From Homalodisca vitripennis (lineage: Eukaryota; Arthropoda; Insecta; Hemiptera; Cicadellidae): DNA of 64,000 bases. The notes under the pieces are model-generated. The model saw only the letters and a program-made list of their open reading frames with translations. It did no database searches and had not been told where the DNA came from. Positions 1 through 64,000 of this stretch are shown piece by piece. The stretch is taken from contig NC_060207.1 of assembly GCF_021130785.1 (NCBI RefSeq), positions 198,474,001-198,538,000 on the forward strand, given 5' to 3'. The position numbers and the translations under genes were made by a program. Positions within the stretch are counted from its first letter, which is position 1. The number at the start of each line of letters is the position of its first letter.

Positions 1-1381
1 AACATAATTATTATTTTCAGTAGCGTGACAGAGCGGTGAGAAAGTTCTGATGTGTGGTATTTTGGATTTCAGCTTTAGTTAACAAGTTTAAAGTGTGTAA
101 CTTTATGAGTTACCCTTTACAACATCGAACCCTTCCATTATCACAGTTTTAAAGTACCGTCGCCTACCTGAAATACTATGATTGAAATGTCAATGGTTCA
201 AATAATTATCCAACAGAAAATTGTCAATTACTTACCATGTACTTGTTTATCTGTGTCAAAAACTATAGTCTCTTGTGCAGAAATTACGATAGTTGTTTTC
301 ACATAAATCATAATACTATTACAAATTAACAACTAAGAATGCCTTCACAATTTTCACATTAGTTTCAGATAGAAATTATCGTGCATGAAAGAATGCTTTA
401 AAGGTTTTTACAAGTAATCAATGTTTAGAATATTACAGTTACAGAAATGTGTTAACTGGATTAAATAATTTGTCAATGGTGTCTCAAATATAAGATGTTT
501 TTCACAAATATAAATTGTAAACTTCTACACTAAAGAATGAAATGTAATAGGGTAAATATGATTCTATTTAACCAAATTATAGTAAGCTTTGTTTAAAATG
601 TTGCAACAAAAATTTACAAAATTAAAAAAAGTAGTACAAGCTAAATTAAGAAGATAACTTTTACTATTAATTTTACACATGTTCAACCAACTTAATGGAA
701 CCTAACTAAGTGTTGCCTGTATATAAATGAAGTCTTAACAACACTCTATAGGGTTAATAATAATTTCCAAATAGTTACTAGTTAAATACCATCATCATCA
801 CAGTCCAAGTAGTATGTGAAATTTTGTGTATATATGTGAACATGCAATATATTTACTCTATTAGGTGAACGAAAGATTGCTGATTGTTGTTGAGGAGTAA
901 AATGTCATTTAAAACCATAAATACTTTGCAAGTATCAAGCAAAGAATAAGATGAATTTATGGATTACAATATAAATATCTTTATGTCTCAATATCATATT
1001 GGTTTCAAATTGAAGATGGTATCTTGAAGTGTTTTGGAATTGCTAACTCTGCCAAAGGAGCTGTTAAGGGAGCGATATTATTTCTTGAGATCCAAAGTGT
1101 GGGAACATATTGACCTCATTTGTATGTTAAACACTTGGATACAGCGTATTTGGTTTTCATTATTTTATTCAGTCCCCCTACAAAAAACTTTTTTGTAAGT
1201 TTGTTTTTACCGTTTTTGTCTATGTGAGATACCAAAGCGTTTGTATTCAGAAACGAATTCCTAGCAGGCTTATACAAGTATGTATGCTATTAACATAACT
1301 TTATGAAATTAGCTATGCTTAGACTATTTTGCATACGTTATATAGTCCTATCAATAAGTGTACGATTTCGTATTATTTGTA
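1..1381. other. AT-rich intergenic DNA
   Basis: No open reading frame of convincing length or composition, no RNA gene and no repeat structure that I can recognise on either strand. The base composition is uniformly AT-rich and similar to most of the window. Confidence 0.6.
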
Positions 1382-1384
1382 ACA

Positions 1385-1437
<53 letters not shown>
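1382..1437. repeat. (CA)n microsatellite
   Basis: Alternating CA dinucleotides with one interruption (CC) near the start. The open reading frame through it translates to a Thr-His repeat and is an artefact of the microsatellite. Confidence 0.95.
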
Positions 1438-1439
<2 letters not shown>

Positions 1440-4175
1440 GATAAATGAACACAGAAAACAGGTAAATACATTTGTTATGAAAAAAGTGTAAATATTCTTG
1501 TCCTTGAACTTATTGCCAATTACAAAACTGTAAGCTAGGTAATAGACTAGTAGAAGAAATGTTATTAATTGTATATTGCCCTCCTTTACATTAATAAAGT
1601 TGCTAAAAGTGTTGCAAAATAAGATGCTTCACTATGTTTTCTTGATGAAATGAAAAAATAATGTCTAAACTAAAATAACTTGAAATTAAAGACTACTTTA
1701 TAGAATTGTTATGTAATATGCTAGTTTAATGTGTAGTGTTAAGTAAAATATTTTAATATATAAAATATATATACTATAAATTATTATACTTTTTACTTCT
1801 AATTATTAAGTTTTATTAGCGTCGTATTCCATATATTTCTGTTATTAGGTTTATTTATGTTACTAAAAATAATAGGATTTTGTGAAAAATTTGTTTTACT
1901 ATACAGATTATTATCATTTAAATATCGCCTGAGCACAATGATAAACAATTTTAACCCTTCAATGCTATCTTACCGTGGTAAGAAGCACGATCAATTAGTC
2001 TTCTACACTAGTGCCATTGACAGTCAGGGTACCGCATTGTACAAGTCGCCACAAAACAGCAAGAGTTGGACCCTGCGTCCACAATGGTTTCTTATACCAT
2101 CCCTGGAAATTACGATTAATAGTAGTTTGTGAAACCTTTAATATTTAGTAAGGTTTTATACTTTTTACCATATTTAATTTAAAAAAATGTTTTGTCATAG
2201 CTAAACATTAGTTATATAATTCCAAAATATATAGCTATCAACTTTACAAGCTTAAATCTACTGTATATTGTTACTACAAACAATGTTACGATTATATGTA
2301 TCGATATGTTAAATAAATATCATTTATTAATTAACGTATGTATAAAATAAAAACATATACATTACGAAAGTTTATAAATAAATATTACTTACTAAACTTA
2401 AAATACCTAAATAACGGGAGTTATATTGAAGTGATGTTAAGTTTCCATGAAGGAATTCATTTTAGGAATATATGCTGCTTTATTTTAGTAAAGTGATAGG
2501 TCCATCCACTTCTTGGTCTTTCTATCATCTGAGTCTATCAATTTCTGGGATATAATTAATGACTAAGGCTCCACTCAAGGGTTATACCGACCTTTGAATC
2601 CAAATATGAAATGGTTACTTTATCAAATACTACCACAATTACTTCATATGATATATCTAGATTTTTATAGTCCTTAGAACTTTTAGTTTCTTTCCCGTAG
2701 TACCTCTATCTAATACGTGTTAATTTATTTATTATTCATGAGTTCCTTAATGTTTTTCGTTCATTAGAAATTATATTAGAATGTCTATGCAATTGATTGT
2801 TATTAGCTTCAAATTTGCATAAATATAATTAAAGAAATTAATAAATACTGTTGAATCATTAAGTATTTTGTTCAAAATGACAAATGAACATGGTTAAACA
2901 TGTATAGCTAAACATTTTACAGCTACTAGTTCATTAGCATTGGGTAATTAAGCAGAGGATTGCAATTATTTTACCACAGCATTGCTTCTTTTAATAATAA
3001 TTAAAAATAATTTTATATGTCAATATTCTTTTCTAAAGTACATAAAAATTTAAGTATCTTTAAAGAAAAGTGCTGGCCGTTTAATATTTTAAGAGTTTAG
3101 AAATAAACAAATTTAAATAAAATATATTGCAAATATCAATATAAAATTGATTAGGATACCTTATTTCAGACAAAACATTAATTTAAATTTTTACTGTAGT
3201 TTTGCTAAATAAATAAACACATTTAATTGATATAAAAAAAACGCAGAGTTGATTTCAAATTAAGAAAATAAAGGGTGATACATCTTTACTAAAATAAACT
3301 ATTATATGATTTGTTACAATACACTTGACGAGTCATCTGTCTAAACAATTCCAAGACATTGTAAAGATGTAAGAGGCAAGCTCATGCCACCATTTGTCAG
3401 GTGTAAACTTTATGTCCCAATCCAAATCCAATCTTGAACGTGACTCATCAACTGAGATGAGCAGTAAATCTTTTAGGAGTGCGGCAACTTCTCAAGGCTC
3501 AAAATATAAAAATATCAAAAATAAATATAATACTAGTGCATATTATAGAGTCACGTGATACACTTAGCCCTGTAAACATGATACGTGTGGTATGAAATTC
3601 CTCACGTTAATAAACTGCTATAGCTTTATCTGCATCAAATCACGGCCATTATGTATAATGCTATAATCTTACTAAACAGAACATATAAAATGGCCGTTAC
3701 AAGTATAGTCTATGTCTATAGTGTTGTTAAAAGGGCAACGATCACACCCTGATGGTGACTTGCTCTATCACTAAGTTGCAGATTTGTGGGCTGCAGTAGT
3801 ATCTCATGAGTATCAGGGGGAAAGTGTATAGCCTTCATTCTGACTTCTAAAACTGTAAAATTAAAAGGGTTATATTATTATTACCTAAATAGCTATAGTA
3901 GTTTACTTCAGTGTCAAAACTCAGGCTTATGTTACCTACAATTAATTATTATTACAAATATTTAATAAATAAAATATACTCAAGTAACTTTCTAGACGCT
4001 ATAAAACAACAAACTGTCCGTGATGGTGATGGAAAGTTTTGTTTTGTTCTCTTATGATTGCACCTAGTCGTGTAAGGACCTTTGAGCTGATTTCGGAAGG
4101 ATATGGTATTCTTGATGGTAGTGATGGGGGAAGGAGCCATCTCCTGTCGAGATTTATTAAGAAGGATTTTGGCCA
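1438..4175. other. Intergenic DNA, no gene recognised
   Basis: Mostly AT-rich. A stretch around 1,960-2,120 is less AT-rich and open for about 50 codons on the plus strand, but has no recognisable domain or clear splice sites. About 3,330-3,500 and 3,720-4,175 are also less AT-rich and read like parts of old dispersed repeats; the latter forms the left flank of the piggyBac insertion. Confidence 0.45.
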
Positions 4176-4179
4176 TTAA

Positions 4180-5123
4180 CCCTAGAATGGTAACGCCTAT
4201 TTGCCACACATAAATGGTAACGCGTAGTCTCTCAGACTACTTTAGGGAAAAAATGATAAAAATTTATAAAAATTTAAATAAAATTAAATTTATTTACAAA
4301 TGACATTATTTACATCTTAGAGGTGATGTTTCCTGATTTTTGTTGATTTCAGTCTTTATTGGAACACTTTACACACTGCATTCCTCGGTGCTCCAAGCAA
4401 ATATGCTTATAACATTTTGTGCACTGGAATCGAGTCATTCTCCTTTTTTTCGCTGGGCAAACTGCACAAATCTTCCTTGTTCCTGCTTCTTCAATAACAC
4501 TTTGAGCCTCAGATGTTGATGGGCCAACGACATCTTCAATGTTGCGTTTGAGATTCCTTGATAAATTTGGCAGTTTTTGTCTTCCCTGAATGTGTGGAGT
4601 TGTTAGTTCAACACATATTTCTTTAGCAAATGCCCTTCTTGTCATTGGCTTAATTTTTTTGACAATGCCTGATGGACATAAATAACAAATGAGTTGATTA
4701 AAATGATAAAAAAAACGTTTCATCATGATCACTTTCTTGCTCATCACAATCACTTCGTTCAAGTTTAGATAGTATTTTTCTTATTTCAAAAACTAGTGTT
4801 CAGTGCATCAGCCATGGTTACTTGACCATCTACGGTAAACATTATCACAAAAACTAACACTACATTCGCACAAAACAACTTTTCATATATTTACTCAGGA
4901 ACAAAAAAGTTACATAAACGGTAACGCGTAGTCTACCAGACGACTATGGACTCACTGAAATGAACTGAGTGAATGAAATAAAATGGAACCCTATCCCAGC
5001 ATTGACCTTGGCTGGCAGGGGGAAGGTATTGGTGATGGGGGGTCGGTCACGTCATGCACCTACCACCTGGACCGGTTTTTGTAGCTTGTGTCGTCTGAGA
5101 GACTACGCGTTACCATTCTAGGG
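4180..5123 (-). mobile_element. piggyBac-type element, internally deleted
   Basis: The ends are inverted copies: CCCTAGAATGGTAACGC at the left and its complement at the right. Each is bordered by TTAA (4,176-4,179 and 5,124-5,127), the target site of piggyBac transposons. A second motif, GGTAACGCGTAGTCT, occurs as subterminal copies near 4,208 and 4,921 and inverted near 5,095-5,117. At 944 bp it is far too short for a full-length piggyBac (usually over 2 kb). It keeps only relics of the two ends of the transposase gene, so it is a non-autonomous deletion derivative. Family assignment rests on TTAA, the terminal repeats and the encoded cysteine-rich domain. Confidence 0.9.
4349..4815 (-). pseudogene. 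piggyBac transposase relic (N-terminus fused to C-terminal cysteine-rich domain)
   Basis: The open part (from 4,762) ends in a cysteine-rich domain with the spacing RKICAVCPAKKRR...CTKCYKHICLEH...CVKC. This is the zinc-binding cross-brace domain found at the C-terminus of piggyBac transposases, where it binds the terminal repeats. Upstream an ATG at 4,815 starts MADALNTSF and then leaves frame; the next frame carries an acidic Ser/Asp/Glu-rich stretch like piggyBac N-termini. The DDE/D catalytic core that should lie between is absent, so the protein cannot transpose DNA. It could at most act as a DNA-binding fragment. Confidence 0.8.
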
Positions 5124-5127
5124 TTAA

Positions 5128-6309
5128 TCTCGGGTCATGTCCTCAAAAGAAGGGGAGGCGATCTCTGAACCAGCTCCTCAAAGCAAAGTTGGAAGGGGTG
5201 AAACATCCTTATGTTGAGGCTAGCAACAACCTCTGACACTTAGGACACGAAACCCCCACCAACTCATCTCCTGCAGTAAACTAGACCTATCGATTTATCC
5301 TTGCACAACAGAATCTCGAAATCTGCGGATAGTGATGTAACGCTCCTGGACATCCATAAAGTTGCATAGATTTAAATGGTGTACCCAGTGGTAGGTTCAA
5401 CAGGAATGTATAAGCCTGCCAGAAGCGATCCCTGTGGGATAATGTAGCAAACCTAAACACCACGAAAGTATTTTTATATGCAATAAACAATGGTATTTTA
5501 GTCTGTTTATTCAAAATACAACAAAGGAAATCTTAAATCGGTTATTTGAATAAATATTTTCTAGCTGTTTGAGATACATATATGACTACATCTAGACCGG
5601 ACTTACTTTGCTATTTTTATAAACTATTGATTTAAAATTGAATACGTAACAAAGAAGTTTGTGTAAAAACCCCTCGGTTGATAATTGATAGGACTAAAAT
5701 GCGCCTTGTGATAAAAAACTAGTCTATAAAGCACTGTGGATGTTTTTAAATATGTAATAATCGTGACCTGTAATATTTACGATTAAGTTCCAGACGTAAT
5801 TACAGTATAATAAGAATATTATTTTATTTCACTGAATATAAATGTTGAACGTATTTACAACAGCTATACAAATGTATTTTTAAGAACTAAATGCTGGTGT
5901 GTTGCATACGTGTACTAATAACTTGCATGTTTTATTAGATTTTAAATCATGATTCAATTTATATTTTACATAAAATATTGGTAATATATCCCAGCCTAAA
6001 TAATTCATTTTAAATACGCTGGAATGGATAGGATCTTGACAAGAGTGATCTGTCCAGCCGCTTTGCTAAATATTTTCTCAAGAGATAAGGCGAAAGTTTA
6101 AAACATGCTGGGACACAATACCTCTATTTTATTATATTTATAATTTATAAAAACATATGTTGTATGCAATATGTTTTATATTCTTACCTACATTTTACAT
6201 AGTTTTTAAACATATTTCGTTAACCACTTTCTGTATCAAGCAAAGTAAATACGGACTAATATCATAGTACTGTAGTAGTATTTATTTGATACAGTATTGT
6301 TATAATATA
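5128..6309. other. Right flank of piggyBac; intergenic
   Basis: The first 400 bases resume the sequence interrupted by the piggyBac insertion and are less AT-rich than the rest, perhaps an older repeat. Nothing else is recognised. Confidence 0.4.
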
Positions 6310-6450
6310 TGTTATGTGAATAAAATTAGAAGTAAGCAAAGCACGTGTCGCGTAACAAGATTCGCTCAGGTCCAAGGTCGATTCATACTAGTGATATCTC
6401 TCTGACACAGAGGCTTTGCTAACGCTCCGCTAAATCCCATGGATGGACAT
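6310..6450 (-). repeat. Possible degenerate tRNA-derived SINE head
   Basis: On the minus strand a stretch near 6,430 (TAGCGGAGCGTTAGCAAAGC) resembles a pol III A box region. About 45 bases further a GTATGAATCGACC segment resembles a decayed B box. Spacing is tRNA-like, but the stems do not fold convincingly. A chance match is possible. Confidence 0.3.
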
Positions 6451-6642
6451 GCACTATGATCGAACTCTACCTTGTTTGTTTTATAAAATCAAACTGATAG
6501 AACCGTGTATCGTAAGATCCGATAGATTGTAACAAAACCAATATCAACGATCCACCACACGTCACATATTAAAATGGTGTCTGATTGAATTTAGTATGTT
6601 TTCAAATTTGTTTGTTCTATGACTAACTCAGTAAATAATGAT

Positions 6643-6680
6643 AAACCGCTAAATCAATGTAAACCGCTAAATCAATGTAA
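6643..6680 (+). repeat. Short tandem duplication (18 bp x 2)
   Basis: The segment TAAACCGCTAAATCAATG occurs twice in direct succession. Confidence 0.85.
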
Positions 6681-8490
6681 AAGTTTTCTATAAGATGAGC
6701 TAAATTACATGGGGTAACACACACCATCATCGATCTTCTTGAATTTACATAGAAATTAATTATTCAAAATTCCAAATGTCAGTTCATTGACTAGACATCG
6801 TGCGGACAGTCAGAAATACAACCTATTTAGCTCTTTGAGTAATAAACTTATCCAACTCTCAAGAAATAATAACAATAATAATATTTTTCCACTTGATAAA
6901 AGGACATTTGTTACACATAAAAGAGAATACATTTGACTGAACAAAGCACAATCCAAAGAAAATATTTTGATTGGTAAAAGATTTTAATTTTAGCGATATT
7001 ATCGATTTTTATTGTATAAAAAAATTCTAATGGAATAAAAGTCATACTTTTGATAATTCTGTAAAAACAGAAATTTACATAATAAAAAAGGCATATATTA
7101 GTTTACCTCAAGTAAGATTTATACTAAACAAAATTACGTTTTAAAATGCTCTTCAGCGTTTGCAATGCCAAATATTGTATAATTTGCATCAGAGTACTGT
7201 TAAAACAAAAACAATATTTTATTTTATTTCATGGAAATTTAAATTCAATTGTTATATTTATAAGAAAGTTTAAAATACTTAGAAGTCAACCCAACGTAAA
7301 CGCTGACAGAACGGTGCCAACTGAAAATGCATTGACAGCAACTTTATAATTCTCTAGGGAAATTAATTTTCTTCAATCTCGTGACCGTAGTGCAACTTTA
7401 TTGACAGCTAAGGACAGTTTTTCTCTCTTACTGTGGTTATTTAAATAATCGTATAATCAATTCTTTTATTGATTAACATTTCCTCAGAAGAATGCTTATT
7501 ATAAATTGCTTAAAAGTTCGCTATCATCAACTCATTTGTTTTTAGTATGCAGTCTTTTTTATAATAGTCTGGTCAGGCTAAAATGTTACTTGTATACCGC
7601 GCGTACATAATGTACATCATCCTATTTTCTATCTCTGTATACGCTTTTTTATTTGGTTTTCACGAGACGAATGAATGGATTTAGTAATTATGCGTTTAAT
7701 GTTATTCATTTTAATACATAATAATTTTTGATTAAGTGAAAAAGGAAGGGCTGGAAAAATTTCTCTCAGTCCTCGTGATATCTTCAGAAAGAACTAACTC
7801 ATATATTAAAAATTTTGCTTGAATATACAAACACCAAATGCCACTGAGTGTATTACCACAAAATCTCTGAAAATTCTGCACGGTTCAACAAACCTCTATT
7901 ATTACATGGTTACATTTTTTGTTAGCAACGTTTAATGGAGGTGAATTTTTAGAATATTTGTAATGTCTTATGTAAATGGAAAAGATTTCTTTTCTCAAAA
8001 TTTTTCTATCAACATTCGTCTTCAATTTAAGAAATTTTAATATTAATTTTGCACGAAAATTCACAATAAATAATGTACATATTTACATGCTCAAATACAA
8101 AATTCATACCCAACTGAGAAGTCCATAATAACGCACTTTATCCTTCCAATTTCTCTTCATTATGTATTCTTGTTTCCTTCTGGTGACTAATTACTTCTTT
8201 TGACATGATTAAGAGCTCCCCAATTCATGTTGCCATTGTGCTTTCGTATTTTATTAAGCGAATAAAAAGTTGTATTATTATTTGTCTACCAGTTAATTTC
8301 TTTTAATTAGTATACGTATAAAGGTCTGTAAGTATAACCTTCATTTATTTTAGTAGATACACTTTTAGTTTGAATTTTTTATTATTATTCTTCTTTTATA
8401 GTACGTTGCAAAGATTACAAACATATTATTTAAGGAATGATAAACATCGTACATATTTATTTAACCAAGTTATCACTTGTGCACGCTTCA

Positions 8491-8492
<2 letters not shown>
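6681..8492. other. Intergenic DNA, nothing recognised
   Basis: Uniformly AT-rich; only short, compositionally random reading frames on both strands. Confidence 0.5.

Positions 8493-8545
<53 letters not shown>
8493..8545. repeat. (TA)n microsatellite
   Basis: Uninterrupted alternating TA. Two short reading frames through it encode Tyr-Ile repeats and are not genes. Confidence 0.95.
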
Positions 8546-8549
<4 letters not shown>

Positions 8550-8859
8550 TTTATACTTTAATCAATTTGTTTCTGGTTACTGGCTTGTTACTGTTTTTAA
8601 ATTATGCACGAGTAGACAGTGTTAATTTTTTTTTTTTTACAATTTCTACAGTACATTGTACAAACCTCAATACAGATTGTTTTTTTTTTTTTGAAAGAGG
8701 ATTATGCAAATAGAATGTATGTGTACTGGAATAGGCATTTGATTTAAGTTTAAGAGGTGCTTCAGGAAAATACTTTTCAATTCAAAAGTATGAAAATGAA
8801 GACACCAGCAGTCATTTGACAATAGCTCGACAAAGGAATTTATGGAGTAAACACGATAA

Positions 8860-8940
8860 CTGACATTGTGCTTCGATAATGACGTCACAATGGCAGGGAT
8901 CATATCGGGTAACAGTAAGGACGACCGATCTATTGTACTT
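8860..8940 (-). repeat. Dispersed repeat copy with TGACGTCA
   Basis: Its reverse complement resembles 16,608-16,680. The best-conserved core, CCATTGTGACGTCATTAT, contains the palindrome TGACGTCA (8,880-8,887), identical to the CRE consensus bound by CREB/ATF proteins. Two diverged copies in opposite orientation suggest an old dispersed element rather than a shared promoter. Confidence 0.45.
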
Positions 8941-8945
8941 TCACG

Positions 8946-11900
8946 TGATGACTGCTTTAGGCTTTTATATTGTCATTTAAAAGCACTCATTCTGTAATAT
9001 CCCTTTCTTAAATTAAAAATTATTATTTCACGTAAACGAAATTTTTTCAAACAATGAAAATAAACACCAAATCTAATGTTTGCCCTACATGATACTTGAT
9101 GTTTGTTTCATATTAGTTCTATAAATTTTTCTGATGTTAAAGAATATCAGCTTATTCGTAAAAATGTAACGTACATATGAATTTTTACTAATATCTAATA
9201 TCGTTCCGGGTATTTTTATAATGTTTTATAATAGGAGTTTTTTATAATTTTTTTTCTTACTTTGAATTATATTGTCTTTATTTTGCGAAAACATGATTCC
9301 TGTTTATCTACTACTAGTTTAATAATAATAATGTATATATTTCCGATGTTGTAGATTGTTGCTACTATTAGAGTAGACTCACGTTTACTTTTAATAATTG
9401 AATGAAAATGCCTGTACTGATCCAAGAAATTCTCAGTTTTCTATATTTAACGAGATAAAAATGAATATGCGACGGTAGAACAATGTTAGTTATATGCCTA
9501 ACAGCAAGATAAAAGACATATATTAATTACACAGAATAAATCTTAGAGGTGACAGTATGAATACAAATAAGAAATATAGGCTAAGTAGAGATGATTCGGA
9601 CCATATGACAACAACAACGTAAAAAGCATAAAGTATTTGCCAAAAATAAACTCTTCGCGAGTCATAATTGGTACCAATTAACACACCAACGTAGCAATCT
9701 CTGACGTCAATTTTAAAAATATGGCTCTTTGTCATCTTAATATATTCCTCAGAAAGTCGTTGGAGACCTCCAAGCAATTAATTTTCAGTGAACTTATGCG
9801 TGTTTGTATCGTGAAGTATTAAACTAAGAACTCATGTAGTACTAAACAGCAACTTTAAATTTCATATTCTACCTCTAAGGATGTGCAATAGTATTAAAAA
9901 TTAATTAAGTCTATAGTAACTGCTTAAATACTATGATATTGGCTATATTTTACATTACTCAAATTTTACACGATACAGGACCATAATGTTTTTCAATATA
10001 CTAAACAGTACAATTTTTGTTACGCTTGTGGGTTCTTCAACACAAAAAAATTGGAACCTGCATATGGTTTTTTATAAAGTAGTGCAAAATAGTGTCAAAA
10101 AGAAGTGTTTTATTTCAAGATTTTCCAAACAACTCTTGTAAGCCACTAATATTTAGTGCAATAATTATAAGGTGAAAATGCAGTTACATTATCTCCATTC
10201 ATTTTGAGTAATATGTGACAGAGCAGTAAATTTAGGTCAATTGTGTCAGTTTTAAAAAAAGTGTTAAGAAAGGAGCAAAAAATCTAAGGACATTTACAAA
10301 ATAAAGTTAGCTATGTGAAATTTTTAACTTAAAATATAAGCACAATTTAAGTACAAGGATTAAAAAATAATGTATAGAGTTCTTTTAGTTTTAAAATTTA
10401 TTAATTTGGCATGCCTTGCACACTGAAAACATTCGATAAAACTCGCTTGCTGACCAAGGAGCATGCATGTTACTGTTGGCAACAGATCATATGGCCATGA
10501 GCAGAAAAGGCTATTTTATTAAACACTGTTTGTAGCTATCTATTCATAGCTTTCTTTCATATCTAGAGAATTACCGACAGGTATTGAAGCGTTCAAGCTA
10601 CAATTACGAGATAAATCAGCTTTGAAAATTGTTTTCAATCAAACAGTAAAGAACCTCCAGTCTTCCTTTTTTTTATTAAATAAATTAGATATTTCATTAT
10701 AGATATTAGATAGAATTTCAGGCATCAGGTTTGGAATGCCTTTAGCACTACACTAAATCACATTAAGACTAAAAAACTTCGAAACCCTTTGCTATCTCTT
10801 CCTATATACGTTATTGCTGTTACTTACAAAAAACAATTTCTTTTCTTTAATCTAGAGCTAAAAAATTCAGCTCTTTAATTTTCTAAGCCAAGATCCCTAA
10901 GCTGAACTGAGTAAACCATTTAGACTTTTCTGTAATACTTTCGTATTATGGATAGTCTTATTCATCGAACTAGAGCACATTGTACATTAAAAGATAGTTC
11001 AGTTTGAATCGAATTTTAATAGGCTGCAGAAAGTGCAGGACCGGCAAATCTACATCTTGACCTACTGGTCGGATCAGGATAAGGTAGCTTATTGCCTTTT
11101 TTAACTATGACACCGTGAAAGTAAATATCCCAATATCTATCCGTATCACCAACATTGATTTCAAAGAATTATAGACAAACCATTTAGAAATTCAATACTA
11201 AGGAATGCAAAATTCAAACATTTGTATATTTTATAGTAAGTAAAAAGTAATGGTATTGTTAAATTAAATATCATTTCATTATTAAGGTGATTTCCTGACA
11301 ATGCAATACAGGTGTTTTGGCACGTGAAGTCTGCCCGTTAGATTTAAGCTATAGAAAAGCCATACATTTACACAAATAAAGATATATTGGAATCTCAGAC
11401 GGATTTCACAAAGCCTGATGCTGTTCCTTAGCTCTTAAGAGTGATGCTTCCTATTATAGACATCCCACACCAGATATGATTCCTTGTTACGTTGGACTGT
11501 TAAACGTACAGGTTTATTTAGCCTTTTGATTCATCGGCATTTAGGCTTTAAAATAGCTCGTACACAAATAAATTTATCTGAAAACTAATATTACATTTGT
11601 ATTTATGAAAATAAGGATATCCATTATGATGTGCTAGGTGATCCCCTTCTCATTTTCAAAATTTTACACAAATCCAAAATTCTGGATTTTAAGGAGGCCG
11701 CTGCTGCTGTTTACAGCACCTAATGGTTGTACTCGCACATGCCGACACACCACACTGCATTTTAATAAGATTTTTTGCACATTTGGACTTTTAAAGGTGT
11801 ATATAAAGTCTTCTGCCTCACTCTATGTTATGTAAAAGTACGTACTGTAATAATGAATGTCTTGAATGAACATATTTTTGGAAAAGTAAGTGTGTTTGAT

Positions 11901-12525
11901 TCGTTGGTAATCAAACAAACTGTGATGCTACATATCAAAGAGCTGTGGATGGACAGTAAACACGATAACAAACACAGACAACCAAACAAACAAACATTGA
12001 ACTTCTGATTGCCCTCTGCTTCTCACCGCCCGCCCTCTTCATCACCCTCCCAATACACATACTGCTCTTAGAACAACGTATATATAGTATATTAAGATTA
12101 ATTAGATGGAGTATTTATAATAATTTATTTCTATATCTTTGTTAGCTAATCTAAAATAATTTAACAGCCCTAAGTATTACAAAGAAACTAACGTAAAATG
12201 TCGTAAAAATAACTAAACATGTATTATCACTAGTAATCATGGTAACTTTCTCGTTTTTTATACACAGGTATAATTAGGCACTTTCCTGTTAACAAAAATA
12301 TACTTTATCCTAAGTAACTTTTCAAATTGAACGTAGGAGTGTTTAATAATGTATTGAATTATAAAAATTGTAATCGAATTGAATTAAACTCCTATCTTAC
12401 TGCCTTGCTGTAAAAAATACATCATACAAAAAAATTTCCACAGTTAGTTGTTGGAACAATAGTATAGTTGGTTTATGTGAGTAAAATATTAATGGTGGAT
12501 TTTATTACGTATGATTATTTATACT

Positions 12526-12528
<3 letters not shown>
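8946..12528. other. Intergenic DNA, nothing recognised
   Basis: AT-rich throughout. The reading frames present (for example at 9,523-9,777 on the minus strand) lack any family signature. A moderately GC-richer patch near 11,690-11,760 and 12,000-12,060 shows no domain. Confidence 0.45.
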
Positions 12529-12584
<56 letters not shown>

Positions 12585-12600
12585 ACGCGCGCGCGCTCGC
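12529..12600. repeat. (GT)n microsatellite with (CG)n tail
   Basis: About 54 bases of alternating GT followed by ACACGCGCGCGCGCTCGC. Such purine-pyrimidine alternation, especially the CG part, is a classical Z-DNA-forming sequence. Confidence 0.95.
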
Positions 12601-13407
12601 ATATGTTTTATCCAGTGCGGTGTGTGATCAAATCACTCACTTTATTATTGGTCTTATATTATGTATGTAAAGATTTTCATTCATTGAATTATTTTGTTAC
12701 TTGAGTTTTTTCTTTCTAATTGTTAAGTGCTTCTTACCAATCAATTAAAACATTTTCTTTTGCGATGTGTTTGGTTTAAAATTTTAAACCTAAATCAATT
12801 ATAGTTATCCATAGTCATTTTGGGAAAATTTCACCCAATATGTTTTTATGATGTTTTGCGAGCTATTTTAATGAAAACTACGTATATAATGTATGTTTCA
12901 TGTGACCAATAATAGTATCAGAAATATTATTCATTATGTTACTGCGTTTAATATATTTATTGGTCAGAAATGTTTCAGCACAACAAAGTCTAAGATTTAA
13001 AAAAGAAGTAGTGGGAATTCTCCGTTTGATAGCCAACGTTTAGGTAGCTTTAACATTTGAGCCAAACATTTATTACAATAATTTAGCGGAATGGTCGACG
13101 TAACGTGTGACGTATCAACGTGTAAGGAGGCATTATTTTGCTATGCGAAGTATATGCAGTGTAGTTCCGTTCAACTAAAGTTATTTATAAAGCTAAATTT
13201 GAAAATAAATTGATTTTATAATGCCATAAATTTAACAATTATTAGGATAAGGCAAACAAATAGCAAGGAAAAATAATCGAATCAAGTACTTGCCAGTAAT
13301 ATTTTTGTGCTGCTATATAAGTAAAGAATTTTTAAATACAAACTAACCAGCTTCTAATAATATCATTAATGTAAGCGAATTGATAAAAAGCATTTGGCGT
13401 CCATGTT

Positions 13408-13599
13408 TCATTTTGAGATGTTCCTAAGTTTTTCATAGGTAGTATTCATTGCAGCTGGCTTACTTGCCTGATCTTGACTCACGTTGTTATTGGAGGAGAG
13501 ATTTCGGCTAGCCATCTCACTTCCACTTATAGTCATGGTTAAACCGCAGGAGAAAACTAAACCTAATGAGAAAGTGGAAAGAACTGATAAAATTTGCAT
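13408..13599 (-). CDS. Possible signal-peptide-bearing first exon of a host gene
   Basis: The reading frame opens with MQILSVLSTFSLGLVFSCGL, a basic-free start followed by a hydrophobic stretch that looks like a secretory signal peptide. Then comes a hydrophilic Ser/Asn-rich region. Read straight through it gives 63 residues. A strong splice donor, AAC|GTGAGT, lies after codon 39 (exon 13,483-13,599, phase 0), so it may be a first exon instead. I see no matching downstream exon in the window. It could also be a chance frame; nothing identifies the family. Confidence 0.25.
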   Translation of the reverse strand: MQILSVLSTFSLGLVFSCGLTMTISGSEMASRNLSSNNNVSQDQASKPAAMNTTYEKLRNISK

Positions 13600-16402
13600 T
13601 GAGAACGATAAGCAAAATTTATAAAAATTAACACCACCTGGAAAATGTCATATTTTCATAAGTGATAACCAAAATTAATGTTACTTTAATTGGAGGAAAT
13701 TGCAGGATTAAGCCCATCCAAGTGCATGTTCCAAAATAAAGATTTGTTCGGACTCATTCGTGATGGTGTTATTGACCCATTCATATTTTAAAAGAAAACT
13801 CAATAACGGGCATACTTACGTAAGTTGCTAAAACTTTATGTATTTACAAAGGTTGATGACATTAAACAAGGGACAGGATTAATTTCCTTTTAACTATATC
13901 GTTTCTAATGCATTGCAATAGCTATGTACTTGCTGCATTGAACGTTAGTTTCCAAAACAGGTATATCGCAAGTTAATGATTAATCCTATAGTCTTTTTGT
14001 GAGTTCCGATACAGAGGCATAATATTAAGATGCTCATACTTTACATGACTTGTTTTATGGGTGGTGGTATGTAAAAGCATTGCTTTATTCTAAGAAATTG
14101 CGTCACTTTGAATCCCTACTAGAGAGGATTACTGCAGCAGACACATTCCGTTACACACGATATGCTCTGCAAGTAAGTTTTCAGAACTGGATTGTCGCTT
14201 AGACGTATGCAGGCAACGAAATGTGCGTATACAGAACTCTATTAAACGTGCGCAAATCTTGTGAACTTATCTTTCCATAAAATATTTTATGTATTTTTTC
14301 ATTAATTTCTCTTGAAATGATACTTTTAATATCGTACTTTTTTTATAAAACACCCGTTAATCTAACTAAAGCACATCTTAAGAATTTCCTTTTTACAGTT
14401 GGCTTAAACATTTTACTCCTTTGAAATTCTCTTCGGTAACGCTCCCACTAGAACACATTCTAATTATAAACAACTAAATTGTGTTCTGACTCCCGTTGTC
14501 TGTTCACGGCAGATATTATGTACTTAAAAAGAATTGATTTATTTGTACATTAAAGGCTTATTAACACCTTTTGGGATACAAATTATTTGGAGTATTACAT
14601 AAGGTAAGAATTAAATTGAATTCTTAATATTTGTTAGAATTAAGATACATAATAGAGCTCATAATTGGATCGTTTTCGAAGCAATTACGTAAATGAATTA
14701 TGCCTACACATTAGCGTGTGTGGCTTGCATTCATTCCACAAATAATATGAGTTGCCCTCTAATTTCATTTACGGGCACATAAACACAAACACACACACAC
14801 AACACTTTTTTAATGTGTAGTATGTTTACTGGAATTGTTCCTCTCATTCGTACTACACCGATGACCTTTCTTTCTCCCATGAATTTACGCTTCATCATGA
14901 TGTTACATCGTCAAAGAATCAAACTCAAAACTTGTTTTCACAATAAACATGAATTATTTTAACATTCTGTTTGATTTCTATTGCCTCTCTTCTCTAAAAC
15001 AGTTTAAAGTCAAAGTTTAGATTAGAAAGGTTAAAATTTCTCAACAGTTGTAGAGAAATCATAGTCAGATTGTTTTCAGTTTCAAAGGTTTTTAACAAAA
15101 ATGTATGTTTTATAATAAATGTCAATGAAACGTCATATCCTTAAGTTCATTATGTTATGATTTAATCAGTTGCACTAATTAAAACTAAAGTCATAACTAT
15201 CCCTCCTATTTCATTTAGTAATTAACCGATTCATTAACAAAACCACTAGCTTTTTTGGTTAGATCAAGACAATCCTATGTACCAAGTTTCAACTATGTGC
15301 CCAGTTTAAAGTGTCTATGAGATTTCTATCATAGTTCATCGCACAGACGAGCTAACGAATAATGATGTGGCTATAAGTATTCCCTTGCGACTTCATAATA
15401 AAATTCCCCTGTTTTAAAAATGATAAATAGCAAAACAATAATTCATATTGATTTATAAAAGAAATTAATAAGGTATAAATTATATAACTGCACTTAATAT
15501 CTTCAATTGTTTAATAATACCATATTATAACGATAGTATCCACGTGTTTCTCTTTCACCCTACAGTAATTTCTATGTTAATATACATCTAACCAGTTATT
15601 TTAAATTGTTATTCATGAATTTTAAACGTACGCTTCCAAGACGGTGAATTCTGTATCATATAAATAATATATGATATTTATGGTATATATCATATATGTA
15701 TATGTATATATTAGAAACAGTAAGCCTGGCTTGAGATAAGTAGCTGGCAGACAGGAAGTCTGTGGTTAGGATGTAACTGAATGTATCTCCCATAAGAGAA
15801 TAAGAGAATATGCTTAAATATCGTAGTGAGAGCCCATGTTCAAATAACTCCAAAGAGCCCATATTACGGCCGAAGGAACGCAAGGTCTAATAACACGTAA
15901 ACTCTTCTTCTCGTCTAAAGCCCGATTATTTCATGTATAAACCAAATGTCTCCTAACAAAAATGCATCGGATGTAGAGGCAAAGTTTGTGAATTACGAAT
16001 AAATAAGTTATTGATACAATTTAGTAAGTGGGTTAAACTAAGCAATGGTTAAACCAAAGATGTAAGGATCTTTCAATCGCAGGCTTAGTACAAAATAGCT
16101 TATCTGGACTATAATTTATCTCAAGGTTTCAAGGAAACACAACTGATAAATTATATTAATACATATGGTACTATATCTTATACTTATTAGTGCTATATAT
16201 ACTTAAAAATACAGTTGGATTTAGCATTTGTTTTAATCCAAAATAAAAACACATCTTTGCTTTGCATTGGTTTTTCAAATGACTTTTTTTAATATACTAA
16301 GACATTTTCGCAAAATTTAAATTATGTTAACCTTGAAATAGCCTAATATTTAAGTTTTTAACAAATTCCTCATAACCGTATGTGACTTATGAAATGTTGT
16401 AA
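13600..16402. other. Intergenic DNA, nothing recognised
   Basis: AT-rich, with a short imperfect (TA)-type stretch near 15,660-15,712 and a short CA tract near 14,785-14,801. No gene or transposon signature seen. Confidence 0.45.
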
Positions 16403-16444
16403 AACTGTACTTTTCTTTGATTTATATCAAAGAAAAGTACAGTT
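16403..16444. repeat. Perfect 19-bp hairpin
   Basis: AACTGTACTTTTCTTTGAT at 16,403-16,421 is followed after the 4-base loop TTAT by its exact reverse complement at 16,426-16,444. There is no T-run of terminator type after it. Confidence 0.9.
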
Positions 16445-16607
16445 AAAAAATGTTTAAAAAATCATTAAACACACATTAAAAAATGTCACATATATAAAAT
16501 AACAATCAATTTTAGGCCAACACTATGAATATTATGAGTAACAATAAATCTATCACTAACGACAATCTAATATCCCGAAAGCGAGCGTCACTTGACAGAT
16601 TCAACAA

Positions 16608-16680
16608 TAGCCCGGTCGGTCGCCAATAGCACTGATCTCTACCATTGTGACGTCATTATGGCGCGGTGTCAGGAATCCTG
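16608..16680 (+). repeat. Dispersed repeat copy with TGACGTCA
   Basis: This is the partner of the inverted copy near 8,860-8,940. The shared core CCATTGTGACGTCATTAT includes TGACGTCA at 16,648-16,655. Confidence 0.45.
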
Positions 16681-17689
16681 TCTGCTCCATTACCTCTTTT
16701 GTCAAGCTGCCATTAAATGCTAATGACTTATTTTTACTGCAAATATCATGTACTATTTAAACTGTATAGCTAACATTTGCTATTAACACTGTTGCATACT
16801 AGTAATATGTAATTATTTTAGTTTTATATAATATTTCCCTTTAATAGTTTTTAATATTGTATTTTAGAGTTATATCTAAACTCGAAGGAAACGAGACGAG
16901 TGAGAGCTGAAGCATTACGTAAATAATTGTATTGGTTTAGTCATTATCATGAATCAAAAGTACAAGCCTAACCACTCATTGTTTGCAGTTCATTAAAGAG
17001 CAGTTTTAAAAAAGCTCCTAGAATTTTGGAAAAATTAGATGAAGTAATTTTGACATTTTAATGATGGATTATGACTGTACCAACCTTAGAACTCCTCAGA
17101 GGCTGTAATATGGTATCAGTCTCTGCAGACTGCAAGAACGCAATCAGTCTCTACAGAATTGCAAGAATAAGATTAGGCTCTGTAGAAAATGGGATAGTTC
17201 ACTTGATTCATTCATTTATTTTATCTTCTAACGAAATTACACCAGTGGTACAATTAAATAAGATCAAAAACAATATTAACGATTACTAATAATATTTTCC
17301 CCAATAGTATTTTCTTATATAATTAAACAACAACAAATTCACAAAATAAATAATTAAAAAAAAACAATTAATAAGTAAGTAATATAAGCTAATTAACAAT
17401 ACAATAGGTAAATAAGTCAAAGACAACAATAGATAGTTAAATTTCAAAACGAGTAATAGTAATAAATTTGTGATGTGTGATAAGAAACAAATAACAACAG
17501 AAGTGATAAAGAATTGATAAATAACCATATGCAAAAATAGTAATTATAACCTGCTACATGCAAGAAAAGATAGTCAGAAACATGCGTAGACATAAAAATA
17601 ATCAACAAAAAGCTTAAAAATATAAACAATTATAAATAAACATTAACATACATGAATACGTTACTAAATCCGATACATACATACTCGAA

Positions 17690-17706
17690 TAACGCGCGTG
17701 TGCGTA

Positions 17707-17734
<28 letters not shown>
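17690..17734. repeat. (GT)n microsatellite
   Basis: Alternating GT preceded by CGCGCGTGTGCG. Confidence 0.95.
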
Positions 17735-17737
<3 letters not shown>

Positions 17738-18636
17738 AAGGCTAGGTGTTAGTTAGGTCTTCACAAAGAAGCCACTTTTCTTCTGAATGATGCGACAGAC
17801 ACCCTACCGTATATATTATAGTTTTGAAACTTTGAATATTTTTTGTGTGATGTAAGTTATTTATAGGAGAGAGTAGAGACCTTTTCTTTTGTATTTGTAG
17901 AAGAAGAATTTTATTTTGTTACTTATATTGGAGAATTAACAATAAATGTAATTTGAAACCGTTACATCGCGTATCATTATGAGTTCATAACCTGCAGGTG
18001 TCAAGCTTTACTGGGTTATTTTGCCACTCGGATAATCGTTTTGATCCCGCAACAACACTATTTATCACAATTTTTTTAAATCTACAGTAGATACAGACCA
18101 TTCAGTTAGTCATGTTTAACGCACAATATTACTATTAATTTTGTAAATTATTAGAATTTTAAACTAAGAATCGATTACCACATTAATTCAGACTAAGCTC
18201 AGATTTAGACTTATATTCTAGCCATGCCCTTACTAAGATTTCAATGTAGGCTGTAGAATACAGTAACCACATAGCTCTTAGGGGCTATAAAGTTACCATC
18301 TTACCAACGTGTGTTGAAGTCAAATATTTATAGACGCCTTCCTCTCTTATTGCCAGACATTATGTTAGACTATCATTATACTTAAGCCATGGTTCGTTTC
18401 CACCTAAGGTATTTCACCTAAGAAATTCTCAGATCAACAGAATTTTAATACGTAGACCACAACTTTTTTCCATTTGAGACAGTAAAATTAGCTGTACTTG
18501 CCTCTGCAAATGTATAGCAAATAGATCAAATCAGTAAAGTAATAATGATATTTAAACTCTTTGCAAGGTGGACACGAAATCTTAGCTCCTAAGGCTAGAA
18601 CTAAGAATAACAGAAACATTTAAGGTGTTTGAAATA

Positions 18637-18767
18637 GGATAGTTGATTCGTTAAAAAATAAATACGTGAAACAGAAGTACATATAAGAAATACTTCCACA
18701 CTTAAAATATTTCTGTCTATACATACTTCTGTTTCAACCGTTTCTTTTTTATCTAATCGACTATCTC
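18637..18767. repeat. Imperfect fold-back repeat (MITE-like)
   Basis: About 45-bp arms (18,637-18,682 and 18,723-18,767) share GATAGT.GATT..., a T/A-rich centre and GAAACAGAAGTA in inverted orientation, with several mismatches. The spacer is about 40 bases. It is possibly a miniature inverted-repeat element. No target-site duplication was confirmed. Confidence 0.6.
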
Positions 18768-19207
18768 ATAACATAGATATAATATATTTTTATTGTATAT
18801 TTCTTAATATGCAGTAAATTATAGAGCTTAGTTAAGTATTTAAACTACTTAGTTCATGTATAATCATAGACCAATATAAGTTTTAACTGTTTAAAATAAA
18901 TAGTATATAAGATTTCGCCGAATAAAGTAATATTTGTTCCTCATTAGGAGAATTGGAATGCCCTTATCAGCTTCCACAACGTTACACAAAGGAAGCAGAC
19001 CACAGTTTAATTGAGAGAACATTTTACTTCTATGACTTTTTAAATGAACAGGAATTTTAATCATTTATATACCTTCTTAAGGAGTTATTTTTTTATTTAA
19101 AATATTTAAATACATGGAAGATTATTTGTTATACAGTTACATTGAAATAAGAGAATTATCTTTATTATGTTAGAGATGTAGCCTCGAAAAGTGTTTTATA
19201 AATATAT

Positions 19208-19364
19208 ATAACATAATATGAATAAACCTTTAACACTTTTTAAACTTTTATTTTTGTTACGATGTACATTTTGTACCTGAAGATGAAATCACTGATTTCG
19301 AAATGTACATCGTAACAAAAATAAAAGTTTAAAAAGTGTTAAAGGTTTATTCATATTATGTTAT
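19208..19364. repeat. Perfect 64-bp fold-back with CTGAAGA...GAAA centre
   Basis: Arms 19,208-19,271 and 19,301-19,364 are exact reverse complements over 64 bases, with a 29-base spacer. The spacer reads TGTAC CTGAAGA, then a 6-bp stem (GAAATC/GATTTC, loop ACT), then leads into GAAA. CTGANGA-stem-GAAA is the conserved core order of hammerhead ribozymes, which are known in Penelope-like retroelements. The arms may represent inverted element ends. No reverse transcriptase is nearby. The perfect identity of the arms indicates recent origin or gene conversion. Confidence 0.8.
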
Positions 19365-19848
19365 TTATAATTATCTTTAGTCTAGTAGTAATATAATCAC
19401 ATTGTTAACAATATAATATACTTTAAATATCTTAACTGAAACAATCAAAATGAAATATATATTTAGAAAAAGAAAATATTTTAGGAAAAACAATCTCGGA
19501 AAAGGTAAAAGCTCATGCCTTCATTGATATATACATGGAAAACAACGATATTAAAAATATTGCTCATTAATGAGAAACAAGGTGTTAAAAAGGGGACGAA
19601 TTTAATGAGATCCCTTCCACATTATGTTGTAAGGTGCGAAATGTATTGGGAGGCAGAGGTGTACACAAAGACCCCAACACTATTGTCTTTAACTGGTAAA
19701 ACCCCGTCACTGCCAGATAACATCTCATCTCTAATGTTAATTGTGCGCCATTGTGTGATAAATATACAGCACATTGTTGATGCAAGGGATGTCACAGGCA
19801 GCGCCAGAATGATCTTGTCTCATTATCTAAGATAGATTTGGTTGTTTC

Positions 19849-21408
19849 ACGTGTGCCACGCTCCATGTTGCCCGGAGGACAACTAGACCTTCTGTCTTCC
19901 GGATCTACGGTGCGCCGCTTCGGGTCCTCGGCGAAGGGGAGTCCTACCAACACCTTGGAGTCCCCACTGGGATGAAGGTGGCTCAAACCCCGGTCGCCAC
20001 CATCGCCAGGTTGGAGGCCGAGACTGAGGCCGTCCTTCGGAGTGTGCTGGCACCTTGGCAGAAGTTGCACGCCTTGCGGACCTTCATCGTTCCGCAGCTG
20101 GAGTTCAACCTCAAGACCGCGCGGATCCGCAAGACTGCACTTAGGAGCCTGGACAGTAAGATCAAGTGTGGTGTGAAGAAGATCTTCAACGTCCCTTCAC
20201 GGGCCAGTGCCGAGTTGGTCTATCTCCCACCTTCCTGCGGCGGGGCTGGACTCGTCCCGCTGGCTGACCTCTCGGACCTGGCCGCCATCAACCACGCGTT
20301 CAGGCTCCTCACCTCACCGGATGCCAGGGTGGCTTCGCTTGCGCTGGAGGGATTAGCGGCCTCTGCGGGCCAGAGGAGTGCTGCCCGCGCCGGAATGGAG
20401 TTCCTTGTGGGTTACCTCAATGGCGACTTCCCCGGGAACTCCAATGTCGCCACCACTTTTTCTGCCGCGCGGGCTGCTTTGAATAGGCTGAAGAAACGCC
20501 TACCTGACCTGCGCTGGGGTTGGTGTGCCGGCAGGGCAACATTTCAAATCACGATCCCTGGGGATAGGGCCCTCAGGATCGTCGACAGGGGCTCCCGTCA
20601 CACGCTGTCCGCCAATCTGCGCTCCTCGCTGCAGCAGCACTTCAGGGCCATCCTTTCCGCGAAACCCGACCAGGGAAGGGTGGCCAGGGTCACCACCACC
20701 TGCGCCACTGCCAACCACATGCTGCACGAGGGACGCTACACACGTTTTGCGGACTGGCGGTTTGTTCACCGGGCCAGGTTGAATGTCCTCCCTCTCAACG
20801 GCTGCCGACGCTGGGGAGTCAACGATCGGCGTTGTAGGCGGTGTGGTCAACGCGACGAGACCACCGCCCACGTGCTCTGCCACTGCACCTCCAGCCTCGC
20901 TACTGGCATCACGCGAAGGCACAACGCCGTCCAGGATCTCCTCGTCGCTGCCATCAGACCTGCGGAGGGAGTTGAGGTCCGCGTGAACCAGCGGGTGCCC
21001 CTACAAGCGCTGCTCCAAGGCCGAGACGATTTCCCGGAGGAGATGGTGCGCTGCCGTCCAGATGTGGTGATGATCGACGCTCACAACAAGATCGTCAAGA
21101 TCGTCGACATCGCCGTTCCGTACGAGGACGGCTGGCGGGCCATCGAAGCTGCGCGGGAGAGGAAGCTGGACACCTATGGACCACTCGCCCGGATGCTGAC
21201 GGCCGGAGGCTACAGGACTTCCGTGGATGCCTTCATCGTCGGCTCCCTGGGTGCGTGGGACATCGCCAACTGGGGGACCCTGGCACGCCTCGGGGTTCAC
21301 CGTAGATACGGCACATCCCTCTCCCGTCGCTGCGTCTCCGAGGCCATTCGCTGGAGCCGGGACATTTATGTCACTCATGTGTCCGGCGTCCAGCAGTGGC
21401 AAGACTGA
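19849..21408 (+). pseudogene. R2-like non-LTR retrotransposon, 3' part of the ORF (RT thumb, zinc knuckle, endonuclease)
   Basis: The frame is open from about 19,831. The element signature starts near 19,849 (ATLHVARRTTRPSVF... then LGEGESYQHLGVPTGMK, typical of the end of the R2-type reverse transcriptase region). It then holds a thumb/linker, a CCHC zinc knuckle (CRRCGQRDETTAHVLCHC, about residues 289-306 counting from the ATG at 19,972) and a restriction-like endonuclease with RCRPDVV...KIVDIAVP...A...K...Y. The catalytic RT palm is absent, so this is a 5'-truncated, non-autonomous copy. GC content is far above its surroundings, as expected of a codon-biased mobile element. The annotated ATG is internal, not the true start. 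Confidence 0.88.
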
Positions 21409-21719
21409 TCCTGTTATAGTTATTTATTGTAGTTATTTATTTATTTATTGCATGTTATTTAGTTTATATGGCCGATTTTAATGTTTTATTCTTGTTATTG
21501 CATGTTATTTAGTATTTTAGTAATTATTGACCTACTTTTAATTGACACTTTTTCCTACCAGTGATATCCTGTAATACTGATGTCCTGTGACACTGTTATA
21601 TTAAGTTTATTTTTATTTAGAATAAGATATTTGATAACTGTTATTTATAATATTAGACATAAGACACTAGGTATGTAGCAAGAAAATAAAGGCAAAAAAG
21701 TGATTTATAGGTAAATTAG
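21409..21719 (+). other. Probable 3' UTR of the R2-like element
   Basis: AT-rich sequence directly after the stop codon. TTATTGCATGTTATTTAGT occurs twice (about 21,437 and 21,497). The exact 3' end is unclear; the mariner-type element begins at 21,722. Confidence 0.4.
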
Positions 21720-21721
21720 TA

Positions 21722-22971
21722 CAGTAAAGGTTGGCGCATATGTTTCCCTAGAAGAGAAATTTAAAGGCTTTATAGGTTAATTGAATAAAACACTTTTAGG
21801 CAAGAGAATATTTGCTATATTAAATTACTTACATATTACTATACAATGTTATAGCAGTTGTTCGAAATGCCTACCGTGATTTGGTATACACTTCACTCAA
21901 CGACTGAAAACAGAATCACAAAGTTTTTACGATAAAAATTTATCGTTATTAACAAGTGCAAATGCATTTCTAATTAGGTTTCTGAGTTCTTCAGAATTTT
22001 GCGGTATTGAAGCATACACAGCCTCCTTTATATACCCTACAGTGAAAAATCAAAATCACATTGAGTAGGGTCTGGCGAGCAGGCATCCATTCATAAAATG
22101 TGTTAAAAAAAATTATTTACGAATTTGGATACCGAAATGCCAAATGAGCGAATTAATATTAAAAGCAGGTTTGTTTCTGTGTTTGGGAAATACTACTTCT
22201 TGTAGCAACAGCAAGTAACTTCCTGAGTTAACATCTCCTTGAAGAAAATAAGGACCAATCAGTGCAGTACTCGAAATACTTCCCTTTACCATAACACCGG
22301 GCACATTGAGTTCTGCTTGGATTAGGTTATGAGGACTTACATCCGACCAGTACACGCAGTTATGCCGATTAACCTGTCCATTTAGTTTGAAACATGCCTC
22401 ATCACACCTCAAAATTCATCCCAAGAAATTTGGATCAGCCTCTGAGCGGATAATTCATTGCCTCACAGAATCCCAACCGCCTATCGGAATCATCCTTATG
22501 TCTGAGGATGTGAGTAAATATAGACGCTATGGTTTAAATTTTAATTGCTTTAACATTCTTTGCACGCTTCTTCTTTTTCTTGTTCAGCAGATGTCTTACG
22601 AGTCGATTTACCGTACTGGCTACAAAAGCTTGAGCAACTGTCTGCCGGTTTTCTTAGTTGCAAATTGATCGTAGGCTACCGAACTTTAGGGCATTTAAAA
22701 CAATTCCTGTGTTTTCAAATAATCTTATTTAAAATCCTCATATACAATTGAGAGGGTATCACGAAACCTGGTTATTTACCACTAAATTCTTCAACAGTTA
22801 TAGCAGTATTTTTATTATGTTTCCACCACAATTGAAGGATGAAAACTCGTTGTTTTTCACTGGAACAGATAACAATGAATTACTCCGTGTTTCTGCCAAC
22901 TTAACATTGTTACCAACTCATTGAAACAAAATATCCCAATTTATGGAGAAACTGAAATATGTGCCACCCTG
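21722..22971 (-). mobile_element. Decayed Tc1/mariner-superfamily element
   Basis: A 1,250-bp unit flanked by TA on each side (21,720-21,721; 22,972-22,973). The ends are imperfect inverted repeats: left CAGTAAAGGTTGGCGCATAT and right, read inward, CAGGGTGGCACATATTTC. The length and TA target are those of mariner-type elements. It contains a minus-strand transposase relic spanning nearly the whole unit. Confidence 0.75.
21848..22890 (-). pseudogene. Tc1/mariner-type transposase relic
   Basis: Read on the minus strand in several frames. The pieces, in order, are: an N-terminal helix-turn-helix-like part (EKQRVFILQLWWKHNK), a linker with VNRLVRHL and KKRAKNVK, then DEACFKLNGQVNRHNCVYW in the open frame 22,412-22,113. 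After further breaks come GYIKEAVYASIPQNSEELRN and a C-terminal part ending near GRHFEQLL. The order and phrases match insect DDE transposases of the type with a DEATF...GxVNRHNVRIW block. The segment that should hold the second catalytic Asp is degenerate. Multiple stops and frameshifts make it inactive. Confidence 0.75.
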
Positions 22972-23309
22972 TATATTTGCTTTATTTAGATTTCTTCACA
23001 TAATTTAATTCATGTAATTATAATACTGACCTATCAGACTTTTCGGGTGCTCTTTATAAGTAGTAATACACTTTTGTATTATTTAATTCTTATTAGGTAT
23101 TATCTAATAATGTGTTTTCACTGACTTTTTTAATTAGCAAGTTATGTCATAAATTTATAACACAATAAATAAAACTAAAATGAATTCGTCGTCTTTATGT
23201 TTAAGAATTAAGTTCTACCATTGTTCTTTGTTAGTGAAATAGTTAACTTACCACTTAATTTTTGAATTAAATTTTTTTAATATTTTTTATAAAAACCATT
23301 AGTTAATAG

Positions 23310-23456
23310 AGTGAAACGCCCGCGAACCGCATCAGAATACGACGATCCAGTCAGAAATGGCAGCGCAGAATGAACTTCACAATGTGTACCTAAAATAACC
23401 CGCCATTTCTGATTGGATAAACCTTTTGAGATGCGGTTTGCGGCATTGAACTCTAC
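23310..23456. repeat. Imperfect fold-back repeat (MITE-like)
   Basis: Arms of about 50 bases (23,310-23,359 and 23,401-23,456) share, inverted, ATAGAGT...GC.GCGAACCGCATC and CAGAAATGGC. The spacer is about 42 bases. It is GC-richer than its surroundings. It resembles a small non-autonomous DNA element. Confidence 0.65.
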
Positions 23457-26233
23457 TAAGTGAGCTCTTTCAAATGAGGTATCACTCGACCCATGCTTTC
23501 ATTTAAGATTTCCATGTTTTCCTCTGTGGGCCGTCCCCCCATGGTTGGCATGTCATGGTAATAGCAAGGAAAAATAGTTTACATAGCCATATGACACTGT
23601 GCAAAGTTTATAGATGTTATCTCCTATGGTTTTTAAAATATTAAGCCGTACCCACACTTTTCAAACACCTTGTATAAATGAAGCTTCATGCAACATTTCA
23701 GGTCTATAAGTCAGGTCATGTTTGAGATATCGTGGGGACAGACTGATATGAAGTTTTTCTAGAGTTATGAGTGGTTGGGTTTGCTAACTGTCAGCCAATT
23801 ACGTCAGATCGTCCAGGTATCTACGTGTGATTTAATTTTACAGTGGCGTTAAAAAATTCAAGTTAGCAATTGGCCAATTCTCATGAAGGCACCCAGTCAA
23901 GTGGATAATTCATTTTTGTTTACAATGTAGAATACCTCAACAATGGTACTACTTCGTAAGGTACTTCAACCGTTATAGAGGTGGACATAACATAAACAGA
24001 TACATTAAACATTAAATTATATTCAATATGCTCCGAGCATTACAGTTAGTACGTTACGTAATAAAATGATTAACTACTATGGTGTTCACTATATTAACTC
24101 GGTAGAATACTTTAAATGTGAAATATACATGATTTATAGTATACAAAATAAGCCACACTGAAACTCATAAAATAGACACAATATTAATTAAAATTTACGT
24201 TTAGATATATGCATTAATCCTGCCTAATACCAAATAAATAATACAATTTACAAATCATAATTTCAAATATTGTATGTTATATTAATTTTAATATCACATA
24301 AACTCAAATAATTTAAACACGTATTGATTATTTACTTCTTTTAGGATAGAAAATAAACTGTCTCAGGATTGAAACTAAAATAAAATAAACCAGAACAGTC
24401 AAGCCAGAAACAATATTTTTATTTAATTCAATCTTCAAGTCGTTTCTATGACTTGTGATATCTGTGACAGTAACAGTGGCTGATTTGGTTTATAAGGTAT
24501 CATATGAACCAAACAACCATGAAACGTGTACCGGACTAATTACAGCGGCACAAAGCCGATTGATTCCACCAAAGAGTTGTCCGTTTGTGTGCTTACTGTA
24601 CATTTGTTATAGATCTCCCTTGACTGCGAACTATGACGGTTCACCTCTCAGTTGATCCTATGTATTCATTCGTAGATACATTAAAGCAAATGCGTTTTCA
24701 GCGTAATCAACCAACGAACGTATACCAGACTCTGTATGGTTCCCAATACGTCTGTAGAATATCATTATACTGCCCAATAGCCAAACGAACTTTATTGTAT
24801 TGTTCAAATTAATCTTTCCCGTCGTAGACACCAGACGCTGCACTAAGCGGTGAAATGAAGCGAAACTCGATTTTCGCACTTTGTAGATAAAACCCTGTAC
24901 ATGCTGGACCTGCCGTATAGACCATACAGGATAGTCTTGTATGAATAGATCCTAGGGTTTTATAGGTTATGACGAAATGATGTGCTTTCAATCAAGTGTT
25001 TTCAGTCATGTAGTGTTTTCACATGTTCAGAAAAACCTGCAAGCAAAGACTTTAGCGATTTTCACCAGAACATCATTTGTTATGCCATCTTATGGAACTG
25101 ATTCAGTCGATGATATGTCTAACGTCTAAAAAGGATGGTACTCACCCCTTGTCCGTTTGAATGAGAAAGAATCCTCTATGATCAGACTGTACTTCGAAAT
25201 ATACATTTTTGAAAAACATTTTGCTATAAAAATATAAATTATATACCATATTCGTTGCTGGAATACGACTATGTAATTTCCTATTATAAATTACTAACAA
25301 TATTATTTGTCAAATTAATTTTTAACCTCCTAATTTATAACTGATTTAGTGAGAGTGTAAATTTGTAATTATAAAACTAACTTCAACGTTAAGTACTTGG
25401 AAAGTATAGTTCCATAATCACAACGAACGGTATAATATACGATTTTCCAGAATTTTTTTATTAATGAAGAAACATACCAAACATACTTTCGGGATTCGAA
25501 AAGATAATTGCGGTATTGAATGGTAGTTAAGTTAGTGATGTCCTAAAATAAAAAAAGGCTGAGCTTCTTCTTAGCTTCTAAATATTTATCCATACAACTG
25601 TTTTCTGTTTTTAGTCAAAAATGTTTTATGTCCGTAGTTACTTTGTAAAAATACAGTTGCTAGAAGTGTAGGTAATATGTTTCCTAGGCATAGTAATGAC
25701 CATAAGGATAATAGTGATTAAAAATATGTTAAATCCATTTTTAAAATTTTAACATCGAATTTATTCACATGAAAAATTTTAATACTTACATTTATAGCTC
25801 AAGCTCGAAAAAGTTATTATGAAACATTTTGGCAGTGCCACGTAGTTTAAGTTTTGTATTTAGGTTATATTCAAACACACTCTTAGTTAATAGAATTATC
25901 TGGTATAAATTTAACAGAAAAATGTTTAAAATGAAACTGACCAAAATAAAAATCAAACGATATAGCTGTATAATGTAACTTATGGTTGAGGTAAATTATT
26001 GCATTAAGATTATAAGATGTTCAGTAAAAAATAAGATAAAACTGAAAAACATTGTAATAAACATATAAATTGACTGACACCACATTAAAAATCTAAAACT
26101 AATTTTTCTTCTTTAGCTGAATATTTAGCATGTATTTTCAGATTTCAGTACTTGTCTAAATCTAAAGTTCTCTCCAACTCATCCTTATATAAACACAGGT
26201 CCCATGAATTTTTTATATTTTTTGTGAAATGCA
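23457..26233. other. Intergenic DNA, nothing recognised
   Basis: AT-rich. Reading frames at 24,455-24,655 (+), 24,658-24,879 (-) and 24,809-24,991 (-) lie in a less AT-rich patch but have no domain signature and overlap one another on opposite strands. Confidence 0.4.
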
Positions 26234-26389
26234 TCTATGAACTAGGAATCTGCCAACGCTCCAAAGTATATCGTGTAGGCTACCAATTTACTATCACAAC
26301 ATCAGGATATTGTTTACGCCAGGATGTATTTACGCCTGTTTCTATGGTCATAAAGAACAATATTTGTCGAATAAGGATATTGAACATCT
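26234..26389 (+). repeat. Dispersed repeat, copy 1 of 3
   Basis: About 85% similar by eye to the reverse complements of 28,181-28,335 and, more distantly, 51,299-51,446. The best-conserved core reads TACCAATTTACTATCACAAC and GACGCCAGGAT-like sequence. In this copy it reads in frame as YQFTITTSGYC.RQDVFT, and the same peptide can be read in copy 2. It may be a coding fragment of an unrecognised repeat family. Confidence 0.7.
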
Positions 26390-26447
26390 TTGAAATTTCA
26401 GTACGATCAGCAAAGTACTTTTTACGTGATTGAGTAAAACACACACA

Positions 26448-26451
<4 letters not shown>

Positions 26452-26505
<54 letters not shown>

Positions 26506-26516
26506 ATATATATATA
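26452..26516. repeat. (TA)n microsatellite
   Basis: Alternating AT/TA with one phase slip. Confidence 0.95.
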
Positions 26517-28180
26517 GTGTTTCCTAAAGGTGTTCCAATATTTTTGGATTTTGTTATAGACCTAAAAATGAGCAAAAAACTTCATATGGAGGTATGTCCT
26601 AAAACGTTTAGTTTTCTGTCTATCTGACTGTATGTGATTTTTACCAAAAAAGTTATATCTTTTATACCGGTAAAGATCAAGTTATGAAACTTTGCACTTG
26701 TGTTTTCCTTTTTTATGCCCATTTGAGAAAAAAAATATTAACAAATTATCTTTACCCGTTTCAAAATGGCAGCCAATCATAAACTTTGATGTTAAATTCC
26801 GCAAGTTAGATCCGCAAATTGTTTTCTAAACTGTTTTACTCTGAACAACTGATTTAAAGTCAATGAGCTGATTAATGTGAACAGCTGTTTATTTAAGCTA
26901 TTAAAATTTGTTTAATTCTTAGTTGGTAAAATTGGTAATATCATTATTTGCCATTCCTGTTTCTAATGAAAAGAAACTAATTAATAAATTACTGGTTACT
27001 TGAACTGGTCCTTTGTTTTTGTATTGCTATTACAATAAAAAAATTGTATATAATTTTTAAATGTGTTCAATAAAATATGTATTCTTTAAATGTGTTTGTT
27101 CAACTGCTATCTATCTAAGTCACTGCTTTTGAAACCTTTTTTATCTCAAATCTTTTTTTACTAAACATTTAGTCGAAAAGTTAAATGAATATCAAAGGAA
27201 AATGATTAATGCTCAGCGTACAATATGTCTAATATCAAAACATATACAAACTACACACATAACAAACCTAACAACACATAAAACTAACATTGATTAAACG
27301 TGCTTTAAGAGTTCATGCCACTGATGATGAAAACTTCCAGTCCACGTAGCTCCTAATCCATTAGAGATATTGAAAAACTCTCAAAAGCAAAAATGTTTTA
27401 TTGTTTAGAGTAGAATCTAAAAACAACATAAAATACAGGGTGTTCCATGAAAGATTTTAAAGTTGGCCACCATATTGGAAAATGGCGGCCATCTTCAAAA
27501 AATTTTAAAATGCATTCCTGAGTGACACTTAAAATTGAGCAAGTTCCAAATTTAAAGTGTGGTGCTAAGTCATGTAATTAAAAAGTTAGCTATTGGATCA
27601 CTTTAAAAAAACTCACCCGGTATGCATCTAAGTTCTGTTTGGATTCGGACCCATTCAGGACAATTCTAGAGAAATTATATTTCTTTTTTATAACGATTAA
27701 AATGATAAAGGATATAAATAAGAATCAATGTGGTGATAATATGTATATAGTAATGTAATAACAATAACCATAAACTTTGGTACATTTTACATTATTTTAT
27801 TATAATTAGTTACTGTAGCTTTATTGAAATATAGGAAACACTCGTTTGAATATTTAGGTTTTTCTTACATCAACAGAAACATTATAAAGGATAATAATCG
27901 ACGAAATGTATAAATCATGAAACATTGTAACAGACGTTCCAATAAGTCAAATGTTATCAAAACAGGTGTCACAAACCATTTGCGTCCTGAGTTAACGTAA
28001 TCTGACTGCTGACCCATCCAGTACTTGAATATATGCTGCTAGGGAATAACTGTGCAAAACCATGAGGTGAACCCACAAGATTTTTCTACACTATGTAGCT
28101 ACCATTGTATCTATTTTCACTGTATATTTTTAATTCCTTGGGGTCTGAAGTGGTGTCAATAAAAGTATGAATATACATAC
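26517..28180. other. Old dispersed-repeat DNA, unclassified
   Basis: Contains phrases typical of insect transposon ends and UTRs, such as CAGGGTGTTCCATGAAAG near 27,437 and AAAATGGC(G)GCC near 26,763 and 27,480. No paired terminal repeats or coding region could be delimited. Confidence 0.35.
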
Positions 28181-28335
28181 AATATCATTATTTGACAAAT
28201 ATTGTTCGTTATGGCTGTGAAAACAGGATCGTCAAGTGTAAATATATCCTGGCGTCAACAATACCCTGACGTTGTGATGGTAAATTGGTACACGATATAA
28301 TCTGGGGCGTTGGCAGTTTCATAGTTCACAGACGC
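28181..28335 (-). repeat. Dispersed repeat, copy 2 of 3
   Basis: Inverted relative to 26,234-26,389 and in the same orientation as 51,299-51,446. Shares TACCAATTTACCATCACAAC on the minus strand. Confidence 0.7.
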
Positions 28336-28916
28336 TTTTCACACACAATAAATATAAATTCATAGGACCTGTTTTCACATATGGATAAATTGTAAATCAT
28401 TTTAAATCGAAACAAGTTCTTTAATCTGCGAGTAGGAGCTAATTAGTCTGTAAATTAAAATGATGGCAGTCTATTTGTATGCTTCTTACGAAACCTTTTA
28501 GTTTTTTTTTAGTTTGTACTGAAAACTTTATAATCTCAATACATAATTGTCTTTCACCTAACAATAGATAAGTCACAGAGAGATATTGTTTCAGTGCATA
28601 ATTTAATATAAAAAAATATTTTACTGTCTAATTTAAAAGCGAGTGTTTTTTATGAAACCTAAACACAAAACTTTAATTATGTGTTAATATTACATAAACT
28701 ACAGTCACGTGGTCTGAATCAAATGCTCTTTAGAAATTTGTTATATATATTATAGATTGTAGATGTAGGTTGAAGTGAAGTAAAGAATATACATTCATAA
28801 ACTATAAACATAATCCGTTTGTTAAATATATAAAAGTTCGTAGCACCATACAATTTCAAGTGAAATATTAGCAAAGAAACACATAGTGAAACAAAAACCT
28901 GAAAAACAATATAAAC

Positions 28917-29248
28917 ATGTGTAAGCTAACAAGAATTTGTTCATGGTTTTACATTAAGTGTTATAAGGGTCATGAAAAATTAAATGGCCGCCGTTTTGAA
29001 AATACAAAAACTAATTTAAAAATATATTTTTCTTACATAATATTTTCAAACGTGGATCCATTTACCAAGTTATGTACCAATTACAGAAATAACTGCAATG
29101 ATGAAATAGTTGTAATAAAAAATCAAAATGGCGTGTGGCTGCTAAAGAAAGTTGAAGAACTGAAAAACATTTCTTTCATTTTAGAATCACATATGGAGTT
29201 AGAAAATCCACAGCCAGTCCAACCTTTTTGTTACCCCTTTAATATAAA
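28917..29248 (+). other. Open frame interrupted by the Polinton insertion
   Basis: A plus-strand frame runs about 110 codons and enters the Polinton terminal repeat without a stop. The segment from about 29,050 (CTNYRNNCNDEIVVIKNQNG onward) has a protein-like composition but no family that I recognise. The frame does not continue across the right junction. It may be part of an older repeat or an exon relic split by the insertion; it may also be chance. Confidence 0.25.
29243..29248. repeat. Polinton target-site duplication, left (TATAAA)
   Basis: TATAAA directly precedes the 5'-AG end of the left terminal repeat and is repeated exactly at 47,284-47,289. A 6-bp duplication is the hallmark of Maverick/Polinton integration. 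Confidence 0.92.
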
Positions 29249-29528
29249 AGTAGATAATAATATGGGGTTCCTGGCGCACTTTCGGAGCCGACCGAAAAGC
29301 AATGTAAAATACTGTTCAATGTACCATAAAGGAAGCTGAGAAATAACACAGCAAATCTCAATGAAAAATTAACCGAATCTACAGTCGTTCGTCTCCAAAA
29401 GCGATCCAGGATCGGCACATTACTATCTACTCTGAGGAATGAAAAATTAACCAAATCTATAGCTGTTTGCTTCTACTTTCTTAAGCTGTGCTTTGTAAAA
29501 TGTTGTCAAATCTGCTACGAATAAAGGA
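29249..29528 (+). repeat. Polinton left terminal inverted repeat (280 bp)
   Basis: Matches the reverse complement of 47,004-47,283 with about five mismatches. Inside, AATGAAAAATTAACC followed by a variant of GAATCTACAG occurs twice (29,360 and 29,439), a subterminal direct repeat about 79 bases apart. This could be a binding site for the integrase or terminal protein. A short reading frame on the opposite strand is incidental and also appears in the right repeat. Confidence 0.95.
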
Positions 29529-29679
29529 AAAATCTTCAATGACAGTCGAGGTGTGCTACTACAGACCGACCATCACGATAATCGCTTCGCCTGCGTCATA
29601 TCCGTAGTGATATCACGCCGTGAGAGGCGCAATCGTTGGTTTACAAGCACCATTTAGTTAAATAAATTTTTCTATCTAA

Positions 29680-32600
29680 ATGGAGCGCGAAAAAATATCA
29701 TGTCCGTTCTGCAAAAAAGAAATTTTAAGAAAAAACTATGATCGCCATTATAATTCTAAAAGTCACGAAAAAAACAAGCAAATTTACGATAATGAACTAA
29801 ATTATTTAAGACAATGGGCTAGAGAAAATAAAATTGCCGATCACGAAAACATGTTTAATATTGAGAAATTACGTGAATTAAAGAGAAATTTCAAAGTTGA
29901 AAAGAAAAATCTCGACCTATTTAATGATGAAAAACTTCATTCAATAGCTGAAAAGTTGGCTATCGGTACTAACGATAAAACCAAGTCTGAAATGATCGAA
30001 GAAATTGATAAAACTCTTAAAGTAAAATCCGAAAATATCATTGATGTAGAAGTTTTATCCTCAATACACGGTCTTTTCAAGCAATACATTTTAACAAACT
30101 TGAACGACAATTCCATGTCAATTTACAAATATCTTTCAATTATGCGGTCAGAAATTAAAAGTTTAATCGAGAAATTTCAAGAAAATGTTAAAAATATGAA
30201 GGGCTATCTCTCTTTGGAATGTGAATACGAACGAACTTTAGTGAATGGTGAACCGCAAACATGTCTAATGTATTTTACTATCAAAGCAGACGAAATCTTT
30301 GACGTAAACGACTTTATTACTAAGCAATTTAATAAATTAACACATCGAGAACAAACGAATAATCCAAATAAAGGTTCCGGATGGACATTTAAAAGTTGTA
30401 AACAACTAGTTTTGAGCCTTAACAAACACGAAATGATGAATGCAGGATCATACATCGATTTACCAAAGAATATCAAAGATAAAAAAGCTTGTATAAATAT
30501 AAAAAATAGAGATGATTTTTGCTTTATTTACTCAATAAGATGTGCTATTGAAAAACCAGAAAGAGACTGTGAACGTGTAAAGCAATACGAAAAATTTGTG
30601 AATGACGAAATATTTTCAGGTTTTGAGTATCCAATGTCTCTGAAAGATATACAAATATTTGAAAAACGAAGCTACAATTCCAAGTATAAGTATCCAACAA
30701 TGTCTATCAATGTCTACAGTTTTGATGAAAATATTAACATTGTTCCGTTACAAATTTCTGAAAAATATGACGCTGAAACAAACATTGATTTATTGTATGT
30801 TAAACAAGATGATAAATCTCATTATGTTTTGATAACCGATTTAAATAAGCTTGTTTCTTCGCAGTTGTCTAAACATAAAGAAAGAAAATTTTTGTGTAGA
30901 AGATGTTTAAGCCATTTTTACAAATCTGGAGATTTAACAGATCACTTAGAAATTTGTAAAAATCATGAAGTTTGTAAGCCAATTATGCCATTTCCAGGTC
31001 AAACAACTAAATTTACTAATTATCAAAAGAAATTTAACCATCCGTACGTAATTTATATGGACTTTGAGAGCATATTAGAAAAAATTCCGACATGCAAGAA
31101 CAATCCACAAAGATCGACTACAACCAAGATTCAGAGGCACATTCCTTATGGTTTTACTCTATATTTAGTGTCGAATGTGACCAATCGCATGTACAAACCG
31201 ATATGTTATCGTGCCAAAAATGAAGAAGATTTGAAAAACGTCCCAACAAAATTGTTTGAAGAACTCAATAAATTATCGAAATACATAGCGAAAAAATATA
31301 ATTCTAAGAACATGAAACCTATGAAATTGACAGAAGAAGAAGAAATTTCGTATCAAAATTCAAACGTTTGTCATATCTGTGAATGGTCTGCTTATGATGT
31401 TGGGTCAATTCAGTATGGTTTTACTCCTGATAGTTGGAAAGATAAGAGTTATAATAAAGTGAGAGATCATTGTCATTTAACCGGCAAGTTTCGAGGCGCA
31501 GCTCATGCATGTTGCAATCTAAATTTGAAATTTCCTCAGAATATTCCCGTTTTCTGCCACAATATGTCAAATTACGATACTCATTTGTACATAAAAGAAT
31601 TAGCTAAGAAATATGGAAACGTTGATTTGATCGCAAACTCAGAAGAAAAATATATAAATTATTCAGTAAATTCTGGATATGGCTATGAGTTTGACAATAA
31701 TAAACCTAGAAAATTTATAAAGTTCTCTTTCGTAGACACATTTAGATTCATGGCCTCGTCTATTGAAAAATTAGCGAAAAATTTAAAGAAAGAAGACTTC
31801 AAACATACAAATCATTTTATACAGGATGGACTGAATGAAATTATAGAAAGACAGCCAAATGACGAAGAAGAAATCTTTAAAATTCTATCTGGAAAAGACA
31901 TATTTCCTTACGAATTTATCGATAGTATTGAAAAACTTGATTACACAGAACAGCTGAAAATTCAAGATTTCTATTCACTTTTGACAGACGAGAGCATATC
32001 TGAGAAAGATTTTCAACACTACTTAAATGTTTGGAACAAATTAAAAGAGAAAAATCTTGGAAATTACTCTGATTTGTACAATATCCAAGATGTTTTATTG
32101 CTTGCTGATATATTCGAAAATTTCAGAAACATTTGCCTTAATTGTTATAAACTCGATCCGGCACACTATCTAACAGCTCCCAGTCTCGCATGGGACGCAA
32201 TGTTAAAATTAACGAAAATTGAGCTTCAGTTAATTAACGATTATAATATGTATTTGATGATTGAAAAAGGCATTCGCGGGGGCATTTCTCAGTGTATTAA
32301 GCGATATGTTAAAGCAAATAACAAATATTTGAAAGATTTCGATAAGACAAAGCCCGAAAACTATCTGTTGTACGTCGATGCCAATAACCTTTATGGGTAT
32401 GGCCTAATGCAAAAACTGCCGTTTAGTGATATCAAGTGGATGGATCCAAAAACTTACACAACTGCAGAATGGAAAGAAACAATTTTGGAACTCACTGGCG
32501 ACGAAGATTATGGCTATATTCTCGAAGTCGATCTTGGATATCCAACAAATTTACACGAACATCACAAGGATTTACCTCTTGCTCCAGAACATTTTAAAAA

Positions 32601-33600
32601 CAAACTTTGCACAACTCTACTGGATAAAACTGAATACGTTGTTCATTCGAGAAATTTGAAGTTCTATTTGGAACAAGGTATGATTTTGAAACATGTGAAT
32701 AGAGTTATTGCATTCGATCAGAAGCCTTTTATGAAAGAATACATTGATTTTAACACAAACATGAGAACCAAAGCTACAAGCGACTTTGAAAAGGACTTTT
32801 ATAAGCTGATGAACAACTCAGTTTTTGGAAAATCTATGGAAAATGTGAGAAACAGATGTGATATTAAGCTTGGAAATGAAGAATTTTCAATGAAACAAGC
32901 TAAGAAGACAAATTTCAAATGCTTCACTATCTTTGACGACAACTGTATAGCGAGTCACATGTACAAACAAAAGGTTAAATTTAACAAACCGATTTACATA
33001 GGATTTTCAGTTCTCGACCTCTCAAAATTGCTAATGTACGAGTTTTATTACAACAAATTAAAGAAGTTTGATCCAGATTTGAATCTGTGTTACATGGATA
33101 CAGACAGTTATTTTCTAGAATTGAAACGAGATCCTTTTAAAATTATTAAAGAAAATATAGATGACTTTGATACAAGTGATTATCCAAAAGATCATGAATG
33201 TTTCACTACTAAAAATAAGAAGGTAATAGGGAAATTCAAAGATGAGTTAAATAGCGAAGTTTTAGAAGAATTTTGTGGTTTAAGGTCTAAGATGTACTCG
33301 TACAAATATCTAGATAAAAACCCAGTTAGGTGTAAAGGAATTAAGAGAAGCGTTGTAAATAAAACAATAAATATCGAAAACTTGAAGAGATGTTTGTTCG
33401 AAGATAAAGAAGAATTTAGGGAGATGACAGTCATCAAAAGTTATAAACATGAGTTGTACACTGTTACCATAAACAAGCTGGCACTGAACGCTAAAGATGA
33501 TAAGAGAATTGTCCTAGAAAATAAGATCGATACAGTACCGTATGGCTATAAAACAGATATATTAGACGAATTAAATAAACTTGGAAACTTTGATATGTAA
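29680..33600 (+). CDS. polB: Protein-primed family B DNA polymerase (intact)
   Basis: A 1,306-residue protein, the normal length for Polinton polymerases, expected to replicate the element from a protein primer. The N-terminus has a C2H2-like finger (CPFCKKE...H...H, residues 8-28). Exonuclease motifs: I, YMDFES (D461, E463); II, NMSNYD (D633); III, YNIQD (D804). Between exonuclease I and II lie CHICEW (about 564) and DHCHLTGKFRGAAH (about 597), a zinc/HNH-like insertion usual in this family. Polymerase motifs: A, YVDANNLYG (D900); B, KLMNNSVFGKSMEN (from K1042); C, YMDTDS (D1140, D1142); then KMYSYKY. The start ATG lies inside the shared motif TCTATCTAAATGG. No break found. Confidence 0.96.
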   Translation: MEREKISCPFCKKEILRKNYDRHYNSKSHEKNKQIYDNELNYLRQWARENKIADHENMFNIEKLRELKRNFKVEKKNLDLFNDEKLHSIAEKLAIGTNDKTKSEMIEEIDKTLKVKSENIIDVEVLSSIHGLFKQYILTNLNDNSMSIYKYLSIMRSEIKSLIEKFQENVKNMKGYLSLECEYERTLVNGEPQTCLMYFTIKADEIFDVNDFITKQFNKLTHREQTNNPNKGSGWTFKSCKQLVLSLNKHEMMNAGSYIDLPKNIKDKKACINIKNRDDFCFIYSIRCAIEKPERDCERVKQYEKFVNDEIFSGFEYPMSLKDIQIFEKRSYNSKYKYPTMSINVYSFDENINIVPLQISEKYDAETNIDLLYVKQDDKSHYVLITDLNKLVSSQLSKHKERKFLCRRCLSHFYKSGDLTDHLEICKNHEVCKPIMPFPGQTTKFTNYQKKFNHPYVIYMDFESILEKIPTCKNNPQRSTTTKIQRHIPYGFTLYLVSNVTNRMYKPICYRAKNEEDLKNVPTKLFEELNKLSKYIAKKYNSKNMKPMKLTEEEEISYQNSNVCHICEWSAYDVGSIQYGFTPDSWKDKSYNKVRDHCHLTGKFRGAAHACCNLNLKFPQNIPVFCHNMSNYDTHLYIKELAKKYGNVDLIANSEEKYINYSVNSGYGYEFDNNKPRKFIKFSFVDTFRFMASSIEKLAKNLKKEDFKHTNHFIQDGLNEIIERQPNDEEEIFKILSGKDIFPYEFIDSIEKLDYTEQLKIQDFYSLLTDESISEKDFQHYLNVWNKLKEKNLGNYSDLYNIQDVLLLADIFENFRNICLNCYKLDPAHYLTAPSLAWDAMLKLTKIELQLINDYNMYLMIEKGIRGGISQCIKRYVKANNKYLKDFDKTKPENYLLYVDANNLYGYGLMQKLPFSDIKWMDPKTYTTAEWKETILELTGDEDYGYILEVDLGYPTNLHEHHKDLPLAPEHFKNKLCTTLLDKTEYVVHSRNLKFYLEQGMILKHVNRVIAFDQKPFMKEYIDFNTNMRTKATSDFEKDFYKLMNNSVFGKSMENVRNRCDIKLGNEEFSMKQAKKTNFKCFTIFDDNCIASHMYKQKVKFNKPIYIGFSVLDLSKLLMYEFYYNKLKKFDPDLNLCYMDTDSYFLELKRDPFKIIKENIDDFDTSDYPKDHECFTTKNKKVIGKFKDELNSEVLEEFCGLRSKMYSYKYLDKNPVRCKGIKRSVVNKTINIENLKRCLFEDKEEFREMTVIKSYKHELYTVTINKLALNAKDDKRIVLENKIDTVPYGYKTDILDELNKLGNFDM

Positions 33601-34611
33601 ATGGAAGATGATTTAATTCACTGTCACAAGTGTAAAAAGAAAACGAAAAATATAGATTCAAAAATCGTTCAAACTCAAAATGGATTGTATAGAATTGCTG
33701 CAAAATGTTCAAAATGTAAGACAAACAAGAGTAAGTTTATAAAGAATCCAAATCCAAAACCTGTTAAGCAAGAATTGAAGACTAAAGATGAGATAGAGAT
33801 TGAAGCTCGAGAAATTCATGCACCAGTACGAAAAAAGTTTAAAAAGAGAAAAATTATAACATTAGGAATTGACGATTTATGGGCAGCAGATTTAGTAATA
33901 ATGTCTAACTATTCGGATCAAAATGATGGATTTAAGTATATGTTAAATGTTATTGATACTTTCTCAAAATATGCTTGGTCAAGAGCTATCAAAAGAAAAA
34001 ACGGCAAGGATATTTCAAAAGCTTTCGAAGATATAGTAAAAGATGCCATAAGGATCAATCACAAACCTCCTAACCTACTTCATACAGATAAGGGTTTAGA
34101 GTTTAAAAATAAAGAATTTAACGATGTTTTGAGGAAATACAACATTAAGATTTATCATACTGAAAACGAAGAGAAATCAATTATTGTAGAGAGATATAAC
34201 AGAACTCAAAATGAGAGAATGAAAGTAATTTTTGAGATTAATAAAAACTTTAAATGGATCGATATTCTTCAAAAAATCGTAAACAATTATAACGATACAG
34301 TTCACAGCACAATCAAAATGAAGCCCAAAGACGTAGATAAAGATGCAGAAAAGGAGTTATTAGAGACCGTTTTCAAGTATATTCCACCAGAAATTCATAC
34401 AAAAACTAAATTTAAAGTCAATGATAATGTAAGAATTGTTAGTAAAAAAACAAACATTTTCGAACAAATATAAGAACAACTGGTCAAGAGAAATCTTTGT
34501 GATTTATCAAATTAATAACACAGATCCTGTAACTTATAGTATAAAAGATTTAAATAATGAAGAAATAACCGGAAAGTTTTATGAATATGAATTGAAGAAG
34601 TCAAAACTGTA
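33601..34611 (+). pseudogene. int: Polinton integrase, frameshifted near the C-terminus
   Basis: Retroviral-type DDE integrase that joins the element ends to target DNA. The continuous frame gives 290 residues (33,601-34,473). Residues 8-39 form a CxxC...CxxC zinc ribbon. The catalytic triad is D97 (WAADL), D163 (HTDKGLEF) and E197 (IIVERYNRT), followed by a tail starting VNDNVRIVSKKTNIF. There the frame breaks near 34,465: the next frame continues at once with NNWSREIFVI and runs to a stop at 34,611. This is the expected C-terminal SH3/chromo-like end. It is either a decayed copy, a sequencing indel, or a shortened protein with intact triad. The start follows the polymerase stop without spacing (TAAATGG). 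Confidence 0.9.
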
Positions 34612-34632
34612 ATATAAATTTTCTATATATAA

Positions 34633-35016
34633 ATGGCGCATCAAAAGAAATGTACAAAGTGCAAAGAATTTAAAGATTTAAATGAATTTTATAAAGATAA
34701 AAATAGGAAAGATGGAATGCATTATAATTGCAAAGATTGTGAAAGGGAATATCATAAAGAATTATATGATAAAATAGAAAAATTAACTTTGGAAGATAAA
34801 GAATGTCTTAAATGTAAAGAAACTAAAAAAATTTCAGAGTTTAATAGTGATCACTATAGTAGAGATAAGAAAGACTCATATTGTAAAGATTGTGTAAAGA
34901 AGAATCTTCATAGATTATATTATGAAGATACTCAATGTGAATGTGGAAGAACTATAAAATGGTTAAATAATTATCAAAAACATTTACAAACAAAATATCA
35001 TAAGTTAAGAGTTTAA
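34633..35016 (+). CDS. Small zinc-binding protein A
   Basis: 127 residues, very basic and cysteine-rich. It holds two similar modules, CTKCKEFKDLNEFYKD...CKDC and CLKCKETKKISEFNSD...CKDC. This is a pattern seen in phage and HNH-associated zinc fingers of the 'KxCxxCxxxKxxxxF...CxxC' type. A C-terminal CxC...H...H finger (CECGRTIKWLNNYQKHLQTKYH) follows. It probably binds nucleic acid; the exact role is unknown. A diverged tandem copy follows 33 bases downstream. The start lies in TTTTCTATATATAAATGG. Confidence 0.85.
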   Translation: MAHQKKCTKCKEFKDLNEFYKDKNRKDGMHYNCKDCEREYHKELYDKIEKLTLEDKECLKCKETKKISEFNSDHYSRDKKDSYCKDCVKKNLHRLYYEDTQCECGRTIKWLNNYQKHLQTKYHKLRV

Positions 35017-35049
35017 CATTTTCATCGTGTAATAATTTTTTCTATATAA

Positions 35050-35385
35050 ATGGAGTCTCAAAAGAAATGTACAAAGTGTCAAGAAGAGAATAGAAAAGAC
35101 TGTTATTGTAAGGAATTATACGTTAAAATGAACAAATTAACTTTAGAAGAGAAAAAGTGTTACTTTTGTAAAGAAATTAAAAATATTTCTGAATTTAATA
35201 ACTGGCAGTATAGTAAAGATAGAAAAGATGCTTTTTGCAAAGATTGTGCTAAAAAAATTTTCAGCGAAAGTTATAAAAACGAAATGCCTTGTGAATATGA
35301 AAAAAGAATTCTACAATGGTTACCTAGTTATGCTAAACATTTACAAACAAAATATAATAAATCGAGAGTTTTTAGTAAAATTTAG
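35050..35385 (+). CDS. Small zinc-binding protein B, degenerate paralogue of A
   Basis: 111 residues, clearly a tandem duplicate of the preceding gene. MESQKKCTKCQEE aligns with the first module, which is then shortened by about 17 residues. The second module CYFCKE...FCKDC is intact. The C-terminal finger has lost ligands: CEYEKR replaces CECGRT, and KYNKS replaces KYHKL. The first module also lacks its normal second CxxC. It is therefore either decaying or specialised on one zinc site. It keeps the TTTTTTCTATATAAATGG start motif, and its 3' end overlaps the convergent BRO gene by 14 bases. Confidence 0.75.
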   Translation: MESQKKCTKCQEENRKDCYCKELYVKMNKLTLEEKKCYFCKEIKNISEFNNWQYSKDRKDAFCKDCAKKIFSESYKNEMPCEYEKRILQWLPSYAKHLQTKYNKSRVFSKI

Positions 35386-36184
35386 AAACATTTTCATCGT
35401 GTAATTTAGATATTCTATAAATCAGTCGAGATTCTGCCATATTTGTAGTAAAATGATTTCCGTTGTATAAAATATTCAAAGATTCTTTCATTTGGTTATA
35501 CAGATTGATAGAATTTGGTTCGTCATCAATGAACAAAATCTCTAATTCAGGATAATTTATTTTTAGATGTTTTAATCGGTTTGGTATTTCTCGTTTCTGA
35601 GCTCTGATAACGTAATAAGGCCATTCCCACATGTGATTCTTCTTAATTAACACAAAAACATGGTGTTTTTTCTTATCAAAATCTTTACATACCATATCTC
35701 TCTTCATTAATTCCATTCGCAATTCTTGATTCTCTATTTTCAATGATTTCATTTCATCTTTAATTTGTAACTGTTTTATTTCATCTTTTAACTGCTTATT
35801 TTCGTTTTCAAGTTTGTACTCGCCATATTTTCTAATACTCGGTAAAACTTCTTCTAAAACCCAATTTTGAAACGTTTCTGCAATCTTCATTTTAGATTTC
35901 AGTATTAAAGAATATATGCCTGGTTCATTGATGAAAATAGTGTCTGGATGTAATTTTTGTAAGAGTCGCGATTCGATACCCTTGTCAGAATCTATGTTTT
36001 CAAAGCTTTTTTTGTATTTTTCTTTAACATGATCTATGATAGCTTGTCTCGTATTTTTAAATTCCAATATTTCTGCAACATCTTTAGCCTTAAACCAAAT
36101 TTCATTATTTTCGTCAACAATCGTGCAAATGTCTTTATTATTGAATGTAAGTTGATTGTTGAGTAGGTCTACAACTGACTCCAT
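35372..36184 (-). CDS. BRO-N domain protein with coiled coil and viral C-terminal domain
   Basis: 270 residues. Residues about 10-115 are a BRO-N (baculovirus repeated ORF/antirepressor-type DNA-binding) domain: IWFKAKDVAEILEFKNTRQA, then INEPGIYSLILKSKM and FQNWVLEEVLPSIRKYGEY. A Lys/Glu-rich coiled coil follows (about 120-160). The C-terminal domain contains HHVFVLIKKNH...WPYYVIRAQKR...LEILFIDDEPNSINLYN, as in BRO/MSV199-type proteins of large DNA viruses. BRO proteins bind DNA and modulate transcription or replication. The start carries TCTATCTAAATGG, identical to the polymerase start but on the opposite strand. A relic of a second BRO-N lies just upstream. Confidence 0.88.
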   Translation of the reverse strand: MESVVDLLNNQLTFNNKDICTIVDENNEIWFKAKDVAEILEFKNTRQAIIDHVKEKYKKSFENIDSDKGIESRLLQKLHPDTIFINEPGIYSLILKSKMKIAETFQNWVLEEVLPSIRKYGEYKLENENKQLKDEIKQLQIKDEMKSLKIENQELRMELMKRDMVCKDFDKKKHHVFVLIKKNHMWEWPYYVIRAQKREIPNRLKHLKINYPELEILFIDDEPNSINLYNQMKESLNILYNGNHFTTNMAESRLIYRISKLHDENVSKFY

Positions 36185-36220
36185 TTAGATAGAAAATAAA
36201 TTTAACTAGTAATTTTTATT

Positions 36221-36271
36221 TTGAGAATGAAGGCCAGATTCATTGATAAAAACAGTGTCAGGATGAAGATT
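36221..36271 (-). pseudogene. Relic of a second BRO-N gene
   Basis: On the minus strand this short stretch reads NLHPDTVFINESGLHSQ. It aligns with KLHPDTIFINEPGIYSL of the adjacent intact BRO protein. Only about 17 codons remain. It implies that BRO was once duplicated or replaced here. Confidence 0.75.
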
Positions 36272-36343
36272 GTTAAGGGGCCATTCGAATAGCCCCTTGT
36301 TTTTTAAGTAAAAATATTGAATTTTGTCATCATCAACTCATTT

Positions 36344-37078
36344 TTATTCCTTTTTCAATCTTAAATATATTGTTGTTTTACTCTCATTATTTAATAAATT
36401 TTCCTCAGAGTCTTGTATAGTCAGAACGATTTTTTGAATTCTTTTAATATTTTTTCTAATTGGAATATAATCGATTTCATTTGGTTTTTCACTAATTTTT
36501 GATCCATAAGCAACATTTGGGAAAAAAGTGTACAAAATTTCAGATTCTTTGTGTAAATGTTCGGTATGATTTTCAAAACTAGGTTCAACGAGATTGCAGT
36601 GCACTTCAATTACATCGAACGGTCTAAATTTTGGCGTTTTATTTCCTAAATATACCTGATTTGGCTCAATAGTTTCTTGAACAAACCCTAACAAATCTAC
36701 AATAATTGCTGAAAACATTATTCTTACTGGTGATTTTATTTGAATTTTATTAGAGAGATAATTTTTTTGCATTTCAAACTTGTTTTCGTCAAAGTTTAAA
36801 GATTTATCTGATTGTTTGAATGTTTTCAGATAATTTTTAAGGGAATTTTTAATTTGATCGAAAGTATAATATCCTTTGTTTAAACCATAATATTTTGTTA
36901 TGTTCTTCTCACTAAATCCTATACAATAAGGAGAACTTTCACTAATATTTATTACAAAATTGTCAGAATAAAAGCCGCTTAAACCGATAAAATAATTTGA
37001 TTCTTCCTCTAAGTGTATAGGATGTTCCAAGTTTAAAACTAATTTAGAGCTTTCTGAAGTCAACTTGAACAGCTTCAT
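36344..37078 (-). CDS. Minor capsid (penton-like) protein
   Basis: 244 residues, the size of Polinton single-jelly-roll penton proteins that occupy capsid vertices. Features typical of the family are the N-terminal half with FIGLSGFYSDNFVINI and YCIGF, YYTFDQIKNSL, and a strand-rich C-terminal end IQKIVLTIQDSEENLLNNES..IYLRLKK. The assignment rests on this overall pattern and on position next to the packaging ATPase. It is transcribed divergently from the ATPase with a 40-bp shared upstream region. Unlike most neighbours it lacks the TAAATGG start motif. Confidence 0.75.
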   Translation of the reverse strand: MKLFKLTSESSKLVLNLEHPIHLEEESNYFIGLSGFYSDNFVINISESSPYCIGFSEKNITKYYGLNKGYYTFDQIKNSLKNYLKTFKQSDKSLNFDENKFEMQKNYLSNKIQIKSPVRIMFSAIIVDLLGFVQETIEPNQVYLGNKTPKFRPFDVIEVHCNLVEPSFENHTEHLHKESEILYTFFPNVAYGSKISEKPNEIDYIPIRKNIKRIQKIVLTIQDSEENLLNNESKTTIYLRLKKE

Positions 37079-37118
37079 TTTCGCAAGCGTTGCCTCAAGA
37101 TGAAAATCTTCTATTTAA
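37079..37118. promoter_or_regulatory. Bidirectional promoter region, penton/ATPase
   Basis: Only 40 bases separate the divergent start codons at 37,078 (-) and 37,119 (+). The plus side contains TCTATTTAAATGG, the shared start motif. Confidence 0.5.
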
Positions 37119-37781
37119 ATGGAGAAATTTTTAAAGCAAAAAGATCAGATAAAACTTCAAACGTTTGAAGAAAATAAGAAAGATCAACCAATCAGATTGT
37201 TAATTGTTGGTTCAAGTGGATGTGGAAAAACAACTTTATTATTGAATTTTATCTACAATAGGTTGATTCCTTATTCCAATTTGTATGTTTTTAGTAAATC
37301 TTTAGAACAAGACGCCTATAAAAAATTACAAGAAAGATTTGAAAATATTGAGAAAAACTTACACAAAAAAATATCACATTTTTATAATGCTTCTGAGGAC
37401 ATAGTTCCGTTAAGCGAATGTAAACCCAATTCGTTAATCGTTTTTGATGATTGTATTTTGGAAAATCAGGACGTTATTAAGGAATATTTCGTAATGTCTC
37501 GTCACAAAAACATATCTTGTATCTATCTTTCCCAATGCTTTTCAAAGGTTGATAAACAAGTTATAAGAAATAACCTGAATATGTTGTGTATTTTTAAGCA
37601 AGATGATCACTATTCGAGAAAGATTTATAACAATTATGTGGGATCTGATATGAGTTTTAACCACTTTATTGAGTTATGTGATAAAATTTGGAAGGAAGAC
37701 TACGGATTTTTAACTATTAATCTAACTTTGAAGCCTAAAAATGGCAAATATTTGAATAAATTTTCCAATATAAACGTGTGA
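37119..37781 (+). CDS. FtsK/A32-like genome-packaging ATPase
   Basis: 220 residues. Walker A is GSSGCGKTT (residues 31-39), Walker B is SLIVFDDC (D110, D111), followed by a conserved FVMSRHKNISCIYLSQC segment. This is the compact packaging ATPase shared by Polintons, virophages, adenovirus-like elements and the poxvirus A32 group. It pumps the genome into the capsid. It starts at TCTATTTAAATGG. It is intact. Confidence 0.92.
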   Translation: MEKFLKQKDQIKLQTFEENKKDQPIRLLIVGSSGCGKTTLLLNFIYNRLIPYSNLYVFSKSLEQDAYKKLQERFENIEKNLHKKISHFYNASEDIVPLSECKPNSLIVFDDCILENQDVIKEYFVMSRHKNISCIYLSQCFSKVDKQVIRNNLNMLCIFKQDDHYSRKIYNNYVGSDMSFNHFIELCDKIWKEDYGFLTINLTLKPKNGKYLNKFSNINV

Positions 37782-37797
37782 TAATCTAGTTGTTTTC

Positions 37798-38110
37798 ATG
37801 TTTTTACGTTCACGTTCCACGTTCACGTTCATGTTTCACGTTCATGTTTCACGTTCTCGTTTTTACGTTCCACGTTCACGTTCCACGTTCACGTTCATGT
37901 TTCACGTTCATGTTTCACGTTTTTACGTTCCACGTTCACGTTCCACGTTCACGTTCATGTTTCACGTTCATGTTTCACGTTCATGTTTCACGTTCGTGTT
38001 TACGTTTCACGTTCATGTTTCACGTTCGTGTTTCACGTTCCACGTTCACGTTTTACGTTCCGTGTTCACGTTTCGTGTTCACGTTTCCACGTTCCACGTT
38101 TACGTTTCAA
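37798..38110 (+). repeat. Minisatellite of TTCACG/TTCATG-type hexamers
   Basis: About 310 bases made almost only of variants of (CACGTT), (CATGTT) and (TACGTT), arranged in longer repeats: a block of about 60 bases recurs at about 37,863 and 37,923. Two frames stay open through it and encode Phe/Val/Arg/Ser/His-rich repeats, but they have no independent gene character. It fills the gap between the ATPase and PLA2 genes, where a promoter would be expected. Confidence 0.95.
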
Positions 38111-38125
38111 AATTTTCCTAAATAA

Positions 38126-39433
38126 ATGGCGAACGTAACTTCTGAAGAAGCGAAAAAACTTGATCAAATAGAAAAGAAATTAATCAAAGAATTTAAAGAA
38201 CAGATTCGAATTGATGAAAAAGAACAAGAATTTATTCAAAAAATTAATCAACCTGTAACATCTGCAATAAAAAATGTTGAGGGCAAAATTGAAAATGTTT
38301 TAAGCGATAATCAAAATTTAATGAATTTGGTTCCAGTTGTACGACAATTTGCTGATATTTCGATACCAGAATCTGAGTTTGAATTGCCAAAATTACCATC
38401 TTCAACACCATTTAGACCTCGAATCATTGAAGACTCTACCATAGTTGAACCAATAAGTCCTGGAACAACGGATATAATAATTGGTGAAATTGGTAAAAAA
38501 TTTCTTCCTAGAGCAAAGGATGATAAATTTGGTTTGTATTGGGACAGAAAAAAGAAAAGTTTTATGATTGGAAATTTGCCCGTGAATTTTGAGCATAATG
38601 ATATCATTATTAATGAAAAAACATATGAAGGAACTCAAGGTTTATGGAGATTATTAACAGGCACTGATGTTCCAAAAGACGGTTTATATTCTGAAGAAGA
38701 CTTGAAAAAGTATACTGAAATTTTATGGAAATCTGATTCAATTTACAAAAATAATGATCCATCAACTAAGAAACCAAAGTCAAGTAAAGGTAAAAAATAT
38801 CTCAATTTGATTAAACCAATTTGGGAAAAACGAATCGAAGGATCAGGTGTGAGAAAATACAGTGATAATAAGATTGAGTACAGATATATCGACGATTTGA
38901 CAAAACTCGATGGAATTATTAATTATATTTATGCTCAAGAGAAGGCTGGAAACAACAATTTTTTGAACGAAAAGAAAGCGATTAAAGATTTTATTTCGAA
39001 CAAACTTGATGAAATGATTGAAAAACCTGATGGAATTAAATATTTAAAACGAGTTTTGCCGGCAATAAGTTCATCTATGATTGAGGGTAGTGGACTTTTG
39101 AATGATTTTATCAACAATTTACCTTTTGAATTACACGTACCAACTTATCAGTATCTGGGGCCCGGCACAAAACTCGAAAAAAGACTAAAAAGAGGAGATA
39201 CTGGTATAAATAAATTAGATCAAGCTGCTATGGAACACGATATTTTTTATGCAAAACATAGAGACACAAATTCCAGACATATAGCAGATAAAGTTTTGCA
39301 AGATAAAGCAATGGATAGATTTTTATCAAAAGATGCTAGTTTAGGTGAAAGATTTGTTGCGCTTCCAACAGCTGGAGCAATGTTTTTGAAGAGAAAACTA
39401 GGAATGGGAATCGAAGAGAACTTGAAATTTTAA
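38126..39433 (+). CDS. Phospholipase A2-domain minor capsid protein
   Basis: 435 residues. The N-terminal third is hydrophilic and partly coiled. The C-terminal part contains a parvovirus-type PLA2 domain: calcium loop YLGPG (343-347), GDTGINKLDQAAMEHDIFY with catalytic pair H371/D372, and a downstream Asp in HIADK. Such domains, known in parvovirus VP1 and in adintovirus/Polinton capsid proteins, hydrolyse membrane phospholipids during particle entry. A polybasic/hydrophobic tail follows. The residues needed are all visible. Start context CCTAAATAAATGG. Confidence 0.88.
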   Translation: MANVTSEEAKKLDQIEKKLIKEFKEQIRIDEKEQEFIQKINQPVTSAIKNVEGKIENVLSDNQNLMNLVPVVRQFADISIPESEFELPKLPSSTPFRPRIIEDSTIVEPISPGTTDIIIGEIGKKFLPRAKDDKFGLYWDRKKKSFMIGNLPVNFEHNDIIINEKTYEGTQGLWRLLTGTDVPKDGLYSEEDLKKYTEILWKSDSIYKNNDPSTKKPKSSKGKKYLNLIKPIWEKRIEGSGVRKYSDNKIEYRYIDDLTKLDGIINYIYAQEKAGNNNFLNEKKAIKDFISNKLDEMIEKPDGIKYLKRVLPAISSSMIEGSGLLNDFINNLPFELHVPTYQYLGPGTKLEKRLKRGDTGINKLDQAAMEHDIFYAKHRDTNSRHIADKVLQDKAMDRFLSKDASLGERFVALPTAGAMFLKRKLGMGIEENLKF

Positions 39434-39441
39434 CTATATAA

Positions 39442-39891
39442 ATGGAGGTGAACGTAAACTTCAGCAAAAATCAGAAAGAAAAAATAAAATCCGCTTTTAA
39501 GAAGAAAATACCCGTTAGTATTCAATTTAAAATAGATCAACTAAAAAATGGTGAAGATAAGATATTTTTAACAAATAGACAATACAATAAACTCGAAAAA
39601 CATAAGAAAAACAATAAAGGAACCAGAATAGAATTTTCTTATAATCAGTTGAAAGAACTCAAAAATGGTGGACTTTTGAAAGATTTATTAGATTTTGGAG
39701 AAAATATTCCAGGTGTTAAAAATGTTGTTCCTTATGTTCGTAAAGCTGCTCCAATCGTTAAAAAAGATGTGATTCCTATTGTTCGAAACATTTTAAATTG
39801 GTTAGATAAAGAGTTGGAAGATGTTACAGGATCTGGATTAGATGAAAAAACTTTGAATTACGTGAAATCAAACATTGAAAAAAAAATTTAA
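39442..39891 (+). CDS. Small basic capsid-associated protein (pX/pVI-like)
   Basis: 149 residues, strongly basic. The C-terminal half has an amphipathic Lys/Val/Pro stretch (LLDFGENIPGVKNVVPYVRKAAPIVKKDVIPIVRNILNWL) and a GSGLDEKTL end. Such small proteins sit beside protease and capsid genes in adintoviruses and adenoviruses and are thought to be membrane-active or DNA-condensing cores. This is by analogy only. A GSGL segment resembles protease cleavage sites (also EGSGL in the PLA2 protein). Start motif ACTATATAAATGG. Its 3' end overlaps the protease frame at a run of nine A. Confidence 0.6.
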   Translation: MEVNVNFSKNQKEKIKSAFKKKIPVSIQFKIDQLKNGEDKIFLTNRQYNKLEKHKKNNKGTRIEFSYNQLKELKNGGLLKDLLDFGENIPGVKNVVPYVRKAAPIVKKDVIPIVRNILNWLDKELEDVTGSGLDEKTLNYVKSNIEKKI

Positions 39892-40306
39892 ACCTTTAAC
39901 ATTCGGGGAATTGGAAGAAATCTGCAAAAATATTAAACATTTTAGAGGAATCTTCATGAGAGATACATTACCTGAAAAAGTTAAGAAATTTGAATGTGGA
40001 ATTGTGAATTTAGACTCGATTATGGGAAGTGGAACGCATTGGATTTGTTATTATAAAAATGATAAGAATGCATGTTATTTTGATTCGTATGGAAGAATTG
40101 AGGACAAACCACCTATAGAATTGATTAAATATTTGAAAAAATCAAGCGTCTACTACAATGATTCTCAGATTCAAGATTATAAAGATCCCCCAATTTGTGG
40201 TCATTTATGTGTTTTTGTTTTGAATGAACTGAGTAATGGTAAAGATTTTAAAGAAGTTGTTAACAAATTATTGCTTAATAAATATGGATTCACAAAATAT
40301 TTTTGA
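39875..40306 (+). CDS. Adenain-type maturation cysteine protease
   Basis: About 143 residues counting from a TTG at 39,875. The catalytic set of the adenovirus protease family is visible: H55 (GTHWICYY), D70 (CYFDSYG), Q100 (NDSQIQD) and C108 (PPICGHLC). It cleaves capsid precursors during maturation. The family-conserved segment FRGIFMRDTLP lies before the first in-frame ATG (39,956). A true start must therefore be upstream, yet no ATG is available. The overlap region ATTGAAAAAAAAATTT allows a TTG start, a lost ATG, or slippage from the preceding gene. The end overlaps the next gene's ATG. Confidence 0.85.
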   Translation: MKKKFKPLTFGELEEICKNIKHFRGIFMRDTLPEKVKKFECGIVNLDSIMGSGTHWICYYKNDKNACYFDSYGRIEDKPPIELIKYLKKSSVYYNDSQIQDYKDPPICGHLCVFVLNELSNGKDFKEVVNKLLLNKYGFTKYF

Positions 40307-41417
40307 CGTATTTGGAACACAAATTATTCAAAATGTAGATAATAGTTTGAATTTTGATAGTTTGAGAAATGAGTTTGATAACAAGTTAGAAAATGTATTA
40401 CAAAACCTTCCAGATTCAGATATGTTTGCTGTCGAGATTGAAGATTTTAAAGCAGAATATGATAACAAACTTGCAAATTTCATGAGTTCAAATGAAGTTG
40501 CTGATAAAATAAAAACATTGGAAAAAGAAGTTGATGATGGTGTAAAAAAATTATTTACCAATTTAATGTCTCATATCGAAAAAGCTGATGAAATTACTGA
40601 AGCGATCAAAGTTGAAAAGAATTATGTTAGTTTGGCTAATAAAAAAAGAATTGTCGGTGTTCGACCTGGTATTGACAAACATGATGTTGTTGTTAAAGAA
40701 CAAATTTTAAAACGTCTAAAATTATCAGAAAACATCGATATTGTTGATTTACATGATCCGAATGTTAAAAATGCCTTAGATTTTAAAGGAAAAAGAATTA
40801 GCGGTGTTAGTAAAGGAATTAATCCATTTGATGTTGTTGTAATGATTCAATTAGAAGATCCTATTAAAATGTTTAATGAACTAAAACAAAATTATGAGAA
40901 TCATAAACAGCATGTTAAAGATTTTACAACAGAAGTCTATGAAAAACTTGATGAAAGAAGTAAAAGATCTATAGAAAATTGTGATGAAAAATTTACAAAT
41001 TTTGAGGAAAATTTCAATCTATATAAAGGCGATCTTTATGGAAAAATAACAAACTTTTTGGAAGATTTCGCTAAATTTCAAGAGGGTTTTAATGAAACCG
41101 ATAGAAAAAATGGTGAAGTTTTTAAAAGAGTAGTTACTAATCAATCTTTACTTCATGATAAATTAATTAAACTAGAAGAAAACTTTGGCGAAATTAATGA
41201 AAAAGTTATAAAAAATAAGCAGTCTTTTGATAAGTTTAGTTTAGATGCCACAAAAACTTTTGAGAATATTGATCATAAACTCGTTGAATACAACGATTTA
41301 TATCTCGATAAAGTAAATAAACTAGAAGAAAACTTTAATAAATTTAAAGAAGATGTCGATAAAACTTTTGAAAACATCGACAACAGATTTAATGGAGTAG
41401 GTGGTTACGATGACTAA
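40284..41417 (+). CDS. Coiled-coil fibre-like protein with two adhesin-neck-like motifs
   Basis: 377 residues from the ATG at 40,284, which overlaps the protease end and starts MDSQNIFDVFG. Two internal motifs, RIVGVRPGIDKHDVVVKEQI (about 121-140) and RISGVSKGINPFDVVVMIQL (about 171-190), match each other. They also resemble the RITNVxxGxxxxDAVNxxQL neck of trimeric autotransporter adhesins. Around them the protein is heptad-like and acidic, with repeats KTFENID and KLEENF near the C-terminus. I infer a trimeric stalk or vertex fibre. No enzyme motif is seen. A longer reading from 40,236 is possible but less likely. Confidence 0.7.
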   Translation: MDSQNIFDVFGTQIIQNVDNSLNFDSLRNEFDNKLENVLQNLPDSDMFAVEIEDFKAEYDNKLANFMSSNEVADKIKTLEKEVDDGVKKLFTNLMSHIEKADEITEAIKVEKNYVSLANKKRIVGVRPGIDKHDVVVKEQILKRLKLSENIDIVDLHDPNVKNALDFKGKRISGVSKGINPFDVVVMIQLEDPIKMFNELKQNYENHKQHVKDFTTEVYEKLDERSKRSIENCDEKFTNFEENFNLYKGDLYGKITNFLEDFAKFQEGFNETDRKNGEVFKRVVTNQSLLHDKLIKLEENFGEINEKVIKNKQSFDKFSLDATKTFENIDHKLVEYNDLYLDKVNKLEENFNKFKEDVDKTFENIDNRFNGVGGYDD

Positions 41418-41432
41418 TTTTCCTTATATAAA

Positions 41433-41575
41433 TGGCGCTCATATATTGTGTGAGATGTAAAGAGAAAACTGCCACAAACGATATAAAATACTATGCAAAC
41501 ATTAACGGAGTTAAGAGAATATCTGGAAAATGTGCTGAATGTAACGCTAAAAAGAGCCAATTTATAAAAACTTGA
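41433..41575 (+). pseudogene. Stand-alone zinc ribbon, frameshifted
   Basis: Starts in the motif CCTTATATAAATGG and begins MALIYCVRCK. It then shifts frame by one base near 41,460 and continues in the next frame to ISGKCAECNAKKSQFIKT and a stop at 41,575. CxxCK...KCxxC...KSxFIK matches the zinc ribbon fused to the N-terminus of this element's integrase, and the small DUF5679-type ribbons of other viruses. The original product would be about 47 residues. The broken frame would give only about 17. Confidence 0.75.
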
Positions 41576-41603
41576 TTTTGAAATTTTTTCTTAATAAATA
41601 GAG

Positions 41604-42002
41604 ATGGCGGGACATTACAGTGCTTTCGATCTTTTTATAATGCAACACGAAAGAGATTTGAAAAAAGAACATTGGGATGACATTTCTCAAAAATATGAAT
41701 TATCCGAAGATATGATGAGATTATACGTAAACAAATTGAATTGGTATAACATTGCTAAATATCAAACTTTATCATCAGAGTTCATTCAAGAAAATATACA
41801 TTATCAATTAAAAGATCATATGTCTGTTCTTTGTCTCTATCAACACTTGAGTATAAAGTTTTTGGATGAAAATAAAGATACAGTTGATTGGAACAATATT
41901 ATAGATAGCGGTTACTATCCTGTGCAGATTTTATTGAAATATGTGACCGAGATCGCAAAATTTAAGGAAGAGAATCCTGAATATGACGAAGTAGATCATT
42001 AA
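41604..42002 (+). CDS. Unknown protein with W/I-YQ-LS-FI repeats
   Basis: 132 residues. It contains a repeat of the type LNWYNIAKYQTLSSEFIQEN, then LCLYQHLSIKFLDENKDTVDWNNI, in which W..I..YQ.LS..FI.E recurs about every 25-35 residues. Repeats of this kind are frequent in uncharacterised proteins of large DNA viruses. Two minus-strand genes of this element share one copy each. Upstream reads TTTTTTCTTAATAAATAGAG before the ATG. Function unknown; a protein-binding scaffold is plausible. Confidence 0.7.
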   Translation: MAGHYSAFDLFIMQHERDLKKEHWDDISQKYELSEDMMRLYVNKLNWYNIAKYQTLSSEFIQENIHYQLKDHMSVLCLYQHLSIKFLDENKDTVDWNNIIDSGYYPVQILLKYVTEIAKFKEENPEYDEVDH

Positions 42003-42123
42003 AAATGACTCTAATCTTTTTAATTATTTTACTAAAATTTATATCTTTTCTTATAAAAACGTACATTAGATCGATGAAAAAATGATACACGATGTTTAAA
42101 ATTTCTAAATTTTCTCTTATTAA

Positions 42124-43315
42124 ATGGCGGACTACAGAAAATATGCTAGTGATATTGAAAGGGCGGAGTTTAAAAATTTCTATCCAATTAGTAAACAACA
42201 TTTGAATGAACCGAATAAAAGAACTGAGTTTAATATTGATTTTGGAGATAACTTTTGCTCGTCTAACTTCCAGTTTTATATTTCTGGAACTTTAACAAAA
42301 CAAGATGGTCAAGCATATCTTGGAACTGATAATGTTAGATTAATCGATAATTTTATACCGTTTTTATTTTCTAAGATTGAAGTAAGAAAACACAATAAAT
42401 TGATAGAAGAAGTCGAAAACTGTGGCCAATTAAGCACAATTAAAGGAACTATTTCGTATTCAAAAAGTGATGTTATTTCTCAAACTTCTAATGGCTTTGA
42501 ATCAGATTTTAAATTTGGTGTTTTTGAAGCAGCTGGAAATTTATCTCATTTTGGATTAGGATTTTTTGAAAATGTTACTATTCCGATCTATAAAGGAGGA
42601 TTTTATCTAAGTTTTATAAGAGCAGAAGACGATGATGTGATTCTGAAGACTGCAACTGGAAATGTTATGCCTGTTGATGAAAATAACAATTACAGATTTT
42701 TTTATTAGAGTTCCAATGATTGATTATAAAACCACGAGTAAAATTAGATTGATTGATGAAATTACAAAAAGTCAAAACATTATGTTTAATTTTCTAGATT
42801 GGCAATGTATTGAACAAAAAGGTATTTCCGGAACAACTTATTCGTTCGATATTACAAATATTTATAGAAATATCTTCAATCCCAAGTTCGTTATCATAGG
42901 TTTTCAAACAGGTAGACAGAATAATCAAGAAAAAAATCCTTCAAAGTTTGATAGTTTGGATGTAAAAAATATCAGAGTAAAATTGAACGGTTCTTATTAT
43001 CCAGATGAATAACAAAATTTAAACATTTCAGGAGGTCTTTTCAGAATCATGTATCAGATGTATCAAGATTTTAAGAAAGTTTACTGTAATAATAAGGAAA
43101 TGTATTACAATCCTAAAGAATTTTTAGCGAATAGACCTATTTATGTCATTGATACAACAAAGAGTTTGACAAATATTTCTGGTTCAAAGAACGATATAAT
43201 TATCAATATGGATTTTCAAAAAGCTGTTACAAACGCGATTTGTTATGTTGTTGTTGCCTCTGAGAAATTTTTAGCCTATGATGTGATTAAGAACGATATT
43301 AGAGAAATTCAGTAA
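42124..43315 (+). pseudogene. Major capsid protein (hexon-like), broken twice
   Basis: Three consecutive open pieces read as one protein of about 397 residues: 42,124-42,708, then a shift at a run of seven T near 42,696-42,702 into the frame running to 43,012, then an in-frame TAA and continuation to 43,315 in the same frame. Phrases such as FYPISKQHLNEPNKR, FNIDFGDNFCSSNFQFYI, LFSKIEVRKHN, GFFENVTIPIYKGGF and RVKLNGSYYPDE are those of the abundant capsid-type protein of insect Polintons. Position at the end of the capsid module fits. One indel plus one nonsense change make the copy non-functional unless either is a sequence error. Start motif TCTTATTAAATGG. Confidence 0.8.
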
Positions 43316-44591
43316 AAATCGCGTTATTCGTCGGATAGTTTTAAAACTTTACAGAATTGTTAAAGACATTGATAAAAGTATTCATTTTAAATTGCAGTAA
43401 AAAACTTTGAAAAATAGTGATGATATTAGGAAAAAACTATTTCAAGGTCATGGACCGGAAGTGATGATTTTACAAAATACTTTAATATTTACTGAACCTA
43501 TATACCAAATTTCATCAGAAAAGCTCCAATAGTTCTCTAGATATAAGAGTTTAAATATAAGGGATGATTGGGGTAGATTTTGAACATTTTGTTATTTTCA
43601 TGAAATTTTAAGTTGAACTCGCTTGTTTTTGAAGTTTCAGATTTGTCTGATAATTTTTTATATTTTTTTATGAATATTAAGAAATAGGGGATGATTTCAC
43701 CCTTATGGATAAGTTAAATCGAAAGAGTTAAGTATTTACTATATGTGTACCAAATTTCATTAAAATCGGTTGAGTGGTTTTTTAACAACAAGGTTTGAAA
43801 TAAATATTGATATTCACTTATTTAATATACATTGGAAACTATAACAGTTCTAATATCGATTGTAACCATCGATTTTTATTATCGATAAAACTTCGATATT
43901 CATAATCGTTTATCGCACGGAAAAAATTTTCATCATGGGCGTTGGCCACGTATAGTCAGTCATGCTTGATCCTCCTCTATTTTAACGAAATTTAACAAGA
44001 TATATCATCAATTAGAAGATTCTAATGTATTTGCAAGTTGAAGAAAGAAGATATAGACTTTATATGAAGTAAGAAGATTGTGTGATGTTCTGTGTTTCTT
44101 GTTAAAAGTGAAGTGAAGTGTTCCACTGGGCGTTGCCATTCATAGTGTTATTATATTTTATAAGTTACTTTTATATTTGGGACTCGAAGAAAGACGTTAC
44201 AAGAAGATTGTGAATTTGTGTAGACATTCTAAACTGTGATAAAACATTGTGTGAAAATAGTGATGTAAAGTGTTCATTTGTAATACAGAATTAAGTGTTT
44301 TTACAGTGATTTCATTGTCTCACACGGCGTGAGAAAAGCAAGGTCATTGTTTGGTGTCACTACTGTCCTTGTACCACACACGGCGTGTGCAAAGCAAGGT
44401 CAAGCGTTAGTGACACAAACGCCTCTCACATGTTTCAATAAAATGAGATTCGAGGTCAAGCGTTAGTGGTACAAACGCTCACAGCAGACGTCACAAATCT
44501 AGAGTTGATTGAAATAAAACATATGATACCTTTCTTCTTCTCCCATTCCCAATTTCTTAGAAGTTAAGTAGATATCGCAAAAACACGCACA
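43316..44591. other. Non-coding gap inside the Polinton with degenerate direct repeats
   Basis: No gene. TACCAAATTTCAT recurs at about 43,503 and 43,745 within a degenerate tandem pair of about 240 bases. At 44,320-44,510, CACGGCGTG occurs twice, AAAGCAAGGTCA twice and GGTCAAGCGTTAGTG twice. ATCGAT-rich inverted segments lie near 43,855-43,910. It may be a nested, unclassified insertion, or the element's own regulatory/origin region. Confidence 0.5.
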
Positions 44592-45209
44592 CTAACAACA
44601 CTCATTTTGTATGTCTTTCATTATATCGTATTGAATTGCTGAATGACAAACGTTTCTCTTTTCTTCGTCAGAATCACACACACACAATATATCTGTTTCG
44701 TAAATGTTTTTTCCATATAATTTATCCCAATCTACAACAAAAGCGTGATCTCTTATAAATTCCTTTGATAAATCTTGTTGTTTACAAAGACTTGTTAAAA
44801 AACTAGCTGTATGCATATTCCTTGGCCAGTATGGATATTGTCTTCTCAACATTTCAACAAATAAACAATGAAATTTAGCATAAAAGCGATGAAAAATGTC
44901 AGATTGTTGGTGTTTTAGTTTATTTTGTAAAAATCGGAATATTTTTCTTATTTTTCTATTATTTAATTTAAAATCTCCTATTACATTTAACATATTTATA
45001 CTATCTAAGTTGTCTGTAATAAATTGCATTGAACACTTTTTAGTACTTAAAAGTTCTCTGAATTCGTTTTCATTTAAGGATTCGTTTTCACTTAAGGAAA
45101 ATATCAACATTTGTTTAACATATTTAGGTAATTCAAAGAAGTCTTTATAACTATTTCCTGTGGTAAGTTCTTTAAATGCTAGAAACTGAAGTGATTTTGG
45201 AGAGTTCAT
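44592..45209 (-). CDS. Unknown protein, member 1 of a paralogous pair
   Basis: 205 residues starting MNSPKSLQFLAFKELT...FFELPKYVKQMLIFSL. This resembles a degenerate F-box-like or SOCS-like N-terminal helix set. A C-terminal QQDLSKEFIRDHAFVVDWDKL copy of the W/LS/FI repeat follows. It is paralogous to the gene at 46,360-46,914. Upstream on the minus strand CTTTTCTACTAAATAG precedes the ATG by about 20 bases, so the TCTA/TAAAT motif is present although not fused to the ATG. No catalytic motif. A role in host protein degradation or binding is speculation from the F-box resemblance. Confidence 0.7.
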   Translation of the reverse strand: MNSPKSLQFLAFKELTTGNSYKDFFELPKYVKQMLIFSLSENESLNENEFRELLSTKKCSMQFITDNLDSINMLNVIGDFKLNNRKIRKIFRFLQNKLKHQQSDIFHRFYAKFHCLFVEMLRRQYPYWPRNMHTASFLTSLCKQQDLSKEFIRDHAFVVDWDKLYGKNIYETDILCVCDSDEEKRNVCHSAIQYDIMKDIQNECC

Positions 45210-45245
45210 GTTGTTTGGTGACTATTTAGTAGAAAAGTTTTTTAT

Positions 45246-45494
45246 TTAAGAAAAATAATTTGCTAAATTCATATTATTCTCTTTCATTCCTTCTAAAACT
45301 TCAAAAATATACTCTTTCGCTGATGAAAAATCTCGATTTCTTCCGGAATAATCTTTGTAATCATAGACAAAATATCCTAAATAGTTGTACAGTAGAATGA
45401 AATTATTTCTATTTATCTCTGTTGTAGAAATGTAAACATAAACATTTGCGCTGAAAAATTTATATCTCAGCAGACTTAGTTCCATAATCTCCAT
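45246..45494 (-). CDS. Small unknown protein
   Basis: 82 residues (MEIMELSLLRYKFF...), rich in Tyr, Asn and Phe, with no recognised domain. It is accepted as a gene because it begins at TTTTTTTATAAATGG, like the other genes of the element, and fills the space between neighbours with short gaps. It is divergent from the next gene, with about 24 bases between the two start codons. Confidence 0.6.
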   Translation of the reverse strand: MEIMELSLLRYKFFSANVYVYISTTEINRNNFILLYNYLGYFVYDYKDYSGRNRDFSSAKEYIFEVLEGMKENNMNLANYFS

Positions 45495-45518
45495 TTATAA
45501 AAAAATCTTTTTGTTTAA

Positions 45519-46028
45519 ATGGAAGAGTATAATGCCAACTGTTACAAGTGTTCTAATAGAGGAGAAATTATCGATAAAAGATATTTAGTTTGTAGAGGTT
45601 GTAATTTAATTTTGTTAGAAAGACCTAAACCTAAGAAATTTCGAAATAAATTAACACATTTGAATAACCTGCTTACAAAATTGCAATATGGAGACAAGAA
45701 GCAAACAAAATTTGTTACAGAATTTAGAAAACAGAATAAAAATTTTTACTTATCTCTTGGAACCATTGACAAAATTATTTTCCTTTTCAAAGAATACATT
45801 AGGTTTGTAGGTATCGATACACACGTTTATTATGAAAAGATATTACCTGTATTTTTTTATTATCTAGATGTAGAATTTGTTTATGATTTTGAACCAGAAA
45901 TCCTCGATGATTTTATAGTACATTTGGAGAAATTAAACGAGGAACCTCTTGAAAAGAATGCGGTTTTACTCACATTCTCCCCGACTTCTCGAGTGAAGGT
46001 TAGCGAATTTCATTTTTTCCGTCTTTAA
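45519..46028 (+). CDS. Zinc-ribbon protein, possible transcription-factor-like
   Basis: 169 residues. An N-terminal zinc ribbon (NCYKCSNRGEIIDKRYLVCRGC, residues 7-28) resembles those of TFIIB-like and poxvirus late transcription factor (VLTF3-like) proteins. A helical region follows with a loosely conserved RNKLTHLNNLLTKLQ segment. That resemblance is by pattern only and may be superficial. If real, it could be the factor that reads the shared TCTA/TAAATGG start motif. Start at TTGTTTAAATGG. Confidence 0.6.
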   Translation: MEEYNANCYKCSNRGEIIDKRYLVCRGCNLILLERPKPKKFRNKLTHLNNLLTKLQYGDKKQTKFVTEFRKQNKNFYLSLGTIDKIIFLFKEYIRFVGIDTHVYYEKILPVFFYYLDVEFVYDFEPEILDDFIVHLEKLNEEPLEKNAVLLTFSPTSRVKVSEFHFFRL

Positions 46029-46043
46029 ATTTTTTCTATTTAA

Positions 46044-46349
46044 ATGGAGTTCTTGAAAGAGTTAAATGATATTGGAGAATGTAAGTTTAAAGAGTATAAG
46101 AAGTTGAATGAATTAGAAGAAAAAAAGAAGTACAAAATCATGAATTTGGAGAAAATGAAAGATAAATTCGGGTTTACAATAATTGCCGAGTTGGAAGATT
46201 GTAAAGTACACTTGCCGAACAGATTTTTGACTGTTTTGGATGAGAAAAAGATTAAAGAATTAAACAAAAATGAAAAATTACACTTGGTTGTTACTGGAAA
46301 GAAGACTATAAAAGATAAAGAAATTATAACAATTAACTTTGTAGAATAA
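46044..46349 (+). CDS. Small OB-fold candidate (possible single-strand DNA-binding protein)
   Basis: 101 residues. The core KYKIMNLEKMKDKFGFTIIAELEDCKVHLPNRFLTVL...LHLVVTGKKTIKDKEIITI alternates strands in a way typical of small OB-fold proteins that recur in Polintons and insect viral sequences. Single-strand DNA binding during protein-primed replication is a reasonable inference, not demonstrated. It starts at TTTTTCTATTTAAATGG, 15 bases after the preceding gene. Confidence 0.6.
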   Translation: MEFLKELNDIGECKFKEYKKLNELEEKKKYKIMNLEKMKDKFGFTIIAELEDCKVHLPNRFLTVLDEKKIKELNKNEKLHLVVTGKKTIKDKEIITINFVE

Positions 46350-46359
46350 AGTCTTAACT

Positions 46360-46914
46360 CTAAAACTTGCAGTCCCTCCCCACGTCATAGTACTGTTTTG
46401 ATAACCATAGTTGGTGTCTTTCTTCATAGGAATCACATGGAATATTATCTACAGTAATACCTTTTGTTTCACACAAAATGTGGCTATATTCTATAAGAAA
46501 AATTCTATAATGCTCTTTAATGAATTGTGTTGATAAATCTTGATACTCACAAAAATTCCTAAGAAATTCATCAATTAAGTCTTGATTATCTTGAAAGAAC
46601 GTATAATATGGGAAAAATGTCATAAAAAAACGATGAAAACTCTCTGTTTGTTTATTTTTTACTTTCTTTTCAATATCTTTCGTAATTATATTAAATATGT
46701 AATCCCTTACTTTTTTAGTTTTTTGCCGATAGTAAAACACTCCATTAGACGTTTTTTCTGCAAAAGACTTTACAAGTTCTTTGAATTCTGTATCATTTAA
46801 GGAAAGTATCAACTGTTCTTTAAAATGTTTTGGTAATTCGTTGAACTCGTTAAAATTGTCTTTCTTTGTAAGTTTTTGAAATGCTAGAAACTGAAGAGAG
46901 CTTGGTGAGTTCAT
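46360..46914 (-). CDS. Unknown protein, member 2 of a paralogous pair
   Basis: 184 residues starting MNSPSSLQFLAFQKLT...FNELPKHFKEQLILSL. It is clearly paralogous to the 205-residue gene at 44,592-45,209 at the N-terminus and in a central QTESFHRFFMTF / QSDIFHRFYAKF block. YQDLSTQFIKEH is the W/LS/FI repeat. The minus-strand upstream region reads CTTTTCTACTAAATAAACAAC before the ATG, nearly identical to that of its paralogue. Its 3' end converges on the OB-fold gene with 10 bases between. Confidence 0.7.
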   Translation of the reverse strand: MNSPSSLQFLAFQKLTKKDNFNEFNELPKHFKEQLILSLNDTEFKELVKSFAEKTSNGVFYYRQKTKKVRDYIFNIITKDIEKKVKNKQTESFHRFFMTFFPYYTFFQDNQDLIDEFLRNFCEYQDLSTQFIKEHYRIFLIEYSHILCETKGITVDNIPCDSYEERHQLWLSKQYYDVGRDCKF

Positions 46915-47003
46915 GTTGTTTATTTAGTAGAAAAGTTTTTTATTAAAGTACAGTATGTTTTTAGTAAAAATGTTTTAAATTGATTAAATTTTATTAAGAT
47001 AAA

Positions 47004-47283
47004 TCCTTTATTCGTAGCAGATTTGACAACATTTTACAAAGCACAGCTTAAGAAAGTAGAAGCAAACAGCTGTAGATTTGGTTAATTTTTCATTCCACAG
47101 AGTAGATAGTAATGAACCGATCCTGGATCGCTTTTGGAGACGAACGACTGTAGATTCGGTTAATTTTTCATTGAGATTTGCTGTGTTATTTCTCAGCTTC
47201 CTTTATGGTACATTGAACAGTATTTTACATTGCTTTTCGGTTGGCTCCGAAAGTGCGCCAGGAACCCCATATTATTATCTACT
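47004..47283 (-). repeat. Polinton right terminal inverted repeat (280 bp)
   Basis: Reverse complement of 29,249-29,528 with about five mismatches; ends with CT. The reading frame running through it mirrors that of the left repeat and is not a gene. Confidence 0.95.
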
Positions 47284-47289
47284 TATAAA
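47284..47289. repeat. Polinton target-site duplication, right (TATAAA)
   Basis: Exact match to 29,243-29,248. Confidence 0.92.
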
Positions 47290-47311
47290 TATATATATAA
47301 ACATCTGGGAG

Positions 47312-47414
47312 GATGTGTCTACTGTCAACTTTAATCTTTTTTCTTCACCAACCGGTATAACGTTATGTGTTTTGTTCTCAAATGAAATACACTGTTATTA
47401 AATACAAAATACAG
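47312..47414 (-). repeat. 103-bp inverted repeat, left copy
   Basis: About 90% identical to the reverse complement of 53,127-53,229. On the minus strand it reads like the end of a coding exon (NKTHNVIPVGEEKRLKLTVD) after TTTCATTTGAG. In the right copy the same position is TTTCATTTCAG, a good splice acceptor. Confidence 0.85.
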
Positions 47415-47560
47415 GCAGATATGTCATTGACTGAATCGGACCATAGTAAATTCACCCTCAATAAGCTGACCAAGGTGTGAGTACATCTCTAGATGGCAGA
47501 CATGTCACTGACTGAATCAGACCATAGTAGATTCACCCTCAGTTAACTGACCAAGGTGTC
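47415..47560 (+). repeat. 81-bp satellite, two copies
   Basis: Two diverged copies of the unit found in seven copies at 53,276-53,802. The second copy is cut by the start of the higher-order repeat (GGTGT|CCCCCAGCGAGCCGA). Confidence 0.9.
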
Positions 47561-50200
47561 CCCCAGCGAGCCGATGGATGTATACAAATGTATTCAAATT
47601 CTAACCTACTTCTAGAAGGGCTAGAAACTTGAAATGTGGCACACAGGTACCTTTTTCCGTATAACCTACAGTAAAAGTCTGAAAACCGGGAATTTTTACT
47701 TTTAAACCCCTCAAAAAAATTCCCGAAAAATCGCGCATTCTCTTCCCTTGCAGGCCTTTCTTGTAAGCCCGATAGCGGGCGAACCGTTTGAGCTAGCTTC
47801 GATCTGACGAAAAATCTTTAGTCAGAAATGTAGTGAACTACAAAAAAGGTCCAGTGACTTTTTGTCTTATCTCGTGTGGTTAAGCCACAAAACGCGGAAA
47901 TGTTTGACATTCCAGAGATTTTTTCGCTTAAAATAAAGTTTCTAGCCCGATAGCGGCCGAACGGTAGGTCGTAGCTCAAATCTAATTGACCCATCAAACT
48001 AGCAAATTACGTGATCTACAGAAAAGGTCTAGTAATTTTTTCCCTATCTCCATTGGTTTAGCCGAAAAACGTGATTATGTGCATAATTTTTACGTGAAAC
48101 TTTTGTTTTGGGAGTTGATAGCGGCGAAACCAATGGTCGGAGGTCAAAAAACAAAGGTTACATTTAGTAAATAAAGTGATCTACAAAAAAGGTTAATTGA
48201 CTTTTTACTCTATCTCCATTGGTTTGGCCGCAAAATGCGATGTAGTGAAAATAATTGGAAATTTTCGCCTAAAAATGTATCTTCGGGCTCGATAGCGGTT
48301 AAACTGTTGGTCGTAGCTCAAAACAAATTCCCATTAAGATTTAGAAAACAGCGCGGTCTACAAAAAAGGTCCAATGACATTTTGCCCTATCCCCAATGGT
48401 TTGGCCGCATTACGCGTTTTAAAGTATCGATTTTTCAAGTTTTACGTTAGATATTGTTTTCTTGGCTCCATTGCAGACAAAACCTTAGGTTTAGGCCAAA
48501 TTGAAAATTTTATCTAATACAAAATAATGCGATTTACAAAAAATGTCTAGTGATCTTTTACTCTATCTTCCATGCTTTAGCCGTAAATTTTTTATTTACA
48601 CCAAATCTGTTTACACAACAGCTGACCAGTGCAGACTTTTATCCCAAGCGTTGTACCGACTGAACCAGAGATTGTAGCTCAAATCTGACAACAGAAACAC
48701 AAAATTAAATTTCCGACAAGAAAGGTCCAGTCACACTTTTTCGTATCTGTAACGGTTAAGCCGCAAAATACCCTTAAAGTCAAAACTTTGATTAAAACTG
48801 GAAAATTCAATAAAATAGTGCCTAATTTAATTCCAAATTCCGCTTATCCCCGAATTTGGCCAACACCCAAAAGGGGGCCTGGGGGCGTAGCCCCCAGCGA
48901 GCCGAAGGCGAGTCTAATATACTATACAGCCGCATATTAGTTCTAGAAGTGCTGCAAACTTCAAATTTGGCATGCAGGTACCTCTCGCTATATGACTCAC
49001 AGGAAAAGTCTGAAAACAGGGCTTTTTTACTTCTAAACCCTTCAAAAAAATTCCCAAAAATCGCACATTTTTTACCCTTGCAGGCATATTTTGTAAGCCC
49101 GATAGCGGGCGAACCGTTGGAGCTAGCTCGGATGTGACGAAAAATCGTTAGTCAGGAATGAAGTATACTACAAGAAAGGTCCAATGACTTTTTGTCCTAT
49201 CTCATGTGGTTAAGCAACAAAACGCGGGAATGTTTGACATTCCAGAGATTTTTTTCGCTTAAAATAAGGTTCCGAGCCCGATAGCGGCCGAACGGTAGGT
49301 CGTAGCTCAAATCTGATTGAACCATCAAATTAGCAAATTATGTGATCTACAGAAAAGATCCAGTGACGATTTGCCCTATCTCGATTGGTTTGGCCGAAAA
49401 AACGTGATTATGTGCAATCTTTTTGTAATTTTCACGTGAAAACTTTGTTTTTGGGGTCGATAGCGGCGAAACACTCGGAAGTCAAAATAAAACAAAGGTT
49501 AGATGTAGGAAATAATATGATCTACAAAAAAAGTTTATTGACTTTTTACTATATCTCCATTAGTTTGGCCACAAAACGCGATTAAGTGAAAAGATTTTGA
49601 AATTTTCCCCTAAAGATTTACCTTTAGGGCTCGATAACGGCTAAACGGTTTGTGTAGCTCAAAACAAATTTTCAGTGTGATTTAGGAAATCGCGTGATCT
49701 ACAAAAAAGGTTTTGTAACATTTTGCTCTATCCTCAACGGTTTAGCCGCATAACGCGTTTTAAAGTTTTGATTTTTTGAGTTTTACGTGAGATTTTGTTT
49801 TCTGGGCTCTATTTCAGACGAAATCTTAGTTTTAGGCCAGATTAAAAATGTTATTTTAATACAAAATAATGCGATCTACACAAAAGGTCCAGTGACCTTT
49901 TACTCTATCTTCTATGGTTTAGCCGTAAAACGTGAATATGTTTAAAATTTCACTTAAAAACTTAGTTTTCGTGCTCGATAGTGGCCGAACCGTTGGCCCT
50001 AGCTTAAATGTAAAACTTTTTGTAAGTAGGTATTGATAGGATGTACAAAAAAGGTTCAGCAGTAATCTATCGTTTATCTTTCCGTAAGCCTGATAAATGC
50101 TCTAAATGGCAAATTCTTTGTCGTCACTTTTAGGTGTTTTAAATTTTGCAACTATAATTAGTGCGATTCATGCTGGTTCCAGATTGACCTTGCATTAATA

Positions 50201-50289
50201 CGTTAACGAGTGACTAAAACCCGCCTCCACGTCAGGAGTTGGCTGAGCATTAGTGAAGCTTAAATAGTAGATAGGGACATAGTGTTTTT
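50201..50289 (+). repeat. Direct repeat, copy 1
   Basis: Matches 50,659-50,748. Shared features are CGTTAACGAGT at the start, GGAGTTGGCTGAGC, TTAGTGAAGCTT and AATAGTAGAT.GGGACA. Confidence 0.9.
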
Positions 50290-50337
50290 TATTATGTTCA
50301 CAGACACAACACCCTCTAAAATAGGCCCACGTGTGTC

Positions 50338-50630
50338 ATTAACCCCTTGTAACATTAACCCCCCCGGGAATTTCCTCGTATGACCAGACAATATCCTGAC
50401 AAAATTAAACCCCCTGACGTCTTAACCCACGGTATCATTAAACCCCCCCGCCGGGAATTTTCATGGTATGACCAGATAAACTCCTGACTAAATTAAACCC
50501 CCTGAGATGTTTTAACCCCCGGAAACATTAACCCCCCACCAGGGAATTTCCTGGCATGACTAGATAAACTCCTGAGTAAATTAAACCCCTTGTGATGTTT
50601 TAACCCCCGGTAACATTAAACCCCCCAGGG
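50338..50630 (+). repeat. C-rich tandem repeat, about 88-bp unit, three copies
   Basis: Each unit holds several runs of four to seven C (for example TTAACCCCCGGTAACATTAA and ATTAAACCCCCTGA) around GGGAATTTCCT..TATGACCAGA. Landmarks lie at 50,366, 50,453 and 50,542. The G-rich complement could form quadruplexes. A partial fourth copy lies at 50,910-50,990. Confidence 0.9.
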
Positions 50631-50658
50631 AAAATCAATAAAATAGATCTAATTACTA

Positions 50659-50748
50659 CGTTAACGAGTAAATAAATCCCCACCTGCACATCGGGAGTTG
50701 GCTGAGCGTTAGTGAAGCTTCAATAGTAGATGGGGACAGAGTGTTTTT
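50659..50748 (+). repeat. Direct repeat, copy 2
   Basis: Second copy of 50,201-50,289, offset 458 bases. Together they bracket the C-rich tandem repeat. Confidence 0.9.
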
Positions 50749-51117
50749 ATTTAATTTTATGAAATAGTAGTTCATTGCCAAAACTCTATCGTGGAATGAT
50801 AATTTCTGAAGTAATTTAAACCCCCAGATCAACGTTGTATTTTTATAAAAATTACTGTACACATATTCTCGTTGCACAGACACACATTTCCCAGAAAAGT
50901 ACCACGCGTTCTTATAACCCCCGATAACATTAACCCCCCTCTGGGGGATTTCCTAGTTGATGAACTCCTGATTAAATTAAACCCCCTGATCAACTTAATA
51001 ATCTGATAAAGGTAGTTTTGAATTTATTTACACCAAATCCTTTACACCTTTTATCCCAAGCGTTGTACCGACTAAACAAAAGCGAGCCGAAGGCGAGTAT
51101 ACATATGTATTAACACA

Positions 51118-51142
51118 CATATATATATATATATATATATAT
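51118..51142. repeat. Short (TA)n microsatellite
   Basis: Alternating AT directly after the last AGCGAGCCGAAGGCGAG copy. Confidence 0.9.
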
Positions 51143-51298
51143 TATTTAACACAGTGTTAGAACATGTCAATACATACACCATTGCATTAAACATATTCTT
51201 TCAATAGCATAAAAACACAATTTATATAGGTATTTATTTTTACTATATGCATATTTTTTCAAGCACCATGAGATTTAGAGTATACATATTTACAAACA

Positions 51299-51446
51299 AT
51301 ATCATTATTTGACACTGTTCGTTCCGACGATAGAAACTGGTACTTCAACGGTAAACACAACCCGGCGTCAACATCCTATAGTGATGTTTTGACAGTAAAT
51401 TGATACACGTTACGATCTAGATTGGTTGTACTTTTATAGATCATAG
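51299..51446 (-). repeat. Dispersed repeat, copy 3 of 3
   Basis: Most diverged of the three copies (others 26,234-26,389 and 28,181-28,335). Shares CAATATCATTATTTGACA, GGCGTCAACA and TAAATTG.TACACG in the same orientation as copy 2. Confidence 0.6.
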
Positions 51447-53126
51447 CTTTCTACTACAAGAAAAAAACATAACTTTAAATGATTGTTCATACCATTGCTT
51501 TATATTATACTATTATATAGTAATAATAATTGGATAGTATAGGTATGTAGTAACGTAATGAATTTGATACTTTGTACTACTGACAATAATATCCACCAAG
51601 ATCTTACCAAATACTGACATTTTAAGCGCCACTACTAAATTTGAAATAAATAATTTTGGCTTTTAAAAAATGTTACAGGGTTTCCTTTAACATTTTATTT
51701 TTTAGACAGTGTTATTAATGATTTTTTTAACAACGATGGCTAAATAACTAAATATGAAACTATATATTATATCAATTCCACTAATTCTTAACAACATAAA
51801 TAATAACTCTTGTTTTAGGTTTAACATAGATCTATGATGTTACAATTTCAAACAATTTAACAACTATTTAACAATACGTATAATTTACTTATTGAACAAG
51901 TTGAGTTTTACACAATTTATAATAATTTTATGGTTTATACAATTAGAAAAAAATTAATGATTATAAATTTTCAAAATAATAATGTTAACATTACATGTAT
52001 AACCTTATTAGATGATTTTCACGTTAAAAATTACTTCTATATGAATTAATTATTTAATACAATGAACTATTTTAAGTTTTAAGTTCTAATAATGGTTAAA
52101 ACTCATGCAATGGAAGTTAACGAGGCTATTTCTAGACGCTAACATGAAGAGAGCCAATCAAATGTGGTACGTGATATTCTCTGAACACATACACAGCGTA
52201 ACCCTGTTACTGCTTCTATTTATATTCAACATTCAAGTAAAAAATTATCAAACTAAACCCCCTCGTTGATAATTCTGCAGTAAACCTTCTCATCGTTTTA
52301 AATTATATTTTAGATTATTTACATCAGTCAAGAACTAAATTTAAACATGGTATTGGACATAAATTTAAATTCACATTAAATAAAACCGTCCCACTGTAGC
52401 TACGTTATATGTAAATTTAAATATGTAAGAAAACTCAGTGCTAAAGCGTCAAGTAAACATTAGTGAGTTCAATAATATAAATATTGCATGATATGGAAAA
52501 TATTGGACATTATTACTTTTACTATTATTCATTATTATTTTTATATTTTTTAAATCCGAACTATGTGAAACATTACTTGATTAGTCATAAGACTCATGAA
52601 AAATGTAAATTATTACGTTTTTTATAGTTATGGAAACTTGCCTTCAAAGAACATAACATTAATATCAGTTCTTGTCTTTTAAAGATTATACTCTTACTAA
52701 TTAATTTGCAGTGTTACTGCTAACATATAACAATACATAAATGTATAATATTTATTTATAATTTGAAATTATATATATATTAATATTCTATCCACAAAAG
52801 TGTTTTACAGAATTTATTATTTTATTGAGAGTTTACTCATGACTGTTCTATTTTTAGTATTACATACTGGTCTTTTAAGTTAAACAATTCATAAGAAAAC
52901 TTAATTATAATTCTTTAGTATCATAAATAGTGTTAACAAGATCTGTGACATTAACTTGTGTGGCTTTAACAAAAATTAATCACTTACATTTTATCAATGC
53001 CAAATCCTCATACAATTTTGCATGCCGGTATATTTCTCCCAATTTACAATAGTAAAATCACGAAATATAAAGTAAAACAGGTGTTAAATATAAAATATAA
53101 TCAGTAGATAACAATTTGATACACTT
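51447..53126. other. AT-rich DNA, nothing recognised
   Basis: Very AT-rich, no gene, inside the block bounded by the 103-bp inverted repeats. Confidence 0.45.
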
Positions 53127-53229
53127 CTGTATTTTGTATTTAATATCAGTGTATTTCATTTCAGAACAAAACACATAACGTTATATTGGTTGATGAAGAA
53201 AGTAGATTAAAATTGTCAGTAGACACATC
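53127..53229 (+). repeat. 103-bp inverted repeat, right copy; exon-like
   Basis: Inverse of 47,312-47,414. On the plus strand TTTCATTTCAG is followed by a frame reading NKTHNVILVDEESRLKLSVD and a TAA stop near 53,234, which looks like a terminal exon. No upstream exon recognised. Confidence 0.8.
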
Positions 53230-53275
53230 TACCTAACAGAAATCAGTGATTATAAATAATTGTGGGAATATAGAC

Positions 53276-53802
53276 GGACCATAATAGATTCACCCTCAAT
53301 CAACTGACCAAGGTGTGAGTATCTCTCTTGATAGCAGACATGTCACTGACTGAATCGGACCATAGTAGATTCACCCTCAGTCAACTGACCAAGGTGTGAG
53401 TATCTCTCCTGATAGCAGACAGGTCACTGATTGAATCGGACCATCTAGATTCACCCTCAGTCAACTGACCAATGTGTGAGTATCTCTCTTGATAGCAGAC
53501 ATGTCACTGACTGAATCGGACCATAGTAGATTCACCCTCAGTCAACTGACCAAGGTGTGAGTATCTCTCTTGATAGCAGACATGTCACTGACTGAATCGG
53601 ACCATAGTAGATTCACCCTCAGTCAACTGACCAAGGTGTGAGTATCTCTCTTGATAGCAGACATGTCACTGACTGAATCGGACCATAGTAGATTCACCCT
53701 CAGTCAACTGACCAAGGTGTGAGTATCTCTCTTGATAGCAGACATGTCACTGACTGAATCGGACCATAGTAGATTCACCCTCATTCAACTGACCAAGGTG
53801 TG
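53276..53802 (+). repeat. 81-bp satellite, seven tandem copies
   Basis: Unit length 81, with the landmark GATTCACCCTCAGTCAACTG at about 53,287, 53,368, 53,447, 53,526, 53,607, 53,688 and 53,769. Copies 4-7 are nearly identical; copies 1-3 are more diverged and copy 3 lacks two bases. There are no unique spacers. Confidence 0.95.
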
Positions 53803-56794
53803 TTGATGTCCGCGCCTTCAACAGCCGAGATATCTATTGTAACGTTGAATTGTTTCATTTCCTCTTACATTACGGTGCCTCAATATTGCTGCTTGGCGAG
53901 TTTATGCCTACGAGACCTGATCCGGGAACTTTTCTGATCCGGTGCCTCCACTTCGGTTCCTGAACCGAAAAGCCTATGTACTGTGCCTAGCATTGGCTTC
54001 ATGAAAAGTTAGACGAATGGAAGCTTCCACCACTCTTCTGCCTGAGAATTCATGCACAGCTCATGCGAAGAGGTGAGACCTATTAAACATTTAATGCTTT
54101 ATTACAGACTATAAATCTTCAAACCCTTTTATTAAATACTATCACTTTAGTTTTAAATTTAACGTTTTAATATTTTATCTACCAATGATACAGTTTGGTG
54201 CAGTTTTATCTAGGCATAGATAGTTGTAAATTTTAAATTTAATTTTTGATTGAAAATATTTTTTGGGTAGCTTCGCTATTTTATTGTAAATATGTTATAA
54301 TTTGTAAATATTTCCTAGGCAATACCAAGTTAAATTGATTTGTGCGCCTTTCTGATGTGATAAATGATCTATAAAGGTGTTCACACAAGTAACGATATTA
54401 AGTTTTTAAGACATCAATAATGGCCACAATGTAATTAATTATGTTTAAATATATTGCTGTCTTATTTTGATGCACGTCCGTTTAACGAACATTTTATATT
54501 TTATGTAGTCAGCTGTGATAAACGGTCATTTGGAAGTGTGATGAATTGTGTTGATTTAAGAGACGTCATTGTTCTTGGTTCTTGGACAATGTAAATCCCA
54601 TTGTTTTATTGTTAACTTTTTAATTGAACAAAAGATGGATATAGATCCAGGATTAAGGCCTTATAAATTTTAGAACATATTATATTACTTTTTTCATTAG
54701 ATTACCAGAGACCTGTAATTGATTAGCTTGGTTCCTCACCTACTTCGAGTGAGCTATGGCCACCTTTCAACGACCCTGACCTTGGCTGAGGTGTTCATCC
54801 TGTACTACCGCCCTGCAGGACATTGAAGGAGCGTCACGACCCTCTGACGCCCAAACCGGCGGATTTCGGCAATCGATGTCAGGAAATTTCTTATTTGACA
54901 TGGCCAATTATTGGCACCTATAAAGTAAGTAATTAAATTAGAATTTCTCGGAATAAAATTAATTTTGTGAATGGACATACCCGACATATAGGACATTATT
55001 ATTGTTACATTGGGTTGTGTGAAACGATTGTCAAGTAGATCTTCGCGGTCAACAGCACAAAACAGTTATAAGTATCTTCTGGATGTTTATATTGTATAGT
55101 TGGAAGTGTTTTATAATTGTAATGCCTTTTCTTCCAGGACGGTGGCAGATATACAGTTTTCCATAGTTTTCCACCCAGCAGATATACATTTTTTGTATCA
55201 TGATTGCTTGCCGTTGAAATGTATTACTTCCTGATAATTCGTTTGTTGAAGGATTATTACCAATGCAATTAACTGTGTAAAGAACCTGATTATACATTTT
55301 TCTTTTTTATGCAGTATGCTTAACTTTCTTGTGTACAATCTTTATGGAGAGATTAACTTTTAAGGTTGTGCTTATATTTTTGGGTACTAAATAGCATTAA
55401 AAACTTCACTGTTCTCATTTGAAAATCTCTCAAGTAATTTACTTTGGGTTTTCTTATAACATTAATTTTAATTTGCAATTACATACAGAGTGTTTTTTTC
55501 CAAATATCCTTTGGTAATAATTGTTACAAACTAAGTTATAATTCCAATTTTAACTTTGTTCGGAAACAATAATTAGTTGTGTATGCAGGATCATCTAAAT
55601 AAAAATTTCAAATGAAATTATTTTGAAGGCTGAGTAATAAGAGCTCGTATCCTAGGGAACAGTGGAAACATTCCATGGAACAACAGTTCCAATGTGTCCA
55701 CATAGGTGGGCTGACCTAGACGGGCGAAGACTCAGCAACTAGAAGTTATCTCCTTTACCAGGCGATGGATAAACTTCGAGTTCAGCTAGAAGACTTTATG
55801 ACCAGGTTTGTGTTACAGAATCTTATCGGATACCGGCTCTCACGGTATGGTATGAAACATCAGTGGGATATCTATAAGAATACAAAATCTTGTTTTCCTC
55901 ACCATAACTTATTTTACCAGTATGAGAAAGTGTGGTATTTGTATAGAAGCAGTAAGACTACGTATGGTAGCAGCGACTGTACTTAGTGAGGGAGAAGATA
56001 TAAGCCGCGGGGTTAATCTGGTAGAGTAATGACGCTGACAGAACACTCATCATGAAACGCGCTTTGTCAGCGGATAATGTAGGCTCCGTTACTGCAATCT
56101 GATTCTAATCTCAGAGTAATACTTGTTCTTAGTAGTATTAAAACATTCTTGCTATCTTTTTACCAATATTACTTGCACATCTTCAAGGCGCTATTCAGGA
56201 AATTAATTAGGATTATCAACAGTAAGCCTTTGTACGATTTTTTAAGAGAAAATGATAAATATTTATAGCTGATTTCACTCGTCCTCATGGTCTTGTGGCC
56301 TATGCGAGGATATTAACATACAGAGTGAAGTCAGAAACGAAACATTACAAGTTTGATGCTACTGAAAAATATTGCTGCGACCCCAGGCACATGCAATTTC
56401 TCTTTACGATTTTCCCGTACGTATCATTGGTAACCATTGGCTGGTCCTTTGTGTTACACTACTTCAATAATTAGGGAATGGCTATCAGGTTATTGTTTTG
56501 ATCGTTTAAGTATGTTCAGATAAAATAGGGAGTGGATTTTATTATTTTATTTGATGAGCTTGGGATAGCAAAACTAAGTTATGTCAATTTACGCTTTTGA
56601 TTAATATAAGTCAATGGAGAATAAAATCTATCTTTTAACGTACAATCATAAAACTTAAACAGTATTTGAGTGGAACTTACTTATAATAAAGTCAAATACT
56701 TATAAAACAATATGTATTGCATAATATTACATCTTGTAATAGATAATGCTTACCAAGAGCATGATTGCTTTTCTAAATAATAATTAATTCGCAA
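53803..56794. other. Intergenic DNA, possible unclassified repeats
   Basis: The first 260 bases are GC-richer and end in AGAGGTGAG, which could be a splice donor, but no frame is convincing. About 54,720-54,860 and 55,640-56,110 are also GC-richer. A 73-codon frame at 55,765-55,986 has no recognised domain. No transposon ends could be delimited. Confidence 0.4.
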
Positions 56795-56855
<61 letters not shown>

Positions 56856-57656
56856 GCGAATTTTTGTTTGTATGTTCCGTTATAACTCTGGAACCAATGC
56901 ACGAAAAATCGTGAAATTTTGTACAGTGATTCTACACATTCCTGGAAGTAACATAGGCATACATACTAAGAGTAAATTTGGTCCTATTTAAATAGTTTAT
57001 TTAATTAATTTTTTAATTATAAATCGTTGTTGATGTTAGAGTGTTTTATATTGGATCCGACAGACTGCGCTACGACACATAATACAAAGCGAACTGATAC
57101 TTAACAGCTGTTAATACTTTCAGCTGAAGTTCATCAAAGAGGCAGAAAAATTTGTTTACATTTAAAATTTAGAAAATTTTTATTGTAAAGTGCTTGATCA
57201 GTACTGTAATGCAGGTTGCATAGAAGACGTCATTGCCTAATTTTAAATTCAGATTGCACCAATGATCAATAAACTATCTAATGCAATGAAAATACTATTA
57301 AACGCTATTATGAAAACAACCTCATTGTAAAAATCCGTGAATGTTTGCACATAAGGTAATCGAATTTGGTTACATGGAAGGTAAATGAAAAGAGCCGAAA
57401 GAAGACACTTTATGATCGAAATTGTTTGTCTTTAAAATAGATTTCTGGTTGAACTTAAAGCTTGAGTGTTAGGACACTTTATAATAAAGTACGGTTACAT
57501 GTACAATGGCTATAAACATACACATTTGACAGATGTTCTTCACCGTGGCAACAAGGTTAACTCTACATCAGTTAGAAATATAATTCACTTGAACCAGAAG
57601 TGCTCATACACGAGCAAAGCTTAGGAAAAGCGTGCGAAGCCGCTGGAGACAGCTAG
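56795..57656 (+). mobile_element. Helitron-like non-autonomous element
   Basis: Begins 5'-TCTATATATA... preceded by A and ends ...GCGAAGCCGCTGGAGACAGCTAG-3' followed by T. That is the TC...CTRR pattern of Helitrons inserted between A and T. The 5' segment TTTTTGTTTGTATGTTCCG and the 3' GCGAAGCCG..GG..ACAGCTAG phrase are common in insect Helitron-type repeats. The (TA)n run at 56,797-56,852 lies at its 5' end. No Rep/helicase gene. Confidence 0.6.
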
Positions 57657-57657
57657 T

Positions 57658-59223
57658 CGTGTATAATTGAAAACAACTGGAAAAAAATTAATAAAAAATA
57701 AATAAAAATGCTGTGTCTAATATACAAGAGAACAGTTAGATATAATGCCTAATGCTCAAGAGTAAGTAGTCTTGTCATTAAGTACCCTTTATCTTAGTTT
57801 CTCGCTAGAACTACTTAAAAAGTGTAATCTGTGCAAAAGATTGTTGAGGTAGAGGAAATAATTAAATGTCCTGAGAGTGGTGTTTAATCATAAAGATTGC
57901 CCTCTATAAACGGAATCAACTACAGTCTTTCCGTTAACTAAAACTTGTGTCTATCTTCAGATAAGTTTAGAAGTGGAAATGTCAGGCTTTGCAAGCTTTG
58001 CCGCTTCAAATACCAATTGTTAAAAAACTCAAGAGTAATTTCAAAAGTTGAGTTATTTTTACGTATTGAACGAGTTTCTAATTGTAGTGATTCTTAAAAC
58101 CCACAAAACACTTTCATATTATTTTTTAAGATTTTATCCGCGCTAATGTTTCCAGTTCAAAAATCTTATACTGCTTTATTGCGCATATAGAAAAAAAAAT
58201 TACTTTAACAAATTTTTTCAATTTTGTTACAGATAAACTTAAATTAAAGTTTAAAACTTTTCAAATCTTGTTACAACTTTTACTTTCTTGCATCTTCTTA
58301 ATTTATTTAGTATTAAAATAATACAATATTAACTATTAGGTTGACAACAATTTCCCATATAAAAATCGAAATTCGTCTATATAACGACTACGTATGCAAA
58401 ATAATTCACATAACTGGTATGGAACGAGCGGGTGTACCACTAATATAACCCGCTAAACACTGAAAAAGACGTCGAAATTATCAAATTTTTATGTCGTCAC
58501 CTTCCCTAACCAAAATAACTTCATCAACTATGCCCTTAATTGGCCTCCAACTATTCAATCACAAGGTTAGAGAAATTAATTGTCAATTGTTTAACCCCAA
58601 TTGTAACCAGATATCATACCAAATTCCGGATAAACCGTTGTCTGTCTGTACTATCCGTACTTTCTCAGACCCTTTCATTAGATGTTACATTTTTGACTTT
58701 TTAACAAGGTTTTGACCAAATCTACAATTCTCAAATAATTTCTCCCACAATTATTTATTTATTTAAATTTTATACGCCTATGCATAAAAACACTTGTACT
58801 CGCACATTGCTTCAATTTTATATTGTAAATGAACTGTTTATTTCAATAAATTTTAATAGGTGGGAAATACTGTTTTTTTTCTTGAATTATTTTTCGAATA
58901 ATTTGTATTATAATTATAGTATTATTTTAGAGTTTACTAATACAATATCCATAGAACATTCCATTAATAACAATAGACGATATTAGGTTATATTTTAAGG
59001 CGTATTATGGGTATATTATAAAGAATTTGTTTAACGATGCGTTAAAGTTTCGTAAACGATAATGACTGTTTCTGGATAAAAATATATTAAATATATCACA
59101 AAATTCCCATTTGTCATCCACCACGTTTTAAAATTATTCCCTCACATTAGTCTGCATACAGCATACAGCATTGTAAGCTTTAGACTAGTCGTTCCATTGT
59201 GCGTGCGTCCGACAAAAAATCCG
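57658..59223. other. AT-rich intergenic DNA
   Basis: No gene or transposon recognised; short frames only. Confidence 0.45.
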
Positions 59224-59245
59224 GTGTGTGTGTGTGTGTGTGTGT
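59224..59245. repeat. (GT)n microsatellite
   Basis: Alternating GT. Confidence 0.9.
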
Positions 59246-59780
59246 AAAAGGTGAGTCATACCCAACGTCCGACGCGATGTCTAGAGCGCTCGTCATCTGC
59301 TGTCAACTGTACAGTTACTTGGGATGTGAATGGTTAATGTCCCAGTTTACCACTCCAAGGAATCAAGGTCCTACGAAAACGGTTTTACACATGCTAACAT
59401 ATACCCTTCTAAACCTATTATAATAAACGATTCCAGGCTAGAACTCCATTCCACTCACTCAGGAAATAAAACATCTTAAGAAAGAATTATGTTGGTTTTG
59501 TTTCAGTTATTGAAAATACGTATTATTGATAAATTGAAGGTCACTTCAATGTGTCTAACAAGTATTTCTACGCATCCCTTTTGTATAGGACTTGTTACAC
59601 CGGAAGGTTTTAAACGTTGTAACAACCGCTATTTAACATTGACCTCTGGTTAGTTAGGTATGATTGGTAAGTGAATGTAGCACTATTGTGACCTGTATTA
59701 TGTAATAGTAGTAAATTTTATTAAAACAAACCTTTGCAATATATTCTTGAAGCTCTTTTCTTATTGGAAATAATATAATT

Positions 59781-59900
59781 ATTTAAACAAACTCTCCAAT
59801 AATAATAAGTAACTCAGTTGTGTGGGTCCGAAGATGTTCTCATTGATTATGAAAGGCCTCCAAAAAATAAAACTTATATTATTGGAGGGTTTGTTTGAAT
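59781..59900. repeat. Fold-back repeat with CCGAAGATG...GAAA spacer
   Basis: Arms 59,781-59,810 and 59,872-59,900 are inverted copies with one gap and two mismatches. The 61-base spacer contains CCGAAGATGTTCTCATTG and GAAAGG, reminiscent of the spacer of the fold-back at 19,208. Confidence 0.7.
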
Positions 59901-62900
59901 TAATATACTTTCCAATATAGTTTATTTTTTAGACGAGGTCTTTGGAAACCAACGGTTTCATCATCACACGAATTAAATAAAACTTTATTTTGTAGTTCAG
60001 TTTTAATAGCTATTGATTTTTCTTATTAAATGCATATTTTAGAATTAGGAGTCATGGAGTTGACCTACAACGTAGGTTTTGTGATTCGCGCCTTAAGCTT
60101 ACCACAAAACTCTAATATGCTTTATTTATATCAATCTCGATGTAATTTATGCCCGAAAAATATCCTTTTACCTTCAAACATGATAGAATTAATTGTCAAA
60201 TTATTATAATTATATTTATAATATATTATTATAAATTGAATATTTATGGCAATTTTCTACAAATTTATTGCTTTGTTGTTAGTTTAGTAGCTTCCATTTT
60301 TAATATGTTATTTTCTAATTTTTTTAGACTCATTGGTATACAAATGTTTAAATTATCCTTTATTTTGATTGTATGTGGTGCTACAACGTAAATTATAATA
60401 TATGACCCTAAGGGAATATATTCTGGTATAATTAAATCAATTATCGCTGAAAATATTATAAAGAGCCTCCATACATTTAAGTGAAACCCTCCGTCTTGAT
60501 ATAGCTCATGTTCAGATATACCTCATTAAACCCAATTTTTACAACATCGCGTTTAAAAATAAATTATTGCTAGCGTTAGTGTTTACCAGCATTGTTTCTG
60601 TCACTATACACTTTAAATGCATTTGTACGTCCGCTATCATCCCAGAGAAGTAGGAAATTTTTTCGTTATTCTTGATGGAATGATACTTGTACTTTTTACA
60701 TTTTGAATTTATAGTTTATTTGAACTTTTACCTTAAATTTTGTACAAATGGACTTTCGCCTTCAACATGATTTGATGAGCTTGCTCCATGTCCTTTAATT
60801 ATAATCTGTTGTAATATATCACAACATGGTGGTATTTGGTGTATTCCTTTTATTGTAAAACACTCCTCTATATATACCCTGTTTTCTGTCTTATTAACTT
60901 TTCTTTATTTAAATTTTTTTTAGTTTTATGAATAGGCAGTTACTTGTCAAAGCCTTTTTTCAAATGAAAAAGAATAGTTCTCTACATGAATTTGTACTTC
61001 GTTCATGCATGCTTTTTTTTCGAAGGAATACTAGTAATAATAATAAATTGTTATTATTTTGCGATAAACTTTGATTTTTTTTCAAAACTTTTAATTGAAC
61101 TAACTATTTTGAGGGTCTAGAACTAAAACTAAAACATTACTACACTCTTTCAATTTTTGAAGTTTTGAAACGTTAAGTTGCTATGAGAAACTATACAAGT
61201 TATTTATCATTTTAGCTATCTGTATCGTATCAGAAAATGTTCTTACAATCAAAGCACTCAGCATTGCATGTGTTTATGTTAAGTATGTGGCATTAACACA
61301 ATATTTAATTATTAGGTTAGGTTTCTATTTAACATTATCGAAGAACTTGTAAGCGTGAGTGCGTCAGTAATGCATCCATAAACAAAGAACTGCACTGCCA
61401 GTGGATGGTCGGGAATAGTTGACACAGACTGTGCACAGTGTGTACTCTAGAGTCTCTGGGGACTGGCTTTGTCATCATGTATACGAGACTGTACACATTC
61501 ATGGAAGTTCTTGTCCTGTGTACATGGTTCACTTTGGGTTGAGTTTACTCGTGTAAAAATCTGTAACAAAGCAATTATTGTCTATATAACGTAAACTCGT
61601 TTTCACTTCTACTCGTATGTATATATCTAATAATAAGTGCAATATAACCTAGGCTAAGCAGTATCAAGTAATTTACATACTTCTCACTAATAATGGCCCA
61701 CTAAGCCCATCTTTATATAGCGGCGTTAATAATAATAAGTCTCGTCGTTGCCTATCTGTCCGTGTGTGACATAACTTGCTAGATAGTTCCAATAGATTTG
61801 GTACATTTTACGTGGATACCACTTGTTCAATGATAAATTCTATAATTTTTTGGCCAAAAAATTTAAAATAAAGGTAAACAAATAAAATATTAACGATTTA
61901 AATAGTAATATAAATAAAAATAATAGAAACGAGAAATTGCAGAAACAATTGTAAAAATACTGGGTACAACCATGACGATTTTTAGTAAACTAGAAACTTA
62001 CATTAATGAATTTACCTTTTGAATATTACTAGGTGTCCTAATTTCGTAACATATTTTGTGTTACTCCTGTAACTGACTTCTTTAAACGTTGTATAACTAG
62101 GTTTGTTCATGTTTATTTAATAGTTATTATTATTATTATTCAGCGTGTCCTAATTTCCTGTGTATTTATATTTAAGTCGTTACCTGCGGCTTTGTACACA
62201 ATTGCTTTTTGTTAAACAGCCACACCATTATCATATTCTTGGAAATGGTATACCAAACAATCCTGATATATGAAAAACTTATTCAATTATTTTCCAACTT
62301 GATTTATTTTACCTAAATTTTTAGATAGCGCTAAGAAGTCCTAGAGTTAAACTGTCTTAGATTTATTTTATAAGCACCTCTAAAATTTCTGAAATTTCTC
62401 TCCGTAATAGCTATAAAGATTTAAGTAATGACTGAGTTATTGTATACAAGTGTAGGGAAATATTTATTCTAAAGTGAGACAAAATTCATTTGCTTTTCAA
62501 TTAACAAACTTATAGTGTAATAAACGACGGAATTTAACTGTACTTGATTAAAATTCAATAAGAGCAAACCCAGATAAAGAAAGGTTTGTGTACATGACAT
62601 GACGTATTTGTCAGGTTTCTCTGACATGGATAGATAAATCAAAAGAAACCTTTACTATCCTAACCTTTTTAAATATGTCTAACTTAATGTACTTATTTTT
62701 TATGACTTTTTGACAAGTGATTATAAATAGATTTCCTATCTAATAGTTAAGCCATAAAAATGATAAATATCAGGGATAATGGAAGTATCAAGAGGTCTTT
62801 CTATTCAAGTGGACACTAGGACGAAAAAAAGGAATAGGCCTACGCGTTAAGTAGGGACTGTAGGGAATGTCCATATAAACTTTTAATTTTTCTTTTTATA

Positions 62901-63349
62901 AATAATAATAATACTTATATATTTTCACTAATACGTCACACAGTTTTTATTCCTTAATGCTAAATTTGTTTTTCTTCCCTAATTAACTTACGTGTATTGA
63001 ATACTTCACTATAATAATTTCACTAGTTCTACTTCTAGAACATTATATACTAATATTTCACTATTATGGTTAATATTGACTATGCATGGATAAAACTTTC
63101 CCTTGCATTTGGGACTTAAAGGTCCCTCTTCACTTGTTTTGCTCATTATATTAGACCAGGGAGAAAGAAGATTACAGAGTTTCTCCATGCAGGCAATTAG
63201 GAAATATTTGTAAGTAAATATTTGTGGTGGTTGTTGGACATAACCTCTGTGTACTCGCTTGCAAACTTCACACGAGGTAACAACCGGTCTGTTCGTTTCG
63301 ACCTTGGAGGAAGCTAGAGCCAAGTAGGACATCTCCACCGGCACTATCA
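59901..63349. other. AT-rich intergenic DNA
   Basis: No gene recognised. About 61,690-61,870 (TAATAATAATAAGTCTCGTC, then CTATCTGTCCGTGTGTGACA) reads like an insect transposon end but could not be delimited. A 13-bp imperfect palindrome CCTACAACGTAGG lies near 60,063. Confidence 0.4.
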
Positions 63350-63440
63350 ACTGGTCTCGTAGCTCAGGCGGCTAACAAGTGACGCTGCTGTCTGCGATTG
63401 ACGGCGGCACCAGTTCGAATACCACTCACCGAATAATCTT
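63350..63440 (+). repeat. tRNA-derived SINE head or tRNA-like sequence
   Basis: An A box (GTAGCTCAGGCGGC near 63,359) and a B box (CAGTTCGAATACC near 63,410) lie about 50 bases apart, and a T run follows at 63,439. The acceptor and T stems do not pair fully, so a pol III-transcribed SINE head is more likely than a functional tRNA. The body and 3' end of the SINE are not delimited. Confidence 0.5.
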
Positions 63441-64000
63441 TTTGCTTCTTCTAAACTGCAATAAAATTATATATTGTTTATAATTATTTTAATCTCATTT
63501 ATTATTAATTTTAAAACATTCATTTAATTGTTGTTTATATATTGTATTTATACTGTTAATATTGTATTTTTGTGTATGTATTAATATATTTTATTGTAAA
63601 AATTAGCCTACTATTATTTGTTGATTTATCAGGTCTGAATTAATGTAAGAATTATGTATATACTTTGTTAAGGTAAAATAATATAATTTATCCGTATCTA
63701 GTTACTGTCTTAATTAATTGTGATATTTATTATGTAACTTGTTCAAATTATTCTCTCTAGGATAAGTATCCTGTATGTATATTTGACTACTTGTAATTAT
63801 TCTTTACTAGTGTTTATTTGTTGTTGTTTTATATGTTTTTATGTTAGCTTACTATTATTTATTATCTATCTATTAACGTGTGCCCGGTTCTGTCATTTGC
63901 CATAATGGTTTTAACTAGAAACACAGATGCAAAATAAGATTGGTAGTGATCTATCTGACCGGTAAAAAGCGGCCGCTGCCTTGTATTAACGGCTGGCAGC
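63441..64000. other. AT-rich DNA to window end
   Basis: Nothing recognised except a GC-richer terminal 50 bases (GCGGCCGC near 63,969). Confidence 0.4.

What the first reader, a model, noticed from the sequence alone, without database searches (positions are those of the whole stretch)
29249..46914. Shared TCTA + TAAATGG start motif on the Polinton's genes
Thirteen genes on both strands begin with TAAATGG, the ATG lying inside the motif: 29,680, 33,601, 34,633, 35,050, 36,184(-), 37,119, 38,126, 39,442, 41,433, 42,124, 45,494(-), 45,519 and 46,044. A T-rich stretch precedes most. TCTA lies just upstream at eight genes: 29,671, 34,622, 35,041, 36,190(-), 37,110, 46,035, 45,230(-) and near 46,929(-). 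At the paralogous pair the motif TCTACTAAATA is kept although the ATG lies 12-21 bases further on. That argues for a promoter/transcription-start element rather than a translation signal. Known parallels are the TCTA late promoter shared by mavirus and its giant-virus host, and the poxvirus TAAAT late promoter. This would imply virus-type transcription with nearly leaderless mRNAs in an insect Polinton.
Basis: partly seen in the sequence, partly recalled or inferred. Interest (0 to 1): 0.9.

Follow-up and report, generated by a model that had tools for sequence, protein, structure and literature searches.

The report
Shared start-site promoter in insect Polinton
Most genes of an abundant virus-like element in an insect genome begin inside the same short DNA signal, which is built like the late-gene promoter of poxviruses and was not found at gene starts of two related elements in the same genome, so it can be used to ask which machinery switches such hidden viruses on.

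Summary
The motif is real and far above chance. Of 19 gene starts in the Polinton, 13 read TAAATGG, against 3 of 615 other ATGs in the element. The signal is longer than reported: T-run, often TCTA, 5-7 nt, TAAAT, then ATGG[A/C]G. The T-run spacing is specific (11 of 17 start-linked TAAAT against 7 of 163 elsewhere). Synonymous choice in the second codon is constrained (GCG 5 of 5 alanines, GAG 7 of 9 glutamates). T at -3 is anti-Kozak, and the motif fits between divergent start codons 24 bp apart. It recurs in 20 further copies of the family. In nine stretches from two other Polinton families of the same genome, 0 of 89 ORF starts have it, so it looks family-specific, not a general host start signal. 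Best reading: a core promoter/initiator laid out like a poxvirus late promoter, giving nearly leaderless mRNA. Which polymerase reads it is unknown: no RNA polymerase family appeared in 20 ORFs scanned. Gene 45519 weakly resembles the poxvirus late factor VLTF3, but a replicate did not confirm this. A short-leader host Pol II element is the main rival. No transcript 5' ends were available.

The parts
29249..47283 (.). Polinton (family F1 copy); ends AG...CT, flanked by 6-bp duplication TATAAA (29243-29248 and 47284-47289); terminal inverted repeats about 290 nt
   Evidence: rve integrase, A32-type ATPase and DJR capsid Pfam hits
29667..29685 (+). motif TTTTTCTATCTAA ATGGAG at PolB start
33589..33606 (+). 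weak motif at integrase start; TAA is also the PolB stop codon
34619..34638 (+). motif at zinc-finger-like gene zfA
35036..35055 (+). motif at zinc-finger-like gene zfB
36179..36196 (-). motif at BRO gene start
37107..37124 (+). motif at packaging ATPase start (T-run interrupted)
   Evidence: TAAATGG in 20 of 20 matched ORFs of copies
38113..38131 (+). motif at PLA2-like gene start
39428..39447 (+). motif at gene 39442
40268..40289 (+). partial motif TTAATAAATATGG at gene 40284 (TAAAT at -5)
41418..41437 (+). motif at small gene 41432 (47 codons)
41584..41609 (+). detached motif TTTTTTCTTAATAAATAGAG ATGGCG at gene 41604
42110..42129 (+). motif at major capsid gene start
45223..45236 (-). detached motif TTTTCTACTAAATA upstream of gene 44592
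46921..46934 (-). detached motif TTTTCTACTAAATA upstream of paralogous gene 46360
45489..45505 (-). motif at gene 45246, one half of the divergent pair with 24 bp between ATGs
45508..45524 (+). motif at gene 45519, other half of the divergent pair
46030..46049 (+). motif at gene 46044
45519..46028 (+). 169-aa protein, CxxC...CxxC then helices; candidate VLTF3-like factor (unproven)
   Evidence: for; against
37078..37078 (-). start of gene 36344, without the motif
   Evidence: TAAATGG in 0 of 21 matched ORFs of copies

Best explanation
The motif is the core promoter and transcription initiator of this Polinton family. A T-run (often ending in TCTA) lies 5-7 nt upstream of a TAAAT initiator that usually overlaps the start codon (TAAATGG[A/C]G). 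Transcription most likely starts inside the AAA of TAAAT, giving each gene its own nearly leaderless mRNA, possibly with slipped 5' A residues that would supply the purine missing at -3. It works like a poxvirus late promoter. Steps shown: motif, spacing, constraint to +6, recurrence in other copies of the family, absence from the sampled stretches of two other families. Steps inferred: start of transcription within TAAAT, short leaders, A leader, and a dedicated or virus-type reader (the element's own 45519 protein and/or a co-infecting DNA virus) rather than generic host start-site machinery.
For: 13 of 19 starts against 3 of 615 control ATGs. TAAAT within 30 nt of 17 of 19 starts against 83 of 613 other ATGs. 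A T-run of at least 3 ends 5-7 nt before it in 11 of 17, against 7 of 163 other TAAAT sites of the element, p = 3e-9; this is the spacing given for poxvirus late promoters in PMC5294985 (passages). Second-codon GCG 5 of 5 and GAG 7 of 9. Purine at -3 in only 5 of 19. Divergent ATGs 24 bp apart at 45494/45519, and gaps of 0-33 nt at five same-strand junctions (coordinates). At paralogues 44592/46360 a 5' block is kept across a 7-nt shift to the ATG. In 20 copies, pooled mismatch is 0.017 at -9..+6 against 0.040 at -60..-26, 0.072 at -25..-13 and 0.053 at third codon positions. In two other families 0 of 89 ORF starts carry it.
Against: No transcript 5' end was seen. The 20 ORFs scanned (gene 41432 was not scanned) show no RNA polymerase family. 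Constraint at +6 is not a known part of poxvirus late promoters (recalled). Two of 19 starts have no TAAAT within 30 nt; TCTA is missing within 24 nt at 10 of 19. The copy comparison is only modest support: -12..+6 was less variable than -60..-26 in 8 of 13 motif or TAAAT genes and more variable in 5, coding sequence at +7..+60 (0.027) is almost as conserved, and the motif-less start g36344 had 0 of 360 mismatches. The 'G after TAAAT' is the start codon's own G at the 13 overlapping starts, so only the four detached sites test that poxvirus rule (all four have A). The VLTF3 resemblance of 45519 failed to replicate, and Pox_VLTF3 (PF04947) did not appear at E up to 10.
Confidence: 0.6

Rival explanations
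1. Host RNA polymerase II short-leader element: ATGG[A/C]G with the AT-rich flank acts like TISU, a combined YY1-type transcription element and translation initiator for mRNAs with very short 5' UTRs, in the insect nucleus.
For: Nucleotide constraint at +4 to +6, as TISU has essential bases after the ATG (PMC2518114 passages). Five starts have ATGGCG. No polymerase family in the 20 ORFs scanned fits use of host Pol II. Mriyaviruses encode VLTF3 but no RNA polymerase subunits and are thought nuclear (PMC11253617 passages).
Against: TISU has AA[G/C] before the ATG with a purine at -3; here T is at -3 in 14 of 19. +5 is more often A (13) than C (5). The T-run/TCTA part has no TISU counterpart that I know of. 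In two other Polinton families of the same genome 0 of 89 ORF starts have TAAATGG.
Confidence: 0.25
2. Helper-virus promoter (a special case that overlaps the best explanation): the element is expressed only in cells infected by a cytoplasmic DNA virus with TAAATG late promoters, for example an entomopoxvirus, as mavirus uses the CroV TCTA promoter.
For: Layout match (PMC5294985). An insect poxvirus late gene starts with TAAATG (PMC3061580 passages). EMALE types carry different promoter motifs implicating different giant viruses (PMC8547959 passages), and start motifs seem to differ between families here too.
Against: No helper is known and none was tested. At least 150 near-identical ATPase copies show germline success without any evidence of helper dependence. 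The same layout could arise from a self-encoded factor.
Confidence: 0.2
3. Translation-start context only: TAAATGG is this element's preferred ribosome context and the T-run is background AT richness.
For: G at +4 in 15 of 19 starts is a normal favourable base.
Against: T at -3; T-run spacing; second-codon synonymous bias; TAAAT kept at starts where it is detached from the ATG.
Confidence: 0.07
4. Chance in AT-rich DNA, or shared ancestry of duplicated gene 5' ends.
For: Two paralogous pairs exist (44592/46360, zfA/zfB). I did not compare all gene pairs.
Against: Motif-bearing genes include different Pfam families (BRO, rve, A32 ATPase, PLA2-like, DJR capsid); 3 of 615 control ATGs; shuffles.
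Confidence: 0.02

Closest known systems
Poxvirus late promoter (TAAATG), including entomopoxviruses
   Same: T-rich core, 5-7 nt spacer, TAAAT initiator, overlapping the start codon in most genes here (PMC5294985, PMC3061580 passages)
   Different: TCTA block and G at +6 are extra; no own polymerase family found; element resides in an insect genome
Mavirus / CroV late promoter TCTA and EMALE promoter motifs
   Same: TCTA in AT-rich sequence just upstream of genes of an integrating DJR-capsid element; motif differs between element types (PMC8547959 passages)
   Different: TCTA within 24 nt at 9 of 19 starts here; TAAAT is the commoner part; no helper known
Yeast linear cytoplasmic elements pGKL1/2
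   Same: short TAAAAT-type initiator and transcripts bearing 5' poly(A) leaders (PMC6831550 passages)
   Different: pGKL is cytoplasmic and (recalled) encodes its own polymerase; no transcript data here
TISU short-leader element
   Same: ATGG with constrained bases just inside the coding sequence (PMC2518114 passages)
   Different: TISU has AA[G/C] before the ATG; here TAA, with an upstream T-run

Membership tests
Poxvirus-type late promoter | TAAAT at the gene start, usually overlapping the ATG | tested here: met
   17 of 19 starts have TAAAT within 30 nt, 13 of them overlapping the ATG; other ATGs 83 of 613
Poxvirus-type late promoter | TAAAT followed by G or A | tested here: inconclusive
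   at 13 starts the G is the start codon's own; the four detached sites all have A; elsewhere in the element the next base is A 40, G 20, T 73, C 29
Poxvirus-type late promoter | T-rich core 5-7 nt upstream of TAAAT | tested here: met
   11 of 17 have a T-run of 3 or more ending 5-7 nt upstream; the other gaps are 1, 3, 4, 4, 29 and 34; elsewhere 7 of 163
Poxvirus-type late promoter | read by a viral RNA polymerase with VLTF factors, transcripts with 5' poly(A) leader | not testable with these tools
   no RNA data; no polymerase family
Mavirus/CroV TCTA promoter | TCTA flanked by AT-rich DNA before the genes | tested here: inconclusive
   TCTA within 24 nt at 9 of 19 starts against 58 of 615 controls
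TISU | AA[G/C] before the ATG with purine at -3 | tested here: not met
   TAA at 13 of 19, T at -3 in 14 of 19
TISU | GCGGC after the ATG (recalled) | tested here: inconclusive
   GCG as second codon in 5 of 19, GAG in 7 of 19
Kozak-type context | purine at -3 | tested here: not met
   5 of 19 starts against 324 of 615 controls
Arthropod Pol II initiator (TCAGT, recalled) | TCAGT near the start | tested here: not met
   0 of 19 within 32 nt
VLTF3 (for gene 45519) | match to Pfam PF04947 | tested here: not met
   no match at E up to 10 for the protein, its 4 database hits and 3 fragments
VLTF3 (for gene 45519) | VLTF3 fold | tested here: inconclusive
   top 3 of 85 BFVD hits are poxvirus late factors/VLTF3 at E 0.04-0.23 from a pLDDT 42 model; the homologue's model (pLDDT 39) gave none in the 50 listed of 75
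Polinton/Maverick | TIRs, 6-bp target duplication, rve integrase, A32 ATPase, DJR capsid | tested here: met
   the PolB ORF had no Pfam hit to a polymerase and is named from recalled motifs

The most novel reading that the evidence does not exclude
Polinton families in this insect carry different, virus-style gene-start promoters matched to different large DNA viruses of insects: F1 with a poxvirus-like T-run/TAAATG, F2 with TATAAG resembling the baculovirus/nudivirus TAAG late motif (recalled), F3 with CAGTA. They would be endogenous virophage-like satellites that are silent until their own helper infects the cell, and F1 would carry its own VLTF3-like factor, a gene that PMC11253617 says was not detectable outside Nucleocytoviricota.
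Probability: 0.13. Interest if true: 0.93.

Novelty: new variant of a known kind. Interest (0 to 1): 0.72.

Why it matters
How animal Polintons express their genes seems little studied in what I could search: the listings (11 papers; 28 of 29; 1; 3; 15 of 20) showed no paper on promoter motifs of animal Polintons, judged from titles and abstract starts plus passages of some; the main adintovirus paper is not held, so this is not proof of absence. A shared initiator defines transcription units, likely 5' ends and a reporter assay. PMC10328495 (passages) discusses virophage promoters shared with giant viruses in weighing the virophage-first model of Polinton origin. A poxvirus-like promoter in an animal Polinton, next to relatives with other motifs in the same genome, makes such links testable.

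Tried and rejected
Relatives in public DNA: PolB, ATPase (single and two alignments) and 45519 scans of IMG/VR, and one ATPase scan of GTDB genomes, confirmed no relatives. The exact motif in IMG/VR gave 14 contigs with one match each; I read the ORFs of one only (L010, with 13 TAAATGG sites), which look phage-like to me, so I took the set as chance. Loose TCTANNAAATGG with 2 mismatches is no more frequent than in shuffles.

VLTF3: hypothesis noted before the fold search. Supported, not or 97 (PDB, 16 hits, all E above 3), nor by sequence profiles. The weak A2L zinc-ribbon hit also appears in zfA, so it is unspecific. Attempts to collect VLTF3 sequences through 3 and 17 IMG/VR records found none, so no profile-profile test was possible.

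F2/F3 motifs were noticed after looking. TATAAG within 32 nt: 2 of 5 starts supported by N-terminal homology against 4 of 1241 other ATGs; a listing shows that all six ATGs fall at four places, each an ORF start (two are second ATGs just inside those ORFs). The p value printed at the end rests on numbers I set by hand and is not used. [TA]CAGTA in F3: 4 of 8 starts of my choice against 15 of 171, but CAGTA only 2 of 6 against 45 of 537 with the stricter start list. These are leads.

Full report
What is there. The finding lies in a Polinton at 29249-47283. Its inverted repeats are 97% complementary. The outer edges show a 6-bp duplication, TATAAA, and ends AG...CT. Pfam gives an rve integrase, a poxvirus-A32-type packaging ATPase, a PLA2-like domain, BRO, a weak adenovirus-type protease (E 0.011, below its cut-off) and double-jelly-roll capsid pieces. 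PolB is named from recalled motifs; Pfam did not report a polymerase. The capsid gene is broken into separate frames, and no ATG-started ORF of 80 aa or more begins or ends within 43316-44590, so this copy is partly degenerate.

All 13 TAAATGG starts and all eight TCTA sites exist, with one coordinate off by one. I took 19 starts: the ORFs that look like genes, with one start moved to 40284. TAAATGG is at 13 of 19 starts and at 3 of 615 other ATGs of the element. TAAATGG[A/C]G is at 11 of 19 and 0 of 615. A TTTT in -20..-5 is at 14 of 19 against 106 of 615. TCTA within 24 nt is at 9 of 19 against 58 of 615. Dinucleotide shuffles of the element give 3.84 TAAATGG on average (maximum 11 in 300), observed 16. 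Not all tests favour the finding: the loosened TCTANNAAATGG pattern is no commoner than in shuffles of the window.

The layout is specific. TAAAT lies within 30 nt of 17 of 19 starts against 83 of 613 other ATGs. Before those 17 the nearest T-run (3 or more T) ends 5-7 nt upstream in 11, against 7 of 163 TAAAT sites elsewhere in the element (p = 3e-9).

The signal reaches into the coding sequence. Where the second codon is alanine it is GCG in 5 of 5, while GCG is 10 of 116 alanine codons elsewhere (p = 5e-6). Where it is glutamate it is GAG in 7 of 9, against 73 of 384 (p = 2e-4). Synonymous choice is thus constrained at +6, which a protein-level preference cannot explain.

It is unlikely to be a plain translation context. 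T is at -3 in 14 of 19 starts and a purine in 5 of 19, against 324 of 615 control ATGs. At gene 41604 and the paralogues 44592 and 46360, TAAAT sits 9, 19 and 12 nt before the ATG, and those three ATGs have a purine at -3 (listing). Upstream of the two paralogues a block of 27 nt is identical except for one base, followed by a 7-nt length difference. Their first residues are also alike, so part of this may be recent common origin.

Geometry argues for very short leaders. The divergent genes 45246(-) and 45519(+) have 24 bp between their ATGs, and both motifs fit in it. The gap from the upstream stop codon to the ATG is 0 (PolB to integrase), 8, 14, 15 and 33 nt at five same-strand junctions (coordinates). 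A start of transcription more than a few tens of bases upstream would lie inside the neighbouring gene.

Within the family the motif recurs. The own-genome search scored 150 ATPase matches at 98-100% identity over essentially full length, out of 10,296 first-look candidates, so the family is very abundant. In 20 further copies (L045-L064; matching stretches mostly 91-99% identical, some lower) there are 296 ORFs of at least 80 aa, of which 134 start with TAAATGG. By gene: ATPase 20 of 20, zfB 15 of 15, g39442 15 of 15, zfA 14 of 14, g45246 10 of 10, g46044 3 of 3, capsid N-terminal piece 17 of 18, BRO 17 of 24, PLA2-like 17 of 26, g45519 6 of 9 (some of the shortfall is ORFs that start inside the gene). 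Genes without an overlapping motif in the window lack it in the copies too: g36344 0 of 21, protease 0 of 16, g41604 0 of 20, g40284 0 of 23, later capsid pieces 0 of 4 and 0 of 7. None of the 134 is among the 51 ORFs that match no window gene. Per-site mismatch to the window, pooled over 13 genes, was 0.017 at -9..+6, 0.021 at -12..+6, 0.040 at -60..-26, 0.072 at -25..-13, 0.027 at +7..+60 and 0.053 at third codon positions; it is at most 0.009 at -3, -2, -1, +4 and +6, and higher at the degenerate positions -4 (0.067) and +5 (0.040). This is modest support: by gene, -12..+6 was less variable than -60..-26 in 8 of 13 and more variable in 5 (zfA, g39442, g40284, capsid, g45246), and the motif-less g36344 had 0 of 360 mismatches there. 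Copies share ancestry, so these are not independent events.

Between families it was not found. A search with a more distant ATPase (P0034) scored another 150 places in the same genome out of 8,904 candidates. Nine stretches from or beside two such families (ATPase 53.5% and 54.7% identical to F1 in L065 and L066; stretches) contain 0 TAAATGG starts among 89 ORFs of at least 60 aa. Some of these ORFs are flanking or unrelated DNA. Of the starts supported by homology at the N-terminus, 0 of 5 (F2) and 0 of 6 (F3, four different genes) have TAAATGG. The stretches encode relatives of PolB, integrase, ATPase, PLA2-like, protease, g36344, g39442, g40284, g46044 and capsid. In F2, TATAAG within 32 nt before an ATG occurs at four places only, each an ORF start; in F3 some starts show CAGTA. 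Both were seen after looking and rest on few starts. Family-specific start motifs inside one host recall EMALEs, where types carry different promoter motifs (PMC8547959, passages). They argue against a signal that host machinery requires of every Polinton.

What it works like. The review PMC5294985 (passages) describes poxvirus late promoters as a T-containing core separated by about 5-7 bp from TAAAT followed by G or A, overlapping the initiation site. The T-run, the spacing and the TAAAT at the ATG are met here. The 'G or A' rule is not a real test at the 13 starts where the G belongs to the ATG; the four detached sites have A. An entomopoxvirus gene is described with TAAATG (PMC3061580, passages). 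In yeast pGKL elements a similar initiator gives transcripts with 5' poly(A) leaders (PMC6831550, passages). If the polymerase slipped on AAA here, the leader would restore an A at -3; this is a prediction only. The mammalian TISU element also has essential bases just after the ATG and works on very short leaders (PMC2518114, passages), but it has AA[G/C] before the ATG, which fails here.

Who reads it. No RNA polymerase family appeared among the 20 ORFs scanned. Gene 45519 encodes a CxxC...CxxC protein followed by helices. I proposed VLTF3 in a note before any fold search. The model from three sequences is poor (pLDDT 42), yet the top three BFVD hits were late transcription factors of two entomopoxviruses and cowpox (E 0.04-0.23). 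The replicate from its homologue (pLDDT 39) gave no VLTF3 among the 50 listed of 75. Pfam PF04947 never appeared. Only four proteins in the large database matched, two of them Homalodisca vitripennis models that share a short stretch. In the own genome the gene has at least 150 copies at 98-100% identity. I rate VLTF3 homology at about 0.35. It would matter, because VLTF2/3 homologues were not detectable outside Nucleocytoviricota according to PMC11253617 (passages); PMC8715426 (passages) adds a few eukaryotic homologues and yaraviruses.

Verdict. A host short-leader element (0.25) and helper-virus use (0.2, overlapping with the best reading) remain open. 5' end mapping and a scrambled-motif reporter would decide.

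Noticed in passing
G000, whole genome: 150 scored places each for ATPases of family F1 (98-100% identical) and of other families, with thousands of first-look candidates: a very large Polinton load, with many open frames.
   Followed up: partly
L065 3086(+); L070 46, 925, 1410(+): Second Polinton family (F2) has TATAAG starting 14-25 nt before these ORF starts, resembling the TAAG late promoter motif of baculoviruses (recalled).
   Followed up: partly
L066 1663(+), 2889(+), 5738(-), 509(-): Third family (F3) has CAGTA-type sequences before several starts.
   Followed up: partly
window 39442-40306: The protease frame has no ATG before 39956, although its open frame runs back into the 3' end of gene 39442; the true start of the protease is unclear.
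   Followed up: no
window 42124-43315: Capsid gene is broken into three frames or pieces in this copy.
   Followed up: no
P0117, P0118: Two Homalodisca vitripennis protein models, one named splicing factor 3A subunit 2, contain near-identical stretches of gene 45519: probably Polinton sequence in host gene models.
   Followed up: no
window 37798-38125: Repetitive stretch (MFHVHV-like translation) between the ATPase and PLA2-like genes; matches between copies are fragmented here.
   Followed up: no
window 44592-45209 and 46360-46914: Paralogous minus-strand genes of unknown function, with no Pfam hit above cut-off.
   Followed up: no
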